A DNA stretch of 64,000 nt, taken from contig SADC01001323.1 in NCBI GenBank assembly GCA_004194705.1, forward strand, positions 372,001 to 436,000. Reading direction: 5' to 3'. Origin of the DNA: Ditylenchus dipsaci. Its lineage: Eukaryota; Nematoda; Chromadorea; Rhabditida; Anguinidae. Within the stretch, counting starts at the first letter, position 1, and every line of letters starts with the position of its first letter. The notes beneath the pieces are model-generated. The model worked only from the letters and a program-made list of their open reading frames with translations. It ran no database searches and was not told where the DNA came from. Position numbers and translations under genes: made by a program. Positions 1 to 64,000 of the stretch are shown one piece after another.

Positions 1-2374
1 GCTTAGAGTGAGTCAGCAGTGAATAAATTCCATCGAGCGTCTGCCATGTCTGCCTGCATGATGATAAAAGGAATGGGGTAGAGCTGTTCTTCTTCCCGCC
101 TTTTTGTTCTCTTTTTGAATTGCAGCCAACTGCGCCTTGCTTCTTTCACAAACAACACACATCAGAATGGGGGTGGGGAATGGGGGGGGGGTGGCTGACT
201 GATGTTACGTTTTTTGCTTTGTTCCTCCTTCCCCCTTTTGCTGCAGCTAGCTGCTGCCCCTGCCCCATTGCGTAGTTCCTACTGCTGTATATACTATTAG
301 TAGTAGTTGGTGTGTGGTTAGTGGCTTGCTGCTCTTCTTTTTACTCCCATGTTTCCGATTTTTTTTGTATAGACTGAAAATAGACTATTTATTGTTATAG
401 AGCAGTGATCAAAGGTTCCGGCAATATTTTTTTTGGCAACTTTTTACTATTTTATGTAAACAAATTAGTATCGTATATAGAGAGAATATAGGAATAAGTA
501 TACAGAAATGTCATCAGAAATTTTCAGAAGCCTTGACCGTCATACAGTTAACTAAAGCTAACATTTCAATTTTGACTTTACCATCAATAGTTTTTTTGCA
601 CCATCATTTTCAGGCTGTATATCTATCTATACGAATTTTTTTATGCTGGAAGTTAGTTATATATAACATTAAGCTTTAATCAAAAAGTAGACATTAAATG
701 TCTAATTAACATTTTTGTTTTAATAGGATGACACTATAATGGTCTAATATATCATATATTAAGAGGCGAGGGTCTTATTGGTGTAATCGAGTTATTTACA
801 AATATGACCCGTAAAATCGGATTCTCTACGCTTTTTGGAATGTACTGACAGATAATTTTAGCAAAAGAATCAAAAATATAAATAAAAAGTGACATGCCCA
901 TCGCCGATGGAAATGTTTCGAAAGGGGTACCAATGAAATTCAAACAAGAAAAAACTCACGAAATTTGGTAAAAAACCAGAAAAAATTGGTCCCAATGCGA
1001 ATGGAACCGAAAAATGTTCCTCACTACTCAAACATTGGGCCACTGGTGCTGATCAACAATGGCAGGGTTCTGGATTACTTATGACCGGAAAAATACTAAA
1101 CAATGTTCAATTTCGAAATAATTGTTTTTGGAATTCCCATCTGGTGAAGAGATTCGACGTTTTAAGAGGTCACGTGATATCGAGAGTTGACTGATTTAAT
1201 ACGGTATACTAGTATATTATAGTCAAAAAATAGGGTGCCAACAGTGTTTTCTTCTCTGAATTTCTTTTAAAAGCATTCTGCCTGGTCTGACGAAAAAATT
1301 CTGCCTGCGTTTTTCAAAGTGGACTAAATGCCATATTTTACAAGTAGTCGAGTAAAAACGAAAATAAATTGAACAAGTTTGCTTGTACCGGCCTTTTTGC
1401 AGTGTAAATTCAATGGTATGCCATTTATAATAGCTGACCTACTATATAACATTGTGGCTCTAGTCAACTTTCTTTGAACAGCATTTGACTAAAACAGTTT
1501 ATTAAAAAGTTGATTGTGGCTCACTGCTTCACAGTTTAAAAAAAATTTTTGCTTTTTATTAAGTTATATTTATTAAGCCAGTTATAACTTTATAATTTTT
1601 TCCCCAAACCATCTCATTTTGCAAGAAAAAACTATGGTTTCTTTTCGTCTCACACCAGGTTTCATGGTAAAAAAAATTCTTCTAAACTTTGCATTCTCCT
1701 GTCAGTTGACTCATTCCTTTATGACGATTTCGTGAATTGTTGTTGCTATTGGTTTTTGGTCCTCTAAACCAGCCCTTTTCAAAAATATAGCATACAACAG
1801 GGAAGATGGCTTGAATATGGTTAAAAGTGGAGAAGCTATTGATGATTGTTTTATTTCCTTGTTGATAGAAAACAGCTCGCCGCCTGCTTTTGGCCCTCTT
1901 TTACCTAGCCTTCATCTACAGCACAAAGTTCAACGATCGATTTAAGAGGATGGCTGCTGTTCCCCTTCTTCTACTTCCCAACATCATGTGTTGTTGTTTA
2001 TATACTTGCGATGAATTCCCCCAATATGTCTTTCAATTTGACTTGTTTGCGTGTTAACTTGATCAAAAGAGACTCTTTCCAAATACGTACTTTTGTTTGT
2101 GCTCTGCCAAAGTTGTGGCGTGGACTTCATTTCAGTTGTAATGATTAATGCCACATGAGTTTCATTAATAATGATAGCATTTTGAATCATTCTGATCTCT
2201 AATTGTTCTTTTGTTTTTTAGTTGGAAAGTTTAATCTTTTTCAAAATTGAGTTTTTTTCAAATCAAATATACGCATATATGCATTTAGCTACAGTCGACT
2301 ATCTACATGTGGATAACCAACTGTAAAGTTGACTATTCTACAGCTTCTCGATCAAACACTTAAATAGCTGACCA
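1..2374. other. Intergenic, no gene recognised
   Basis: No open frame here has exon-like splice signals or a recognisable product. The first 350 bases are richer in GC than the rest and hold a G-run near position 182, so they could be a promoter or the end of a gene lying outside the window. Near position 2290 there is a TACAGTCGAC end resembling the termini of the pogo-like elements found elsewhere here. Confidence 0.4.
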
Positions 2375-2627
2375 TACCGTATTTCCTCTAATTAGCCGAC
2401 ACCCTCTAATAAACCGACACCCCAACTTTGAGGGTCCGTATCTCAGTCCACAGAAAAAAATTTACATCGTTGTCAATTGCGTTTTCTTAGCTCCTACGAG
2501 CTCTATCGATTCCGCTTTTTCGATTTTGGATCTTCACCCGAAAATGTCGAGATCGACTTAAAATTTTCACGACTTTTGAAGGGTTGAAAAATAAACCGAC
2601 ATGTCGGCTAATTAGAGGAAATACGGT
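2375..2627. repeat. ACCGTATTTCC inverted-repeat element, copy A (word CCGACA)
   Basis: About 253 bp, starting TACCGTATTTCCTCTAATTAG and ending with the inverted complement. The word CCGACA occurs twice inside the left end and once in the right end, where it is joined to its complement as CCGACATGTCGG. The middle contains TATCTCAG, ACGAGCTCTA and TTCACCCGAAAA segments that are shared with the copies at 14793, 34920 and 61417. It has no open frame and is therefore non-autonomous. Confidence 0.85.
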
Positions 2628-3173
2628 AGTTAACTGTGAAACTGTTAAGCAAAACAAACTGTTAAAAAGTTAATCAAAGGTTCATCTGCAACCACTTTAC
2701 ATTGCACATTGGTTGCAAAACACTGATTTTTGGATTATATTATTCTAAATAAAAATTTTATGTTCCTGACTCATTGAAGAGCACCTTAGCGAAAACAATA
2801 TTTTGAATGACTCCACCCTATTAGTTAAATTACAAACATAAACTTTTTTCAATCTGATGCGTAAACACTTGTGCTAACTCGTAGTGCTGCATGACTTCTT
2901 AGCCTTTTTCTTATAATTGCTGTCTTTTTATTCACAAACATTTGTTTTCTCGCTTGAAATATCTGATCTTCGGTCTTTTGCGCAAATTACTTGTCGAAGA
3001 CCATCTTTTTTGGTCTTTACATTCAGCAGTTTCAAAATATTTGGCGCTGTATTTTGATCTTTTATTAGGATATTATTATGTTTGTGTAACATCTTTTTCG
3101 CCAACTTTGCGGTGCTTAGTGCTGATCTTTAGGCTTATTACATCTTATTAGTAGCCAAAATGTTTAATTACGC

Positions 3174-3232
3174 TTACCGTATTTATTTAATAGAGTGGTA
3201 CGTCTAAGGAGAAAAAATGCACCTAATCGGTT
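3174..3232. repeat. Single end of the ACCGTATTT element family
   Basis: TTACCGTATTTATTTAATAGAG is the left terminus of the family, but no matching right terminus is visible within 1 kb. It could be a broken copy, or one half of an older element whose other end lies at 4494 inside the downstream gene. Confidence 0.5.
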
Positions 3233-3591
3233 GTTTTAATGTCGTTTCGGAGCCATATTTTAAAACTTGAAAAACTAGTGGTACAATGTATATTAAACTT
3301 ATGCATATTTGAAAGTTTCATTAGGAGCATCAACATCAGAATTACAAATTTCTTTAAAATTCCCTGAAAATTTAGTGCTGTAGATAGTAGGTCGATCTTC
3401 TGATTTTTCATCTTCTTCGAGTGTCTTTTTCTGTAAGAAAATTTTTGAAGAAATTTACCGATTCTGATATTGATGTTTCTAACCCAACTTTGAATTTTGC
3501 AAAAGTTTTGCTGTAAAGCAACACTGATTTGTTGACAAAGGAATAATTTTGAATAAACAACTGTAAACTAAGAAATAATCAATTGTATCTA

Positions 3592-3797
3592 CAGTCAACT
3601 CCCTCCATAGTGCACACCCAAGGGACCGGCGCCAGGTGTGCACTATGGCGAGGGGTGCACTATGGCGGGGGGTCACTATTGAGGAAATTTACTGTATGGT
3701 GGCCAAACACATCGGTACCGGGTGTGCACTATGGCGGGGGTGTGCACTATGGCGGGTGTACACTATGGCGGGTGTACACTATGGAGGGAGTTGACTG
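3592..3797. mobile_element. Pogo/Tigger-like MITE
   Basis: The terminal inverted repeats are CAGTCAACTCCCTCCATAG and its complement, flanked on both sides by TA, as expected for a Tc1/mariner-superfamily insertion (pogo/Tigger termini begin CAGT). The interior is built from five or more copies of a TGTGCACTATGGCGG unit. It is 206 bp and non-coding. A close relative lies at 61931-62066. Confidence 0.8.
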
Positions 3798-3891
3798 TAA
3801 CCTAAAATAGTTAACTCGCGCTGAATGTTGTATATTTGTGGTTGTCGAATGCGAGCTTGAGAATGTTAATATCTTAACTATTTTAGGCTCT

Positions 3892-6800
3892 ATGTCATCA
3901 GCAGACAAAAGTGCTGATCAAGAGACAGTAGCCAACCTATTTCCGCAGCACAACTTGCCACATTCATGAATAATCCACTATTTAACCACCACTCATTTGC
4001 TTACCTGCCTACAATAAACCCGACGAATTCGTCGCCTGCACCCATGTTTGGCCTAGATGAGGCAAGTGGTATCCCACTAGAGAAGCCAAACAACTTCTTT
4101 CTGGAAAATTTTATCAATCAAGCAAACATCAGCAATGCAACTGACCCATCTACATCTTCTTTGACTGCAACTTCTCATTTGTGTAAGTTTTTTGAATTAT
4201 TTTTATATGATTTTTATAATTTAAATAATTATAGTGAACAACGATCTAACAGAAAATGAAAGGGTTCATTCCACATCCACCCAAAACTCTTACAACTCAG
4301 AAGCCTGGCTGGAAGAGTCTAAAGATTTTCTTCTCCAAATAAGCCAAAAAAGAATGCTAAAGATGGAACCACTCCAATAACTTCACCTCAACCTGATGAT
4401 GATAACTTGACAATATGGTTGGTATTTACACTTATTTGTTAATTTGAACTGTAAAAAAGTAAAAAAAGGCTGACTATCAATGGGGCCGATAAAATACCGT
4501 ATTTATTTTAATAGAACGACAGCCTATAATAAAAGGCATAGTCGAGCCCAAAACTAGGGAAAAGGTAACCATGATTTTATCGACTCTTTTAAGAAATGGT
4601 GGTTAACAAGTCAATGTCATTGAGATAGACACGTCAGATAAAAGTTTAAAATAGTGATAAATCACCGTTGGCTCCATTTTAAAACTTTCGGATTTTTTAA
4701 CTTCGAAAATATTCTAAAGTTTTGAATAGTTGTTGAATTTAAAAATTGGATGTAAAACCCACATTGTATAAAAAATGTCTTCTCTTTTGTCCGACCTGGT
4801 AATATCAAGAGACATTGAATCGATTGTTAGAAATTAAAAAATGAATTAAAATAGCTGTAATAAAACAAGAAATAATTCAAAGAGTATTTTTGGAGTAAAG
4901 ACGCTGTGAAAGTTTGAAATTGCTATTGCAGTCAATGCCGATGATCTTTTAGCTAGAATTACAACATTTTCCATACCTGGTAACCAGCTTTAATTTTAAC
5001 ACTTTACATCTTGAAATAAGAAGGATATTTCACATTGGCTACTTCTGCTGTTTGCACCTCTCCCCTTTAATTTTTCTTAAAATTCGATAAAATTATTAAA
5101 AGAATCAGAGTTATGCAATTTATTTTTAACCAAAGTTAATTTTCAGCAATGTTTGCGGAGATGAAGCAAGTGGTCGGCACTATGGCGCTGCTACATGTAT
5201 TTATTTAATAATATTATATTCATCGGTTTTAAGCTGGAAAATTTTTAGGCTTTGGATGCAAAGGATTTTTCAGGAGAACGGTAAACTCTTAATAATATTA
5301 TTTTTAAGATGAATCTTTTTCGGAGAATCGACGTTATGTACCTTTTGCCCGATTCTAGAGCTACTCTTTGTTCGAACTTCTTAGGCCTTAGGCTTAGGGG
5401 TACGCCAGCGTATGTTAGGACGGACTAAGAAATGTCTTACTCGTTTTTTCCGGAGTAATCTGGGACTTGAACTAATATTTGGGTGTTTTTTTCATGAGGT
5501 TTCACAAAAAAAGAGATTTGGGACAAAATGGGACAAAAGGTACATAGCGTCAACACACCCTTTTTTCTGCCTTGTTTTTGGATCAAAAGTGCCTTGTTTT
5601 TTTTCTTAGTCAACGCGGAAAGTATATAAACCATTTTTTAAAGTTATACAACCATTAAGTAGCCCTGATCTTCTAGCTTCTAATGGCGTGTCATATGTTG
5701 CGACATCTTTGCAAAATAAAGTAGAAAAAAAATTAAAGAATGAAGCAAGTCGGAAAAAAATTTAAAATATTAAGTTCATATTTTTACCTTTTTGTGCTAA
5801 ATTTTTCAATTGTGTTGCAAGAAATGATACGCCATTAGAAACTAGAATAGCATGGCTACGTGATGGTGTTATAACTTTAGAAAATTTGTGCATGTACTTT
5901 ACGCTTTGACTATGAAAAAAAAACAAGACACTTTTGATCTAAAAACAAAACAGAAAAATTACTTATCTTTATTTTAACATTTTACCAAACGAGTACTTTA
6001 GGTGCGTGCAAACAAAACCTACTCCTGTCGATATGAGGAACGTTGTGAAATAGATAAAGGTAGTTATGCATCTTAAATTTACGTATAAAGATTAACTTTA
6101 GTTGGACGAAATATCTGTCGAGCATGCCGATTTCGCAAGTGTCTGAATGTTGGGATGGAACCTGACGGTAAATATGTTGCATTATTTCTGATTCCAGCTG
6201 TGGAAATTTAAAAAATGTTGCTGAGAAATATTTAGAAACTTCAAGGTTCTTACTGGTTTTACCTTTTAAATTTTTAGCGAAAATTAAGTGTTAAAAAATT
6301 CCGTTGTGAAAATGCCTGCTTGCTAAAAAATATGTCACCAAAAAGTGTAAATAATTTTTGGATTTCCTGAAAAATCCTGTAATCGTTTTCTGTTTTGGAA
6401 TTCTTAAACACACAGATGAAAAAATATGTTTTTACCTTTTTTTCAAAAAAATTCTTAGAAAATTTGAAAAACTCCCTGAAAGTCAATTAGAGTTAGCTGT
6501 AAGAACTAAAATATTTAACCGAAAACAGTACGAACTCAAGTAAAAAGTAAAAGACCTGTTAAAAGTAACATTACAGTAATTTAAACACTTTTAGCCATAA
6601 GACCAGACCGGGACAAGACAGGAAGACAGAAAAACCCACGCCGGATAAGTACCCTGTCCACAAATAGTCAAGAAAACGAGAAAAATGACCTGCTGCCTAA
6701 CTTCAAGTCTGACCCCGACGCAATGGACATTGCAACTAGTCAAGCCCAGGTCCCAGATACTAGTCAAGACCTGAGAAGTGAAGACTCAGCAGACAGCAGT

Positions 6801-8293
6801 GCTTCAACCACAGAAAAAGATCTTATCTTACAAACTTTGCTTGAGATTGAAAAGATCTGCAACCAGCTAAAAGACTTCAAAACCGAGACAGAGCTTCATG
6901 TAGATAGGAATAGCCAGATGTCGTCTCTCATCGATATTCTTCATCAACCTCACTTATTGCTCAGAGAACTGAGGTAAATTATGATAACCAAACTCCTTAA
7001 AAAACACTAATTTTTCCATTGTTTTATTCAGATAGACTACAGCGGCAAAAGAGAAATATCGCACTCCACAGAGTTTCAAGATGGATTTTGTCGAATTATG
7101 ACACTATCTATTGACTACTTCAATACTTTGAAACCATTGCTGACTTGTTGCCTGATGAAAAGGTTGGTTAAAAAATTGGGCGCTAGTAGCGAATACCCCC
7201 CCCCCCAAGCATCCGACCTTTAAAAATTGCTGTAACTACCCTTGCAAACAACAAGTTTAGGCTTAGCCCTTAGGCTTGGGGTAGGCCAGCGTACGGAAGT
7301 TATGACTAATGAAGAGTTTGCGCACATTTTCCGGGGTCTAAGACATATATTTGGGTACTTTTTACTAAAGTAAAAAAAGTGAAAATCGTTGGGGGGGTAT
7401 TCGCTACTAGCGTCAAAAATTGATTTTTCGTTTTTGATTAACTATGAAATAATCAGCCAGAGTTAAATGTCAAATTTTTGAAAAAACCAAAACATTTTGT
7501 TGTAAAAAGAGTTAAAAAAGCAAATATTCAGATTGTTCTACTTCAAAGTTTCCTGGCGCCCTTTATTGTCTTCTCTACAGCCTTCCAATCAGTCAACGCC
7601 GGTCAGCCAGAGTCAATACTGCTGCCCAACGGCTACTTTCTACGCCCTAATGCTCCTCTAACTAGCTTCATCGAGCTTCCAGAAATGTTCGATAAAAACA
7701 CAATTCAATCCCTAGCTGTCAGAATCAAGTAAAAAGTTTTTTTTCAATTTGTATCAAATAACAATATTATTTTTTCAGCTTCATTTGCAACTCGATAGTG
7801 GATTCCCTGCAGCACAGCTTGAAACAGTTGAAATTATCTGAAGTAGAGTATGTGAGCATGAAAGCAGTTATTGGTAAGTTCGTTTTGATTTGTCACTTTG
7901 TTATAAATGAATGGTAATTCCAGCACTGGACCCGTCTATTAGAGGAGTCAGTCAAGAAACTTCCACTATTTTATCAGGGGCTCGGGATTCAGTGCAAAAT
8001 GCCCTCTTCCTGCACCTCATGGATCACTACCCATCACAAAAGGCAGTGGCTAGATATGGCCAGATTTTGATGCTGAGTGCAAATGTTTCGGTTAGATGAA
8101 CATACTTTTTTGAATTGTACAAAAAATAAAAAAAAATTTTCAGAAAATTGGTGCTTTCCTAAGTAGTGTGATGGACGTAATCCAAACAATAAGGCCGTCT
8201 ACCCCCAGCAATGCCCTAATCTTTCAGTTCTTCAACAATGTGGACTCAAGCAACCTTGTCAACTTGCGTTCTTCTGTATATTGCACCAGTTAA
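3892..8293 (+). CDS. Nuclear hormone receptor (NR family transcription factor)
   Basis: Twelve exons: 3892-4182, 4235-4417, 5147-5196, 5249-5280, 6002-6059, 6102-6167, 6595-6973, 7032-7162, 7532-7728, 7779-7873, 7924-8090, 8144-8293. Exons 3-6 encode a full two-zinc-finger DNA-binding domain: CNVCGDEASGRHYGA, CFGCKGFFRR, CRYEERC, CRACRFRKCLNVGM, then the basic C-terminal extension DRDKTGRQKNPRR. Exons 8-12 encode a ligand-binding domain with the helix 3-5 signature LLPDEKIVLLQSF. The P-box reads CFGCKG rather than the common CEGCKG. Upstream is a polar N-terminal region of about 150 residues. Splice phases fit across the DNA-binding domain. One-base frame corrections are needed near 3960, 4322, 6915-6950 and 7133. 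ATG 3892 follows an acceptor-like TTTTAG; ATG 3966 is the alternative start, avoiding the first correction. A ligand-regulated nuclear transcription factor is inferred from the family; the ligand is unknown. Confidence 0.9.
4494..4560. repeat. Partial ACCGTATTT element in receptor intron 2
   Basis: ATACCGTATTTATTTTAATAG followed by a second CTATAATA unit marks one end of the dispersed element family inside the 729-bp intron between exons 2 and 3 of the nuclear receptor. No right end was found. Confidence 0.5.
7181..7412. mobile_element. MITE with CGCTAGTAGCGAATACCCC termini, in receptor intron 8
   Basis: The 232-bp element has inverted ends CGCTAGTAGCGAATACCCC and its complement. It fills most of the intron between exons 8 and 9 of the nuclear receptor. 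Sister copies lie at 36370-36846, which carries an insertion, and more degenerate at 17570-17815. All contain a module resembling TAGGCCAGCGTACG that also occurs in unrelated elements here. Confidence 0.85.
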
Positions 8294-8910
8294 CCAAAAT
8301 AACCAGATCTATTTGTATATAAACTGTAAAAATATTGTTAGCATATCCCCCATTAATATTTATCCCTTTGATGTGCAAAAAGATAGTGATATTCATTTCA
8401 AACTATATGTGTTTAGACTACTGCAAAAATCAGCTTAGTTTCCCAATGGGTTTCGCTTACATATTTCAAAAATTTGTTTAGTTAAGTTTATCACACCTTT
8501 TTTCAACTGACTAGGCTAAATATTTGAACTTTGTGCCTATATACCCTCTAATATAAGCTCTCCCTAAAAGTGACGAAAAATGTGCACAAAAGTCCTGGTC
8601 CCGAAATTTTAAAATTATAAAAATGCGTCCCAAAAATTTGTTGCCCGAATGTTTCGGTCCCAAAATTGGTATGGCAAAAAGTCCATAATGCGAAAAAGTC
8701 CATATGAGATAGCTAAAATAATATTTGTCAACTATTTCACAGTAAATTGTTTTTCAACTGCAATAACTTGTTTCAGAGTTTACTCTGTTTCACTATTTTA
8801 CAATTAGGCGTGGTCACATTTTTTGAAGTTGAGTCTAGTTTTTAAGCCTAGCTCACCTTTTTCACAAATAACTTCGGTAATTTTTCGCCATTGTCAATAC
8901 GATCAATATT
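8294..8910. other. Intergenic after the nuclear receptor
   Basis: AT-rich sequence downstream of the receptor stop codon. It probably includes the 3' untranslated region. No gene or clear repeat was recognised. Confidence 0.4.
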
Positions 8911-9040
8911 TACCGTATTTTCTGTATTAACTTCATACGGGGAGTCAACCCTTGAAAAATCTTGAAATTCTTAATCAAAATAGCCCTAACTCTGAAATCC
9001 TAGTAAAAACGAGGGGGGAGTTATTAGAGGGAATACGGTA
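8911..9040. repeat. ACCGTATTT element, short copy
   Basis: A 130-bp copy with left end TACCGTATTTTCTGTATTAAC and right end GTTATTAGAGGGAATACGGTA. It is internally deleted compared with the ~250-bp copies. The right-end word is GGGAG; GGGGAG also occurs in the left half. Confidence 0.7.
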
Positions 9041-9517
9041 TGCTATTTTTCCAGTGGTCTAAATGCATAAATTGACATTGTGTGTATAATTGAGCTGCTT
9101 GTCTCCGTAATCTTTCAATAATGTTGCTCCATTTGATCTTGGTGATGTCTTGCTATTATTCCCCATCAAAAATTCTTTCATTTTTAAGGCCAAACTTTGA
9201 AGAATGCTTTCCTTTGCTGTTGCAGTTTTATCAACATGCTAGCTCTCCTTGGTCTCATTTATTATTATTTTGCTTTGGTATCTTTGTTGTCAAACCACCC
9301 GGTGACTTTCGTTTTCAACCCGATGTTGTTGTATATAACTTGGTGTAAATAATTGTCCTGTTTGTGGTCTTCTTGCCTGCATATAACCTTCGCTAGTTCA
9401 TACACACATATATAAACTATATATATACATATATATGCAGATTGAAATGCTAAATAAATACTCTTAATTACTATAAACATCTTTGCCACAAGTCAGTGTA
9501 TGCAAAATTAAATACTA

Positions 9518-9662
9518 CAGTTAAACCAATATTTAACGTAACTCAAGATATCATCCGAAAATTACGTTGTATGGAATTTCACTATATAGTGTTTACAATG
9601 CCAAATACAGAGCTTTCATGATTACGTTATAAGGAGTTCTACGTTAAGTAAAGGTGCGACTG
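9518..9662. mobile_element. Pogo/Tigger-like MITE
   Basis: 145 bp between CAGTTAAACC and GGTGCGACTG, flanked by TA on both sides. Inside, AACGTAAC and its complement recur, giving an internal palindrome. Confidence 0.65.
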
Positions 9663-9890
9663 TACACTGAAATGAACAGAATCATTTTAAACCGACCCTT
9701 TCAGATGAAATTTTGGGAATAAGACGAATTTGGAAAAAATTATAAGATTTTGACCCCAAAAATAAGACGTTTGCTCCAAAAATGTAGCTACCAAGCTAAG
9801 TAAGTTTATTATCGCATATACAGGGTGTATCAAGAAATTTTAGCTTTTCAAAAATGACCATAACTTTTTTCGTGGTGCGATTTTCAAAAT

Positions 9891-10446
9891 TAAATTCATC
9901 TGCGGTAAATTCATCTGCAAAGTTCGTATCCCTGTGGCGGACATCACCTTTATTAGAAAGTTCGCATCTGATAAAGAGCACCATCGTTTGACCTTGGACT
10001 AATTGAGTAATATCACCTAAATACTGCCTAAGTACCGTCACCATAGTACCATCGAGATACCTGGTTACTACCACCTAGATGACTGGGTATCACCTCCTTG
10101 GTACCATCACGTGAGTACCACTAAAACAGGAATGACTGTGTAAAATAGAGATGTAACAAACTTTGCTTAAAAAGAAACAAAATGTCAAAGACTTCAAGAT
10201 TCTAGGGAATTTGGGCCAGGAAAACATGCTTGAGCCCGCTCTAACGTACGCTGGCTTACTCTGCGCCTAAGGCTTTGCCTAAGTTAGAGAAAGACACAAT
10301 TTGGCTATAAATATAATTTTTCCATATGGAACCCAAATGAGCTCAAGCCCAAGTGAGTGGACTGAGATTCGAACTTTCTGATTAAATGATGTCCACCACA
10401 AAGATTTAAACCTTGCAGGTGAATTTACCTGCAGATGAATTTACCG
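9891..10446. repeat. Element with repeated AAATTCATCTGC termini
   Basis: The left end holds two copies of TAAATTCATCTGC and the right end two inverted copies (GGTGAATTTACC, GCAGATGAATTTACCG). Between them are several ACCACCTAGATGACTGGGTA-like steps and a CTAACGTACGCTGGC module. It is related to the elements at 24552-25185 and 39888-43711. Confidence 0.6.
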
Positions 10447-10494
10447 TTTTCTGGCAATAAATTTTTCTCGCTGACAATATTTTTCGGTATATAA

Positions 10495-10680
10495 TGTCAA
10501 AAACACGATTTTTGTTGGTATCCTGTGGTTTGGGTCCTGGTCTGTGGATGGTTCCTGGATAAGCAAGGACCTGAAATAAAAACCTCAAACACACGTTTTT
10601 GCTTGGTCCTCCTTGTGTCTTCAGATGTCTTCTAGATGACCAGGTCTCAAACCATGGGGGTACCAAGCAAAAATCTTCTT
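10495..10680. repeat. TTGGTCC...TGTGGTTTGG dispersed repeat
   Basis: Short repeat with GGTCCTGGTCTGTGGATG and CTTGGTCCTCC units. It is related in either orientation to the sequence within 38133-38399 and to 58785-58870. No coding potential was seen. Confidence 0.5.
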
Positions 10681-10723
10681 TTTGACAAACTTCGTCAATA
10701 CATCTTACTGGCATGGTTAGGTT

Positions 10724-11171
10724 TGCGGATATAAAAAATGGAGAACTTTTGCGAACCCATCATTTTTAACCAAAATTTTTTTAACCCATTTTAAGCCCAC
10801 ATAAACGGGAAGACTTTTGTAGAACGTCATTTGCAGATTGAAATTCGCAGAACAACTTAAACTGAGGCAAATCATGGAATCCTTTTTTCCGCTGCAGCAT
10901 TTGCGGGTGCGACACTGAGGGAAATAATATTTGCTGAACAAAATTTGTGAATAAATAAAATTAATTAGTATATAACATAGTATATGCGATTATAGCAATT
11001 TCCCCAATCTCTTTCCACAAATGTCGGTCTGCAAATCTCGTCTGGTTAAATGTTATGGCCGCAAATGATATTATGCAAATGTTTGTACGCAAATGTATGT
11101 CCGCGAAAATCTAAACGCAATAGTTGCTTCCGCAAATGACCTTCCTCGAATGTTTACGCGCAAAACTCGCC
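10724..11171. repeat. Foldback region built from CGCAAATG words
   Basis: The left half repeatedly carries TTTGCG/ATTTGCAG and the right half carries the complement CGCAAATG/GCAAATGT at least six times (for example near 11029, 11055, 11073, 11087). The two halves face each other as a loose inverted repeat about 450 bp long. No open frame explains it. Confidence 0.5.
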
Positions 11172-11664
11172 ATGCCATCTTATTTCTATACTTTGTTTAG
11201 TTTTTGAACCCACGCACAGGAAATGTTCAAAAAGAATAAAAAAAAAACAATAAACTTTTTGTAATAATTCACAGCACACATACTACATTTTTCTTGACTT
11301 TAGATAAAAAGGGCACATTATTTCGGACATCTTAACCTTGAAAAATGCTGTTATTTGTTGTTTCTATTCCAAAAATGTGTCAAGTAGCACTCCTCCAACA
11401 AACTTCATCGTTTTATTTTCACCTAAATAGGTTTGATTGGATCTGTCGCTAGCAGTATCAAACCAATTGCTCGCTTAACTACTCCACCAAAGATAAATAA
11501 ATCCTTGATTTTTTTCTTCTACTCCCTAGCAGAAAATAACTGATTATAGGTGGCTAAAGACAAGGATGGATAGCCCAAACAGATAAGAAATAACTGGAAC
11601 CACCAAAAATGAAAGTCTTAAATAAGAAGAACAAAGACGCCAGCAATCACTTTATTCTCCCAAG

Positions 11665-13192
11665 ATGTTTTCCATCGCGGGAAAAATTTCTGGTCTTCTG
11701 ATGAGCTGTGCATACTTCTACTACTGAGCATGTTTTAACTTGAAAATTTAAATTTTTACCTAGTTTTTGTTAATTTTAGTAATTCCTGTGATAGATGCTG
11801 CCTTGAGCAGGTCAAAACGACAAACTTATCACTATCCAGATGTATGTATCAGGATTAAAAACTATTTTATTTGTATAATAAAAAATTACAGGAGCTCAGA
11901 AAATATGCACACACACATCCTAATACAAAAATAATTCATGGTATGGTTATTTGCTGAAATTTAACGTAAAAGTTCTGATCTTCTTATATAGTAGATTTAT
12001 TGCAAAAATACTGTTTATTATACATATAAATAAATTATACACGCAAATTTTTATAACGAAAATGTTATTTCGATATTTGACTCAATTTTGTTTTGAGCTT
12101 CTACATAGATACTAGAAAACTGAACATACCGTAAATCCTCTAATTGAAGCCCATGGGCTTGAATTGAAACACACAAATCTCAAAGCTGTTGTGCCATGCT
12201 ATTTTTAAAACATTGGCGCTACCGGAGTATACCCCCTCCCAAATGGAATTTTTAAAAAAGTGTTTCCAAACACCCTATATCGACTCAAAATCGCCTCAGG
12301 AACTCGAAAAAGCCATTATTTTTGAGTTTTGGTCAATAAAAAATCGAGTTTTGGGACCACCCAAAGTTACTTTTTTTGACTATTTTTAAAGGGACTTAGG
12401 CTGTTTTGGGTGGTAAGGGACCAAAGAGAGGCCAATTTGTTCCAAAAAGGAAGATGTTGAACATAGTTTTGTTGACTGGGGCCTACCGCATAAATAAACT
12501 CAGGTATGCATGCTTTTTCATGCATCCAGAGTCACTTTCGAGTGATTGGTGTCTAAGGTATGTGGGTGTGCGCATCTCAACCCCAAGCCCCCTGCGCCCC
12601 GAAATGGGGGGGGGAGTATACTCGGGTAGGGTCAAAAAATTCAATATTTTTAGGCGCATGACCACTCAAATTTAGCTAACACGGGAAAAGCACGACCACC
12701 CCGTCACGTATCAAAGAACTTTATTTACCAAAAGATAGCTCTTTTTGAGCTGACTATGAAACCACTCGCAAAATCTGCTACGCGCTAAGCTGCACCGAGA
12801 TATTGGCTTTTTAAAAATAAACATTTTTGATCTACGTTATATTGTACACTAGCACTAATGATCAACGGGTATAAGAAACAGGGCTATTTTTGAGTGGTCA
12901 CGCGCCTAAAAATGTTCAATTTTTCATATATAAAAACACAATGCCACAAACAGCTTGGGAGTTGTGTCTCTTAATTCAAGCCCATGGGCTTCAATTAAAA
13001 AATTTACCGTAATATTTGTTTTAAGGCACGGTTGGAAGATACGCACCTCAAGAGTATCCTGCTTGGTAAATAATATTGTTGATTGAAATTTAAAAGAATA
13101 TTAAATCAAGTAATTGCTCTTATATCTTTTTTAGGTACACACGAACACTTTTTAAGTGGAATGGAGAATCTAGGTTAAAACATACATTTTAA
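11665..13192 (+). CDS. Small five-exon gene; possible secreted peptide precursor or small membrane protein
   Basis: Exons: 11665-~11725, 11780-11841, 11892-11940, 13026-13065, 13135-13192. Phases of the last four fit, with canonical GT..AG borders. They give roughly 90 residues: a hydrophobic start (MFSIAGKISGLLMSCAYFYY), IPVIDAALSRSKRQTYHYP, then a polar region through PDELRKYAHTHPN and a C-terminus ending in SRLKHTF. RSKR matches a furin-type convertase site after a signal-like segment, so a processed secreted peptide is possible; a single-pass membrane protein is an alternative. The family is not recognised. The exon 1 donor is not canonical (TAC TAC T followed by GAGC), suggesting a sequence error or a different first exon. 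Intron 3 (1.1 kb) is filled by nested repeats from 12128 to 13013. Confidence 0.5.
12217..12631. mobile_element. MITE with CTACCGGAGTATACCCC termini
   Basis: The inverted ends are GCTACCGGAGTATACCCCC and the complement near 12610. The interior holds TAAACTCAGGTATGCATGC and TCACTTTCGAGTGAT segments that recur at 24777, 29794, 34560 and 42900. Apparent open frames inside belong to the repeat and are not genes. Confidence 0.75.
12639..12925. repeat. Palindrome TTCAATATTTTTAGGCGC...
   Basis: The left arm contains TTTTTAGGCGCATGACCACT and the right arm the complement AGTGGTCACGCGCCTAAAAA. The arms are about 35 bp and enclose about 220 bp. This looks like another non-autonomous inverted-repeat insertion next to the element ending at 12631. 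Confidence 0.6.
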
Positions 13193-13964
13193 ATATATCT
13201 GTTATAAAAAAAATTATAGATTAAGCCCTTACCACGTAAACGACGTGTTGTACCCAGCTTATCAGAAAAGTCGACTGCTTAATTAATCTTTTGTTGTTGT
13301 ATATAAAATGTATTAGAATCGCGTGTAAATATATCAAGTTATCGGTATTTTTGGGAAAATACCGGTCAACAATAAATCCGCGTTTTATTAATAAAAAATT
13401 GAACATCCTATTAAAAAAATGTGGGTTCGAGTTTTTTTATTAAAAATTCTAGAAGTAAATGGTTCTTATTTATCTTTTTATAAAAAAATTCGCAGCCCAA
13501 AAAGTTGCATTATCTTTGCAACCAGTGATCCATTAAATATTCCAAAATATAGCAACCAAAAGTAATTTCACAAATTTCACTTCAAGCTTTTTTTTGCGCT
13601 AAACACCTGCTTCGGCCATTTAAAACAGTACTTAATTGTCATTTGTACAAGTAAAAAATTTGTTTATTAAGTATTAGTAGAAAAACTTACAAAGCTGACA
13701 CGACTTTTAGTTGAAAAGTAGCTTACGTTTAGAGGCATTTAATGAAAGTTAGAACACCTGTTTACAACTTTTTATATAGTATTTAACTCTAAAGGATTTG
13801 ACGATATTTAAAACAGTTTTTTTAACATTTCCAATTATCATATTAGTAGGACCAGGTTAAGGGAATTTGATAATCATAATTTTGCATGCCACGTTTAAAT
13901 ACCTGTCAACATTGTAATTTTTAACCCATAATAAGGTATATTAGCACTCCGAGAGCTGACCAGT
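13193..13964. other. AT-rich intergenic stretch
   Basis: Low-complexity, AT-rich sequence after the small gene. No gene, RNA or clear repeat was recognised. Confidence 0.4.
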
Positions 13965-14625
13965 GATGTTTTATGTACACACAAAAACACTCAAATGTTT
14001 TGTGTTGCGCTTATATTTTCATAAAAATATGAACTCAAAAGATATCGCGTTTTTGTATATTTATGAAAATTTAAATTTTCTCATTTTCATTTTTGTACAC
14101 AAATCAAATTTCAGAATTCTTTGCGTACGTTTGTGTACACAAATGAAAAACCTAAAAATTTTGTTTATGTTTGTGTACACATGGAAAAAATATTGTACGC
14201 AACACAATAAAAAGCAAAATACTGGCAAAAAAACTCATAAAAATGCATGAATGTAAAAATTCTATGTTCTTATCCGGTTTTTGAAATCCCAAAAATGAGA
14301 TCGAGCTTCCAACATGACTCGTTATAGTGCAGAATATACCCGAGAAAGTATGTTTCTGTAATTTATTAGTATAGTACACATTGTTAATGCAATAAAACAT
14401 TGTTGTTTTGTGTTGTGTACAATATTTTTACCTGTGTACACAAACCTAAACAAAATTTTCAGGTTTTTCATTTGTGTACACAAACGTACACAAAGATATT
14501 TCAATTTTTATTTGTGCACAAAAATGAAAATGAGAAAATTTAAATTTTTAAAAATGTACAAAAACAAAAACGTGATATTTTTTGAGTTCATTCTTTTACG
14601 GAGATGAAAATGTTTCGTACACAAA
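13965..14625. repeat. Large foldback element with GTGTACAC repeats
   Basis: Arms of roughly 240 and 215 bp (about 13965-14210 and 14410-14625) are inverted copies of each other around a ~200-bp centre. Each arm contains repeated TTTGTGTACACAAA palindromes and the segment AAATTTAAATTTTC. Open frames on both strands come from this symmetry. No transposase is present. Confidence 0.8.
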
Positions 14626-14792
14626 AATTTGGAAATAAAACAACACTGATGCTGACTGTCGTAAGCACCCACCTGGAACAGTTTTTCATGCTAATTCAGA
14701 GTTAGGCATAGCCAATACTCTTGATTTTTTAAATTTTCGTTGTCTCTAGAGGAATTTGCAAATTTTAAAAGCAGTATCATTAGCAAATCAAC

Positions 14793-15041
14793 TACCGTAT
14801 TCTCTCTATTAATTCCACACTCTCTATTAAACCCACACCCCCAAACTTTGAAGACCTGTATCTCAGCTCAGAGAAAAAGTTTAACAAAGTTTTTTTTGCA
14901 TTTTCTTAACTCCCACGAGCTCTACCGATTCTGTTTTTGGATTTTGAATCTTCACCCGAAAATCTCAAGATCGACCCCAAAATTTCCGATTTTTGGACGA
15001 TTGAAAAATAATCCCACATGTGGAACTAATAGAGAGAATAC
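14793..15041. repeat. ACCGTATTCTC element, copy B (word CCACA)
   Basis: About 249 bp, left end TACCGTATTCTCTCTATTAA, right end CTAATAGAGAGAATAC. The left end has TTCCACAC and ACCCACACCCC; the right end has CCCACATGTGGAAC. The core is clearly similar to copy A (ACGAGCTCTACCGATTCTG, TCTTCACCCGAAAATC). Confidence 0.85.
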
Positions 15042-15896
15042 AAATTAGGTGTCAGAATTGAGGTAAGTGGTTACTTGTATTTCAGAGTGTTAGGTATGCC
15101 TAATTGAATAATTGTCTAACTTTTAGAATTCATTTTACTCTGGTTTTACCCTTACTGTTTTTAAAGCTATATACCATTAAAAAGCTAAAATTTCTGAGTT
15201 TTCTTTGAATATGTAGTGTTCTCTAATGTTAATGCTGTGTATAATTTTATGACTTTTCATTTAAAGTGGTTAAAATTGTGAAAACGTTTAAGGCTGACAT
15301 TATGGCCTGGATAGTATCCAGTGGATACACAAAAATGTGTTGTCAGTTCGAGTTGCTTCATAGCTCATAAGAAATCCCTATTTCTCCGCTACTTAGTGAT
15401 ATATAGACTTCTAGGAAATTATTTGCCCAAAAGGGCCTATGTAGCGTTCCCAAATAATATCTTTAAAGGCCCTATTTTACCCATCAAAGAACGCTTTTTG
15501 AAATTATGACGCTAAATTCGGATTCAGCTGGTCCAGGCTGGTTACTTACCACAGTCGACCGCCGAAGTGTTAAAAAAATTTAAATAGGTTTGAAAGGATT
15601 TATATTCTTTTCTCAGGTTGCAACATCTGTTTTGAAATGTTGACTCAGTTTTTCGTGTAATGCTGTCATATACAGTGTAATGACACAAAATTACTGCACC
15701 GTTCGTTTGAAAAATAGAGCTTCCGGGCACTCTATTAATAAATCGATAGAAAAAACAAATTTTTAAAAACCTGACACTCAAAGTTGTCAAGTTCCTTGAT
15801 TATTCATGGAGGAATAACTCAGAAACAATCTGATTTTACAACCCTACCTTTTTGTAAATTACTTCTAAATTACATGTAACTAAAAAAGTATATAAC
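15042..15896. other. Intergenic, nothing recognised
   Basis: AT-rich sequence between two copies of the ACCGTATT element. No gene with splice signals and no further repeat was recognised. Confidence 0.35.
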
Positions 15897-16088
15897 TACC
15901 GTATTCTCTCTAATAGAGTGGTATGCCGCTCTACTTTTCAGCCTCCAAAAAAATGTTTGACTTAACTTTACAAATGCAATAAAAAAATTTTTAACATCCC
16001 CCCCCCTAGTTTTGGCCTGAACCCCTGCCGCTCTATTAGAGAATGCCGTTCAAATGGAGAGTGCCACTCTATTAGAAATAACACGGTA
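15897..16088. repeat. ACCGTATTCTC element, copy C (word GAGTGG/CCGCTC)
   Basis: About 192 bp from TACCGTATTCTCTCTAATAG to AACACGGTA. The left end reads GAGTGGTATGCCGCTC and the right end TGCCGCTC...TGCCACTC. The word differs from all other copies but is again shared by both ends of this copy. Confidence 0.75.
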
Positions 16089-17569
16089 CTATAAAAGGTA
16101 ATCCCAAATTTTTTTTGTCTTTTAAACTAAAGATGTTTGAGCTGTCTTACTTAATTATTTTTAGCTTTTCAGTGGGTGTGTGTTAAGTGTATTTCCCTTT
16201 TATACTTTTCACAATAAAAAATTTGTTTATTACATCAATTTAAAGCTAATTTTGTTTGCTCAGACTGAACTTTTAATAGCTAGAAAGTCTATAAAATTCA
16301 CTACATTCAGCCTATTTTTGCATTAGCTACAAATCATTTTAGTATATATTTTAAAATTTTTTAGCTACTTAAATTTTCGTAGCTACTTAAAGTGTATCGA
16401 ATTAAATTTTCTTATATTGTGTATTAACATAATTATTTTTTGGCGAAATTAAAAAAATCTGATTTTTAGGACATATATCTTGTTCATAAATTGTGGTTTC
16501 CTCCAATAATTTTCAAATAGTTTTCAAAAATTCAATTTCAATGAGTGAAAAACTGACCACAGTGAGACCCAGGCAAAAAGAGCAATTTTTTCTCAGTTAA
16601 TATCCAATACTTTAGAAAGTTGGCTGGATAAAAGTTATTTTAAAAATTTCAATATTAATCGGAGTTTTTCACATCGAATGTATCATTGTTAACAAAAATA
16701 AATAAAATGCTGCTGCTTTTGCAGCAAAATTTAGTTTGCTAGCGCAAAAGTTGGGAAGGGCCTGAAAAAGGTTAAAAAAGTGCTCGTATAATCCGCGCAC
16801 ATTTTCACTTTTTTAAAATATTCTTGCATAATCTTAATTCATCTATAAAATTATGACGCTTATTTGACTTCTTTTTTTTGACTTCTTTCTCTTACTTTTT
16901 TTATTTCCATTTGCAGTTTACACAGGGCTCCGGAGTCAAAATTTTCAAAAGTTAGTACATTTGCTCATAGAGACATAGACAAAAAACACACACAGAAAAA
17001 ATACTATTTTATTTATTGCTAATTTTTTGACGCTAAAAATAAGACTTGGTGCCCTAGAAGAAGTACAAAGCTGATAAAAAACAAATTTCGAAACCCTGAG
17101 TTTACATCTGATTAAATATGGCTCTAAATAAAAGTTGCACCAGTGAAAATGAAATTAACAAATCAGCCAATATTAGCACCAGTTTTGGCAACAAGAGAAA
17201 AACTCTTGGCTAAATCTTGTTAATTCATTAAATGTAGCGTAGCCGAATACAACAAACAAAATATAGCCTGCAAGCTGAACTTAGATCAAAATTCCGACAA
17301 ACTTGCATACAACTACATATCTATTGAAAGATAAAGCACAAAAAAGTATTAATATGTTTGTAGTAAATCTTGTTATTTGTATGTAACCTATTTATATTTG
17401 ACTACTTATATTGAGCTCTTGAAATTTATGTTTGCTTTTAGCATTTTTGGCCCTGGTATTGAAAAAGTAGTTGTCAATGAAGCGCCGCCTAACAATTTTT
17501 CCTTTTAAAAGTTAAGTAAAAAGTACCCAAATATTAGTCTCAGACCCGGAAAAGTGCGTAAGACATTTT
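16089..17569. other. Intergenic, AT-rich
   Basis: No supported gene or structured repeat was found. Confidence 0.35.
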
Positions 17570-17815
17570 GGCGAAAGTAGCGAATACACCCCCCCCCCCC
17601 TCCCCCATAAATCTGATCCTCTCGAAATTGCTGTAACTACACTTTTGAACAAAATGTTCAAGCTCAGGACTTAGGCTCGAGGGTAGGCCAGCGTACGAAA
17701 GTTGTGACTAATGAAGGTTTGACTCCCTTTTCCGGGGTCTGGGCCATATATTTGGGTGCTCTTTACTCAAGTTCTAAAAGGACAATTTTGAGGGGGTGTA
17801 TTCTATACAAAGGTC
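17570..17815. mobile_element. Degenerate GTAGCGAATACACCCC MITE
   Basis: The left end AAAGTAGCGAATACACCCCC and the weak right end GGGGGTGTATTCTATAC enclose the same interior as 7181-7412 (GTTTGACTCCCTTTTCCGGGG, TTTGGGTGCTCTTTACT). It is more diverged than the other two copies. Confidence 0.65.
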
Positions 17816-18425
17816 GACGTTTCTTAGTCCAGCTAACTTACGCTGGTCCTGAGCCCACGGCTACCATAACCCCTCCCCCCCCGCGAGCCCCGTTTTCTAC
17901 GTTTTTTGAAAAACAGCAACCAGACATTTTAAATTTCTACATTTAATAGTGGAAAATGTCACGCGGAGGAAAATGTTGTTAAGCCTTTCTTTTGACGACG
18001 GCCGAGCTGATTTTTCAGGACCAATTTCTCTTTACTGTGTTTACTGGTACTAAAAAAATCAGCTTGAAATGTCTACAAAAATCGTGACAACCAAACATCT
18101 CTCAATTTTAATGGAAAATATCTAGTTGCCATGAAAAAAGTTTTATTGCTTGAGAAAAAGCAATAAAACTTGATTTATTAAGTATTTGCTGTAAGCTGAT
18201 ATATAGGTTGTCGAAGTTCAGAGAAGAACATTCTATATATAAAAATAAGGTAGTCAAAAAATCAGCTCGGAGGACTAAAGCATTAAAAAATAAAGTTCAT
18301 GTGGATTTAACCAAGGAAAATTGCCTAAAATTATTATTGGTTGAAGTGTTCAATTGTCTGTAAAACATAGTAAAAGCCAAAAAAATATTTATAACTTGTT
18401 ATTTATCAGTGTTTTTAGGACTTTG

Positions 18426-21400
18426 ATGTTTTCAAAAACGTTTCTTAACTACCTTAATTTTGCGCAAATTATAATAATTCTAAGCTGCCAGCTAACATCA
18501 ATCACTTGCTTCTCCTATTTATGCTACCGCCTTAAGTTCCAATCAAAATATTATGAAGTGACGCGGTTTTCCAACTCAGTGCTAATTTATATATCTTTTC
18601 ACGTTGTATTTTCGACTTTATCAGTACCTCATGCTGTTTATGTTATAATTGGTTGGAGTTCAGGTATGTAATTAAAAAAACTATTTGAATCTGTTTGATC
18701 TACTCCCACCTTCTCCACTTCTTCAATTTTTTCCTAAAAAAGGGTCTTATTCAGGGCTGCCAGATTTTTTTTTCAAAAATAAGGACATTTGCTCAAAATA
18801 AGGACATTTTTTGGGTATTTTCGCTAAATTTGCTATTTTATCCAGTGCTCATCGCTCTTTTGCTGCCACAAAAATAAGCCAAAAAACAAAACAAATAAAA
18901 ATTCCTTGAAATTTTTGAAAAAATTACGAAACTAAGCCACAACCACTTGAATTCTCGTGCGAAAGACCATGGTTTTCTGTAGGGTTTTGGAGTCGAAATG
19001 TTTTGCCTTGAATTTTGTTATATTCGCTTGTTGTCTTGTGAGTCTTTGCACTAGTTCTGTTGCACTTTTCACGCTGATCACTTTGCTATATATATACTCT
19101 CAATTTTCTTTAGAAAACTATCCAAGAATATGCCAAACCAGGTATCCTTCAAATTTCAATTTTAGGGAAACTGCTGGTCTTACCTCTTCTTCTGCAATTT
19201 CTGAAAAGCTTTTGCGTAATTTTTGTGCTGACTTTTTGCTTATCTTGAAGCTCTTGAATTTCTCCACAAGTGTTGACCACGTATTGAGAAGTTAAACGCA
19301 ACTATGACATATCTAGGACCATTTCATGATTAAAATAGAGGGTTTCGAAGACTGGCTTGTAATGAGAAAATCCAAAATGCTCTGGTAAAAGTTAAATCAC
19401 TCAGATACAAGTTTGCGCGCAATAGATAACCCTGATTACGCCCTCCATTTTGGTATATCACACATCTAAGTGCTGTTTCAATTTGAGCGAGTACCACCGA
19501 TGTTTTTCTCAAATTCCAGGTGGTCAGGAGTAGGTGAAAGTTACCTATTTTCAGAAGCTGTTTTACCCTTTCCACTCACACCTTTTCACGAAAATTTTGT
19601 GCGCCATCGTGCTCAGCGTGAAAAGTTAGGCTTATACACCCGAAAGTTACAGTCGGCCTTTCGCGTGTTAATTATTGATCGGCTAACTAAGTTTAAGGTG
19701 GGGAGACTTTCACATACGCATCGCCCTAAGTCAATTGTTCTAATCTAGCTAGCTGCACACCTTGTTTATTTTTTTATTTAGTTCACTGACTGCTAGGGCG
19801 AAAAACTATCGATCAATCGATTAAATTAATCCAGCACTACCTTTTTTCACCAACTGCCATAATTTTGGGATTTTATGCGAATGACAGATCTGTGTAGGAT
19901 GGCATGGAATTGGACATCGTTTGATGTTTTTAAAATTCTAGGTCTAACTAACTTTTTCTCTGTTTGATAGCTCAGATGAAAGCCTAGAGTCTTGGCTACA
20001 TTTCTTTGTATGAAACGTGTGAATTGTAGAGAAAAAATCAGAATATATCAATCAAACAGGTCAAAGAAAAACCCCCAAAACGATCGATTTTCGAAAAATT
20101 AGCCTATTTTAGCCTATAGATCAGTTTTAAATGCTTGTGTTGATAATTTTGTTGGCTTCTTAAGAGTGTGAGGATCCTTTTGACACCAAATTTGTAAATA
20201 TTAAAGGGTCAGAATAGGGTATGCCGCCAGTCGTAAGCAGAACCCGTGACCTAGGCCGACGCGTATATAAAAGTCTCTCCCCTTTGATTGCATTGAGGCA
20301 ATATTCGCTTGTGAAATTATTTTGACGGAGTTGAAGGTCATCCTGGGTGGTCCTTAAAAGCCAAACATTTAAAAAATAATTTTTTTAGTTGACTCTGCTT
20401 ATGAACCTTATGCACTATTTTGGGTGGGAATTTTCATTGTTTCATACGTTGGCACTTTGCCTGTGCCAGTCTTCTTTCTTACATTAGACAGATGTCTCGC
20501 CTCAGGTTTCCAGTAACTTATAGAGAGAAGAAAAGAAAGTGGTTGATATATACTAGCTGTTTTGTCATCGCCACTGCTTATTTAGTCAACTTTACAAGTA
20601 TTTTGCTTGAATTACCGCTGGATTTGATATCAGGTTTGTGGTTAAGGTTTTTGGATACTTATTAGAGAGCCATGGCCACCCTTTCTGGATTGTCTCCCAC
20701 CAATTCAAAAATTTTCGCCTAATCTTTGAACTTATGTACGGATTTTTCAGCTTGGATTCTAACAAAACAAGGCCTATAATTTTATTTTAGATATAATTGT
20801 GTCAGAAAACAAATTAAAAAATCCGTGCAGAAGTTCAATGATTGGGATTTTTTTGAATTGGCGGGGTTGAAAACCGTTGTCCGAGACGGCAATGGCCCAT
20901 TAAAATTGTTTTTCGCTAATATCCATACATTTCTTATAAGTTGACATCCCTGACCTTGAGTCTCAAAATTTTTAAATGGGCTAAATGATCGATGGATTGG
21001 TTTTAGGAGCTTGTTTACTTCCCGGGGCCGGAGAGGGGGTAATGACGGGTGGCCCTAATACAAAATTATGTTTTTGCTCTAATAACCCACTGAGTTGATG
21101 CCCGGAAAATATTCAAAAAACACAATTATTAACACTAAAATTTGATTCTGTCCTAACATACGCTGGTCTACCCTGCGCCTAAGGCTTCGCTTAGGCAAAA
21201 AAGTTGACTTCACACTAGGGTCCCCCGAAGTGAACAAGTGCCTGGCACTATTCAACCAGCAGCGGAGGGGGGAGGGGTTGCAATAGTCTCCCTGTTATTT
21301 TTGTGACTTTTTAAAATTCAGGTTTGAGGGAAGCTGAAGCAGCGTATTGTAGGACGGACTTCAACATGTTACTCAAAATACAAAAAAGTATAAAAAATTT

Positions 21401-23528
21401 AAGTCCGTCCTGACGAATACTCAGCTTGGTTTATGTTTTTTTAGTTTTCTGTAATCCTATCAGCTTTACCCATGTTTTTAGTGTTGTTTAAGGGTTACAA
21501 AAAAATTAGATTAAGTTTTGAGAACTTTATATTAAAACTTTAATTTAAGACAGAACATGCACCACAATGACCTGCTTGTTAGTCAAGGGCAAAGGAAGGG
21601 TTCAGTTCTACATCAAAATTTCATTTAGCAGCATGATTTTAGTTTCCAGTTATTATTTGTTTCTATTGCTGAGAAAAAAGAAGATCATTAACATAGTAAG
21701 CAAATATTATTATAGTAAACATTTTCTAATAGATTTTGCAGAAAAATCGAGTGGTCAAATATACAGTGATAGGAGAAATTTGTCTTAGTATTTTGCCATC
21801 TGTATTCAGTCTAGCGTTCAACACGGTATGTGCAAGTTGTTCAAAAAATAGAAGGCTCTATATTTGTCCACACCCCTCATGAAAAAAACTTGCCTTGGTT
21901 CCCCAAGCTCCTTTTCTTCCCTAAATATCAGAAATAAATAAATTTACGCTGAGGCAAAGGTAGACCAGCATACGTTAGAACGAGGTCAAAGATGTTCCTT
22001 AAAACTGTTAAAATGAGCTAAATCAAAAAAATTGAAGTTTTTGAAAGAAACCAGTTTTGCGAAAAAATTCAACATTAAGGGCCCAAGGCAAGTTTTTTTG
22101 GACAAATAGAATATGTTTTTGAGAGTTTAAAAAAATTACATAAAATCAATTTAACCCTCTTTTGCCGGCGTCTCAGGGATGCCTGTTTTTTAATAGATTT
22201 TTGCATTTTTATAAAGAAATCAGGGAAAAAAGTAACAATGGCAGGAAAAAATTTCAGAAAAGTTAAATTAGGAATTGGCCAAAATTCGGCCAACCGGCTT
22301 GAAGCGGTAAAAATACTTTTGACGCCAATTCAAAAACTGAAGCTATTTTATGGACAACTGTTTCAATTTTTTTAAACAATTTCGTGAATAATACCAATAA
22401 AATCACCAAAAGAATTAAAAAAATACAATTTCGAGCGCTACTTTACACCTCATGCACGTCACTGAGCACTGTTTTTTTTCTTTCCGCGCATCTAGCATGC
22501 GAAACGCCTACCTTTTACAAAATTCGTCTTCTAACGTAATTTTGACTGTGGCTTTATTATTTTTTACACTAATTTTTGTCTAAAAAATAACGTAGTGATC
22601 AACAGAAGAAATCTCAGTGAAAATAGTAAGGAAAAGCAATAAATAGACAAAAAATAATTTTTTTTTTCAAGTTTTTTTTTTAAATTACCGCGTTGAGCCG
22701 GTTGGCCAAAATATGGCCACGATTATTATTGCTCCAAAAATATGGCTTTTACATTTCAGCACTTGCAAATAAAAATGCATTGTTATCTGCAGGAATAGTA
22801 CTTTCTAATTGCATAAGTAAAAGGCGTGGTGTAAATGAAATTTTTGGTTTACTAAATCAAATAAAGTTACAATATCGCGTGATAGGAAATTATCAAAAAT
22901 ACAACTTTTGGTTAAACTTTTAGCAATTTTCGTTAATGTCATCTTTTTTGTTTAGAAACTAAAATGTTTGCAAACTTTTCTCTATCTTCTGGAAAAAAAA
23001 TAATGTCTGAACGTGACCAATTAGTCTTGTTTTCTATCGCTTTTATAGCTGGCCAAAATATGGCCAACCGGCAAAAGAGGGTTAAAGGGTACACAGTGCT
23101 GTATTTCAAAGCAAGATATGGAAAGTATAACACTTTAGAAAAAGTCAAGGCTTTTATATATTTGCTTATATATATGTTTTTATATACAATTTATACAAGT
23201 ATACAATCAGTCTTTTCTAACATCCGCTAGTAAGCTTGATTTATCAAGCCTTCTTTTTTACTTATCCCTCACAATACAGCTTTTCTTAATTTATTGCCTA
23301 TCTTTTCAAAATTCTTTTTAGCTTGTAACAGTGTAGAGCCTAATTATCTTACAAAAAAAAGTTCAGTGTACTATGAAACCAATTTGATTTATAAATAGTT
23401 TTGGTTTTGTTTAGATAACTGGTGATAATTTGATCAATTATGCTGGCCAATCTGTAGGAACACTTTCCACTATAGACGTGGCTATTTGCAGTGTTTTGTA
23501 TTTCAAAATGTTTGCAAAAGAAGAATAA
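18426..23528 (+). CDS. Nematode serpentine 7TM chemoreceptor (GPCR)
   Basis: Five exons: 18426-18663, 20389-20633, 21550-21695, 21742-21825, 23415-23528. All phases fit with GT..AG borders. The protein is about 275 residues with seven hydrophobic segments: TM1 NFAQIIIILSCQLTSITCF, TM2 VLIYISFHVVFSTLSVPHAV, TM3 ending VFFLTLDRCLA then RFPVTYREKKRKW, TM4 IYTSCFVIATAYLVNFTSIL, a cysteine-bearing loop with TCTTMTC, TM5 SFSSMILVSSYYLFLLL, TM6 EICLSILPSVFSLAF, TM7 SVGTLSTIDVAICSVLYFKM. LDRCLA-RFP after TM3 is the DRY-box equivalent of nematode serpentine receptors; the subclass is not assigned. One missing base near 20500 breaks the frame exactly there (LA|L|RFP). An acceptor-like TTTTTAG lies 7 nt before the ATG. 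Introns 1, 2 and 4 (1.7, 0.9 and 1.6 kb) carry repeats or repeat-rich sequence. Confidence 0.88.
18740..18900. repeat. GGGCTGCCAGATTTTTTTT...AATAAGGACA dispersed repeat
   Basis: In intron 1 of the receptor. It contains two AAAATAAGGACATTT units and TTATCCAGTGCTCATCGCTC. Related copies lie near 30490-30640 and 60620-60930. Confidence 0.55.
18950..19300 (-). repeat. Dispersed repeat, inverted copy of 24190-24560
   Basis: The reverse complement aligns along its length with 24190-24560: both carry TTGAAATTTGA(A/G)G, GACTCACAAGACAACAAGC, and CAAGAGCT(T/A)CAAGATAA. The open frame on the plus strand and an exon-like lysine-rich frame on the minus strand both lie within this repeat, so I do not call a gene here. 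Confidence 0.6.
22155..23081. mobile_element. piggyBac-like MITE (TTAA target) in receptor intron 4
   Basis: The 927-bp element has inverted ends CCCTCTTTTGCCGG and the complement, flanked on both sides by TTAA (22151-22154 and 23082-23085). That target duplication and the CCCT start are typical of piggyBac. Several GGCCAAAATATGGCCA palindromes lie inside near 22270, 22703 and 23051. It has no transposase and lies within the 1.6-kb fourth intron of the 7TM receptor. Confidence 0.82.
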
Positions 23529-24189
23529 CTGCAAGGGACAGACTGTTTAGTTTGCAGAGCAATGGAAACATTTTTACTTCGTCTTAATCAATAATAAAAC
23601 TATTTGTAATCAGCTTTTTTTAATTTCCATACCTTGTAAATTTTGTTGGTCTAACAACTTGTTCTTGTCAGTGATTCATTAAATGCCCTTTAAGGCCCCT
23701 GAATGAGACTGAAAATTTTTGCCCACTTTCTGAGAAAAGAGAATGAAGATTAAATATTTTTGTCGCAAGCCTCCAAGCTCCAAGCCCCTAAGCCTCCAAG
23801 CTCCCTGCAAAGCAATTAGATGCTTAGGCTTAGCTAGCTCTTACAAGAGAATACATTGTAAAATACTTTAACGCGAAAATTCCTGACTGTAAAGTTTGGC
23901 TATCTGGGGTTTTCTGACTTCCCGAGCACGATTATCGCAAAATCGGACCTCCTCTCTAGAGTATAATGCCCATAAAAAGCCCAATTCTGACAGCCACTCT
24001 TTAAAAATAAATGATTTTTTATTCAGGCTGGTGAGCAGTAAATTAATTTAGCACATTATTTTGTTTTATGCTCATAAGAAAGCCCTTTGTCTGGGTTTTC
24101 TAATGGTATTTTAATAATTATTAAAATGAAACCACAAATGAAACAATATAAACCCCAAAATTTTCCCACTTGACAAAATTACACTCAAG
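23529..24189. other. Intergenic after the 7TM receptor
   Basis: Probable 3' untranslated region followed by AT-rich spacer. CCTCCAAGCTCCAAGCCCCTAA near 23770 is a short tandem. No gene recognised. Confidence 0.35.
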
Positions 24190-24549
24190 CTGCTCAAGAC
24201 ATGTCATATCTCCGTTCAAGTCCATGATTCTTGGTCAATACTTGTAAATAAACTCAAGAGCTACAAGATAATGCAAAACTCAGCACAAGACTAACACAAA
24301 AGTCAATCTGGAATTACACAAGAACAGGACAAACCACCTGTTTTCCTGGTATTGAAATTTGAGGGGTACCTGGTGTGGCTTACTTATGGCCGACTTTCTT
24401 CAATATTTATGGTTTCCAATATACCAAAACAAGTAGCAGGAAAAATGAAACAAAACTGGTGCAACGACTCACAAGACAACAAGCAAATGTCACAATATTT
24501 AAGCCAAAAAATTTTGACTTCAAAACCACAGCAAAATGAGGGGTATTGA
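24190..24549 (+). repeat. Dispersed repeat, direct copy of the 18950-19300 family
   Basis: It matches the reverse complement of 18950-19300 along about 350 bp. It ends next to the AAATTCGTCTACAG element that starts at 24552. No intact coding frame. Confidence 0.6.
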
Positions 24550-24551
24550 TA

Positions 24552-25185
24552 GCCGGGCGACGGTACATTCGCCTACAGTAAATTCGTCTACAGGTAAATT
24601 AGCCTACACCTGAATTTGCCTGCAATTCTTGTTTTTCGTGCTCTGATATTCAAAGTGTTATCATTGATTCACTAGGTGTCTGAAAGTCTAAGCGTCGATT
24701 GTCAAGCCACAGCCAAAAATTTTGTTTGACTAAAAATTGACTTTTTGTCTTGGGACCAAGGTAAACTAATCTTAATGGGGCCTAAACACCCCAAAAAGAT
24801 GGAATTTGAACATAGTTTTGTTAACTGGGCTAACCGCTTAAAGAAACTCTGGTATGCATACATTTTTTATGCATCCAGATTCACTTTCGAGTGATTTGCA
24901 TCTAAGGTATGTGGGTGTGCGCATCTCAACTCCAAGCACCCTGCGCCCTGCCACCCCGAAGGGGCGCAGGGTGCTTGATGGGTTAATATTGAGTGGACTT
25001 ACCTTAGACATCATTCCCGGCAAGACTTTCGATCATAATGTCCATATACAGTCTCTTTTGCCCAGCTTCAGTGGCAAAAACGGGTTAGAATAGCCTTCAG
25101 TAGATATCAAAGTACTATGAATTTCAAGGTACAAAAAACAAGAGTTGTAGCCGAATTTACTGTAGGCGAATTTACCTAGAGCCTT
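24552..25185. repeat. Inverted-repeat element with AAATTCGTCTACAG termini, nested MITE inside
   Basis: The left end reads GGGCGACGGTACATTCGCC then AGTAAATTCGTCTACAG; the right end is GAATTTACTGTAGGCGAAT. The interior 24777-25080 is a partial copy of the CTACCGG MITE core, including TATGCATACATTTTTTATGC, TCACTTTCGAGTGAT and a palindrome GCACCCTGCGCC...GGCGCAGGGTGC. Confidence 0.65.
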
Positions 25186-26016
25186 GATAGTTCGGTCAAC
25201 GACGACGATTCTGGTTTTATTTGACGAGGTTGGAAATCAACGCAATTTTGTTAGATTTTTTTAAAATTCAGTTTGAGGTCTCTCTTTTGTCTCTTCCGAT
25301 CCCAATACAGACCTTTAGCCCTCCAAAATAATTTTGACAACATCAGGTCAATTATTTTTGAAAAATGGGAACAACACAATAAACCTTGTTTTATTGGACT
25401 ACTGAACTTCCATTGGACTGCAAAAATATCTTTGGACTACTAAAGTTTTTTTGAACTACTAAACTCCATTGGACAACAAAAGTGCATTGGTACCTCAGAA
25501 AACACATTGTAAGAGCATTCATGGCGATTTTGTGAAAGCAGTATTCCATGCTATTTCAAACTTCAATGAGAGTAAACATCGACGCAAGTTCAAATGGACA
25601 CTTCAAGCTGAAACTTGTTTTAAAAATGCAGCTTTAAAATCAAAGGCAAGTTTCCATCCGAATTGCAGCTTATCTCACTGGCTATAAAATCTTAAAAGTG
25701 TGGGTGCGCTCTACTTTTAAAACAGTCTAAAAAATTGATTTCAGGTATGTTGTAGCAAAGGATCTTTGAAAATGCTCCGCTGGAATGTTTATCAATTTTA
25801 AAGATAGGTATCAACCCAAAATTCAGGGGATGGGGTTGGTAAAACTATATCTTTTTGATCATTATAAAAATTGTAATATAAAAAACGTATACGTAACATC
25901 TGTATGTTATAAATTGAGTTATGTTTGGTTAGTTTTTGCTTCGGTAAAACTGCTTCGGCAACTTCATGGAATATTCGCAGATGTTTAGGACCAAAACAAA
26001 GCTCACCCCTTTCGAA
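25186..26016. other. Intergenic with short TTGGAC repeats
   Basis: Near 25395-25480 the phrase TTGGACTAC(T/C)(A/G)AA recurs several times. An open frame at 25469-25687 runs into this tandem and has no other support. Confidence 0.35.
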
Positions 26017-27438
26017 TACCGTATTTCCTCTAATAGAGTTCTTATTTTTCTCTTATTTTTTGACTACCCTCCAGAGGGGGGCTGTATTAGGAGGGGGGCT
26101 CTAATAGAGAGATGGGCTTTATTTTTCACCTCCCGAATTTTCTAGCTTTGACGAAAATTTTGATGATCATTATCTAAACAAAAACTTTTTTGGCCTTATC
26201 AATAGCATACAATGCACGTCAATTATGGTATAACGACGATTCGATACAGCGGGAGGTTTATTCAACAGACGGCAAATTCAAAAAGCGGATAATTCAACAG
26301 TGGATAATTCAACAGCCGGATTATTCAAAAACCGGATAATTCAACAGTGGATTATTCAACAGTCGGAGTCTTCGTCAATAATTGTTTTAACACACTTTTT
26401 GACAACGTATCGAGCTGATTTTTGTCAGGATCAATAGAAATAGCCGAGAGGAACTGATCCTGACAAAAATCAGCTCGATACGTTGTCAAAAAGTGGGTGA
26501 AAACAATTATTGACGAACAATCCACTGTTGAATTATCCGGTTTTTGAATAATTCGGCTGTTGAATAAACCCCCCGCCTTCGATACACATTGTGATTCGAT
26601 ACTGCGATTCGATACAGTGCCAAATATTGCCTTGGTTCTCCCTGTTGATTTTTTTCAACTTTTTGTGATTTATCAAATTTTTACGCACTTAGGCAAAGCC
26701 TTAGGCTCAGTGTAGGCCAGCGCCCGTTAGGACGGACTCAAACGTGTGGTTTAAACAAAGTGTAGTTTAAACATAAAAAATGTATCGAATCACAATGTGT
26801 ATCAAATCGTATGCCAGTCGTCAATTATACATAAAACTTGAATCTCCTATATTGTATTAGAGATGTTTCGTTGTTTGTCCACTTTTGATGTTTTGGTTTT
26901 TCAAAGATGTTTTAATTTGATTTTTTGGTCAATTTTTTTTAAATTGAAGCTTGGAATCTCAGCAGTAGATTGGTTGTTTCGGATTGCGCCGGCTTGGCGT
27001 TGAAAATTGTCGTCGTAAAAACTTTGGTTTTCGGAGCTACAAAAACTCTGAGATTCGTGAAAAGGATGTTTGTGGGCGATAGTTTGGCCTGTTCTATAGA
27101 AGTTATTTTAAAGTTTTATAACTTTTGAATAGCTCTGAATGGGCAGGTGTGCACTATGTATTTTTTTTCTGAAATTTTGAAAAAGAGGTATTTCTAGTTA
27201 TTAGAGACTTTTTGATGTTTTGCGTGAGTATATTTTTTGCATAAAAAAATTTGCATTCTAATTAAGTTTTTATTAAAAATTTCTAAAAAGGCATGTTATT
27301 GAGCCTCTTCCGAAAATGGGGTGGGGCTCTATTAGAGGCGGGGCTTTATTTTTACACTACTCACCAGAGGGGGCTCTATTAGGAGGTGGGGGGGGGTCTC
27401 TAATAGGAGGGGGGGGCTTAATTAGAGGAAATACGGTA
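26017..27438. repeat. ACCGTATTTCC element, copy D (word GGGGGCT), with nested palindromes
   Basis: Left end TACCGTATTTCCTCTAATAG, right end TTAGAGGAAATACGGTA, enlarged to 1.4 kb by insertions. Both ends carry multiple GGGGGCT(C/G)TATTAG and GGGGGGCTCTAATAG units. An insertion at about 26215-26825 has GATTCGATAC repeats in inverted orientation and itself holds a palindrome at 26249-26577. Confidence 0.75.
26249..26577. repeat. Palindrome of GGATAATTCAACAG units
   Basis: The left arm holds about five units of the type GGATAATTCAACAG; the right arm carries two or three inverted ones. The arms also share ACGTATCGAGCTGATTTTTG and its complement around a ~24-bp centre. It starts GCGGGAGGTTTATTCAAC and ends with the complement. 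Non-coding. Confidence 0.75.
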
Positions 27439-29793
27439 TCTCGCTTCTTTAGAGGAAGGTTGAAAAAAAACTCATCCGGGTGAATTATCAAAGAAAATAC
27501 AAAAAACCTATTTATTTTTTTGAAAGGTATATAAAGATAATCTGTCGATTACATCTATATGGCGAAACTTTCTTAAGCTCAAAATTTATAAAAAATTAAA
27601 AAGCGCATTTACTTTCCGAAAAGTCTATCATTAATTTATTCATATGTCAAAAAACATTTGATGACAGCATTTTTTGTGAAAACAAGAGACAAGTTCCTGG
27701 TAGACCTGAATGCGCTTGGGAACTTCATTACTTTTAGTCAAGTAGAATTTAAAAAAAACTTTTTCTAAAAGTTAATATATAATTCTGTTTTTATTTGAGC
27801 ACTTTTATGAGACACAAAGGTTGAATTAGGCATTTATATTAGAGTAGTTTTTCTTTTAAAACGATACTTTTTCCTAGACGCAACTTTTTGTTTATTGAAA
27901 ACTTTCCCAACTTCCTGGAATATTCAAAGATGTATTAAGGAAAATGATTTAAATAAAGCTCGTTTGTATTTTAGACGTACATTTAAAATATTTATAGTTG
28001 ATTGTATTTTGTGTTGGCAAATGAACATGCCCTGACCTCTTATTAGTGCAAGGTGAATTCGACAAAGTTATGAAAGGTCCCCAAAAAAAAGTTATGCTCA
28101 GTCGAAATTGTTAAAACCACAGGAGGGAGGTGGCAAGACATTTTTAGTGGATTTTGAATTGAGTTGTGGACCAACGCAAAGTTAAAAGTTCAAACCCTGG
28201 TGGTAGCAAATTTATTTTCTCCTTTTAAGGTGCCTCACACCGAAGTAACGAGGTTTTTGCTCTGTGCAAAAAAAATAAATTCTTTTTGTAGCTGATTTAC
28301 AACAAATCAGCTGTAAATTTGAAAAATGTGTCTAGATAAACTTTGACACTTACAATAAATATAACCAAACTTTTGTTGAAAATTTAATTACATAATTATT
28401 CTTGCTTTTGCTACCCTTGATAAAGCCTGAATATTTTTTCAAGTTTTTTTCAAATTCTTCCAAACCAAATGATGACCAGTTATATCATCACATTTAGCCG
28501 CAAGTCTGATTGCAGACAACTCATGACGTGCAGATCTCTCACATGCCCCAAATCTCATCCAGTTCCCACGTCAATTTAGTTTTCATACAGAAGGAGTAGA
28601 TAAAAAGATGAGTCAGTTTTGGCTGAAGGATCTCCCCCAAATTGCTTTTCTATCAATCATTCCACCCTCTTACCGTAAATTAGAGACTTACTTCCGATTT
28701 GAGTGAGTAGTATTTGTGTTGTGTAGCTATTTGAAGCATCTTTCGGAGAACAAAACACTGACTCTTAGTCGTATTTAGACAGTGAATTTCCCGTCATCTA
28801 TTTTGGACCGCTTAAATTAAAATTACTTTTTCTTTGCTTACTCTTTGCCCTTTGCCACTTCCATAAAAGGACACTTGCCCCACTCATTTAACTAGTCAAA
28901 GTTAAGAAATGTGTGTTTTATGTATGTTTTAGGTGGTGTGTTAAGTTTCGGCCTGTGCATAGCCCTGTAAAAGTTTTGATATTTTTAAAAACAATAAATA
29001 GACCAAGTTGTTGTTTTTTTGTCAAACAAAGCACACTTAGACCCCACCTCGCCTAGTCGACTTCAGAGCTGCCCGAGTGATACGGTCAAACTTTAATATA
29101 ACGTACACCTAGTGGACCAGGTCAGGCGTAAGTTATTGGAGCTGTCTAAAAAATTGTAAATAAATTTCAAGAACGCTTGAAAAACTAGGAATTTACTCAA
29201 AAAAATGCGAAAAAATCCAAAAATAGGGTAGGAAAACGGATATTATTCAAGCTGGTCTGAAATATCTATTTCACTCTATCCCACTGGACTGGGTGGGGTA
29301 GAATGAAGTTTAGCCCTTGTGGGACCATTGTGAAAATTTCGAATTGCACAACCATATTTTAGTTAACGATTTCAATTGATGTGGTGTGATCAAAAATTTA
29401 TTTGAGAATATTTTCTATGAATTTCGATTATTACCGACTTAAAAAGAATAGAAGATTGATATTTTATTGTGACTGGTGGTTGTAAAGTTCTCGTGTTTAG
29501 ACTATTTTTACAAAAGCTAAATTTCGCAATTGATAATCCGCCTAAAATCCGTGTTTATCAAGCACAACTCGATGGTACAGTACACCAATCTTTTCAAGTT
29601 CATAGATTTTCAAAATCAGAAGTCATTTAAGACTCGATTATTAATAAAGAAAAAATAATAACGAAGGCGACTGTATATTTTAACAGAAGCTATTCTCCGC
29701 CTACCTCCGAAAGTGAAAAAATAGCCTAATATGTATGTTTTAAAGGAGGGATGAAAGCTGTTAAGGCAGGGTTCGTAGTGAAAAATTTCGACC
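27439..29793. other. Intergenic, no gene recognised
   Basis: AT-rich, without supported exons. TACGGTCAAACTTTAATATAAC at about 29090 followed by GGACCAGG resembles one end of the pogo-like elements. 28480-28900 is slightly richer in GC, but I can assign nothing to it. Confidence 0.35.
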
Positions 29794-30472
29794 CTACCGT
29801 AGTATACCCACGCCCCAAATGAAGTTTTTTAAAGTGTTTCCAAACATCCTATATCGACCTAAAATTCCCTGAGGAGTTCAAAAAAGACATTATTTTTGAG
29901 TTCTAGTCAATAAAAAATTGAGTTTTGGACATTTTTAAATTTCGACCATTAGTCTGTTTTGGCATGTTTTGGTCACTGGAGCTGGGCAAAAAGAGCCTCT
30001 AAATGCATTTTTGTTCAAGAGTCTTGCTCGAAATTATGTCTAAGGTGAGTGAGTTCGCGCATCTTTAACCAACCAAGCCCCCTGCGCCCCCGAAGGGGGC
30101 TTGGGTTGAGATGCGCACACCCACATGCCTTAGACGCAAATCACTCGAAAGTGACTCTGGATGCATGAAAAAGCATGCATACCAGAGTTTATTTATGCGG
30201 TAGACCCCAGTCAACAAAACAATGTTCAACATCCTTTTTTTTACACTAAATTGGTCTATTCTTGGTCATTTCCCACCCCGAAATAGCCCTAAATACCTTC
30301 GAAAACGGTCAAAATAAGTATTTTTGGGTGGTCCCAAAACTCAACTTTTTGTTGACTAGAACACAAAAATAATGTCTTTTTCGAGCTTCTGAGGCAATTT
30401 TAGGTTGATATAGGGTGTTTGGAAGCACTTTTAAAAAAAAATTCATTGGGGGGGGCTATACTCCGGTAACGC
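29794..30472. mobile_element. CTACCG(G/T)AGTATACCC MITE, full copy
   Basis: 679 bp with left end CCTACCGTAGTATACCCACG and right end GGGGCTATACTCCGGTAAC. The two halves are inverted copies around a CCCCGAAGGGG centre near 30090. It includes the TATGCATGC and ACTTTCGAGTGA segments of the family. Confidence 0.75.
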
Positions 30473-30599
30473 TAAAATTTCGAAAAAAGGACATTTGGGT
30501 AAAAAAAGATTTTATTTCATTTTATTCAGTGCTTATTGCTATTTTGGAGCGAAAAAATGATTTCGACTAAAAACTTCGAAAATAAAAAAGATTTTGGGT

Positions 30600-31445
30600 C
30601 CCGAAAAAAGGACAAATCTTTTTAAAAACGACAATCACGAACCCTGTGTTAAGGAGAAAGTCTCGACGCGAAAGGATCAATCCAAGTTTTGTTTTTTTAA
30701 GTGTGGGTTTGAAGCCATTTTTTGTCGACAACCCGATGTTGCGATACCAGACAAACTTGTGCAAGATTCAAAGTTCAATTAACATCATCAATATCAGAAT
30801 TTCTAAATTCCCTCAAAAATGCAGAAATTGGAAAGGAAGAAATCAACGAAAAAAGGTTGATTAGCTTCATATTTTTACAACATTTTTGAAAGAATTTAGA
30901 AATGTTGATATTGATGATGCTGATCGAACTTTTAATTCTGCACATGTTTGTCTGAGATCGCAACATCGGGTTGTGGATAAAAAATGGCTTCAAACTAGAG
31001 TTGTGGAATTCTCCGGAGAAATAGAAATCAGAGAATTCTCCAGAGAATTCTCCGAAAAATCGGAGAAGTAGAACTCGAAAATTGTCTTGGTCCTCCCTGT
31101 GGTGTGAAAAAATGACCAAAATATTTCAAATTCCCGCGCTTCTAAAATTTGGTTTTTCCATATGGTTTACTTTTGCCATGATGATTCCTAGAGAAATTGC
31201 TGAAAATTTGACAGAAAACAAAAAAATTCATTGAAACAGACAAAATTTGTCTGTTTATCTGATGAATTATCACCTACAAGACGATTCTCTATTTCTCCGT
31301 TTTTCGTACGGTCGGAGAAATAGGCGGAGAATTCCAGAGAATTCTCCAGAGAATTCCCGGAGAATTCTCCATTCCACAACCCTACTTCAAACCCACATCT
31401 ACAAATGGGTTGGTCCTTTCGTGTCGAGACTATCTCCTTAACAGC
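30600..31445. repeat. Nested foldback with GGAGAATTCTCC repeats
   Basis: The outer arms share CGACGCGAAAGGA and GTGGGTTTGAAG (30661-30712) with their complements at 31384-31430. An inner inverted repeat joins about 30720-30815 to 30890-30985 (ATCATCAATATCAGAATTTC and its complement). Between them lie many GGAGAATTC and CCAGAGAATTC units. Several open frames here are products of the symmetry. Confidence 0.7.
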
Positions 31446-32275
31446 TTTCACCCCTCCTTTAATATCTTTTTGATTTTTTGTTCTGTTGACAAATATAACT
31501 CTGATTCTAACTAAAAGGGCAAGTGCGTAAACTTTCACTGAATTTCATTCACCTGCAATTTTTTGTTAAAAAATTAAAATGAGCAAGTCTTAAAGCTGCG
31601 TATGCCATAATTCCAACATTTAAATTTTTAACACAGGTGATTCAGAGGAAGTTATATGGTAAATCAGAACTCTGAACAAGTCGTGTGTTACTGGTACTAA
31701 TTTCAATATAGCCAAACACAGCAAATAACTTAGTCTATCTTAAGGAAATTTATTTTTATAATCACCACATAATCACTCCGTTTTTGTAGATCTCATAGGC
31801 ACTATTTTTTTTTAACATTTCTAAGGGTGAGTCAAAAGTTCACTATAAATTTTTGAGTTGATTGTTGAAAGTAAAAATACTGCTTCAAGCAAATTTCGAA
31901 AGATAGGTTTTGTATTCATGCATGTTCTCTTTCAGATGGTACATCAACAGGGTATAGAAGTGTACTTTTTAAAAAGATTTGTACTTTTTTAAAACCTGAA
32001 ATATTTTTATTTTGAGGTTTTACGTCAAAATATTTTTTTCGGTGTTTAAAAATCAATAAGCCATGGACAAAATGGCGTTTTTGACAAAAAAATAACCGAA
32101 TTGTACTTTTTCGGCCAAATGTACTTTTTTCAAAATTTTGAGTTCGCAATCCCGTATATCACGCTTATTTGAAATATCTTGCAATGCTCATTATTTGTCT
32201 TAAAACATCTGTGAGGTCATTTTGAGATGTCGACAAGCATTTTCATTGCTGTGACACGCGAAAGGCACATCTTAA

Positions 32276-32505
32276 AGAACCATAGTTTTTGCGCGCAGCG
32301 ACTGTCCCCGCCAATTCAAATTTTTCCGAATCATTAAACTTCTGTACAGATTTTTCAACTTGGTTTCTAACAAAACAAGACCTAGAATTTTTTTAGGTAT
32401 AATTGTGTCAGAAACCAAGTTAAAAAATCCGTACAGAAGTTCAACGATTAGGAAAAAGGTTTGAATTGGCGGGAGACAACCGCTGCGCGCAAAAACCATG
32501 GTCCT
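32276..32505. mobile_element. piggyBac-like MITE (TTAA target)
   Basis: About 230 bp between TTAA sites, with ends AGAACCATAGTTTTTGCGCG and the complement. The interior has two inverted GGTTTCTRACA-type segments and CCGCCAATTCAAA on both sides. Sister copies: 36559-36792 and 51277-51508. Confidence 0.78.
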
Positions 32506-32576
32506 TTAACGCCTCTTTCTTCTAAGTCAGCGATGACCATGCTCAACGACGTTCGATTAAAATTTTGATGACTTAA

Positions 32577-32797
32577 AGGGCATGCCCGTGCCCGACACGG
32601 AGAAAAGGCACTTCTTTTCTTTCTCGATCGAGTTTTACACGCGTTCTTATCCACATTTTTAATTTTTCTGCCTAGTTTTTCAAAGTTGTATAGGGTAACC
32701 AGTATTAGATTTGACGTAAAACGAGTGAAAAATGGAAGAATTCAAAAAAATTTGCTGGTCCCCGTCTTAACTTTTTAAAACGCACGGGCATGCCCCT
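32577..32797. mobile_element. piggyBac-like MITE (TTAA target)
   Basis: 221 bp flanked by TTAA on both sides, with ends AGGGCATGCCCGTGC and the complement GCACGGGCATGCCCCT. Its interior is distinct from the neighbouring MITE at 32276. Confidence 0.75.
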
Positions 32798-33156
32798 TTA
32801 AAGCGATAAAAATTATTTTCAACATCTCAAAATGACCTCACAGAAGTTTTAACCCAAATACTAACTATTGTAAAATATTTCAAATAAGCTTGCTATACCA
32901 TTTAAAAGAGAACATGCAGGGCTACAAAACCTACGTTCCGAAATTTTCTCGTAGCAATATTTTTACTTTCAACAATTAGCTCAAAAATTCATCGAGAACT
33001 TTTGACTAACCGGTTAGTAGTGACTGGTAAAATAAGAACCCTTCCTATATTTCGGACTAGATTGACGAATCAAGTTCAGTAAAAGACCTCAAACATGGAG
33101 GTGTCACCAACTTGAGGGTTACACTAGATTGAGAGTTAACTGTATAAACTTTTTGA

Positions 33157-33668
33157 GGCTTACGTCTTTGCAAGCAACTAATTTAATAAGCTAGAAACCA
33201 GGGAACAGCACAGCCAGCTAATTTTTCTTTTTAAAAAACATGATAAAAAAACCCGCTTACCCTCATCATTGAAATTGTGTTCGAAATCAGATTACAATTA
33301 GCTTATATATTTCAGGCTTTTTTGTTGTAGGCGGTAAGCAGGGAAAACCAGAAAAACATTTTAAGTTTCTTTCCAAAATGTAAAGATCTTGGTTGTCAAA
33401 AATGGTCGGCCATTTAATTGTTAAAACCCTTAAAAACAAGCTATGACATAGCTGAAATTCGTTGAAATTTGTTATATAAATACTGTCTAAATAAAGAAAT
33501 TGCAAATTGGTCTAAAAATATTTAGCTACTAATCTAATACAATACCTTTTCTGCATTTTAGCACCTTATAAAAAATTTAAATTTTATTTGCTGCTGCCAA
33601 CTAGATCTATTTTAATTTAATTGTATACAGACGCTTTTACAGAATTATTTGGCAGAGACATATAAAAA
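33157..33668. other. AT-rich spacer upstream of the small ORF
   Basis: No repeat or gene recognised. It may contain the promoter of the ORF that starts at 33669. Confidence 0.3.
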
Positions 33669-33956
33669 ATGGAAGAACAAAAGCCATCGGCCTCCAGTTG
33701 CTTCGATATTTCTACCTCTTCCACTATTTTTATGAACTGTGAGGACGATTTAAACCCGATTACTGCCCAATTAGAACAATTTATTAGTGCTCAAACTCAT
33801 CTTTTACCAAGCAGTGCACCCAAAATATTAGAAAGTACTAACTGTCAGAGGGTATTGCATTTGAAAAGAAGCCGTAGAACATCTGCTTTACGATCGTTTG
33901 TACCTAGACGACTTGTATTTTTATGTATTATGGTATTAATTGGTGGTTGTTGGTAG
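33669..33956 (+). CDS. Small protein with a C-terminal hydrophobic tail, function unknown
   Basis: Uninterrupted 95-codon frame from an ATG in the context AAAAAATGG. Residues 1-65 are polar, with acidic stretches (NCEDDLNPITAQLEQF). Then comes a basic patch (HLKRSRRTSALRSFVPRR) and a hydrophobic end (LVFLCIMVLIGG). This arrangement fits a tail-anchored or single-pass membrane protein. AATAAAATAAA 30-40 nt after the stop could serve for polyadenylation. The frame is not inside a recognised repeat. The family is unknown and expression unproven. Confidence 0.42.
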   Translation: MEEQKPSASSCFDISTSSTIFMNCEDDLNPITAQLEQFISAQTHLLPSSAPKILESTNCQRVLHLKRSRRTSALRSFVPRRLVFLCIMVLIGGCW

Positions 33957-34559
33957 AGCAGACAAATGCAAAGCTCTATCTAGTCAAAGCAAATAAAATA
34001 AACGGAGAAATGAAAAAGTGCAAGGTAAGCAAATTTATAATTCAAAATCAGCACACCTCGGTTTTTTTCCCGTGACTTCATCACCTAAGCCTATTTTTAA
34101 CTAAACATAACAAACGGGGCAAAAATTTTCTGACCAAAGATGCTTGTTTTTTTTTGTTTTTTCACGGTAACAATTTTACCACAAGACTAGCAAAAGTTAT
34201 TTATCGGTTATCACTTGCCATTTTCAACTCTTTGTTTGAAAAATGATTTTTTAGGATCAGGCAAGGGCAGGCCAACGTATGTAAGGATACCCATGTACAG
34301 TCGAACTTCGGGCTAAAGTACACAATGTTGTTGTCGCCCGAAAACGTCACAAATCATCTCAATCGTGCTTCTTCTAATCTTTAACGTGCAGAAAAGACGT
34401 TTTTAGGATTGAGAAAGCACTTTTTCCCAAGAAAAAATTTTGCTTGGGGGACCAAGACAAAAAATGTGAAAAATATCCAAAAAAAAGTTTGAATTGCCGC
34501 CAAACATTTTTAAGTGGAATAAGGGCTATATGGGCAGGGAAAGGGAATAAAAGGGGCCA

Positions 34560-34740
34560 CTTATCACACAGGGCCCCTAACAAGAAGATGTTGAACATAG
34601 TTTTGAATACTGGGGCCTACCGCATAAATAAACTCTGGTATGCATGCTTTTTTCATGCATCCAGAGTCACTTTCGAGTGATTTGTGTCTAAGGTATGTGG
34701 GTGTCTCCAAGACCCAAGTCCCCTGCGCCCCCGATATGTT
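34560..34740. repeat. Partial CTACCGG MITE core
   Basis: It contains GAAGATGTTGAACATAG, GCCTACCGCATAAATAAACT, TATGCATGCTTTTTTCATGC and TCACTTTCGAGTGATT in the order seen at 42900-43030, then breaks off. No terminal repeats are visible. Confidence 0.65.
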
Positions 34741-34919
34741 ACCGTACTACCGAATAGCGTCGAAAATTTGTTAAAATGAAGGTTGAAAAGGGAACAAAAA
34801 AGAAAAATACCAAAAAACGAAGGTTTCGAAAGATTTAATCGTCGTTTTTTTGAAAAACATTATACAAGAAATCAGCTAAGAAATTATAAAACTATGAAAT
34901 TCTATGGTTATCAGTAAAC

Positions 34920-35168
34920 TACCGTATTTTTTTATTATTTACCCGGGAACAATTATTTTTCGACTCCTAAAAATAAAAAAAAAATATTTTGAGATTTTCG
35001 GGTGCTTAACCAAAATACAGTAAGTAGAATCAACTAAGATCGTTGTGATTAAGATATCGCAAAAAACCGATTTGCAAAAGAAATTTTTTCAGTTGAGATA
35101 TAGGGTACCAAGGGAGGTAACTATTAGAGAGGGAGTAATTTAGAGGGAGAAATAGAGAAAATACGGTA
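34920..35168. repeat. ACCGTATTT element, copy E (word GGGAG), reverse orientation
   Basis: 249 bp from TACCGTATTTTTTTATTATT to GAGAAAATACGGTA. The core is the reverse complement of copies A, B and F (GAGATTTTCGGGTG, GTTGAGATATAGGG). The right end carries GGGAGGTAA, GGGAGTAA and GGGAGAAA. Confidence 0.75.
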
Positions 35169-35393
35169 ACTGAGACTTTAAAACCAAACATGAATTTTAG
35201 TTTTTTGTAAAAAATCTGATTATTTTTGAAATTTTTTGATGGGATGCCTCACACTGTGAGGCTCACAGTGTGTCAGAATTCAAAAGTCGCAAACTTTCTC
35301 TGGCATTCTGTTTTGTACGAAATTTGATTTTTTTCTATTTTTTCTGTGAAAATGTTGGTTTTTTTTAATTATCGCACTACTATGAGTTATTTT

Positions 35394-35579
35394 GGTACTT
35401 TCCTGTTATTTCGAATCATTTTATTTAACACATTTTTGCGCAACGAACAATGTAATTTCAATTAAACATCTTCTTTCGGAAGCCAATTTTTCGAGATGCC
35501 TAAGCCTAAAGAAATTGAAACGTGAAATTGGTACAAAACTAATACATCCAAAAATGATTCGAGATAACAGGAAAGTACC
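35394..35579. mobile_element. TIR element GGTACTTTCCTGTTAT
   Basis: 29-bp inverted ends, GGTACTTTCCTGTTAT(T/C)TCG and its complement, enclose 128 bp. The superfamily is not assigned because no clear target duplication was seen. Confidence 0.65.
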
Positions 35580-36369
35580 GTTATTTTTATATAATAACTT
35601 AGAATAACTTAAATTAGACCACATTTCAAAATCCTTCCAAAATCGACCTTCAATTTTGGTCATGTTAACCCTTAAGGAGGTACCACGTGGTTTCAAACAA
35701 AAAAAAAATTCTGAAATTTTTCAATTCAAACTTTCCCAAATGCTTTCAAATATGCTTTAAAAACAAACAAAAAAACACAAAAATTGACGATTTTTTAAAG
35801 GATCTCTGAGTAACTGATCAAAGTCCACTTGGATTTAACCGGAACCTGAAAACTCCACCTAAGTATTCCCAAAAGATCTAGCTTAGCCAAGTCAGGTCAA
35901 TATACAGAGGTCAAGATTGCAATAGACGTGCCAAGTTCTTAGGTACAATTTGGAAACACAAGGGTGTTGACAGAAGCATAAGTGTCATCCAGTCTTTGCG
36001 GATTACAGTGTATGCCGAAACCGACCAAAACGGAAGCATTCATAGAACCACTAGGTTAATTTAAAAATCGACGGCGAATCTCAAAACCAAATACACTACG
36101 AGAAAGCTGAGGAAAAACTGCTGCATTTGTACCGGCCAGAATTTTTTCCTAAGGGATTTACTTGGAGATCAAACCATTTGAAGTTGACAGGTGGACTCTG
36201 CCAAACGCTAATTTGAACTTATTTTTGACCAAACTTTTTGTATTTCCAATAAAGTTGCGTGAAGTTTTTTTTTAATCGATAGCGCAAAGTCGAAGCTATA
36301 CAATGGTATGAAATTTTCTGTTAAATGACTTACGATAATCGAAGTCATATAGAAGAATCAAATATTTGG
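35580..36369. other. Intergenic, no gene recognised
   Basis: AT-rich with scattered GTCAGGTCA and ACCTAAG phrases. No supported gene. Confidence 0.3.
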
Positions 36370-36846
36370 CGCTAGTAGCGAATACCCCCCCCCCCAAGCA
36401 TCCGACCTTTTAAAATTGCTGTAACTACCCTTGCAAACAACAAGTTTAGGCTTAGCCCTTAAGCTTGGGGTAGGCCAGCGTACGGAAGTTGCGACTAATA
36501 AAGAGTTTACGCATATTTTCCGGGGTCTGGGACATAAATTTGGGTACTTTTTACTTAAAGGGCATGCTCACCTGTTTTACAATTTGTCCCCGCCAATTCA
36601 AAAATTTTTTCCGAATCATTGAACTTCTATACAGATTTTGCGGCTTGGTTTTTTACAAAACAAGGCCTAGAATTTTATTTTAGGCACAGTTTTGTTAGAA
36701 ACCAAGTTGAAAAATCCGTACAGAAGTTCAATGATTCGGAAAAAATTTTTGAATTGGCGGGGACAAATTTTGCCTTAGGCGAGCATGCCCCTTTAAGTAA
36801 AAAAGGTGAAAATCGTTGGGTGGGGAGGGGAGTATTCGCTACTAGG
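36370..36846. mobile_element. CGCTAGTAGCGAATACCCC MITE split by a TTAA element
   Basis: Both ends match 7181-7412. The right half resumes after a 234-bp insertion at TTAA, so this copy records one insertion inside another. The intact sister shows TTTTACTAAAGTAAAA where this copy has TTTTACTTAA...TTAAGTAAAA. Confidence 0.85.
36559..36792. mobile_element. piggyBac-like MITE nested in another MITE
   Basis: 234 bp flanked by TTAA (36555-36558 and 36793-36796), with ends AGGGCATGCTC and GAGCATGCCCCT. The interior contains CCCCGCCAATTCAAAAATTT and its complement, as in 32276-32505 and 51277-51508. Confidence 0.83.
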
Positions 36847-36990
36847 GTCAAATATTTGAACAAAAAAATTCGAAATCTGTAAAAACAGTTAACAAATCAA
36901 ATGATAAACACTTTTGTCTCGACAAGAAAACTACGAGTTTGCATGTTCTCGATTTTGACACACTGTGGCATGTCTTAGACTCATGTTTGA

Positions 36991-37115
36991 ACCAGTGTTT
37001 TCATAACTAACACTAACACCTAACACTAACCTAACAGTTAGGCTAACACTGACTAAGTGTTAGCCTAACTGTTAGGTTAGTGTTAGGTGTTAGTGTTAGT
37101 TATGAAAACACTGGT
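36991..37115. repeat. Near-perfect 60-bp hairpin of TAACACTAAC units
   Basis: The left arm 36991-37050 and right arm 37056-37115 appear perfectly complementary around a 5-nt loop (GACTA). The arms are built of TAACACTAAC and CTAACAGTTAGG units. It is followed directly by a TCCTAACATACGCTG module. Confidence 0.85.
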
Positions 37116-37679
37116 TTGAACCAGTCCTAACATACGCTGACCAACGCTTGCCTACGCCATAAAAATCACAAAAAAAAGCGTCGAAAAATGGTAGGATATA
37201 ACCAATAATACCCAGTTTAACAAATAATTAGTGAAATGATAAAATAATAAAATTAAAACACTAGAAAAATTTGCAGGTACATGTAAATTTGCCTCTGTAT
37301 ATTGTAATGGACCGTGTGTGTGAGCTTTGTCATGACTTTTACTCTCACGAAAAACCAAACATGAGAATGGAATGCAGGTAATTAGGCTAAAACAAAATAT
37401 ATATTCGTTTCGTCAAATATTTTTAGGTCCAATTGTTTTCGGAGTGAAAGTTACAAGAAATGCCTTAACCTATTCGAACCTTCCATTTCTTCAGATTTTT
37501 CGACCAGCGAGCTGGGCTTCAGTATTAACAAAAGCTTGATGCGATAGTATATATTTGGAACCCAAGAGATCACAATTTCCAGCCTTGTTAAACATATTGC
37601 ATTTAAGTTGTTGGCAAAAAAACTTTCAATAAAGATTTCAGTATAATCTTGGTGTAACTTTTGTGTTGCTTTTTATTTA

Positions 37680-38123
37680 CAATCGACTCTCTATATAACA
37701 TAACTCAAGGGACCGGGCAAGTTTCCACGTTCGACACCTTATTGACATCCATTTTTTCAAGCTTTTATCAGTTCTGTTTCGACAATCTGGTCCCAAATAT
37801 TGCAAGGATTCCGATCTTGCCGATCATTTTTGGAAATACAAAATTTTCTTCTCTAAAAAGCAAAAAGTCGACTAAAACAGGATTTTTGTTAAATCGAGTT
37901 ATGTTATATAGAGTTTTTGTCTTTTTAGACAATAAAATTATTTTTATGAAAAACGATCGGCAAAATCGGAATTCTCACGATATTTGGACCAGACTGCAAA
38001 AACAGAACTGGCAAAAGATTTCGAAAATCAGGTTGAAAAAGTGTCGGACCCTAAGTGGGAACGAACTTCGGACCTTAAATTTATGTTATATAGAGTTATG
38101 TTATACATGTAGATAGTCGACTG
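37680..38123. mobile_element. Pogo/Tigger-like element, 444 bp
   Basis: Ends CAATCGACTCTCTATATAAC and GATAGTCGACTG lie next to TA on both sides. Just inside are ATATAACATAACTC and its complement. A 151-codon frame overlaps it but shows no transposase (DDE) motif that I recognise. Confidence 0.7.
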
Positions 38124-38132
38124 TACTACAGT

Positions 38133-38399
38133 CTACCGGGTGGTCCGAATTTTCTTTTTGCTATAACTTTATTTTTTGGTTTGGTCCCCACGTGGTTTGC
38201 GTGCTGGTCTGTGGATGTCTTCTGGATGGGTAAGGTCCAAACCACAAGCGGACCAAGCGAAAATCGTGTTTTTGACTTTACATACCAAAAAAATGTTTTT
38301 CAATTTTGAGTCGATTAGCGTTTACAGAATTTCGAAAAACGGCGTAGAAAAAAGTTTTAGGGAAAAGAAAAGGCTTAAAATTCTTGGACCACCCGGTAG
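38133..38399. mobile_element. TIR element CTACCGGGTGGTCC
   Basis: 267 bp with inverted ends CTACCGGGTGGTCC and the complement. The interior shares GGTCTGTGGATGTCTTCTGG with the repeat at 10495-10680. It is probably a Tc1/mariner-type non-autonomous element, a guess from the termini only. Confidence 0.7.
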
Positions 38400-38703
38400 T
38401 TTAGATACGGTAACATCACCCGGAATTCAACCACTAAGTGGGTCTTACGAATGCCCTTTTCTTTTTCGCAGTCGTATTTTGTCTGTATAGTAAATCGTAA
38501 GGATCTTTTTTCACCTGCCGATCCGAGTGTCGATAATAAGCACGATTTTAACAAGCAATAATGTGGCACTGTCAATAACACTAACCAGAGCTAAAACTAA
38601 CCAGAGGACATAATGTTTTAGTGCGTCTTTATTACATTTCGGCAAGCCTAATTTCCATCAAAGACACGAAGTTCTTTTCTAACAAAAATGACTGTTTTGT
38701 CGA

Positions 38704-39636
38704 CTATAATTTCTGATCACCCGCTTCATTGAAATTTAAGCTGATTGAGTTGATGCAATACCTCTCGCCAGTTTCTTTCGGACCATCATCGAAGACATGT
38801 CCAAGATGGGCGTTGCACTGAAAAACAACAGTCAACCACATTTTCTATATCCCAGATCCAAAAGTCTCCTTACCTGTCGACATCTGACCTCGGTTCTTTC
38901 CATTCCATAAGAAGTGTCATGTATGCGAACAATATTCTTGTCACTCTCTATTGACTTGGAAAATGCAGGCCAGCCACATCCTGAAAAAAAACCAAATAAA
39001 ATGAAGTCTTTTCTATTTAGAAAAAATTCAATGCACACATACCAGAATTATATTTGCTTTCCGAACTAAAATAATAATAATTAGAGCCAGCAATAGTAGC
39101 AGAGAAAAGTTTACTTACACAAAAAGGTCCGCGCCACAACAAAGGCACGTGTATTTGCCTGCCTTGAAATGCTTGTCGAATTTTCCGGTGAATGCTGGCT
39201 CCGTGCCCCCTTGCCTTGCAACATTGTATTCCTCAGTGGAGAGCACTTTCTTCCATTCCGTATCAGGCACTTGCTTCGGATCTTTTTTCATCAGATACAC
39301 TCATTTTCTTGATAGCGGGAGAATTGCTCTCTGGAAACAAACAGCTAATCAATCATTTGAAAATTTCTAAAAGATTTCACCATTTGAAGAAGAAGCCATT
39401 CTCATAAAGACACTGCTGAAACTATAGACCACACCCTGACGAGCTCGCTGAAACTTTTTGAGGAAAGCCGTTTTGCTAGGAATAAAGTCAGCGAAATCTG
39501 AAACCATTTCAGTGAGCATGATACTTCTGCCGACTACTAACTTGTTCAAATTGTAGATTTTTCTGCTATGTTTAAGTTTGGTGGTAGCCAATTTACTCGA
39601 AACAAAGGTATATCGATGGGGCAACGGTCTTTTCAT
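38704..39636 (-). CDS. msrB: Peptide methionine-R-sulfoxide reductase B (MsrB)
   Basis: Minus-strand exons: 39636-39381, 39330-39119, 39065-39043, 38980-38874, 38817-38704. Phases fit. The MsrB domain is complete: [13 protein letters not shown], the first zinc pair in [18 protein letters not shown], the second zinc pair in [17 protein letters not shown], and the catalytic cysteine in [14 protein letters not shown], ending about 13 residues later. The enzyme reduces methionine-R-sulfoxide using thioredoxin. The first exon adds a basic, serine-rich leader ([20 protein letters not shown]) that could target mitochondria. The true start is uncertain (ATG 39636 or internal ATGs). One surplus A in the run at about 39284-39290 must be removed to keep the leader in frame with [12 protein letters not shown]. 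Confidence 0.92.
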
Positions 39637-40911
39637 CCCTGGTCATTTCATCCCCAAGAATCGCCAATTTGAAATTTTCAAGTAGGTTCAAATCCATGCG
39701 GTAGCAGACATTTTTTTCTTGAATGACAGTCATAAATTAGGATGATAGGGTAACCTCCTGGTACCTCCTCTAAATGAGTATCCACCTCCAATCCGAAATA
39801 CTGAAAACTGAAAGTAATCAAAAATCATTGTAGAGCAAGTAGTTTCCTATCCCAGTAGTTTCCTATCTCATAGGGAATCGGACAAAGATTTTTTCTGGAG
39901 CAAAAAGACTTTTTTTTTGGGTCAAATTTTAGCTGGAGCAAAAAGACTTTTATTTGGCGCAAAAAGACCTTTTTTTTGGTCAAAAAGACTTTTTTTGGGT
40001 CAAATATTTTTGGTTCAAAAAGACTTTTTTTGGGGTCAAAAAAGACTTTTTTTGGGTCAAATATTTTTGGTTCAAAAAGACTTTTTTTGGGGTCAAAAAA
40101 GACTTTTTTGGGTCAAAAAAACTTTTTTTCGGAGAAATTGGCTTTTTTTGTGCAAATTTTTTTAGTTGTAATTCTGCATTCCCTTTCATTTTTGTAACGG
40201 GCGACGGTAAATTCATCTACAGTAAATTAATCTACAAGGTTCAAATCCCTGTGGAGGTGATCCATTTTATCAGAATATTCGAATCCTAGTGGTCATGAAT
40301 CATTTTTTATACTCTTGGCACCTTGAAGGTCCAAACCCCAAAATTTGGGTGGGTATCTTCGGGTAGGTGGACCACCACCTAGACGACCTGAAAAAGTTAA
40401 TCAAATTAGAAAAAAAATAGTCCTATAATACGTAAGATATTGTGAGAAATTATGTTTGATAGGACAAAGAGTGCGATTTTACCCATCCGGACCGTAAAAC
40501 CGGGGATTAGTACCTTGGGCTCAGGTGGATATCCACCTGGGCCGCAGCTGGCTTGTGAAATTAAAGTTTGTTAAAAATCAAAAACAAATCATCTTTCCTC
40601 ACCAAAAATTGTGTGGGTAAGTAGGTTCAACAGGATAAAAATTGCAAACTTCACTACTCGAATTCCAAAACCCTGGGTGGGTACCACATGGTCAGGGAGA
40701 TATTCATCTAAATAAGAATTTTTTCAAAATCGAAAATGAACCACTTATTGTGATATAAAATACTAGGGTCTGCAGGCGCCTATCGGCGCCTATGTTGTTC
40801 GGGAACATTAGTTGTTCATGTACATTAGTAGTTTGGGTAGATTTATCTTTCGAGTGCGTTAATGGTTAGGGTAGATCATCCACCCTACCTGTTGACTAAG
40901 CTACTCTACCT

Positions 40912-41078
40912 CGCCTACCCTTGCCCATCCTCGCCTATCCTCGCCTACCCTCACACATCCTCGCCTATCCTCGCCTACCCTCGCCCATCTTCGCCTACCC
41001 TCGCCCATCCTCGTCCATTCTCACCTGCTCTTGCCCATCCTCGCCTATACTCGCCTACCCTTGCGCATCCTCGCCTAT
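40912..41078 (+). repeat. 10-bp minisatellite CTCGCC(T/C)A(T/C)C
   Basis: About 16 units of CTCGCCTACC / CTCGCCCATC / CTCGCCTATC in a row, with a few variants (CTCACACATC, TTCGCCTACC). Proline-rich frames over it come from the repeat. Confidence 0.85.
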
Positions 41079-41216
41079 CCAATTTCGATTATACGTGATT
41101 GTGCTTAAAAGGAAGCCAAGATGTTGAACTTGAGGGTTCCGCAGAGATATTTGACATTAATCGGCAAAAACTGGCCAAAAATTGGGTTTGAACCGGAACA
41201 TCCACCTTAAATCCAC

Positions 41217-41760
41217 ACCTGAGAAACCAATGAGTTTTGAGCTTGTCCGGGCAGTTCAAACCCGTTCACTTTTCAAAATCCACTGTTAAATAGCTCATTT
41301 TGTAGCTGAGATTCTTTTGTTTTCACCATTATAAACATCAACACTGACTTTCTCTATAAAAGTGGCTCAAAATTGTGTCTGAAGTTAAAAATAGGAAAAC
41401 TCCACCTAAAAAGCAACTGACTTGAGAGCTTGTCCGTACCAGTTCGAGACCTTACACTCTTCTAACATCACTGGTTAATAACTCATTTTGTAGCTGAGAT
41501 TCTTCAGTTTTCACCATCATGAAACATAAACACCGACTTTCTCTATAAAAGTGGCTCAGAATTGGGTCTGAAGTTAAAAAATAGGAAAAAGTACACCTAA
41601 AAAACCACTGAGTTGAGAGCTTGTCCGGACCAGTTCGACCCCTAAAACCTTTCAAAATCCACTGTTCAATAGCTCATTTTGTAGCTGAGATTCTCTAGTT
41701 TTCACCATTATAAAACATCAACACCGACTTTCTTTATAAAGGTGGCTCAAAATTTGATAA
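41217..41760 (+). repeat. Tandem repeat of ~186 bp, three copies
   Basis: Each unit includes GAGCTTGTCCGG, CATTTTGTAGCTGAGATTC, TTTCACCAT(T/C)AT and GACTTTCT(C/T)TATAAA(A/G)GTGG. Units begin near 41217, 41399 and 41594. Divergence between units is about 5-10 percent by eye. Confidence 0.8.
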
Positions 41761-42609
41761 ATAAATTTGGTAAATCATAAAAAGTGTGACCCACCCGACC
41801 CAAATACTATATAGAGATTGTACAGAATTGGGTTTGATAATACTGAAATTGTTATTTTTGCCATCAAAATAAAATAAAAACACAGGGTGGGCACATACTG
41901 GCGAAGTGGGCATCCACGTGGATGACCTGAAAAAGCAAAATTTCGTCATCAACCGATCCTATCATGTACAAAAAGCTATGGGAAAACCTGTTTGACAGGA
42001 CCAAAAGTGCATTTTTACCCACCCCAACCGCAGAACATGGGGTAGGTACTACCCATCCAGGTGGATATCCACCTGGATGGTCTGAAAAATAATTTTTTTG
42101 AAATATTTAAGAAAACCCCATTGTCATTACCTAATTGAGATTCCCCTACGCGGAGAGAAACGCCTTGGGTATTCTTCGGTTAGGTGGATATCAAATCTGG
42201 CTGCCCGACAAAAATGAAACTCCGCCAAAGTCAAAAAAACCCACTTTTCTTGCGTGTGGGGGTCATGTTTGACAGGTGGTACCCAGGTATAGGGGTCCGG
42301 GTGGCTACAAATATATATTTGCTCCTGTCCAACAGAATTGCTAGCAAGGTTTAAAATATGTCTAAATTAAAATAAAAATCTTTTTTTGGCCAGCCAGGTG
42401 GATATCTACATATTCGAAGGTACCCGCCTCGGATTTCGGGGTTTCCCTGCAACTAAGGCCTTGCCTAAGTTTGTAAAAGGACTATAAAAGTGGCTTTAAG
42501 ACACAGTTTCTAAATATCGAGGCCAAATGAGTGTCCTTGAAAAGTGATGCTTCCTATCGGATTCGAACATTATGATAAGATGGATTACCTCCACAGGGAT
42601 TTGAACCTT

Positions 42610-43545
42610 GCATATGAATTTAGGCTAGACTTTACTTGGCCCCCCCCCCCCACGGCTGACCCACTTTCGAGGTGAATTTTTGAAAACCGATTGCATATTC
42701 GTGTTTCTCGACCCCGATTTTTACGGGAACTGATCATCAGATTCTGTTAAAGTAAAAAAATTTTTTTGGGATTTGCCTTGGTCCCCAAGGTAAAATTTTA
42801 GAAAAATTTGAAAAAAAATATTTTTTAAATTGGCGCCTTTTGAATTTTAAAGGGATTAAGGGCTGTATTGAGAGGGAAGGGAATAAAAATGGGGCCACTA
42901 ATCACACAAGGCCCGTAACAAGAAGATGTTGAACATAGTTTTGAATACTGGGGCCTACCGCATAAATAAACTCTGGTATGCATGCTTTTTCATGCATCCA
43001 GAGTCACTTTCGAGTGATTTGTGTCTAAGGTATGTGGGTGTGCGCATCTCAACTCCAAGCCCCCAAGTCCCCTGCGCCCCGAAGGGGGCGCAGGGGGCTT
43101 GAGAGTTAGAGATGCGCGCAGTCACTTACCTTAGACATAATTCCGAGAAGTACTCTTGATCAAAAAATGCGTATAGAGTCTCTTTTTGCCACGGCCCAGT
43201 TGAAAAACATGGTGAGGCAGTCGAAGAATACATATATTTACTTTTCTATTGTTCTGCCATAAAAGTGGCCCCCTTCTATTCCCTTCCCCTCCCAATACAG
43301 CCTTAATCCCTTTAAAATTCAAAAGGCGCCAATTTAAAAAATATTTTTTTTCAAATTTTTCTAAAATTTCACCTTGGGGGACCAAGGCAAATCCCAAAAA
43401 AATTTTTTTACTTTCACAGAATCTGATGATCATTTCCCGTAAAAATGCGGGTCGAGAAACACGAATATGCAATCGGTTTTCAAAAATTCACCTCGAAAGT
43501 GGGTCAGCCGTGGAGGGGCCAAGTAAAGTGTTACCTGAATTTACT
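42610..43545. repeat. ~940-bp palindrome with the CTACCGG MITE core at its centre
   Basis: Left arm: TTTACTTGGCCCCCCC, GACCCACTTTCGAGGTGAAT, GCATATTCGTGTTTCTCGAC, CCTTGGTCCCCAAGGT. The right arm is the complement, ending CCAAGTAAAG. The centre near 43080 is CCCCGAAGGGG, flanked by the MITE core segments TATGCATGC and ACTTTCGAGTGA. Confidence 0.82.
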
Positions 43546-43892
43546 GTAGATGAATTTACTGTCGCCTGTTAGAAAAATGAAAGGAAATGCAGAATTACAA
43601 CTAAAAAAATTGCACCAAAAAAAGCCAATTTGCTCCAAAAAAAAGTTTTTTTGCCCCCAAAAAGTCTTTTTGACCCAAAAAAGTCTTTTTGCTCCAGAAA
43701 AAGTTTTATCCGGTGGTCTTGGGTGGTAATAGATCGTAGTTTCTAGTTAGTGGTACCTAAATGGCAGTAATTAATCGGCAGCACCCAGGTTGTATACTAG
43801 ACTTTTTTTTGCAAAGCATCTGAGCATGCCGGTAGCTGGATCATATTGATGTCCTATGCACCAACTAAACCAAGTGGTCGTCCAATTGGATC

Positions 43893-44105
43893 GAATTATT
43901 TTTACGTTATTGGGTTCCAATACTTGTCTTTTGCACTAATTCGAGCATTTTAAAGATGGTTTGACAGTACTAAAATTACGTTTTGCAAGATTTACGGAAA
44001 CTGTCAAAATACTATAAAAGTAATTTTAGTACTGTCAAAACATCTTTAGAATGCTTTAATTAGTGCAAAAAACAAGCATTAGAACCCAATAACGTAAAAA
44101 AATAA
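43893..44105. repeat. Palindrome TTACGTTATTGGGTTC
   Basis: The arms share ACGTTATTGGGTTC, TTTGCACTAAT and TGACAGTACTAAAATTAC with their complements around a ~30-bp centre. Total about 213 bp. It has the structure of a MITE, but the target site is unclear. Confidence 0.75.
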
Positions 44106-44693
44106 TATTGTTCGCAGTTTTTCAGCGATTGAGCTGAAGTCATGCTAAAAAATATCGACGAATCGATTGGAAAGATTTCCGGGATTGCTTTTTTAGTCAA
44201 CAACTGTCTTAAGTGTAGAGGACCCCGATTCAAATTTAACCGTTAGAATACAATTCTGGATTGAATCGTTTGGGTTTTTAAACCGAACCGAAGAAGATGT
44301 AATATTGTTCACAGTTTTTCAGCTTAAGTTTACACCCTGAGAGATTCGAACCAGCAAACTCAGAAAGTGGTTTAATTTGAAGTTGAACAATTTCCATGCG
44401 GGACCAGATACGGACAAGAGATACACTCCCCCTTTGAAGGACCATAGCCGTCGCCGACAACGAGAATTTCAAATATTTGAATTCGCGCGGGACAGTTCTC
44501 TTTCGTCTCGCACTGTAATCTTTAGACTTGCTTCGAATGACTCAAAATAGTACAATGAAAGACGAAAGAGAACTGTTCCGCTCAAATTCAAACATTGTAC
44601 AGGCCCTGTACTACAGGGTATTCCAAGGAATTCAGCGGTTTTCAAACGGTTATAACCTTTTTCATAGTCAACAACAAAAATTGGCACTTTTCA
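44106..44693. other. Spacer with a partial GGACCAT element
   Basis: At 44440-44470 the sequence GAAGGACCATAGCCGTCGCC matches the end of the TTAA-type element at 52761. An inverted pair (CGGGACAGTTCTCTTTCGTC and complement) follows up to 44590. No gene recognised. Confidence 0.4.
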
Positions 44694-45110
44694 GCCAATG
44701 GCTGTGATCATAGTCGAGTTGACCCCTCAACTTTTTAGGGGTCAACTTTTGTTAAAATTACTAAAATATCAATTTTTTGAAATAAAGTGCCAAATATGAT
44801 ATTTTTGACCCCCCATAAACTTTTCGATGTCTACAAGATAACTTTTACAGATATTTGAAATCTTGTTTCTACAAAATTTTGAAAAATGTTGACCCCAAGT
44901 TGACCCCAGTTGACCCCTCAACCTTTTTTATCCTCCGATTTTTCTGCGTCGAATTTTAACAAATCACTCGGAAAAACTGCCTATATTTTCATGTAGAGCT
45001 CAAAAGATTGACCTAGGGTCATGAATATCAAAACAAAAAAATATAGAGATAGATATTGACATTTTTTAAATTAAGAAAAAGTTGACCCCGACTATGATTA
45101 CGGCCAATAG
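44694..45110. repeat. TIR element GATCATAGTCGAGTTGACCCC
   Basis: The left end ATCATAGTCGAGTTGACCCC matches the complement of CCCCGACTATGATTACGG at the right end. AGTTGACCCCTCAAC recurs inside. About 417 bp, non-coding. Confidence 0.65.
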
Positions 45111-45222
45111 GTGGCACATTTTAACGAAAGGTTGCACATTTCAACAAAAGGTGGCACATTTCAGCTTTGTTAACCGAAACACAAAAAGGTGGCAATTTTC
45201 AGCCAAAAGGTGGCACATTTAA
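45111..45222 (+). repeat. Short tandem AGGTGGCACATTTCA
   Basis: Five imperfect units of the type AAAGGTGGCACATTTCAAC follow one another. One related unit (TTGGCACTTTTCAGCC) lies just left of the element at 44694, so that element may have inserted within this tandem. Confidence 0.65.
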
Positions 45223-46325
45223 TTGTGGTCCTAAATAATTTTCGTTCTGTTATAGATTGACTTTTTCAGTTTTGAAAATCAATCTTTTAGCTAAAAAATA
45301 AATCTTTTTTATTATTAGGCCATGAAGGATTCATCGATCATATTTTTGTGTTTTTCTGAATCCCGAGGAACTTTTGATAATAAACCCCTTTTGATCAATC
45401 AACCCATCTCCAATGACTGCCCTAACAAGAATGTTTTAGCATAATAAAAAAATTATAACCTGAAAGAGCGATCGCTCTACAAACGGTGTATTTCAATAAG
45501 TTGATGTCATAAACATTGCAAAACATGATGTAATTTTTTAACCCAAAAAAACATCATTTGAATTTCCGCCTAACTTCTTGGCGTTGATAATTTTAAAAAC
45601 AATATTTCAAATTTAGCGCTCTTTTACTGTAGTTTTCTGCTTTTCGTTTCGTGACCCAAGGCACTGGCACAAATGTGTGACTGTTGTGGGATATCGATCA
45701 GTATGTGTGGGGTTCGCTAGTAATTCTCTTGGTTAGACGCCAACGAAATTTGCTTAGTATAGTAGAGAGGCAAGACACTCTTGGCTTGGCGCTGTCCATA
45801 TTTTTCGTTGTATTTTTTATGCATGGAAGAAAATTGCTCGATTTCGTTTTCCTTATGTGTATCTGTTGGTTGAGACTTGTGCTTGCACACTCTCCGCATT
45901 AACACTGTCTCTTTTTTCTTAGCTGTTTTGCCGTGGTTTCTACTTGGCAAGAGCTTTGCCTCTTCTCTTCCTGTCTCTTTTTCTATTGTCCACACATACA
46001 CGCATATTGCCGCTACTTATGTAATAATTCATTTTCAGGAAAGAAGAAAAGAAGACTTCTCTCTGACCAGCCAACAGCCGTAAAAGGAGGGAAAACTGTG
46101 CATCTGGATTGCGTATGTGTGTGACCAAGCCCGATTGAAGACAACTTTACTGCAGCTGATTTCTCAGCCGTCTCTTACTTCAAACACGCTGACAACAACA
46201 ACCGCAGAGAATCATAGAAAGAAGTAGACGGAGGAGGAATAACAGCAACGCCAGATCTATTTCTTGTTGTGTGTGTGGACTTTCGCTAGCATAGGCATAC
46301 ACCAGACGGACAACCATCGACCAAC
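45223..46325 (+). promoter_or_regulatory. Upstream region and 5' UTR of the HMG-box gene
   Basis: From about 46040 the base composition shifts towards a more balanced GC content that is typical of transcribed sequence. CATTTTCAG at 46031-46039 could be an acceptor for a 5' untranslated exon. The coding start lies at 46326. No specific operator can be named. Confidence 0.4.
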
Positions 46326-47536
46326 ATGGTAGTGTTTGTGTTACGAATATCCTTTTTTACATTTGTGTACTTTGTTTTCCAACTGACTTCATAGTCTTTT
46401 ATTTTGCAGAGCTACAGCAATACAACATATATTGTAAACACAAATCCGACCAGTTTTCTACAACAGCATCAAATAATTCCGGCTTCCAGCCATCATCGAG
46501 CCATCCCTCACAACAGTCATCATCATGGAGACAGCAACAAGCCATTAGTGCGTGGAAAGACTTCGCCTTATGGATTTTTCGTCAAGATGTGCTATGAAGA
46601 GCACAAGAAGGTAATTGTTCTAGTATGTGTCTGCATTTTTTATTTATTATTTACAGAAGTATCCAAATGAAAATGTACAGGTCACTGAAATCTCTAAAAA
46701 GTGCTCTCAAAAGTGGAAGACCATGTCAGACGACGAGAAAAAAAGATTTTTCGAACTGGCACAAAAAGATGCTGAGGTTAGTCAACATATTTTTTCCGCG
46801 CTGATATGAGAAAATTTCAGCGTTACCAAGCAGAAGTTGCTGCTTATGGTGGAGAGGATGTTTTAAGAAAACGAAAGCGAGCCAAAAAGGATCCAAATGC
46901 GCCTAAGCGAGCGCTGTAAGCACTAAAATTAAATATGCGAAAAAAGTTTTATTGTATCTACTTTTTTTATTTAGATCAGCCTTTTTCTTCTTTTCCAACG
47001 AAAAACGTCCCGAAGTGCAGCAAAGTCACCCTGAATGGAAAGTTGGTCAAATAGCTCAGGAACTAGGTAATCCCAACATTTCATACTTTTCTATTTTTAG
47101 TGAACCCAGCCAATTTAGGTCGGTATTGGAAGACATTAACAGAGCAAGACCGTGAAATATATGACAAAAAGGCAGCTGAAGACAAGGAGCGGTATGCTGA
47201 GGTAAGGCAACTTTTTCAGGCAGTTTTCTTGAAGTACCTCTAATCATAAATTGTTTCCAGGATATGCGCATATACCGAGAGACCTTAAACAAGCCCCACC
47301 CTACTCCTTCCCATGCATCTCAAGCCCTACAGCTTCCTCAGCATCAAGAGCAAGCACCTCCTCAAGATCAGCAGCAGCAATCACAACATCACCTGGAGCA
47401 ACAACAACAGCATCATGAGCAGCAACAACAACATCATGAGCAGCAACAGTTGCAGCTCCAAACCCAGCAAATGGTTATTATCCAACAACCAGGCCAACTA
47501 CCTATGCAGATTTTAGAAGAGCACGTGTCTATTTAG
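46326..47536 (+). CDS. hmg-1.2: HMG-box chromatin protein, HMGB/Dsp1 type
   Basis: Seven exons: 46326-46328 (ATG alone), 46410-46610, 46657-46776, 46821-46915, 46975-47066, 47119-47201 (or from 47101), 47261-47536. No frame correction is needed. The order is: a His/Gln-rich start; HMG box A from VRGKTSPYGFFVKMCYEEHK through TEISKKCSQKWKTM; a basic linker RKRKRAKKDPNAPKRAL; HMG box B SAFFFFSNEKRPEVQQSHPE through ELGRYWKTLTEQDREIY; then a Gln/His-rich tail (repeated EQQQQHH) of about 70 residues. Two HMG boxes joined by KKDPNAPKR are diagnostic of HMGB/Dsp1; box A is very close to nematode HMG-1.2. It binds and bends DNA in chromatin and acts as a co-regulator. The ATG is split from the rest by an 81-nt intron. 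Confidence 0.95.
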
Positions 47537-48749
47537 GTGGTTAGGGATGCCTCATTTTGTGTGTTTGCCTCTATTCAAGTGTAGGTGCCACTGTTTTTAT
47601 TTTTGTTCTTTTGTTCACTACTACAGGGTGCACCAAAACAAAGCCTATTACTTTAATATACAACTAGCCTAAATAGCTGCCTACCAATAAGGGCACATGA
47701 AGGAATTCCAAGGGCTGATCTAATTACAGGCCGCTTTCCCAACTTATTTTTTGCTTTCGGTGATTGAAAAAAAATCATTTGCCAACTTTCTTCTTTTGGT
47801 GCACCATGCATTCGAGACCGGCCTAGCTACCAAAATGATGAAACTGGTGTTAATGACTAGAGGTCGGAGCAGGAATGAGAGATGGGATTTTGACGAGTAT
47901 AATGCACGAAGGATTCCAGTCAGATCTCATTTCGCGCCTCGATACTAGTTGAAACCCAGATTTTTATTTAGCGGTTAGACTGTTGACTGGCTTTGAGGAC
48001 GTGTTTTTGTAGAACTGTTTTTTTTAGCTGATCTTCTAGTTATAAATTTGTCGATAGCCCTGTTGTTCTGGCGCATAATCCGGAGAATTGTAGACCACAT
48101 TTTTTATTCTGAACACAATTCTCGATTGCCATATGAAAAATGAGGATTGTGTTTAAGCCGAAAATTAATATTTACTTCATTCATTTCTCTCAGGTTTGTA
48201 TATAGTTTTGTAAGACAAACGTGAGGTTCGTCTATTACGTAAGTGCAAGGAAATTTTTTTTACAAAAATTAACAAATTAGTAAATTTTAGAAAAAAAATT
48301 CAGAATTAGTTTTTGGGCTCAGGCCTCAGGATTTTTTCAGTTTTTCTGGTGTTCTAGTATATTTGAAGATTTACCAACCACTAAGGTTTTTGATTCAGAA
48401 TGTAATTGCACACCAGGTTACCGTAAATTGTTACCGTAAATTAAGTCATTACTGAAGGCTTTAAAGTTTTTTTTTCGCGAATACCTTTTCCAAGCATTTT
48501 CTAAAGAAAATCTCCTGGTTGTTATTTGTTGTAATTGTTGATGTTGTACTGTATTAGCAATCCTCATTGCCAGTAGTAGACAATTTGAGTAACCTCTTGC
48601 ATCCTCCGAAACATATTTCACTATCCTTGATTTTGCATTTACTGCTATTGTTCTAATTGTGCCAATTAAATTGACTATTCGTTTTCCCGTGGAAAGCGAA
48701 TTTTTACAGCCCTCTTACTCCTCCATCTCGCAACTGCTTATTATTTGAT
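47537..48749. other. 3' UTR of the HMG-box gene and spacer
   Basis: The first 400-500 bases have the more balanced composition of a 3' untranslated region. An open frame at 47751-47948 has no splice or family support. Near 48419 two TTACCGTAAATT ends of the dispersed element family occur without partners. Confidence 0.4.
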
Positions 48750-48998
48750 TACCGTAAATTTTATAATTATGAGACATGTTCGATAACTTTTCAACTCCTT
48801 ACTTGTTAGAAAAATTTGGGTCGATCTCTAGATTTCTGAGCTCTCAACCAAAATCTAAAAAGCAGAATCGGTAAAGCTCTTGGAATATGTGAAAAAACCA
48901 AAAAAAACAGATTTGCAGAGCACTGATTAAAGGCTGAGATTATATGACCTCAAAAATGCATAATAAAAAATGCTCTATAATTAAAAAATTTACGGTAA
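48750..48998. repeat. ACCGTAAATT element, copy I, reverse orientation
   Basis: 249 bp from TTACCGTAAATTTTATAATT to AATTAAAAAATTTACGGTAA. The core shows GGTCGATCTCTAGATTTCTG and AGAATCGGTAAAGCTCTTGG, the reverse complement of the copy A core. The word is less clear (ATGAGACATG left, AATGCTC right). Confidence 0.7.
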
Positions 48999-49280
48999 AT
49001 AATTTTAATTTACATTTCGAATATGATGATTTAAATTCATGCTGCTACTATGTGAAACGTATATATATTGTTTTTTTGTAATCCATCTTATTTAATGATG
49101 CTGATTTAATAATGAAGAAAACATATTTCAAAAACTACGATTCGTCAAACAAAAAAATTTACAAAAAATCCATAGATTTTAAATGCATATCAAATTGCTC
49201 AAAAATCCTCTATGATTTTTATTAAACAAATTCGAATCTAACGAATCCGTTCACGGAAAGAATAAAAAGCAACAAGAAAC

Positions 49281-49463
49281 TTGCAGGTCAGATCAGAAAG
49301 CAGAAATGTTTTGACTGAAGAATTGTTTGACGAAGGTTTTCAGCCATCACAAGCATTATCACTCATCTCCGAAAGACTTCCTCCAGCTACATTCAACTGG
49401 TCTTCTTGCCATTTTCGAAGAGTGAATACAGGCAGTATCATTGATATTTCTGCAGATAAATGA
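49281..49463 (+). CDS. Isolated coding-like exon, unknown
   Basis: An acceptor-like AACTTGCAG precedes a 58-codon frame with a balanced, protein-like composition (LTEELFDEGFQPSQALSLIS, then PPATFNWSSCHFRRVNTGS), ending in TGA. It lies between the HMG-box gene and ALKBH4 on the plus strand. No upstream exon was found within 300 bp. It could be the last exon of an unrecognised gene or a captured fragment. Confidence 0.3.
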   Translation: MQVRSESRNVLTEELFDEGFQPSQALSLISERLPPATFNWSSCHFRRVNTGSIIDISADK

Positions 49464-49773
49464 TTACGATGAAAAGCTAAAGTTGAAGATGAGTTTCAAT
49501 GAAAGATCTGACTTGTCAAAATCTGACAATATTGTGAGGAAAGTTTTTAAAAAATCCGTTAATTAACAATAATTTTAGATTTTTGACGCTAGGGTAATAT
49601 AACTTACACCGGCCCCGATTTATCCATATCTATCAACCAAAACCTTTAGAATTTAACATTTTGAAAAGTCCAGCAAATTTTAACCAGAAATTTACTACTT
49701 TACTACTTTAAGCTATCTAGCAATGCGATCTTATGATTGCTAGTTTTTGATAGTTACTCAAAAGTTGGATTTA

Positions 49774-52590
49774 TTATTTAGAAATTCGAACATTGCCGAG
49801 CATTATAAGTTCTTTGCCATATTTTTCAAATAGTTCTCCGCCTTCCTATAAAATTAGAAGCAATAAAGATTTATTTGGTTTGAGAAGTAAAACCTGAAAA
49901 TGCTCAGAAGGCTCTCTCATGGTCAGTCCTATTCTCCTTCCTGTGATATGTTGAGCAAAAATGCCGTGGTTGTATTTGTACCTAAATCAAATAATGTTTA
50001 ATCTTCGTCCTGTTAACACACTTTTTTATGAATCTATGTGAACAGAGGTCAACATTTTATTTAAATAAGGGAGTTAATTTTTTTCAAAAAATTTTAAAGA
50101 ATGATACGACGATTACTGACTCCAGTAAAATTTAACTTATTTGAAAGCTCGTTAAATTCTGCCTCAAGGAAGTACTTTTGTACATGAAAATTACATTTAT
50201 ATTAAACACAAAACTGAACAAAACACTAAAGTTGGTGGTCAAATTAATCCTGTTCACATAGGATCAGAGCGTAAAAAATTGAAATCAAAATACACAGACA
50301 GAAAGAGCACGAAAAAACGAGGTATAAATGTGAATATCAAAACGATGATTGTTTTGCAGTTTATTGAGAAAAAACGCGAAGGTTTGCTATGCTGTAAAAA
50401 AACCTCGTCGTAATTTTAGGGTTAAAAGTAGTTATATGAATAGATGAGGTAGATCAGGATCAATTTAATCCTGTTAAAAGGATGAGGGTTAAGGTGAAAA
50501 ATACTTCACTTAAGCCTTTTTTGTCGAGATGATGGCTGAGAAAATAACTATGGAAAAATTCTGATTTCTTACCTAGCTTCATTAGCCATGCACAGCAGAG
50601 ATCGACGAGGCATGTAAATAAATATTAGCACTTTGGTCTGTTCATTTTGAAGTGTCATTACTGAAGGACTAACAAGATTCACGCTGAAATTAAAAAGAAC
50701 TTAAAAGTACTTAAATGTATTTCTTAAAATTTTCTGTAAAGCAGGTTTTCGAAGTGCGCAATTGAAATTATTGACTAAATGAAAAATTTTGCATTTTGCT
50801 CTGATCTTGCACTTTTTAATTGCTAACACATTTTTACATTAAAGTTAGCCCTGCATCTCAGCTTTCTAAACATTTGCCAAATTACACTAAAGGACCATTG
50901 CCATCTGCGGCTATGGAAATTTCATTAAAAAGACCATGCAACTTGACAAGCACAACAATTTGCCAAATTTGCAATTTGCCACCATGATTTTGTCAACAAT
51001 GTTTTGGAATTTTTTTTTGCATGTAATTTTTTTTTCAAAACATAGAACCTTTAACTAGTCGAGCCCAACATTGTCAGATCAGACGAGTTCGGCGGCTAAA
51101 ATAGCTCTACAACTGTTTTATATGAGTATGTGTTAAAATTGACGTATAAATGGAATTCAAATATCAAATGCACACAGAAAAATTAATTCGAAAAGATTAT
51201 ACACAAAATCATGGTGGTCCCGCAAGAATTCGAATTCTGCAAACTTCTGTGCTTATCAAGTTGCATGGTGCTTTAAAGGGCCATTGCCGTCTCCGACAAC
51301 GGTTGTCTCCCGCCAATTCAAACCTTTTCCCTAATCATTGAAGTTCTGTACGTATTTTTTAACTTGGTTTCTGACACAATTATACCTAAAAAAAATTCTA
51401 GGTCTTGTTTTGTTAGAAACCAAGTTGAAAAATCTGTGCAGAAGTTTAATGATTCGGAAAAATTTGAATTGGCGGGGGACAGTCGCTGCGCGCAAAAACT
51501 ATGGTCCTTTAAGATGTGCTTTTTGCGTGTTAAGGCAATGAAAATTCTTGTCGACATCTCAAAATGACCTCACAGATGTTTGTTCAAAATATTTAAAACA
51601 TTCAATGATGTTTACATATCACTAATTCGAATAGGGTTTTCAGAAATTTTCTAGGTGCGCTTCTGGATATTACGCTTTTTACATTACCACTTGATGTAAA
51701 AGGCGAAATTTTATTTCCTGGAAACGCATCTGGCACAAACCTCCATTTCGTTCGATCCATTAATAGCATGTTTAAAAAACTGAAATCCAGAGCTACATGT
51801 GTGGAACCAGAGAAAAATATTAATAAGACTCAATTAGTCAGAAAAAAGCGTTTAACACCAAGTCTCTATCTTTTAGTTTAGCCATTTTCCCACCTGATAA
51901 GACGATTGCCCCAAATCCAACTGTCATCTTGATGAAAGTCAATAGAAGAGGCACGATTCTCCGAATATTCCAAATTGCATAGCTCAAATGGCTGGTAGTC
52001 TATTAAAGCTGGATTCTGAAGCATTCGATGTAGAAGGAAGTCAGTGTAGTCAGGCATTCCATAGAATGAATCTAATTTGATTTTCTTTTGTTTGAAATTA
52101 ACACGAGGCCCAAAATCCTGAATTTTTGATGACTATTAAATCGGCTTTTTACTCAATATATAAATACCTGTTTCCGCCTTCCAGATTGTGACACATTCCA
52201 CTTGTCAGCATCAATCCTCGTAATAAGCCGCTGTTCTTCTTCTTCAGACAAAAAATTAGGAATCAAAGTCAGGCCGTCGATAATCAAAAGATCCTTTTTG
52301 TCATAACTTTCGTTTAGAACCGAAGAATAAGCCAGTTGTACATCTTGAAGTGTACTCGTAGAAGCCAAATCTGTTGACTTGACACAATTTTCGCCGTTGT
52401 AAATATAGTATTGGTAGTCAGAATACTTCTTGGCATTTTCCATGTTTGAAAGATTGGTCACACGCTCTGAATCAGCACATAATTTGCAGTAGCGGATTCC
52501 TTTGCAGCCACAATGTTCTTGTTTTATCTGACCAGAACTTAATGATGAACTGCTTTGAACCACTGCAGAGCCATTACCATGAACAGTCAT
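49774..52590 (-). CDS. alkbh4: ALKBH4, Fe(II)/2-oxoglutarate-dependent dioxygenase
   Basis: Minus-strand exons: 52590-52168, 52117-51894, 50683-50573, 49981-49894, 49845-49774. All phases fit and no correction is needed. The N-terminus carries CGCKGIRYCKLC, the cysteine motif that marks ALKBH4. Then follow LLIIDGLTLIPNFLSEEEEQ, DFGPRVNFKQKKIKL, the iron-binding HxD in IDFHQDDSWIWGNRLI, SVNLVSPSVMTLQ, MPRRSLLCMANEARYKYNHG with the distal histidine, and GRRIGLTMRE with the 2-oxoglutarate-binding arginine. Length is about 290 residues, as expected. In animals ALKBH4 acts on protein lysine methylation (actin) and DNA; the substrate here is not shown. CTTTTTCAG ends 2 nt before the ATG. The 1.2-kb intron 2 contains a TTAA MITE. 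Confidence 0.95.
51277..51508. mobile_element. piggyBac-like MITE in ALKBH4 intron 2
   Basis: 232 bp between TTAA sites at 51273-51276 and 51509-51512. Ends AGGGCCATTGCCGTC and AAACTATGGTCCT. It shares the inner segments CCGCCAATTCAAA and AACCAAGTT with 32276-32505 and 36559-36792. Confidence 0.78.
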
Positions 52591-52760
52591 TGCTGAAAAA
52601 GATAAAATTATCAATGGGTAGTTTTTTTAGTTTTAGTATCCAAAATCAAACAGTTTTTCACCAAAAAAATCAATAATAAAAAACAGAAGGATTCTTACGG
52701 ATTTCAATTTAAAAGTCAAATAAGTCAAAGATCAACGGTCAAACAGTCAAGAACGTTTAA

Positions 52761-53114
52761 AAGGACCATGCCCGTCGCCGGCAATGAGAATGTCACACGT
52801 TTGAATGCGCGCGGGACACTCGCTTTATTGCAAAAATGTTCAAAAAAAATTTAAATTTGTTATTGTTTGTGAAATAAAGCTAATTAGCCTAAGCCTAAGC
52901 TGAATTAGCTATATGTTACTTCGTAGTGCAGTGGTAAAACATCATCATCCGGTCAAAGTTGATACTGGGTTGGATTCCCACCTGCGGCCATGCCATTTTG
53001 ACAATTGAAATGTTTATAAGCTATAAAATAGTTCTGAATATTTTCGTAATAAAAGAGAGTCCCGCGCGCATTCAAACGTGTGAAATTCTCGTTGCGGCGA
53101 TGGGCATGGTCCTT
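52761..53114. mobile_element. TTAA-type element with AAGGACCATGCCCG ends
   Basis: The left end follows TTAA at 52757. The inverted pair GGACCATGCCCGTCGCCGG / CGGCGATGGGCATGGTCC and, further in, CACACGTTTGAATGCGCGCG and its complement define ~55-bp arms. The right TTAA has decayed to TTCG. The middle carries a tRNA-like segment at 52917-52990. Confidence 0.65.
52917..52990 (+). tRNA. tRNA-like segment, probably a decayed tRNA pseudogene
   Basis: TAGTGCAGTGG resembles a polymerase III A-box and, about 40 nt later, GGTTGGATTCC resembles a B-box (consensus GGTTCGANTCC). The stretch starts CGTAG and ends CCTGCGGCCA. The anticodon arm does not fold cleanly, so this is more likely tRNA-derived than a working gene. 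Confidence 0.3.
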
Positions 53115-53278
53115 CGAGGCCAGCTGGCGCCAGTCACTCGTAAAATATTAAAGAGAAAAAATTCTCTGATTCGAACCCTTACCAAGAAACCGTCAAACCC
53201 AAACTGGGAAATTGAAGATATTAATTGCGTCAAAGACGCAACGAAATTTGCAAAAATAAAAAGTAGATTAGTCATAAG

Positions 53279-53668
53279 TAGGGTTGGAATAAGACCGGTC
53301 CGAATCTTTTTCGGACATATTCCCGGTCTGAATCTTTTTTTCCGGTCCGATTCGGTCCAAATCTTTTTATATTCAAATAAACAAAAAAATTGGACAAATC
53401 ATAAAAACTCAATCAAAATCGTTAAAGAATACATCAAAATCTTCATCAAAATATAATATATAAAAATGTCAACCGGCACTTAGAAACATGTTTCAAGCAT
53501 GATCAGGTGCTGGAACGTTGGAAAAAGATGATTTTGAGCAATTTTGGGTCACGTAGCGATTTTTTACTCCAGTTAAAATGTTTATTTTCAAAAAAGATTC
53601 GGACCGATTTTTCATTGTCGGTCCGAATCTGAGATTCGGACCGGGAATATTCCCATCACCCAACCCTA
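53279..53668. mobile_element. hAT-like MITE
   Basis: 390 bp, with ends TAGGGTTGGAATAAGACC and GATGGGTTGGGTA in complement (CACCCAACCCTA). Inside, GGTCCGAATC and its complement recur. The left flank 53271-53278 is GTCATAAG. The right copy of that 8-bp duplication is split: G at 53669, TCATAAG at 57757-57763, with two Helitrons in between. An 8-bp duplication is the hAT hallmark. Confidence 0.85.
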
Positions 53669-53839
53669 GTCCCCCCTACTACTAAAGGAGTGTCCGTCTG
53701 TCTGTCTGTCTGTGTGTCCGGACACAATTGCGTTTGAAAATCATTTCCTTTCGAGACCAAAAAATTATTTCGTAGTCATTTGGGGTATATAAGCAATTGT
53801 GTCAGTCTTTTCATTCATTCTTAGGTTTTGTGCTGTGGT

Positions 53840-54475
53840 GGGTGGTCGTGTCAGCTGTGGCTGAATCAATTGGTTGGATCAGTACAATTGTATTGATTTA
53901 GCTGGTTGAATTGGTTCAGTTCAATTGTATTGATCCAATTGGTTGAATCAGTCCAGTTGTATTGATCCATCTGGTTGAATTGGTTCAGCTGGTTGAATCA
54001 ATTCAGTTGGATGGTTCAGTCCAGTTGGATTGGTTCAGCTGGTTGAATCAATCCAATTGATTGGATCAGTCCAATTGTACTGTTTCAGCTGGTTGGATTA
54101 GTTCATCTGGTTGAATCAATTCACTTGGATGGATCAGTCCAGTTGTATTGATCCATCTGGTTGAATTGATTCAGCTGGTTGAATCAATTCAGTTGGATGG
54201 ATCAGTCCAGTTGTATTGATCCATCTGGTTGAATTGATTCAGCTGGTTAAATCAATTCAGTTGGATGGATCAGTCCAGTTGTATTGATCCATCTGGTTGA
54301 ATTGATTCAGCTGGTTGAATCAATTCAGTTGGATGGATCAGTCAAATTGCATTCATCCACCTGGTTGAATTGATTCAGCTGGTTAAATCAATTCAGTTGG
54401 ATGGATCAGTCCAGTTGTATTGATCCATCTGGTTGAATTGATTCAGCTGGTTGAATCAGTCCAATTGATTGGAGT
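53840..54475 (+). repeat. ~68-bp tandem repeat in Helitron 1
   Basis: Units built from the phrases CAGTTGGATGGATCAGTCC, AGTTGTATTGATCCATCTGG and TTGAATTGATTCAGCTGG follow each other about six times, after a less regular start made of shorter 13-15 nt steps. Confidence 0.85.
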
Positions 54476-54619
54476 CAACCATTCACAATAAAGCAAGGAG
54501 CGCGAAGCGCTCCTCCTTCCAGTGCATTATGCCTTTGCATTTGGCTCTAAAGATGTCAGTCCTTATTTATTTATCCTTACTATCCACAGTTGAAGCTGCA
54601 ACCTTCACTGCCTATTGCA

Positions 54620-55420
54620 GTCAGTATGCAATGGTATCTGCGAAAATCAAAATGGCCACAGTTGGGGCTGCAAGCCTCATTCCCTACTGTATTTGGTATG
54701 CAATGGTATCTGCAAAAATCAAAATGGCCACAGTTGGGGCTGCAAGCCTCATTCCCTACTGCATTTGGTATGCAATGGTATCTGCAAAAATCAAAATGGC
54801 CACAGTTGGGGCTGCAAGCCTCATTCCTACTGTATTTGGTATGCAATGGTATCCGCAAAAATCGAAGCGGCCACAGTTCGGGCTGCAAGCCTCATTCCCT
54901 ACTGTATTTGGTATGCAATGGTATCCGCAAAAATCGAAGCGGCCACAGTTCGGGCTGCAAGCCTCATTCCCTACTGCATTTGGTATGCAATGGTATCTGC
55001 AAAAATCAAAATGGCCACAGTTGGGGCTGCAAGCCTCATTCCCTACTGCATTTGGTATGCAATGGTATCTGCAAAAATCAAAATGGCCACAGTTGGGGCC
55101 CAAGCCTCATTCCCTACTGTATTTGGTATGCAATGGTATCCGCAAAAATCAAAATGGCCACAGTTGGGGCTGCAGGCTCATTCCTCACTGCATTTGGTAT
55201 GCAATGGTATCTGCAATAATCAAAATGGCCACAGTTGGGTGCTGCAGGCCTCATTCCCTACTGCATTTGGTATGCAATGGTATCCGCAAAAATCAAAATG
55301 GCCACAGTTGGGGCTGCAAGCCTCATTCCCTACTGCATTTGGTATGCAATGGTATCCGCAAAAATCAAAATGGCCACAGTTGGGACCGCAAGCTTTATTT
55401 TCTACTGCAGTTGATATGCG
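54620..55420 (+). repeat. 72-bp tandem repeat in Helitron 1, about 11 copies
   Basis: Each unit contains GGTATGCAATGGTATC(T/C)GC, AAAATC(A/G)AA, GGCCACAGTTGGGGCTGC and CCTCATTCCCTACTG. Since 72 is a multiple of three and the unit has few stops, long frames (up to 346 codons) open in several phases; they are not evidence of a gene. Confidence 0.9.
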
Positions 55421-55496
55421 AGTTTATCTGCAAAAAACAATATTTATACGCATGCAGAGGTAAGGCGCGCGGAGCGCGCCGGCCCCCTGGGGCTAG

Positions 55497-57756
55497 TCAT
55501 ATATACTAAAAGAGAGTTGTCTGTATGTTTGTCCGCACGATTTTAAAAAAGGTCTCAAAATTGTCGTTTGAAAGTTGGTCTCGAGAGGAGTCTTTTGAAG
55601 CGAGAGTTTTGTCGTATGCTCATTATTATTTATTGAGTATGTTGAGCAGTTGGCTCTCTCAGATAATTTTGTGCTCGAGTCTCATGTTTTTCATTTGGTT
55701 TTGTGAATCATCCAGATACTAAGATTGAATTTTTTATTCTCGAATAAACATTTGGACTCGAGTCTTTTCAAATAATTTTGAATATTTATTGATTCAAATA
55801 TGATTCATGCTGCAGTCCAAGTGGTTCAATAATGGTAAATACTTAAAGTGCTTAGCCTGTACTATGGTTCATGATTGAGTCTCAAGTTGAAGAGTAACTA
55901 AGTCAAGGTATCAGAGGGTGAGACTGTGATTCATCATGCAGTCTTATTGCAGTTATTATTATCATTTTGTTTTGACTCTTTTTCATGCATTTTTTTTGTT
56001 ATTGTAAATTACATTTGTCATGATTCAAGTATGTATCATGGTCGCAAAGTTTGGACTGCAGTGTGGACGAGAATCGGGCTTTGAGAGTATACTGGGCGAT
56101 CCCGTAGGTCTTGCATTCTCATCAATGAATGTTTCTCATTCATCTCTTCAGGTCTCTGCTCTATGGATTAGTCGTGAAGTTCGGGCCGCAGTGTGTACAA
56201 GAATTGTGCTTTGAGAGTATACTGGAAGATCCGGTAAGTTGTGCATTCTTATCAATAAGTGTTTCTCATTCATCTCTTCAGGTTTTCGCTGTATGAATTA
56301 GTCGCGAAGTTCGGCCGCAGTGTGTACAAGAATTGTGCTTTGAGAGTATACTGGAAGATCCGGTAAGTTGTGCATTCTTATCAATGAATGTTTAAAACTT
56401 CTAAAGAAAACTTCTAAGTGGTGAATAAAAGTACTATAGTATTCTGTTCATGGTAAAGTCTCAAATTCATTCCATTATTTCTATTCAATCTATTAATACA
56501 ATCGCTAATTCATTTCTTCAATCGTGAGCTATGCATAAAGCTTAAATGAAACTTTTATCTGTGATTGGTCGGTACATTTTTCTTCAAGTCATGTTCTCTA
56601 ATCAGTCAATTCTGAAACGTATCGGATAATATGACTTGATGATGAACTTACAGTACATTCTGAGAAGCATTTGATTTCGAGTCTATCTCACATCTAATAA
56701 ATGTGAAGATCCGAAGTTTGTAGGGAAGGATTGAATGACGAATGTATAAATTTCACGGTCGACTCACATGTTTTTTAATATCTGAGATGCTTGGACTGGG
56801 ATTCATTGAGTCTCAAATTAAATGCAAAAGTAGTCAAGTCACTTGAGATGAATCAATACTCAAGATGTGATCTTATTTGGTATATATCAGTAATTATTGC
56901 AAGTGTTTCGATCTTCTCATTTAGTGACTCAAGAGTGTGTCACATGCCATGTGTGTGAAGTCTATTCTATCGTGGACATGCGTTGTGTATAAGGGTTCAG
57001 AACTTACATATCATTGATTGAATTTCGATTTAGTGAGTCGAATACTTTGATTTAGTGAGTCGAATACCAAAAGACGAATACTTTTATAAATCATTCACGT
57101 GAAAAATATGTCTTCGTGAATCTCAACACACACGTCTGAAAAATTTTGGAAAATGTTATGGTACTGTGCGTCTATGAAAGGAATGAAAAAGCTCTTTTAG
57201 GAATTCCTGATTGGAGCTCACGGCTCATGTTTCGGTCGCACGAACTATTTTTAAATTTTTTGTTGTCCATGGCTAATGTTTGTGCCTCATGTGTCGAAGT
57301 GCATGTCTGTGACTCTCATTTAATGTGTCAAGTCTCATGTTTTCATATTTCTTAGCTCATGTACTATACCTTTTGTACTGTGGATTATGCGTATAGCTTT
57401 AATTTACATGTATATTGGAAAAGGTCAAAAAGACAGAAACTCTCTTTTTATGAATCTCACAACAGGAAGATCGCATTCATGAATCTCTTAAAACAAAATA
57501 GACGCTTTTTTTGAATCGCAGAAAAGAGAAAAAAAGCTTTTGTGAATCTCAAAAAATGTTTTTTCAGTCGTGTGAATAATAATAAAGTAATTAAGAGTGA
57601 CTATATGTGATTGCATTTTGCTCAGATTCATAGATCTTAAAATCATCGAAAAATAAATTGGATAATGCTACAGAAATATCAGCTGAAAATAACCCGAAAA
57701 ATGTTTGAAAATATCAGCAGAAAACAAAACCCGCCCGTAGGGCGGGCAAGCGCTAG
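55497..57756 (+). mobile_element. Helitron-type element 2, directly behind element 1
   Basis: It starts at the base after the CTAG of element 1: TCATATATACTAAAAGAGAG, then TTGTCTGTATGTTTGTCCG, like the 5' end of element 1. It ends with hairpin CCCGCCC-GTA-GGGCGGG (57730-57746) and CTAG (57753-57756). Inside is a triplicated ~130-bp unit at 56041-56385. 2260 bp, non-autonomous. Confidence 0.85.
56041..56385 (+). repeat. ~130-bp unit, three copies, in Helitron 2
   Basis: Each unit begins GTCG(C/T)(A/G)AAGTT(T/C)GG and includes TTTGAGAGTATACTGG and TCATCTCTTCAGGT. Units start near 56041, 56171 and 56301; the third is incomplete. Confidence 0.8.
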
Positions 57757-57763
57757 TCATAAG

Positions 57764-59726
57764 TATAAGATAAGGTGTTTTTAAAGCGAGTAAGTGAGAT
57801 AGCTCACAGTCGGTTTTTTCGGCCTTACCCGGTTTTCGGCTAACTGACCCAGAACTACAGTCGATTCTTTAGTCGGAATCGAGCTTGAAGTCAATTCAGT
57901 ATATAAAGACTCTAAAACCTAAAGTCGAAAAAAATGCGACCAAAAGACATGCTTTTAGAATGCTTTGTCCGGTTAATTAATGTTTTTTTATCAAAAGGGT
58001 AGAGAAATAAATGTCATATATACACACACACTTACTCTAGACCTAGCCTTTCCTAGCTATTTCTGCCTGTGTGTTCACTACACTCATGCAAGCATTTCAA
58101 AAGAGGGAGGAAGATATATGTTACACGACCACATCACTGGCTTTGCAGTTTTATAACAACACAATCTTTATTTATATTTTATATTGCTAAACATTTTTTT
58201 GTTTTGTGGCGATATTTGTTAGAAAAAAAAGAGTATTACTAGGTCTTTTGCAAATTTTGTGCGACCCAGATAAGTTGTTTTTGGGTGAGCTAACTTTCCC
58301 TTTTCTCACTCGTTTGCTTGAGCCGCAAATTAAACAAATATAGGAGAAAACATTTGGCTTGATTGACCCAATCTACTCTTGTTGACATTAGCATGACAAA
58401 AAGATAATCAATTGCCCGTCACTCGTTTTATTTTGTTTGCTCAAAGAGATGAGTTTTTTTGTTATCAAAAATAACCTGTACAGTTTTTGTAGTGCTAAGA
58501 CTACACTTGGCAGTCTCCAAACTAGGTGATGATCATCAAAAAATAGTTACTTTTAGTCAAAGTATAAAAATCTCTGAAGGCATTTGCATTTTGGAGACTG
58601 TAAAATGTTTTCTGAGTGCCGCATTTCGACAAACGGTTTTTTTTGTAATCTTCTTAGAAAAAATAAACAGTCGAGTCTGCTCATGGTAGACAAGTATAGT
58701 AGTATCATTTTCCCACTCCCTTGGGAGGCCACTATGAGGAGACTCGAATGTATATTTTATTAGATGTATAATATTTCAAACACAATTTTTTCTTGGTCTC
58801 CCAGTAGTTTGGACCAGACCATCTGGTGTGGTAAGGTCAAAACCACACGGAAAACAATCGTAAATCGCATTTCGAACATGCCAAATAAAACATGCTCCTT
58901 CTAAAATGATTGTGAAAAAGCCCTTTGCCAAAATAGCCTAGAACAAAGCCAGTTCACTTGAAATGGTTATGTTTCTCGAGACACGTTGTAGATTATAATC
59001 ACAATTATCATTTTACCAAATTTTCTTCAAAATAATTTTAACAAGCACATATATTTTGTATCATTTAAAAAATAATCTAAAAACGCAATTTTGTTGCCTG
59101 TTCAAAACATTACTTTTCTTTATCTAAATGGCAAGCTGCGCCCTAGTCTTTTGCCGTTTCGCCATAGCACTCTCTCTAATTATGCAAGTACCATCTGTTT
59201 TGTGTTGTACAACCAGGACAATGAACTTTTATAAAAGTTGAACAAACGAATTTGGCCAAAACACTCACATCGTCTTTTGATGCGCCACTTTGAAACTAAA
59301 TTTAACATATTTTTATTCTCATTTTGAGTGTCCTGAATGAATAATTGATACCCACTTGTCCCTCTTCCTCTTTTTTCTCGTGACAGATGAGTCAGCCGTG
59401 GTATATAGGTGTTTTGCATGCAAAGAGTGGCCAAACAATGGGTTATTGGTCGAGTGGGAAAAGCGAAACATTCCCTTACAACACCTTCACTCTTTTGTCC
59501 CTGTCATGTTTTGTTTCTCGCGCTTAACCAAAAGAGAAATTTGAAGTTTTCTTACGATTTTTGGCCAAAAAAAGATATCCAGTCATTTTTTCCATGTTGT
59601 TTTATGTTCACGTGTATGTAACGCGTTTTACTTGATTTTATTTTGAACTTTTTAAGATTTCCCGTGCTTGTTTAACAAAGAAGAAGTGCCATTGTTGTGG
59701 TCGCTGATCGAAAAGTGGCAGAGCTG
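57764..59726. other. Intergenic, includes upstream region of the ABCA-type gene
   Basis: AT-rich. A TTGGTCTCCCAGTAGTTTGG / CCACACGGAAAAC fragment at 58785-58870 is related to the repeat at 10495. An open frame at 59356-59544 has no support. The last 100 bases are probably 5' untranslated sequence. Confidence 0.4.
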
Positions 59727-60345
59727 ATGGGCTTTCTTTCGCAAGTATGCCTGCTGCTGCAAAAAGAACTGTTGGTGATAAAAAGAAGTAAAATATGGTT
59801 CCTCTGCGAGTTCGCACTTGGCTTCCTAGTCTTTTTGATGATTTACTTGGTGTTGACGGTCAGTTGTTTTAGCTGGATTACCAGCAAATTTATATTGGGG
59901 TCTTTAACCAATTTATAAACAATTTTAGCTGGGAAGTGAAGGAGCTAAAGGTAATTCTTACTCGTTCGAAGGCGTGCATATCACTGGCGATGTTGACGAT
60001 TTGGAAAGGGAGGTGCACAATATTCAGTCAATCCATAAAAGATGCTGTCTCAAATTTCCCGATAGAGTATTAGCGTACTCGTAAGCTTTTATTTACATTT
60101 TTGTGAAAATGGGTTTAAGCGTGGTATTTAGGTCAGAAGACACCATACTTGGCAGACATATCATGCAAATTTTGGAGGAGAAGTATAATGAGACATTTAT
60201 AGTCAAGGAGTTTCAAAGTCTGAAGAAAATGGAAAAATCACTAAAGAGGGTAATTATGGTTGATTATATGAAATATTGCATCTTTTAGAGAAAAAGCAAA
60301 CGAAATAGACAAAGACTGGCGAAATCGCAAAGTTGTGTTGGGTTT
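59727..60345 (+). CDS. ABC transporter, ABCA type, 5' end (incomplete)
   Basis: Exons: 59727-59858, 59929-60080, 60132-60249 and the start of one at about 60289. Exon 1 is a typical ABCA N-terminus: LLLQKELLVIKRSKIWFLCE followed by the first membrane segment FALGFLVFLMIYLVLT. The following exons (EGVHITGDVDDLEREVHN, HKRCCLKFPDRV, DTILGRHIMQILEEKYNET) would form the start of the first extracellular domain. The fourth exon, ending in KVVLGFLG, needs one G fewer at 60248-60250. The nucleotide-binding domains are not in the window; a MITE at 60352 follows, and no later exon was recognised to the window end. Family members move lipids across membranes. Either the gene continues beyond the window through long introns or it is truncated. 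Confidence 0.6.
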
Positions 60346-60351
60346 TCTAGG

Positions 60352-60606
60352 ACGTATTGACAAGACTATGTGCTTTGACAACTTGATGGGTTTCATATAA
60401 TTTTGATTTATATAAATAATTTAAAATTGTTTGATGGGTTCCAAAATTCAAATTACAGAAGGAAAGTTTGTAATTCGAAACCCATCAAACAATTTAGCTA
60501 CGTTAATCTTTGTGAAATTTCTACTCTGCAACCCCGCAATTTTCAAATTTTTTTATAAATCAAAACTTTGAAACCCGTCAAAGTTTCGAACCACAAAGTC
60601 TTGTTA
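60352..60606. mobile_element. Palindromic MITE with CAAGACT...ACCCATCAA units
   Basis: The ends CAAGACTATGTG and CACAAAGTCTTG are inverted. TTTGATGGGTT and its complement AACCCATCAAA occur several times inside. About 255 bp, next to the last recognised ABCA exon. Confidence 0.65.
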
Positions 60607-61202
60607 AAGGGGCATGGCCACCAGGGCTGTAAAATTTTTATTTTTGACATCCTACATCCACATCCGGCTAAAAACATCCACATCCGACATCCGACCTAAA
60701 ATTTTTTGCTTCAAAATGGCCATAAGCGCTGGATAAACTGGCTCTTTTTGACGAAAAATGACTAAATTGTACTTTTTTGAACAAATGTACTTTTTTCCAA
60801 AAAAATTCATTCCCATCCCTGTATTTTATCCAGTGCTTATTGCTCTTTTGGTGCTGAAAAATAAGATTTTGACATTAAATTTTGAAAATTAATAAGATTT
60901 GGAGACCAAAACAAGGACAAATCTAATTAATAATATATGTACGTTTGAGTGCCCTGAATAATTATAGATTGTCCAAAAACGCACAACTGGACAAAAATAA
61001 TGTTGTGTTTATTAGAAGCTGCTGCCGGAAAGAAATATAAAATATAAACCACACTTTAAGACGTCTTTGTGATCTTATTTCTTGGAAATTTTCAACGTAA
61101 AGAACTTTTCTTGGCACTTTTTCACATCTTACACTTAATGCCCACTTATATTTGCTGTTTTTAGAGGTTGACATTACTAAGTGTAAAAATATAGCTACAA
61201 TG
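60607..61202. repeat. Dispersed repeat AAGGGGCATGGCC...TATCCAGTGCTTATTGCTC
   Basis: TTAAAGGGGCATGGCC at 60604 resembles a TTAA-type element end. It is followed by GGGCTGTAAAA, TATCCAGTGCTTATTGCTC and AGGACAAAT segments shared with 18740-18900 and 30490-30640. 60962-61202 has no recognised content. Confidence 0.45.
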
Positions 61203-61330
61203 ATCACGTTTTGCCGAAATTTTCGCCTTTTTACTATCAGATTTATCCTCTTTCTTGGTCAGCTCGCCTTTTTTCTTCTTGCAATTAGGCAAGTCACCGT
61301 GATGAAACTTAGTAGGTAGTCTTCATACCC
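61203..61330 (-). CDS. Possible coding fragment, lysine-rich, unknown
   Basis: On the minus strand GKLPTKFHHGDLPNCKKKKG-like and GELTKKEDKSDSKKAKISAK codons run without stop for about 45 residues, then to a stop at about 61165. The segment just upstream (DRKPEDGYEDY) is in another frame. It could be part of a small nuclear protein. Only composition supports it. Confidence 0.2.
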
Positions 61331-61416
61331 ATCCTCAGGCTTCCTGTCTTTAAAAATTATTTTAGTTTTGAAAAAAAACGATGTTTACTAGCCCAGTGGT
61401 CCCCTCTATAATAAGT

Positions 61417-61667
61417 TACCGTATTACCTCTAATAGCTCCCCTGCTCTAATAACTCCCCCCCTTAACTTTGAGGACCTATATCTCAACCCAGAAATTTTT
61501 TTTGGCAAAGCTATTTTATGCGTTTTCTTAACTCCCACGAGCTCTACCGATTCCGCTTTTTCAATTTTAAATTTTCACCTAAAAATCTTGAGATCGACCT
61601 CAAATTTTTCCGATTTTTGGGCATCCAAAAAATAACTCCCCCGGGAGCTATTAGAGGAAATACGGTA
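61417..61667. repeat. ACCGTATTACC element, copy F (word CTCCC)
   Basis: 251 bp, left end TTACCGTATTACCTCTAATAG, right end CTATTAGAGGAAATACGGTA. Left words AGCTCCCC and AACTCCCCCC; right words AACTCCCCCGGGAGCT. The core is nearly the same as in copies A and B. Confidence 0.85.
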
Positions 61668-61872
61668 TTAGGTTTTCTGATCCATTCTGTAGTATCTAGA
61701 AACTAAGGCGATCTGATATAGGTGGTACATTGCTATTCATTGGGTAGTCCCTACACCGCTAGGTTAGGCGAATTGGAGGAGAAGACATCAGAGCAGTAAG
61801 AAAATACAAAAATGATGGATTTTTAGACAAAAAGCAGGATACGTAGGTGTAGTATTATAATTTAGCTCGAAA

Positions 61873-62091
61873 ATGTCTGAAAATCTGGCAGTTTTGTCGG
61901 ATGATTACGAGCCTGTGGATCATTTTGATACAGTCAACTGCCTCCATAGTGCACACCTGGTTCCGATGTGGTTGGCCACCACACAGTCAACTCCCTCATA
62001 GTAACCCCGCGCATAGTGCACACCTGGGGCCGGTCCTCGGGTGTGTACTATGGAGGGAGTCGACTGTACCAAAATCGAAAAACGTGAATGA
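61873..62091 (+). pseudogene. Short frame interrupted by a pogo-like MITE
   Basis: ATG 61873 opens a protein-like frame (SENLAVLSDDYEPVDHFD) that runs into the MITE at 61931. If the MITE and one TA copy are left out, the frame continues for a few codons (TKIEKRE) to TGA at 62089-62091. It may be an exon of an unrecognised gene or a chance frame. Confidence 0.25.
61931..62066. mobile_element. Pogo/Tigger-like MITE
   Basis: 136 bp with inverted ends CAGTCAACTGCCTCCATAG and CTATGGAGGGAGTCGACTG between TA dinucleotides. The ATAGTGCACACCTGG unit is the same word as in the element at 3592-3797. Confidence 0.8.
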
Positions 62092-62222
62092 AGAGAAGAA
62101 TGTCCAAGCTTAATAATCTGATCGGTTTTCAATAAGTTTATTCGAGCAAAACAGACGACTAATTGAACCAGCGCAGTCCTAATAACATCAAAGAAAAAAC
62201 GATTACTACGTCCGAATTTTCT

Positions 62223-62430
62223 TCAGTTGTGCATTCTCAAAATTGAATTCCGGCAATCAAGATCGAGCACAGCAAAGTATTCCTCAAGTGCTGCTCCACC
62301 TTGGCAATGACCGCAAAGAATGATGAGGAAATGGGAAGTCCTGAGCTTTCGGTCGGATCGCCGCGCTCTGCAGATGATTGAATTCAGCGCTAAGGCTAAC
62401 CAGCGTGCTCCTCGGAAAATACACTATTCT
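62223..62430 (-). CDS. Possible coding region, unknown
   Basis: The composition is richer in GC than the surroundings. A minus-strand frame of about 68 codons (with RTSHFLIILCGHCQGGAALE and YFAVLDLDCRNSILRMHN) ends in TGA at 62225-62223. A second overlapping minus frame (62284-62481) is also open. One of them may be an exon, but I cannot tell which, and no family is recognised. Confidence 0.25.
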
Positions 62431-62672
62431 GAACATGTAATCGCAATAGATGTGATATAAATAAATGACTCTAAAATGCAATAACGCACCTGCAAAGTAA
62501 CACCTGATACTTCTCTCCTGGTTTCGGTCGTATACTTGACGCCAACTACTGACCTAAATTCCTAGAACTTAACTAGACTATACGGGATTACAATCGAAAA
62601 GTATTACGTACGAAACAATGGTCGACTTGTATTGATCGGCTTGCTAATTGTATATCTTGAAGATGGCAAATC

Positions 62673-62992
62673 CTAGGAGGTCTTCTTTGAGCCAGCTTTG
62701 TCAGCTTCAATCCTGAAAACAACAAGCTAAAAATTACTTGCAAAATGCAATAAAGACAAACGATAGCTTACGAAGAGAATCGAGAAGTTTGATGAAGCTC
62801 GGATCATCTTTTTGTAAAATCGCCTTCATCCAGTCAGATGTCGAAACAGCCACGGTATTGCTTGCTCTTCCAGGCAACAAGTTCATCACACTCAGGATTG
62901 AAAGTTTCCTAAAAAAGCAAGTAAGTTAACATAAAAACATCAGAAAGTTACCTTGGTCTTGTAGATTGCTTGGTCGCTGGACTATCACTCAT
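62673..62992 (-). CDS. Small three-exon gene, unknown
   Basis: Minus-strand exons 62992-62952, 62908-62772 and 62712-62673 have canonical borders. The product starts MSDSPATKQSTRPR, continues KLSILSVMNLLPG, then SDWMKAILQKDDPSFIKLLD, and would end IEADKAGSKKTS after a one-base correction at the last junction. Without it the last exon reads in another frame to a stop near 62588. About 73 residues, hydrophilic, no signal or membrane segment. Its start lies 50 bp from an ACCGTATT element. Confidence 0.42.
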
Positions 62993-63189
62993 TGCGAACA
63001 CTTTAAATACGATAAATATTGCTTGGTCAACACCAAAAAAAGTATACCGTATTCTCTCTAATAGAACCACACTCTCTATTTGAACCACACTCTCTAATAG
63101 AACCACACCCCCCCCCCCAAGGGAGTTGTGGAATAGAACCACACTCTCTATTAGAACCACCCTCTCTAATAGAACCACACCCTTAAGAC

Positions 63190-63475
63190 CCTCAAGCTGC
63201 GCCAACGGCCGTCTAACTCCAATGGATTGTCGAAGCCTGCGAGAATCTCTTGTAGGAGCTCATCGTTGAGTCAATCAAATCATGCGGAGTCCCAATGCCA
63301 CCGATGGATGTTGGGGCGAAGCCACTTACTGCTTCAAGAAAATTCGGCCGATTCCGAGTGGTCAAGGCAAGTTGAAGCTCGCGCAAGATGAGAAGAAGTT
63401 GGCTGAGCAGATACAAGAAATCGATCTTGAGGAAGCGCAAGAAAATTTAATTATAGTGATAAAGATATATCTCTA
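63190..63475. other. Coding-like segment inside copy G
   Basis: The GC content is clearly higher than in the flanks. A plus-strand frame (KLKLAQDEKKLAEQIQEIDL) and a minus-strand frame (NFLEAVSGFAPTSIGGIGTP) are both open for over 60 codons. It may be a captured gene fragment or part of a small gene whose introns received the element. Confidence 0.35.
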
Positions 63476-63493
63476 GAGTGTTAATGAGTTTTG

Positions 63494-63738
63494 GGACCTG
63501 CTCTGGTTTAGGGGGACGCCTACTTTTACTATATGTATTTTATTTTTTAGGTTGATCGAGTTGATTATGGTGGCCGGGGTGACAATAATAGTGACAACCG
63601 GGGTGACAACAATAATAACAACAAAATTACTTATTAAATATTCATATAGGTCATCAATATAACCATGACTGCCATGAGCGACAAAAATAAATAAAAAGTA
63701 TAGTATAAATGAGCGTCCCCCTAAACCCAAGCAGGTCC
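63494..63738. mobile_element. TIR element GGACCTGCTCTGGTTTAGGG
   Basis: 245 bp with ~40-bp inverted ends: GGACCTGCT(C/T)(T/G)GG, TTTAGGGGGACGC, ACTATA and the complements. Inside, GGTTGTC/GTGACAACCGGGGTGACAA is a short tandem. Superfamily not assigned. Confidence 0.75.
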
Positions 63739-64000
63739 GAAATAAAGAATTTATGCGCGTATGCTGCAAAGCTTGAATATATTCAGAAGGTTGAAAAATA
63801 GAACCACACTCTCTATTTGAACCACACTCTCTAATAGAACCACACCCCCCAAGGGGGGTTGAAAAATAGAACCACATGTGGTTCTATTAGAGAGAATACG
63901 GTACATTAGCCCTTCTATATAGTATAGCCCTCGATATGATGCGTGTTTATACGGTCCCCAGGAGCTAAACTATATGGAGGGTTGACTATAGGGCACCACA

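Follow-up and report, generated by a model that had tools for sequence, protein, structure and literature searches.

A variable word matched between the two ends of Passer-like elements in Ditylenchus dipsaci and its probable role as a transposase binding site

A stretch of 64,000 nucleotides of the nematode Ditylenchus dipsaci (positions 372,001 to 436,000, forward strand, of contig SADC01001323.1, assembly GCA_004194705.1), called here the window, contains a family of inverted-repeat elements whose ends raise a question. A preliminary description of this DNA had claimed that each copy carries a private word, the same at both of its ends and different from one copy to the next, and had interpreted this pattern as copying between the ends or as selection for matched ends. 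How can a short sequence differ between copies and agree within each of them?

The ends of the elements exhibit a two-part structure. The order of the blocks at an end is CCGTATTTCC-CTCTAATA-word, where the word is a variable stretch of about 6 nt placed directly behind a constant step (CTCTAATA, or AAAAATA deeper inside), and it comes back beside more CTCTAATA or AAAAATA steps. On its left side a typical copy reads CCGTATTTC, then CTCTAATA and the word, frequently with one or more additional CTCTAATA-plus-word units at a spacing of about 18 nt; the second left unit is often missing in copies with the core sequence called core B. On the right side, the core is followed by TTGAAAAATA (or CATCCAAAAAATA) and the word, which abuts the complement of the word and TATTAGAGGAAATACGG. 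All the word sites share one orientation apart from the final site of the right end, and this inverted site produces the palindromes of word and complement (CCGACATGTCGG) noted in the preliminary description. The exact inverted repeat, for example in the copy at 63045, is about 25 bp long with more direct sites behind it, which fits the terminal inverted repeat (TIR) of 40 bp or less given for most pogo families in the part of the literature available. TA was present on both sides in 33 of the 34 two-ended elements presented below, with a search pattern that began with TA and so favoured it.

Within the window, the claim of a private word at both ends held for three copies. The core-A MITE at 2375..2628 (+ strand), with TA at both borders, has CCGACA at four of four sites: the outer-left word at 2396..2401 (+), the inner-left word 18 nt deeper at 2414..2419 (+) and the right-end palindrome CCGACA-TGTCGG at 2596..2607 (+), in which the inner-right word abuts the complement of the outer-right word. 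The core-A MITE at 61417..61667 (+) has CTCCC at four of four sites, and the element at 63045..63903 (+), with the terminus variant CCGTATTCTC, shows the word GAACCAC at six listed direct sites and at the right end. This last copy contains at 63294..63374 (+) a remnant resembling the C-terminal part of the transposase of L052, the coding copy described below (tblastn E 2.1e-4, 48% over 27 aa), and is probably a deletion derivative of a transposase-coding copy. Two copies came close: the core-A MITE at 14793..15041 (+), with the word (C/T)CCACA, the terminus variant CCGTATTCTC and a decayed right border, has near-identical words only (TTCCACA, ACCCACA, TCCCACA and TTCCACA), and the short element at 15897..16088 (-) has GAGTGG/GAACGG/GAGCGG plus CA. 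The match is tentative in the element at 12127..13011 (-), with the word GAAGCCC and its right-end palindrome at the 12128 side, for which a candidate partner end at 12986-13011 has GAAGCCC again and 4 substitutions in 26 nt. One outer site has decayed in each of two further copies: the 1.4-kb element at 26017..27438 (-), where AGCCC(C) stands at most sites and the outer-right site, at 26017, is decayed and reads GAGTTCTT, and the core-B MITE at 8911..9040 (-), with CTCCC at the left and inner right and a decayed outer-right word. The claim failed for the core-A MITE at 34920..35168 (-), whose left word CTCCC faces GTTCCC/TTACCC at the right, and for the old core-A copy at 48750..48997 (-), whose decayed words are likewise unmatched. 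The core that had been proposed as common to the copies at 2375, 14793, 61417, 34920 (reversed) and 48750 (reversed) was recovered in all five, with nhmmer E values of 1.1e-45, 9.2e-39, 1.3e-46, 4e-18 and 1.4e-19, respectively, using a core-A model built from nine copies, 2375 and 61417 among them.

The variant tip CCGTATTCTC is common to the copy at 14793 (core A) and the copy at 63045 (not core A), both with CCACA-type words, and the tip of the element may vary with the word; the same tip is found on the element at 15897 (GAGCGG) and on C1:112686 (AGCGCCCC), against a linkage of tip and word. The window contains also a tandem array of period 72 with about 12 copies at 54584-55440, inside 54469-55509, a region in which each forward frame is open (346, 222 and 289 aa from stop to stop), and two more tandem arrays, at 53888-54473 (periods 68/136) and 41215-41754 (period 191). 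It showed no Rfam match at the gathering score, and no tRNA genes were found in it. A host exon had its best protein match, at 40% identity, in the nematode Onchocerca flexuosa; other hits were fish proteins named ALKBH4.

The abundance of the ends was compared with chance. Ten mononucleotide shuffles of the window gave 0-2 places within three mismatches of CCGTATTTCCTCTAATA, where the window itself has 15, and CTCTAATAG at no more than one mismatch gave 41 matches against 12.1 expected. The exact 19-mer ACCGTATTTCCTCTAATAG occurs 1,472 times (745 + 727) in the 227-Mb genome (1,359 contigs), and the same pattern read backwards had no occurrence across the 227 Mb. Chance or an assembly artefact was rejected on these end counts, the shuffles, the reversed control and the word permutations that follow.

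The matching of the words was measured on 34 elements with both ends recognisable, taken from the window, from 200 kb of contig C1, from 23 loci (L004-L030 less L005, L008, L011 and L021, which overlap others; L001-L003 were dropped because they are located inside C1) and from L051 and L052. The left and right 8-nt words of these 34 elements, a few of which are close relatives of one another, have an identity of 0.816 within copies and 0.446 between copies, a within-copy value reached by none of 20,000 permutations. Identical left and right 8-mers were found in 7/34 comparisons within copies and 3/1,122 between. The result was similar inside single core families: 0.806 within and 0.455 between in the core-A family (15 copies scored at 6 of the 8 word positions; 0/50,000 permutations), and 0.806 and 0.460 in core B (nine copies; 0/20,000 permutations). 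A first core-A set of six copies was weaker, with 0.750 within, 0.533 between and 430 of 20,000 permutations. The core-A table comprises 15 of 20 nhmmer rows, leaving out W48807, L019, C1:7844, C1:171313 and L014:1045, the other half of a split copy; its words were entered by hand, as were the bases before the word in the ten multi-site elements compared below. The matched-word pattern is thus confirmed genome-wide and far beyond chance, with the exceptions given above among the copies first described.

Two core-A loci are interrupted. At L014 711-1135, a second core-A element has apparently inserted into a core-A copy and split it (nested insertion), and at C1:69896-72401 (L037-L038) a core-A MITE with the word TTACCC contains some 2 kb of other DNA, itself bounded by near-perfect inverted repeats, with GGGGTTTCAAAACTCGAATTTGTGTTCAGT on the left side.

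Matched ends could simply be the mark of old lineages that diverged equally in word and core, the word being under no particular selection. Core and word similarity are indeed correlated, strongly in the first six core-A copies (r 0.85, 51/5,000 permutations), and with r 0.27 (375/5,000) in the nine core-B copies and weakly (Mantel r 0.33, 700/20,000) in 13 of the 15 core-A copies (without L014:711 and W34967). However, in the 78 pairs of these 13 copies, which are not independent, the mean identity was 0.71 for the cores and 0.45 for the words, where drift at the core rate would give an expected word identity of 0.71, and the words were below the cores in 73 of the 78 pairs. Good agreement was seen only at a core identity above 0.85, where the word identity was 0.84 (two pairs); at a core identity of 0.75-0.80 it was 0.41 (12 pairs). 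The same words were found, moreover, on different cores: CTCCC and GGCGGCC each on A and B, families whose hits showed zero overlap, and GCGCCCC on core C and on the coding copy L054. The preliminary description had held that a few subfamilies with cores differing in parallel would mean ordinary subfamily structure; the parallel exists as a correlation, but the words lie well below the cores, and this reading, weakened by the core-A comparison, is in our opinion quite unlikely.

The words thus change more rapidly than the intervening DNA and yet remain matched within a copy. From this it follows that the cores have been repeatedly re-addressed, and the presence of one word on several cores makes of the core a passenger able to carry different addresses. 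Copies with mixed words, C1:146584 (CTCACC outside left, CTCCCC inside), C1:22620 (three words) and L014:1320, look like intermediates or decay.

We then considered the protein encoded by the longer copies. L052 (C8:189300-191700), 2.28 kb long, bears (G/A)AGCCAC(C) as its word at seven listed same-sense sites, at both ends. Separate exons of this copy match BrkDBD (E 4.7e-9) and HTH_Tnp_Tc5 (E 1.7e-6), and a weak DDE_1 match (E 3.5e-4, 20.6 bits, below the 22-bit cut-off) is split by exons and a frame break. The gene is interrupted by introns and apparently by at least one frame break, and the sequence was left unmended. The BrkDBD Pfam match was obtained in five of five DNA-binding domains (DBDs), with HTH_Tnp_Tc5 examined in L052 alone. 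The DBD profile matched the Brinker structure 2glo with an E value of 1.6e-4; a PDB search with one DBD alone gave no match at E 1, and Foldseek gave no match at E 0.001, with Brinker absent from the best 50 matches listed. The L052 DBD exon had one match in the protein database. In the genome, 181 DDE_1 matches were counted, independently of any tie to these ends, and remnants resembling the L052 transposase were found in L012, L013, L051 and the 63045 copy of the window. The short copy L018 (252 bp) and the coding copy L056 on C20 have a common 39-nt right end, AATAACTCACCCGGGTGAGCTATTAGAGGAAATACGGTA. The short non-coding copies, which share their ends with coding copies, are MITEs, and judged by their domain set the elements look like pogo-superfamily DNA transposons of Passer-like type together with their non-autonomous derivatives. 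A further 2.4-kb copy, L051 (C17:124880-127400), has long inverted repeats inside, and only C-terminal pieces of transposase were found in it; its outer words read GGAGCAC and its inner words AGCGCAC, with the same difference at both ends.

The words are linked to the transposase lineages. Four lineages with both word and helix sequence available, whose DBDs are 51-62% identical to one another, have four words and four recognition helices: AGCCACC with DRSTVIDW (L052), AGCGCCC with DRKRVKDW (L054), CTCACCC with NRSTVRQW (L055) and AAGCCCC with DRKNIREW (L057). The helices differ between the invariant residues R56 and W62, and positions 57, 58, 60 and 61 have a mean identity of 0.22 against 0.58 for the whole domain, with positions 50, 64 and 67 of the DBD as variable as these. 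L052 and L055 both have S57-T58 but different words, with CACC present in both. A DBD exon lies no more than about 500 bp inward of nine of the 34 AGAGCCACC ends, in each case one of the L052 clade (86-100% identity). Six of 34 GGCGCCCC ends have a DBD exon inside, five of the L054 clade (88-100%) and one not; the exception, C254:21642-24432, has GGCGCCCC at both ends and a DBD with only 57% identity to that of L054, and its word is either shared with that lineage or convergent. None of 39 CTCACC ends has a DBD exon within about 500 bp, although one of them forms the distal end of the L055 copy, at a distance of about 2 kb. The L057 copy carries GAAGCCCC in its own sequence, and no DBD exon was found just inside GAAGCCCC among 100 of 201 places listed. 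Altogether 16 of 17 pairings of word and transposase were in accord, copies by descent included. These counts, from place lists compared by hand, are lower bounds (the best 150 of 383-481 DBD candidates were scored), and since copies inherit ends and enzyme by descent they are not independent, so that the weight of the linkage is that of about four lineages. Such a linkage is expected of any transposon family.

These results suggest that the word is probably the binding site of the Brinker-type HTH, and that the match of the two ends comes from the need of a single transposase to bind each of them. Each end would be a row of two-part sites, a constant step with a directly following variable word of about 6 nt, read by a transposase with two HTH domains: the Brinker-type HTH would read the word, and the second HTH (Tc5/CENP-B type) or the catalytic complex would read the constant step and the CCGTATTTCC tip. 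If the element moves only when one transposase binds both ends, the word must match across the sites within a copy, and if the transposase lineages read different words, the words will differ between copies. A MITE core with a new word at all its sites could be moved by another lineage, so the words would turn over faster than the cores. The concerted change may proceed site by site, by short conversion tracts or by the swap of a whole end with another lineage, which would run through the shared step sequence. Selection for matched ends, one of the two interpretations first offered, finds support in a word that lies beside repeated steps and is linked to a lineage with its own Brinker-type DNA-binding domain, and it is the better-supported half of that interpretation.

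The other half, copying between ends, would make the words agree whatever the transposase reads, through gene conversion, or through a template switch during gap repair at the hairpin of the right end. The palindrome of word and complement, found at the right end in most copies, offers such a hairpin, the four to eight listed word sites of each long element are mostly alike, and mixed copies exist (C1:146584 and C1:22620). Right ends of the type CTC[A/C]CC, of which 115 were found, had a matched palindrome in 16 of 16 cases among the matches listed, but the search pattern was able to find only pairs differing at one position. In 8 of 10 multi-site elements, on the other hand, the base before the word is not the same at the outer site as at one or more of the inner sites, and in 5 of 10 it sets the outer site apart from every listed inner site, so that a conversion tract sparing this base would need to be about the size of the word. 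This speaks against the copying of blocks. The outermost two words of L051, and likewise those of L013, agree with one another but not with most of the words inside. Very short tracts may have acted, as may conversion limited to the pair of outer sites. Copying between ends leaves moreover the linkage of word and lineage unexplained, and we hold it to be unlikely as the source of the pattern. An arms race with small-RNA or other sequence-specific silencing, in which both targeted ends change to escape the host, would account for fast concerted change of a short motif beside steps that change little; however, the constant steps and tips are equally exposed and change little, and the linkage of word and lineage is not predicted, which makes this explanation highly improbable.

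The elements were finally set against known systems. Transposases of the Passer family, in the pogo superfamily (IS630-Tc1-mariner), have the two DNA-binding motifs seen in L052, BrkDBD and HTH_Tnp_Tc5, and a DDE-type catalytic domain, to which the weak DDE_1 match of L052 may correspond, and Passer elements have a TA duplication and a short exact TIR, according to the available text of PMC7386202. In contrast, the ends of the longer copies add here several two-part sites with a lineage-specific word behind the TIR of about 25 bp, and a word palindrome at the right end, sites that are not mentioned in the available text of that paper. Galileo, a Foldback-type element of Drosophila, has also internally repeated ends, which were proposed as secondary transposase sites, and its subfamilies exchange sequences, with copies in which both TIRs of one subfamily surround the internal region of another (PMC3573991, in the part available); this exchange is a point in favour of exchange of ends as a route here. 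Galileo, however, belongs to the P superfamily and has long TIRs and 7-bp duplications, whereas the D. dipsaci elements have units of about 18 nt, constant and variable, and a pogo-type transposase. Membership in the Foldback/Galileo group was rejected on the pogo-type domains, the TA borders and the word sites, which keep a single orientation at both ends apart from the last. Like other MITEs, the short copies are non-coding, flanked by TA and high in copy number, with ends as in coding copies, but here one core (A) has at least eight clearly different end words in 15 tabulated copies. The Drosophila repressor Brinker, whose HTH is homologous, binds GGCGYY (PMC3738585, in the part available), and the complement of this target, RRCGCC, fits the word AGCGCC on the other strand; in contrast to Brinker, the HTH belongs here to a transposase, and the genome has no fewer than 150 exons resembling the L052 DBD (the best 150 of 383 candidates scored). 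A literature search with the exact end sequence ACCGTATTTCC gave no related topic by its listing (one C. elegans F-box paper). Family-specific end words were not described in the titles and abstract beginnings of the open-licence literature on subterminal-repeat homogenisation, BrkDBD transposases, nematode pogo elements, transposase/TIR co-evolution, cross-mobilisation, MITE switching, Galileo and Passer. Taken by domains and ends, the family looks like a radiation of Passer-like pogo elements whose ends comprise several two-part sites.

Such a radiation could constitute a natural address code, in which many lineages each have a Brinker-type helix reading a different word, repeated four to eight times or more in each long element, and MITE cores change their address at all sites in concert, a broader proposal that we advance only tentatively. 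The pairs of helix and word, S57-T58 with CACC and K57 with CCCC, suggest on four lineages that they may be readable as a recognition code. If true, D. dipsaci would offer a ready-made set of DNA-binding domains paired with target words for the study of how HTH specificity evolves, and it would open to testing the question of how an enzyme and its numerous scattered binding sites can shift specificity in concert, and of how MITEs pass from one master to another. The value of the family would lie in this readable pairing of DNA-binding domains with words.
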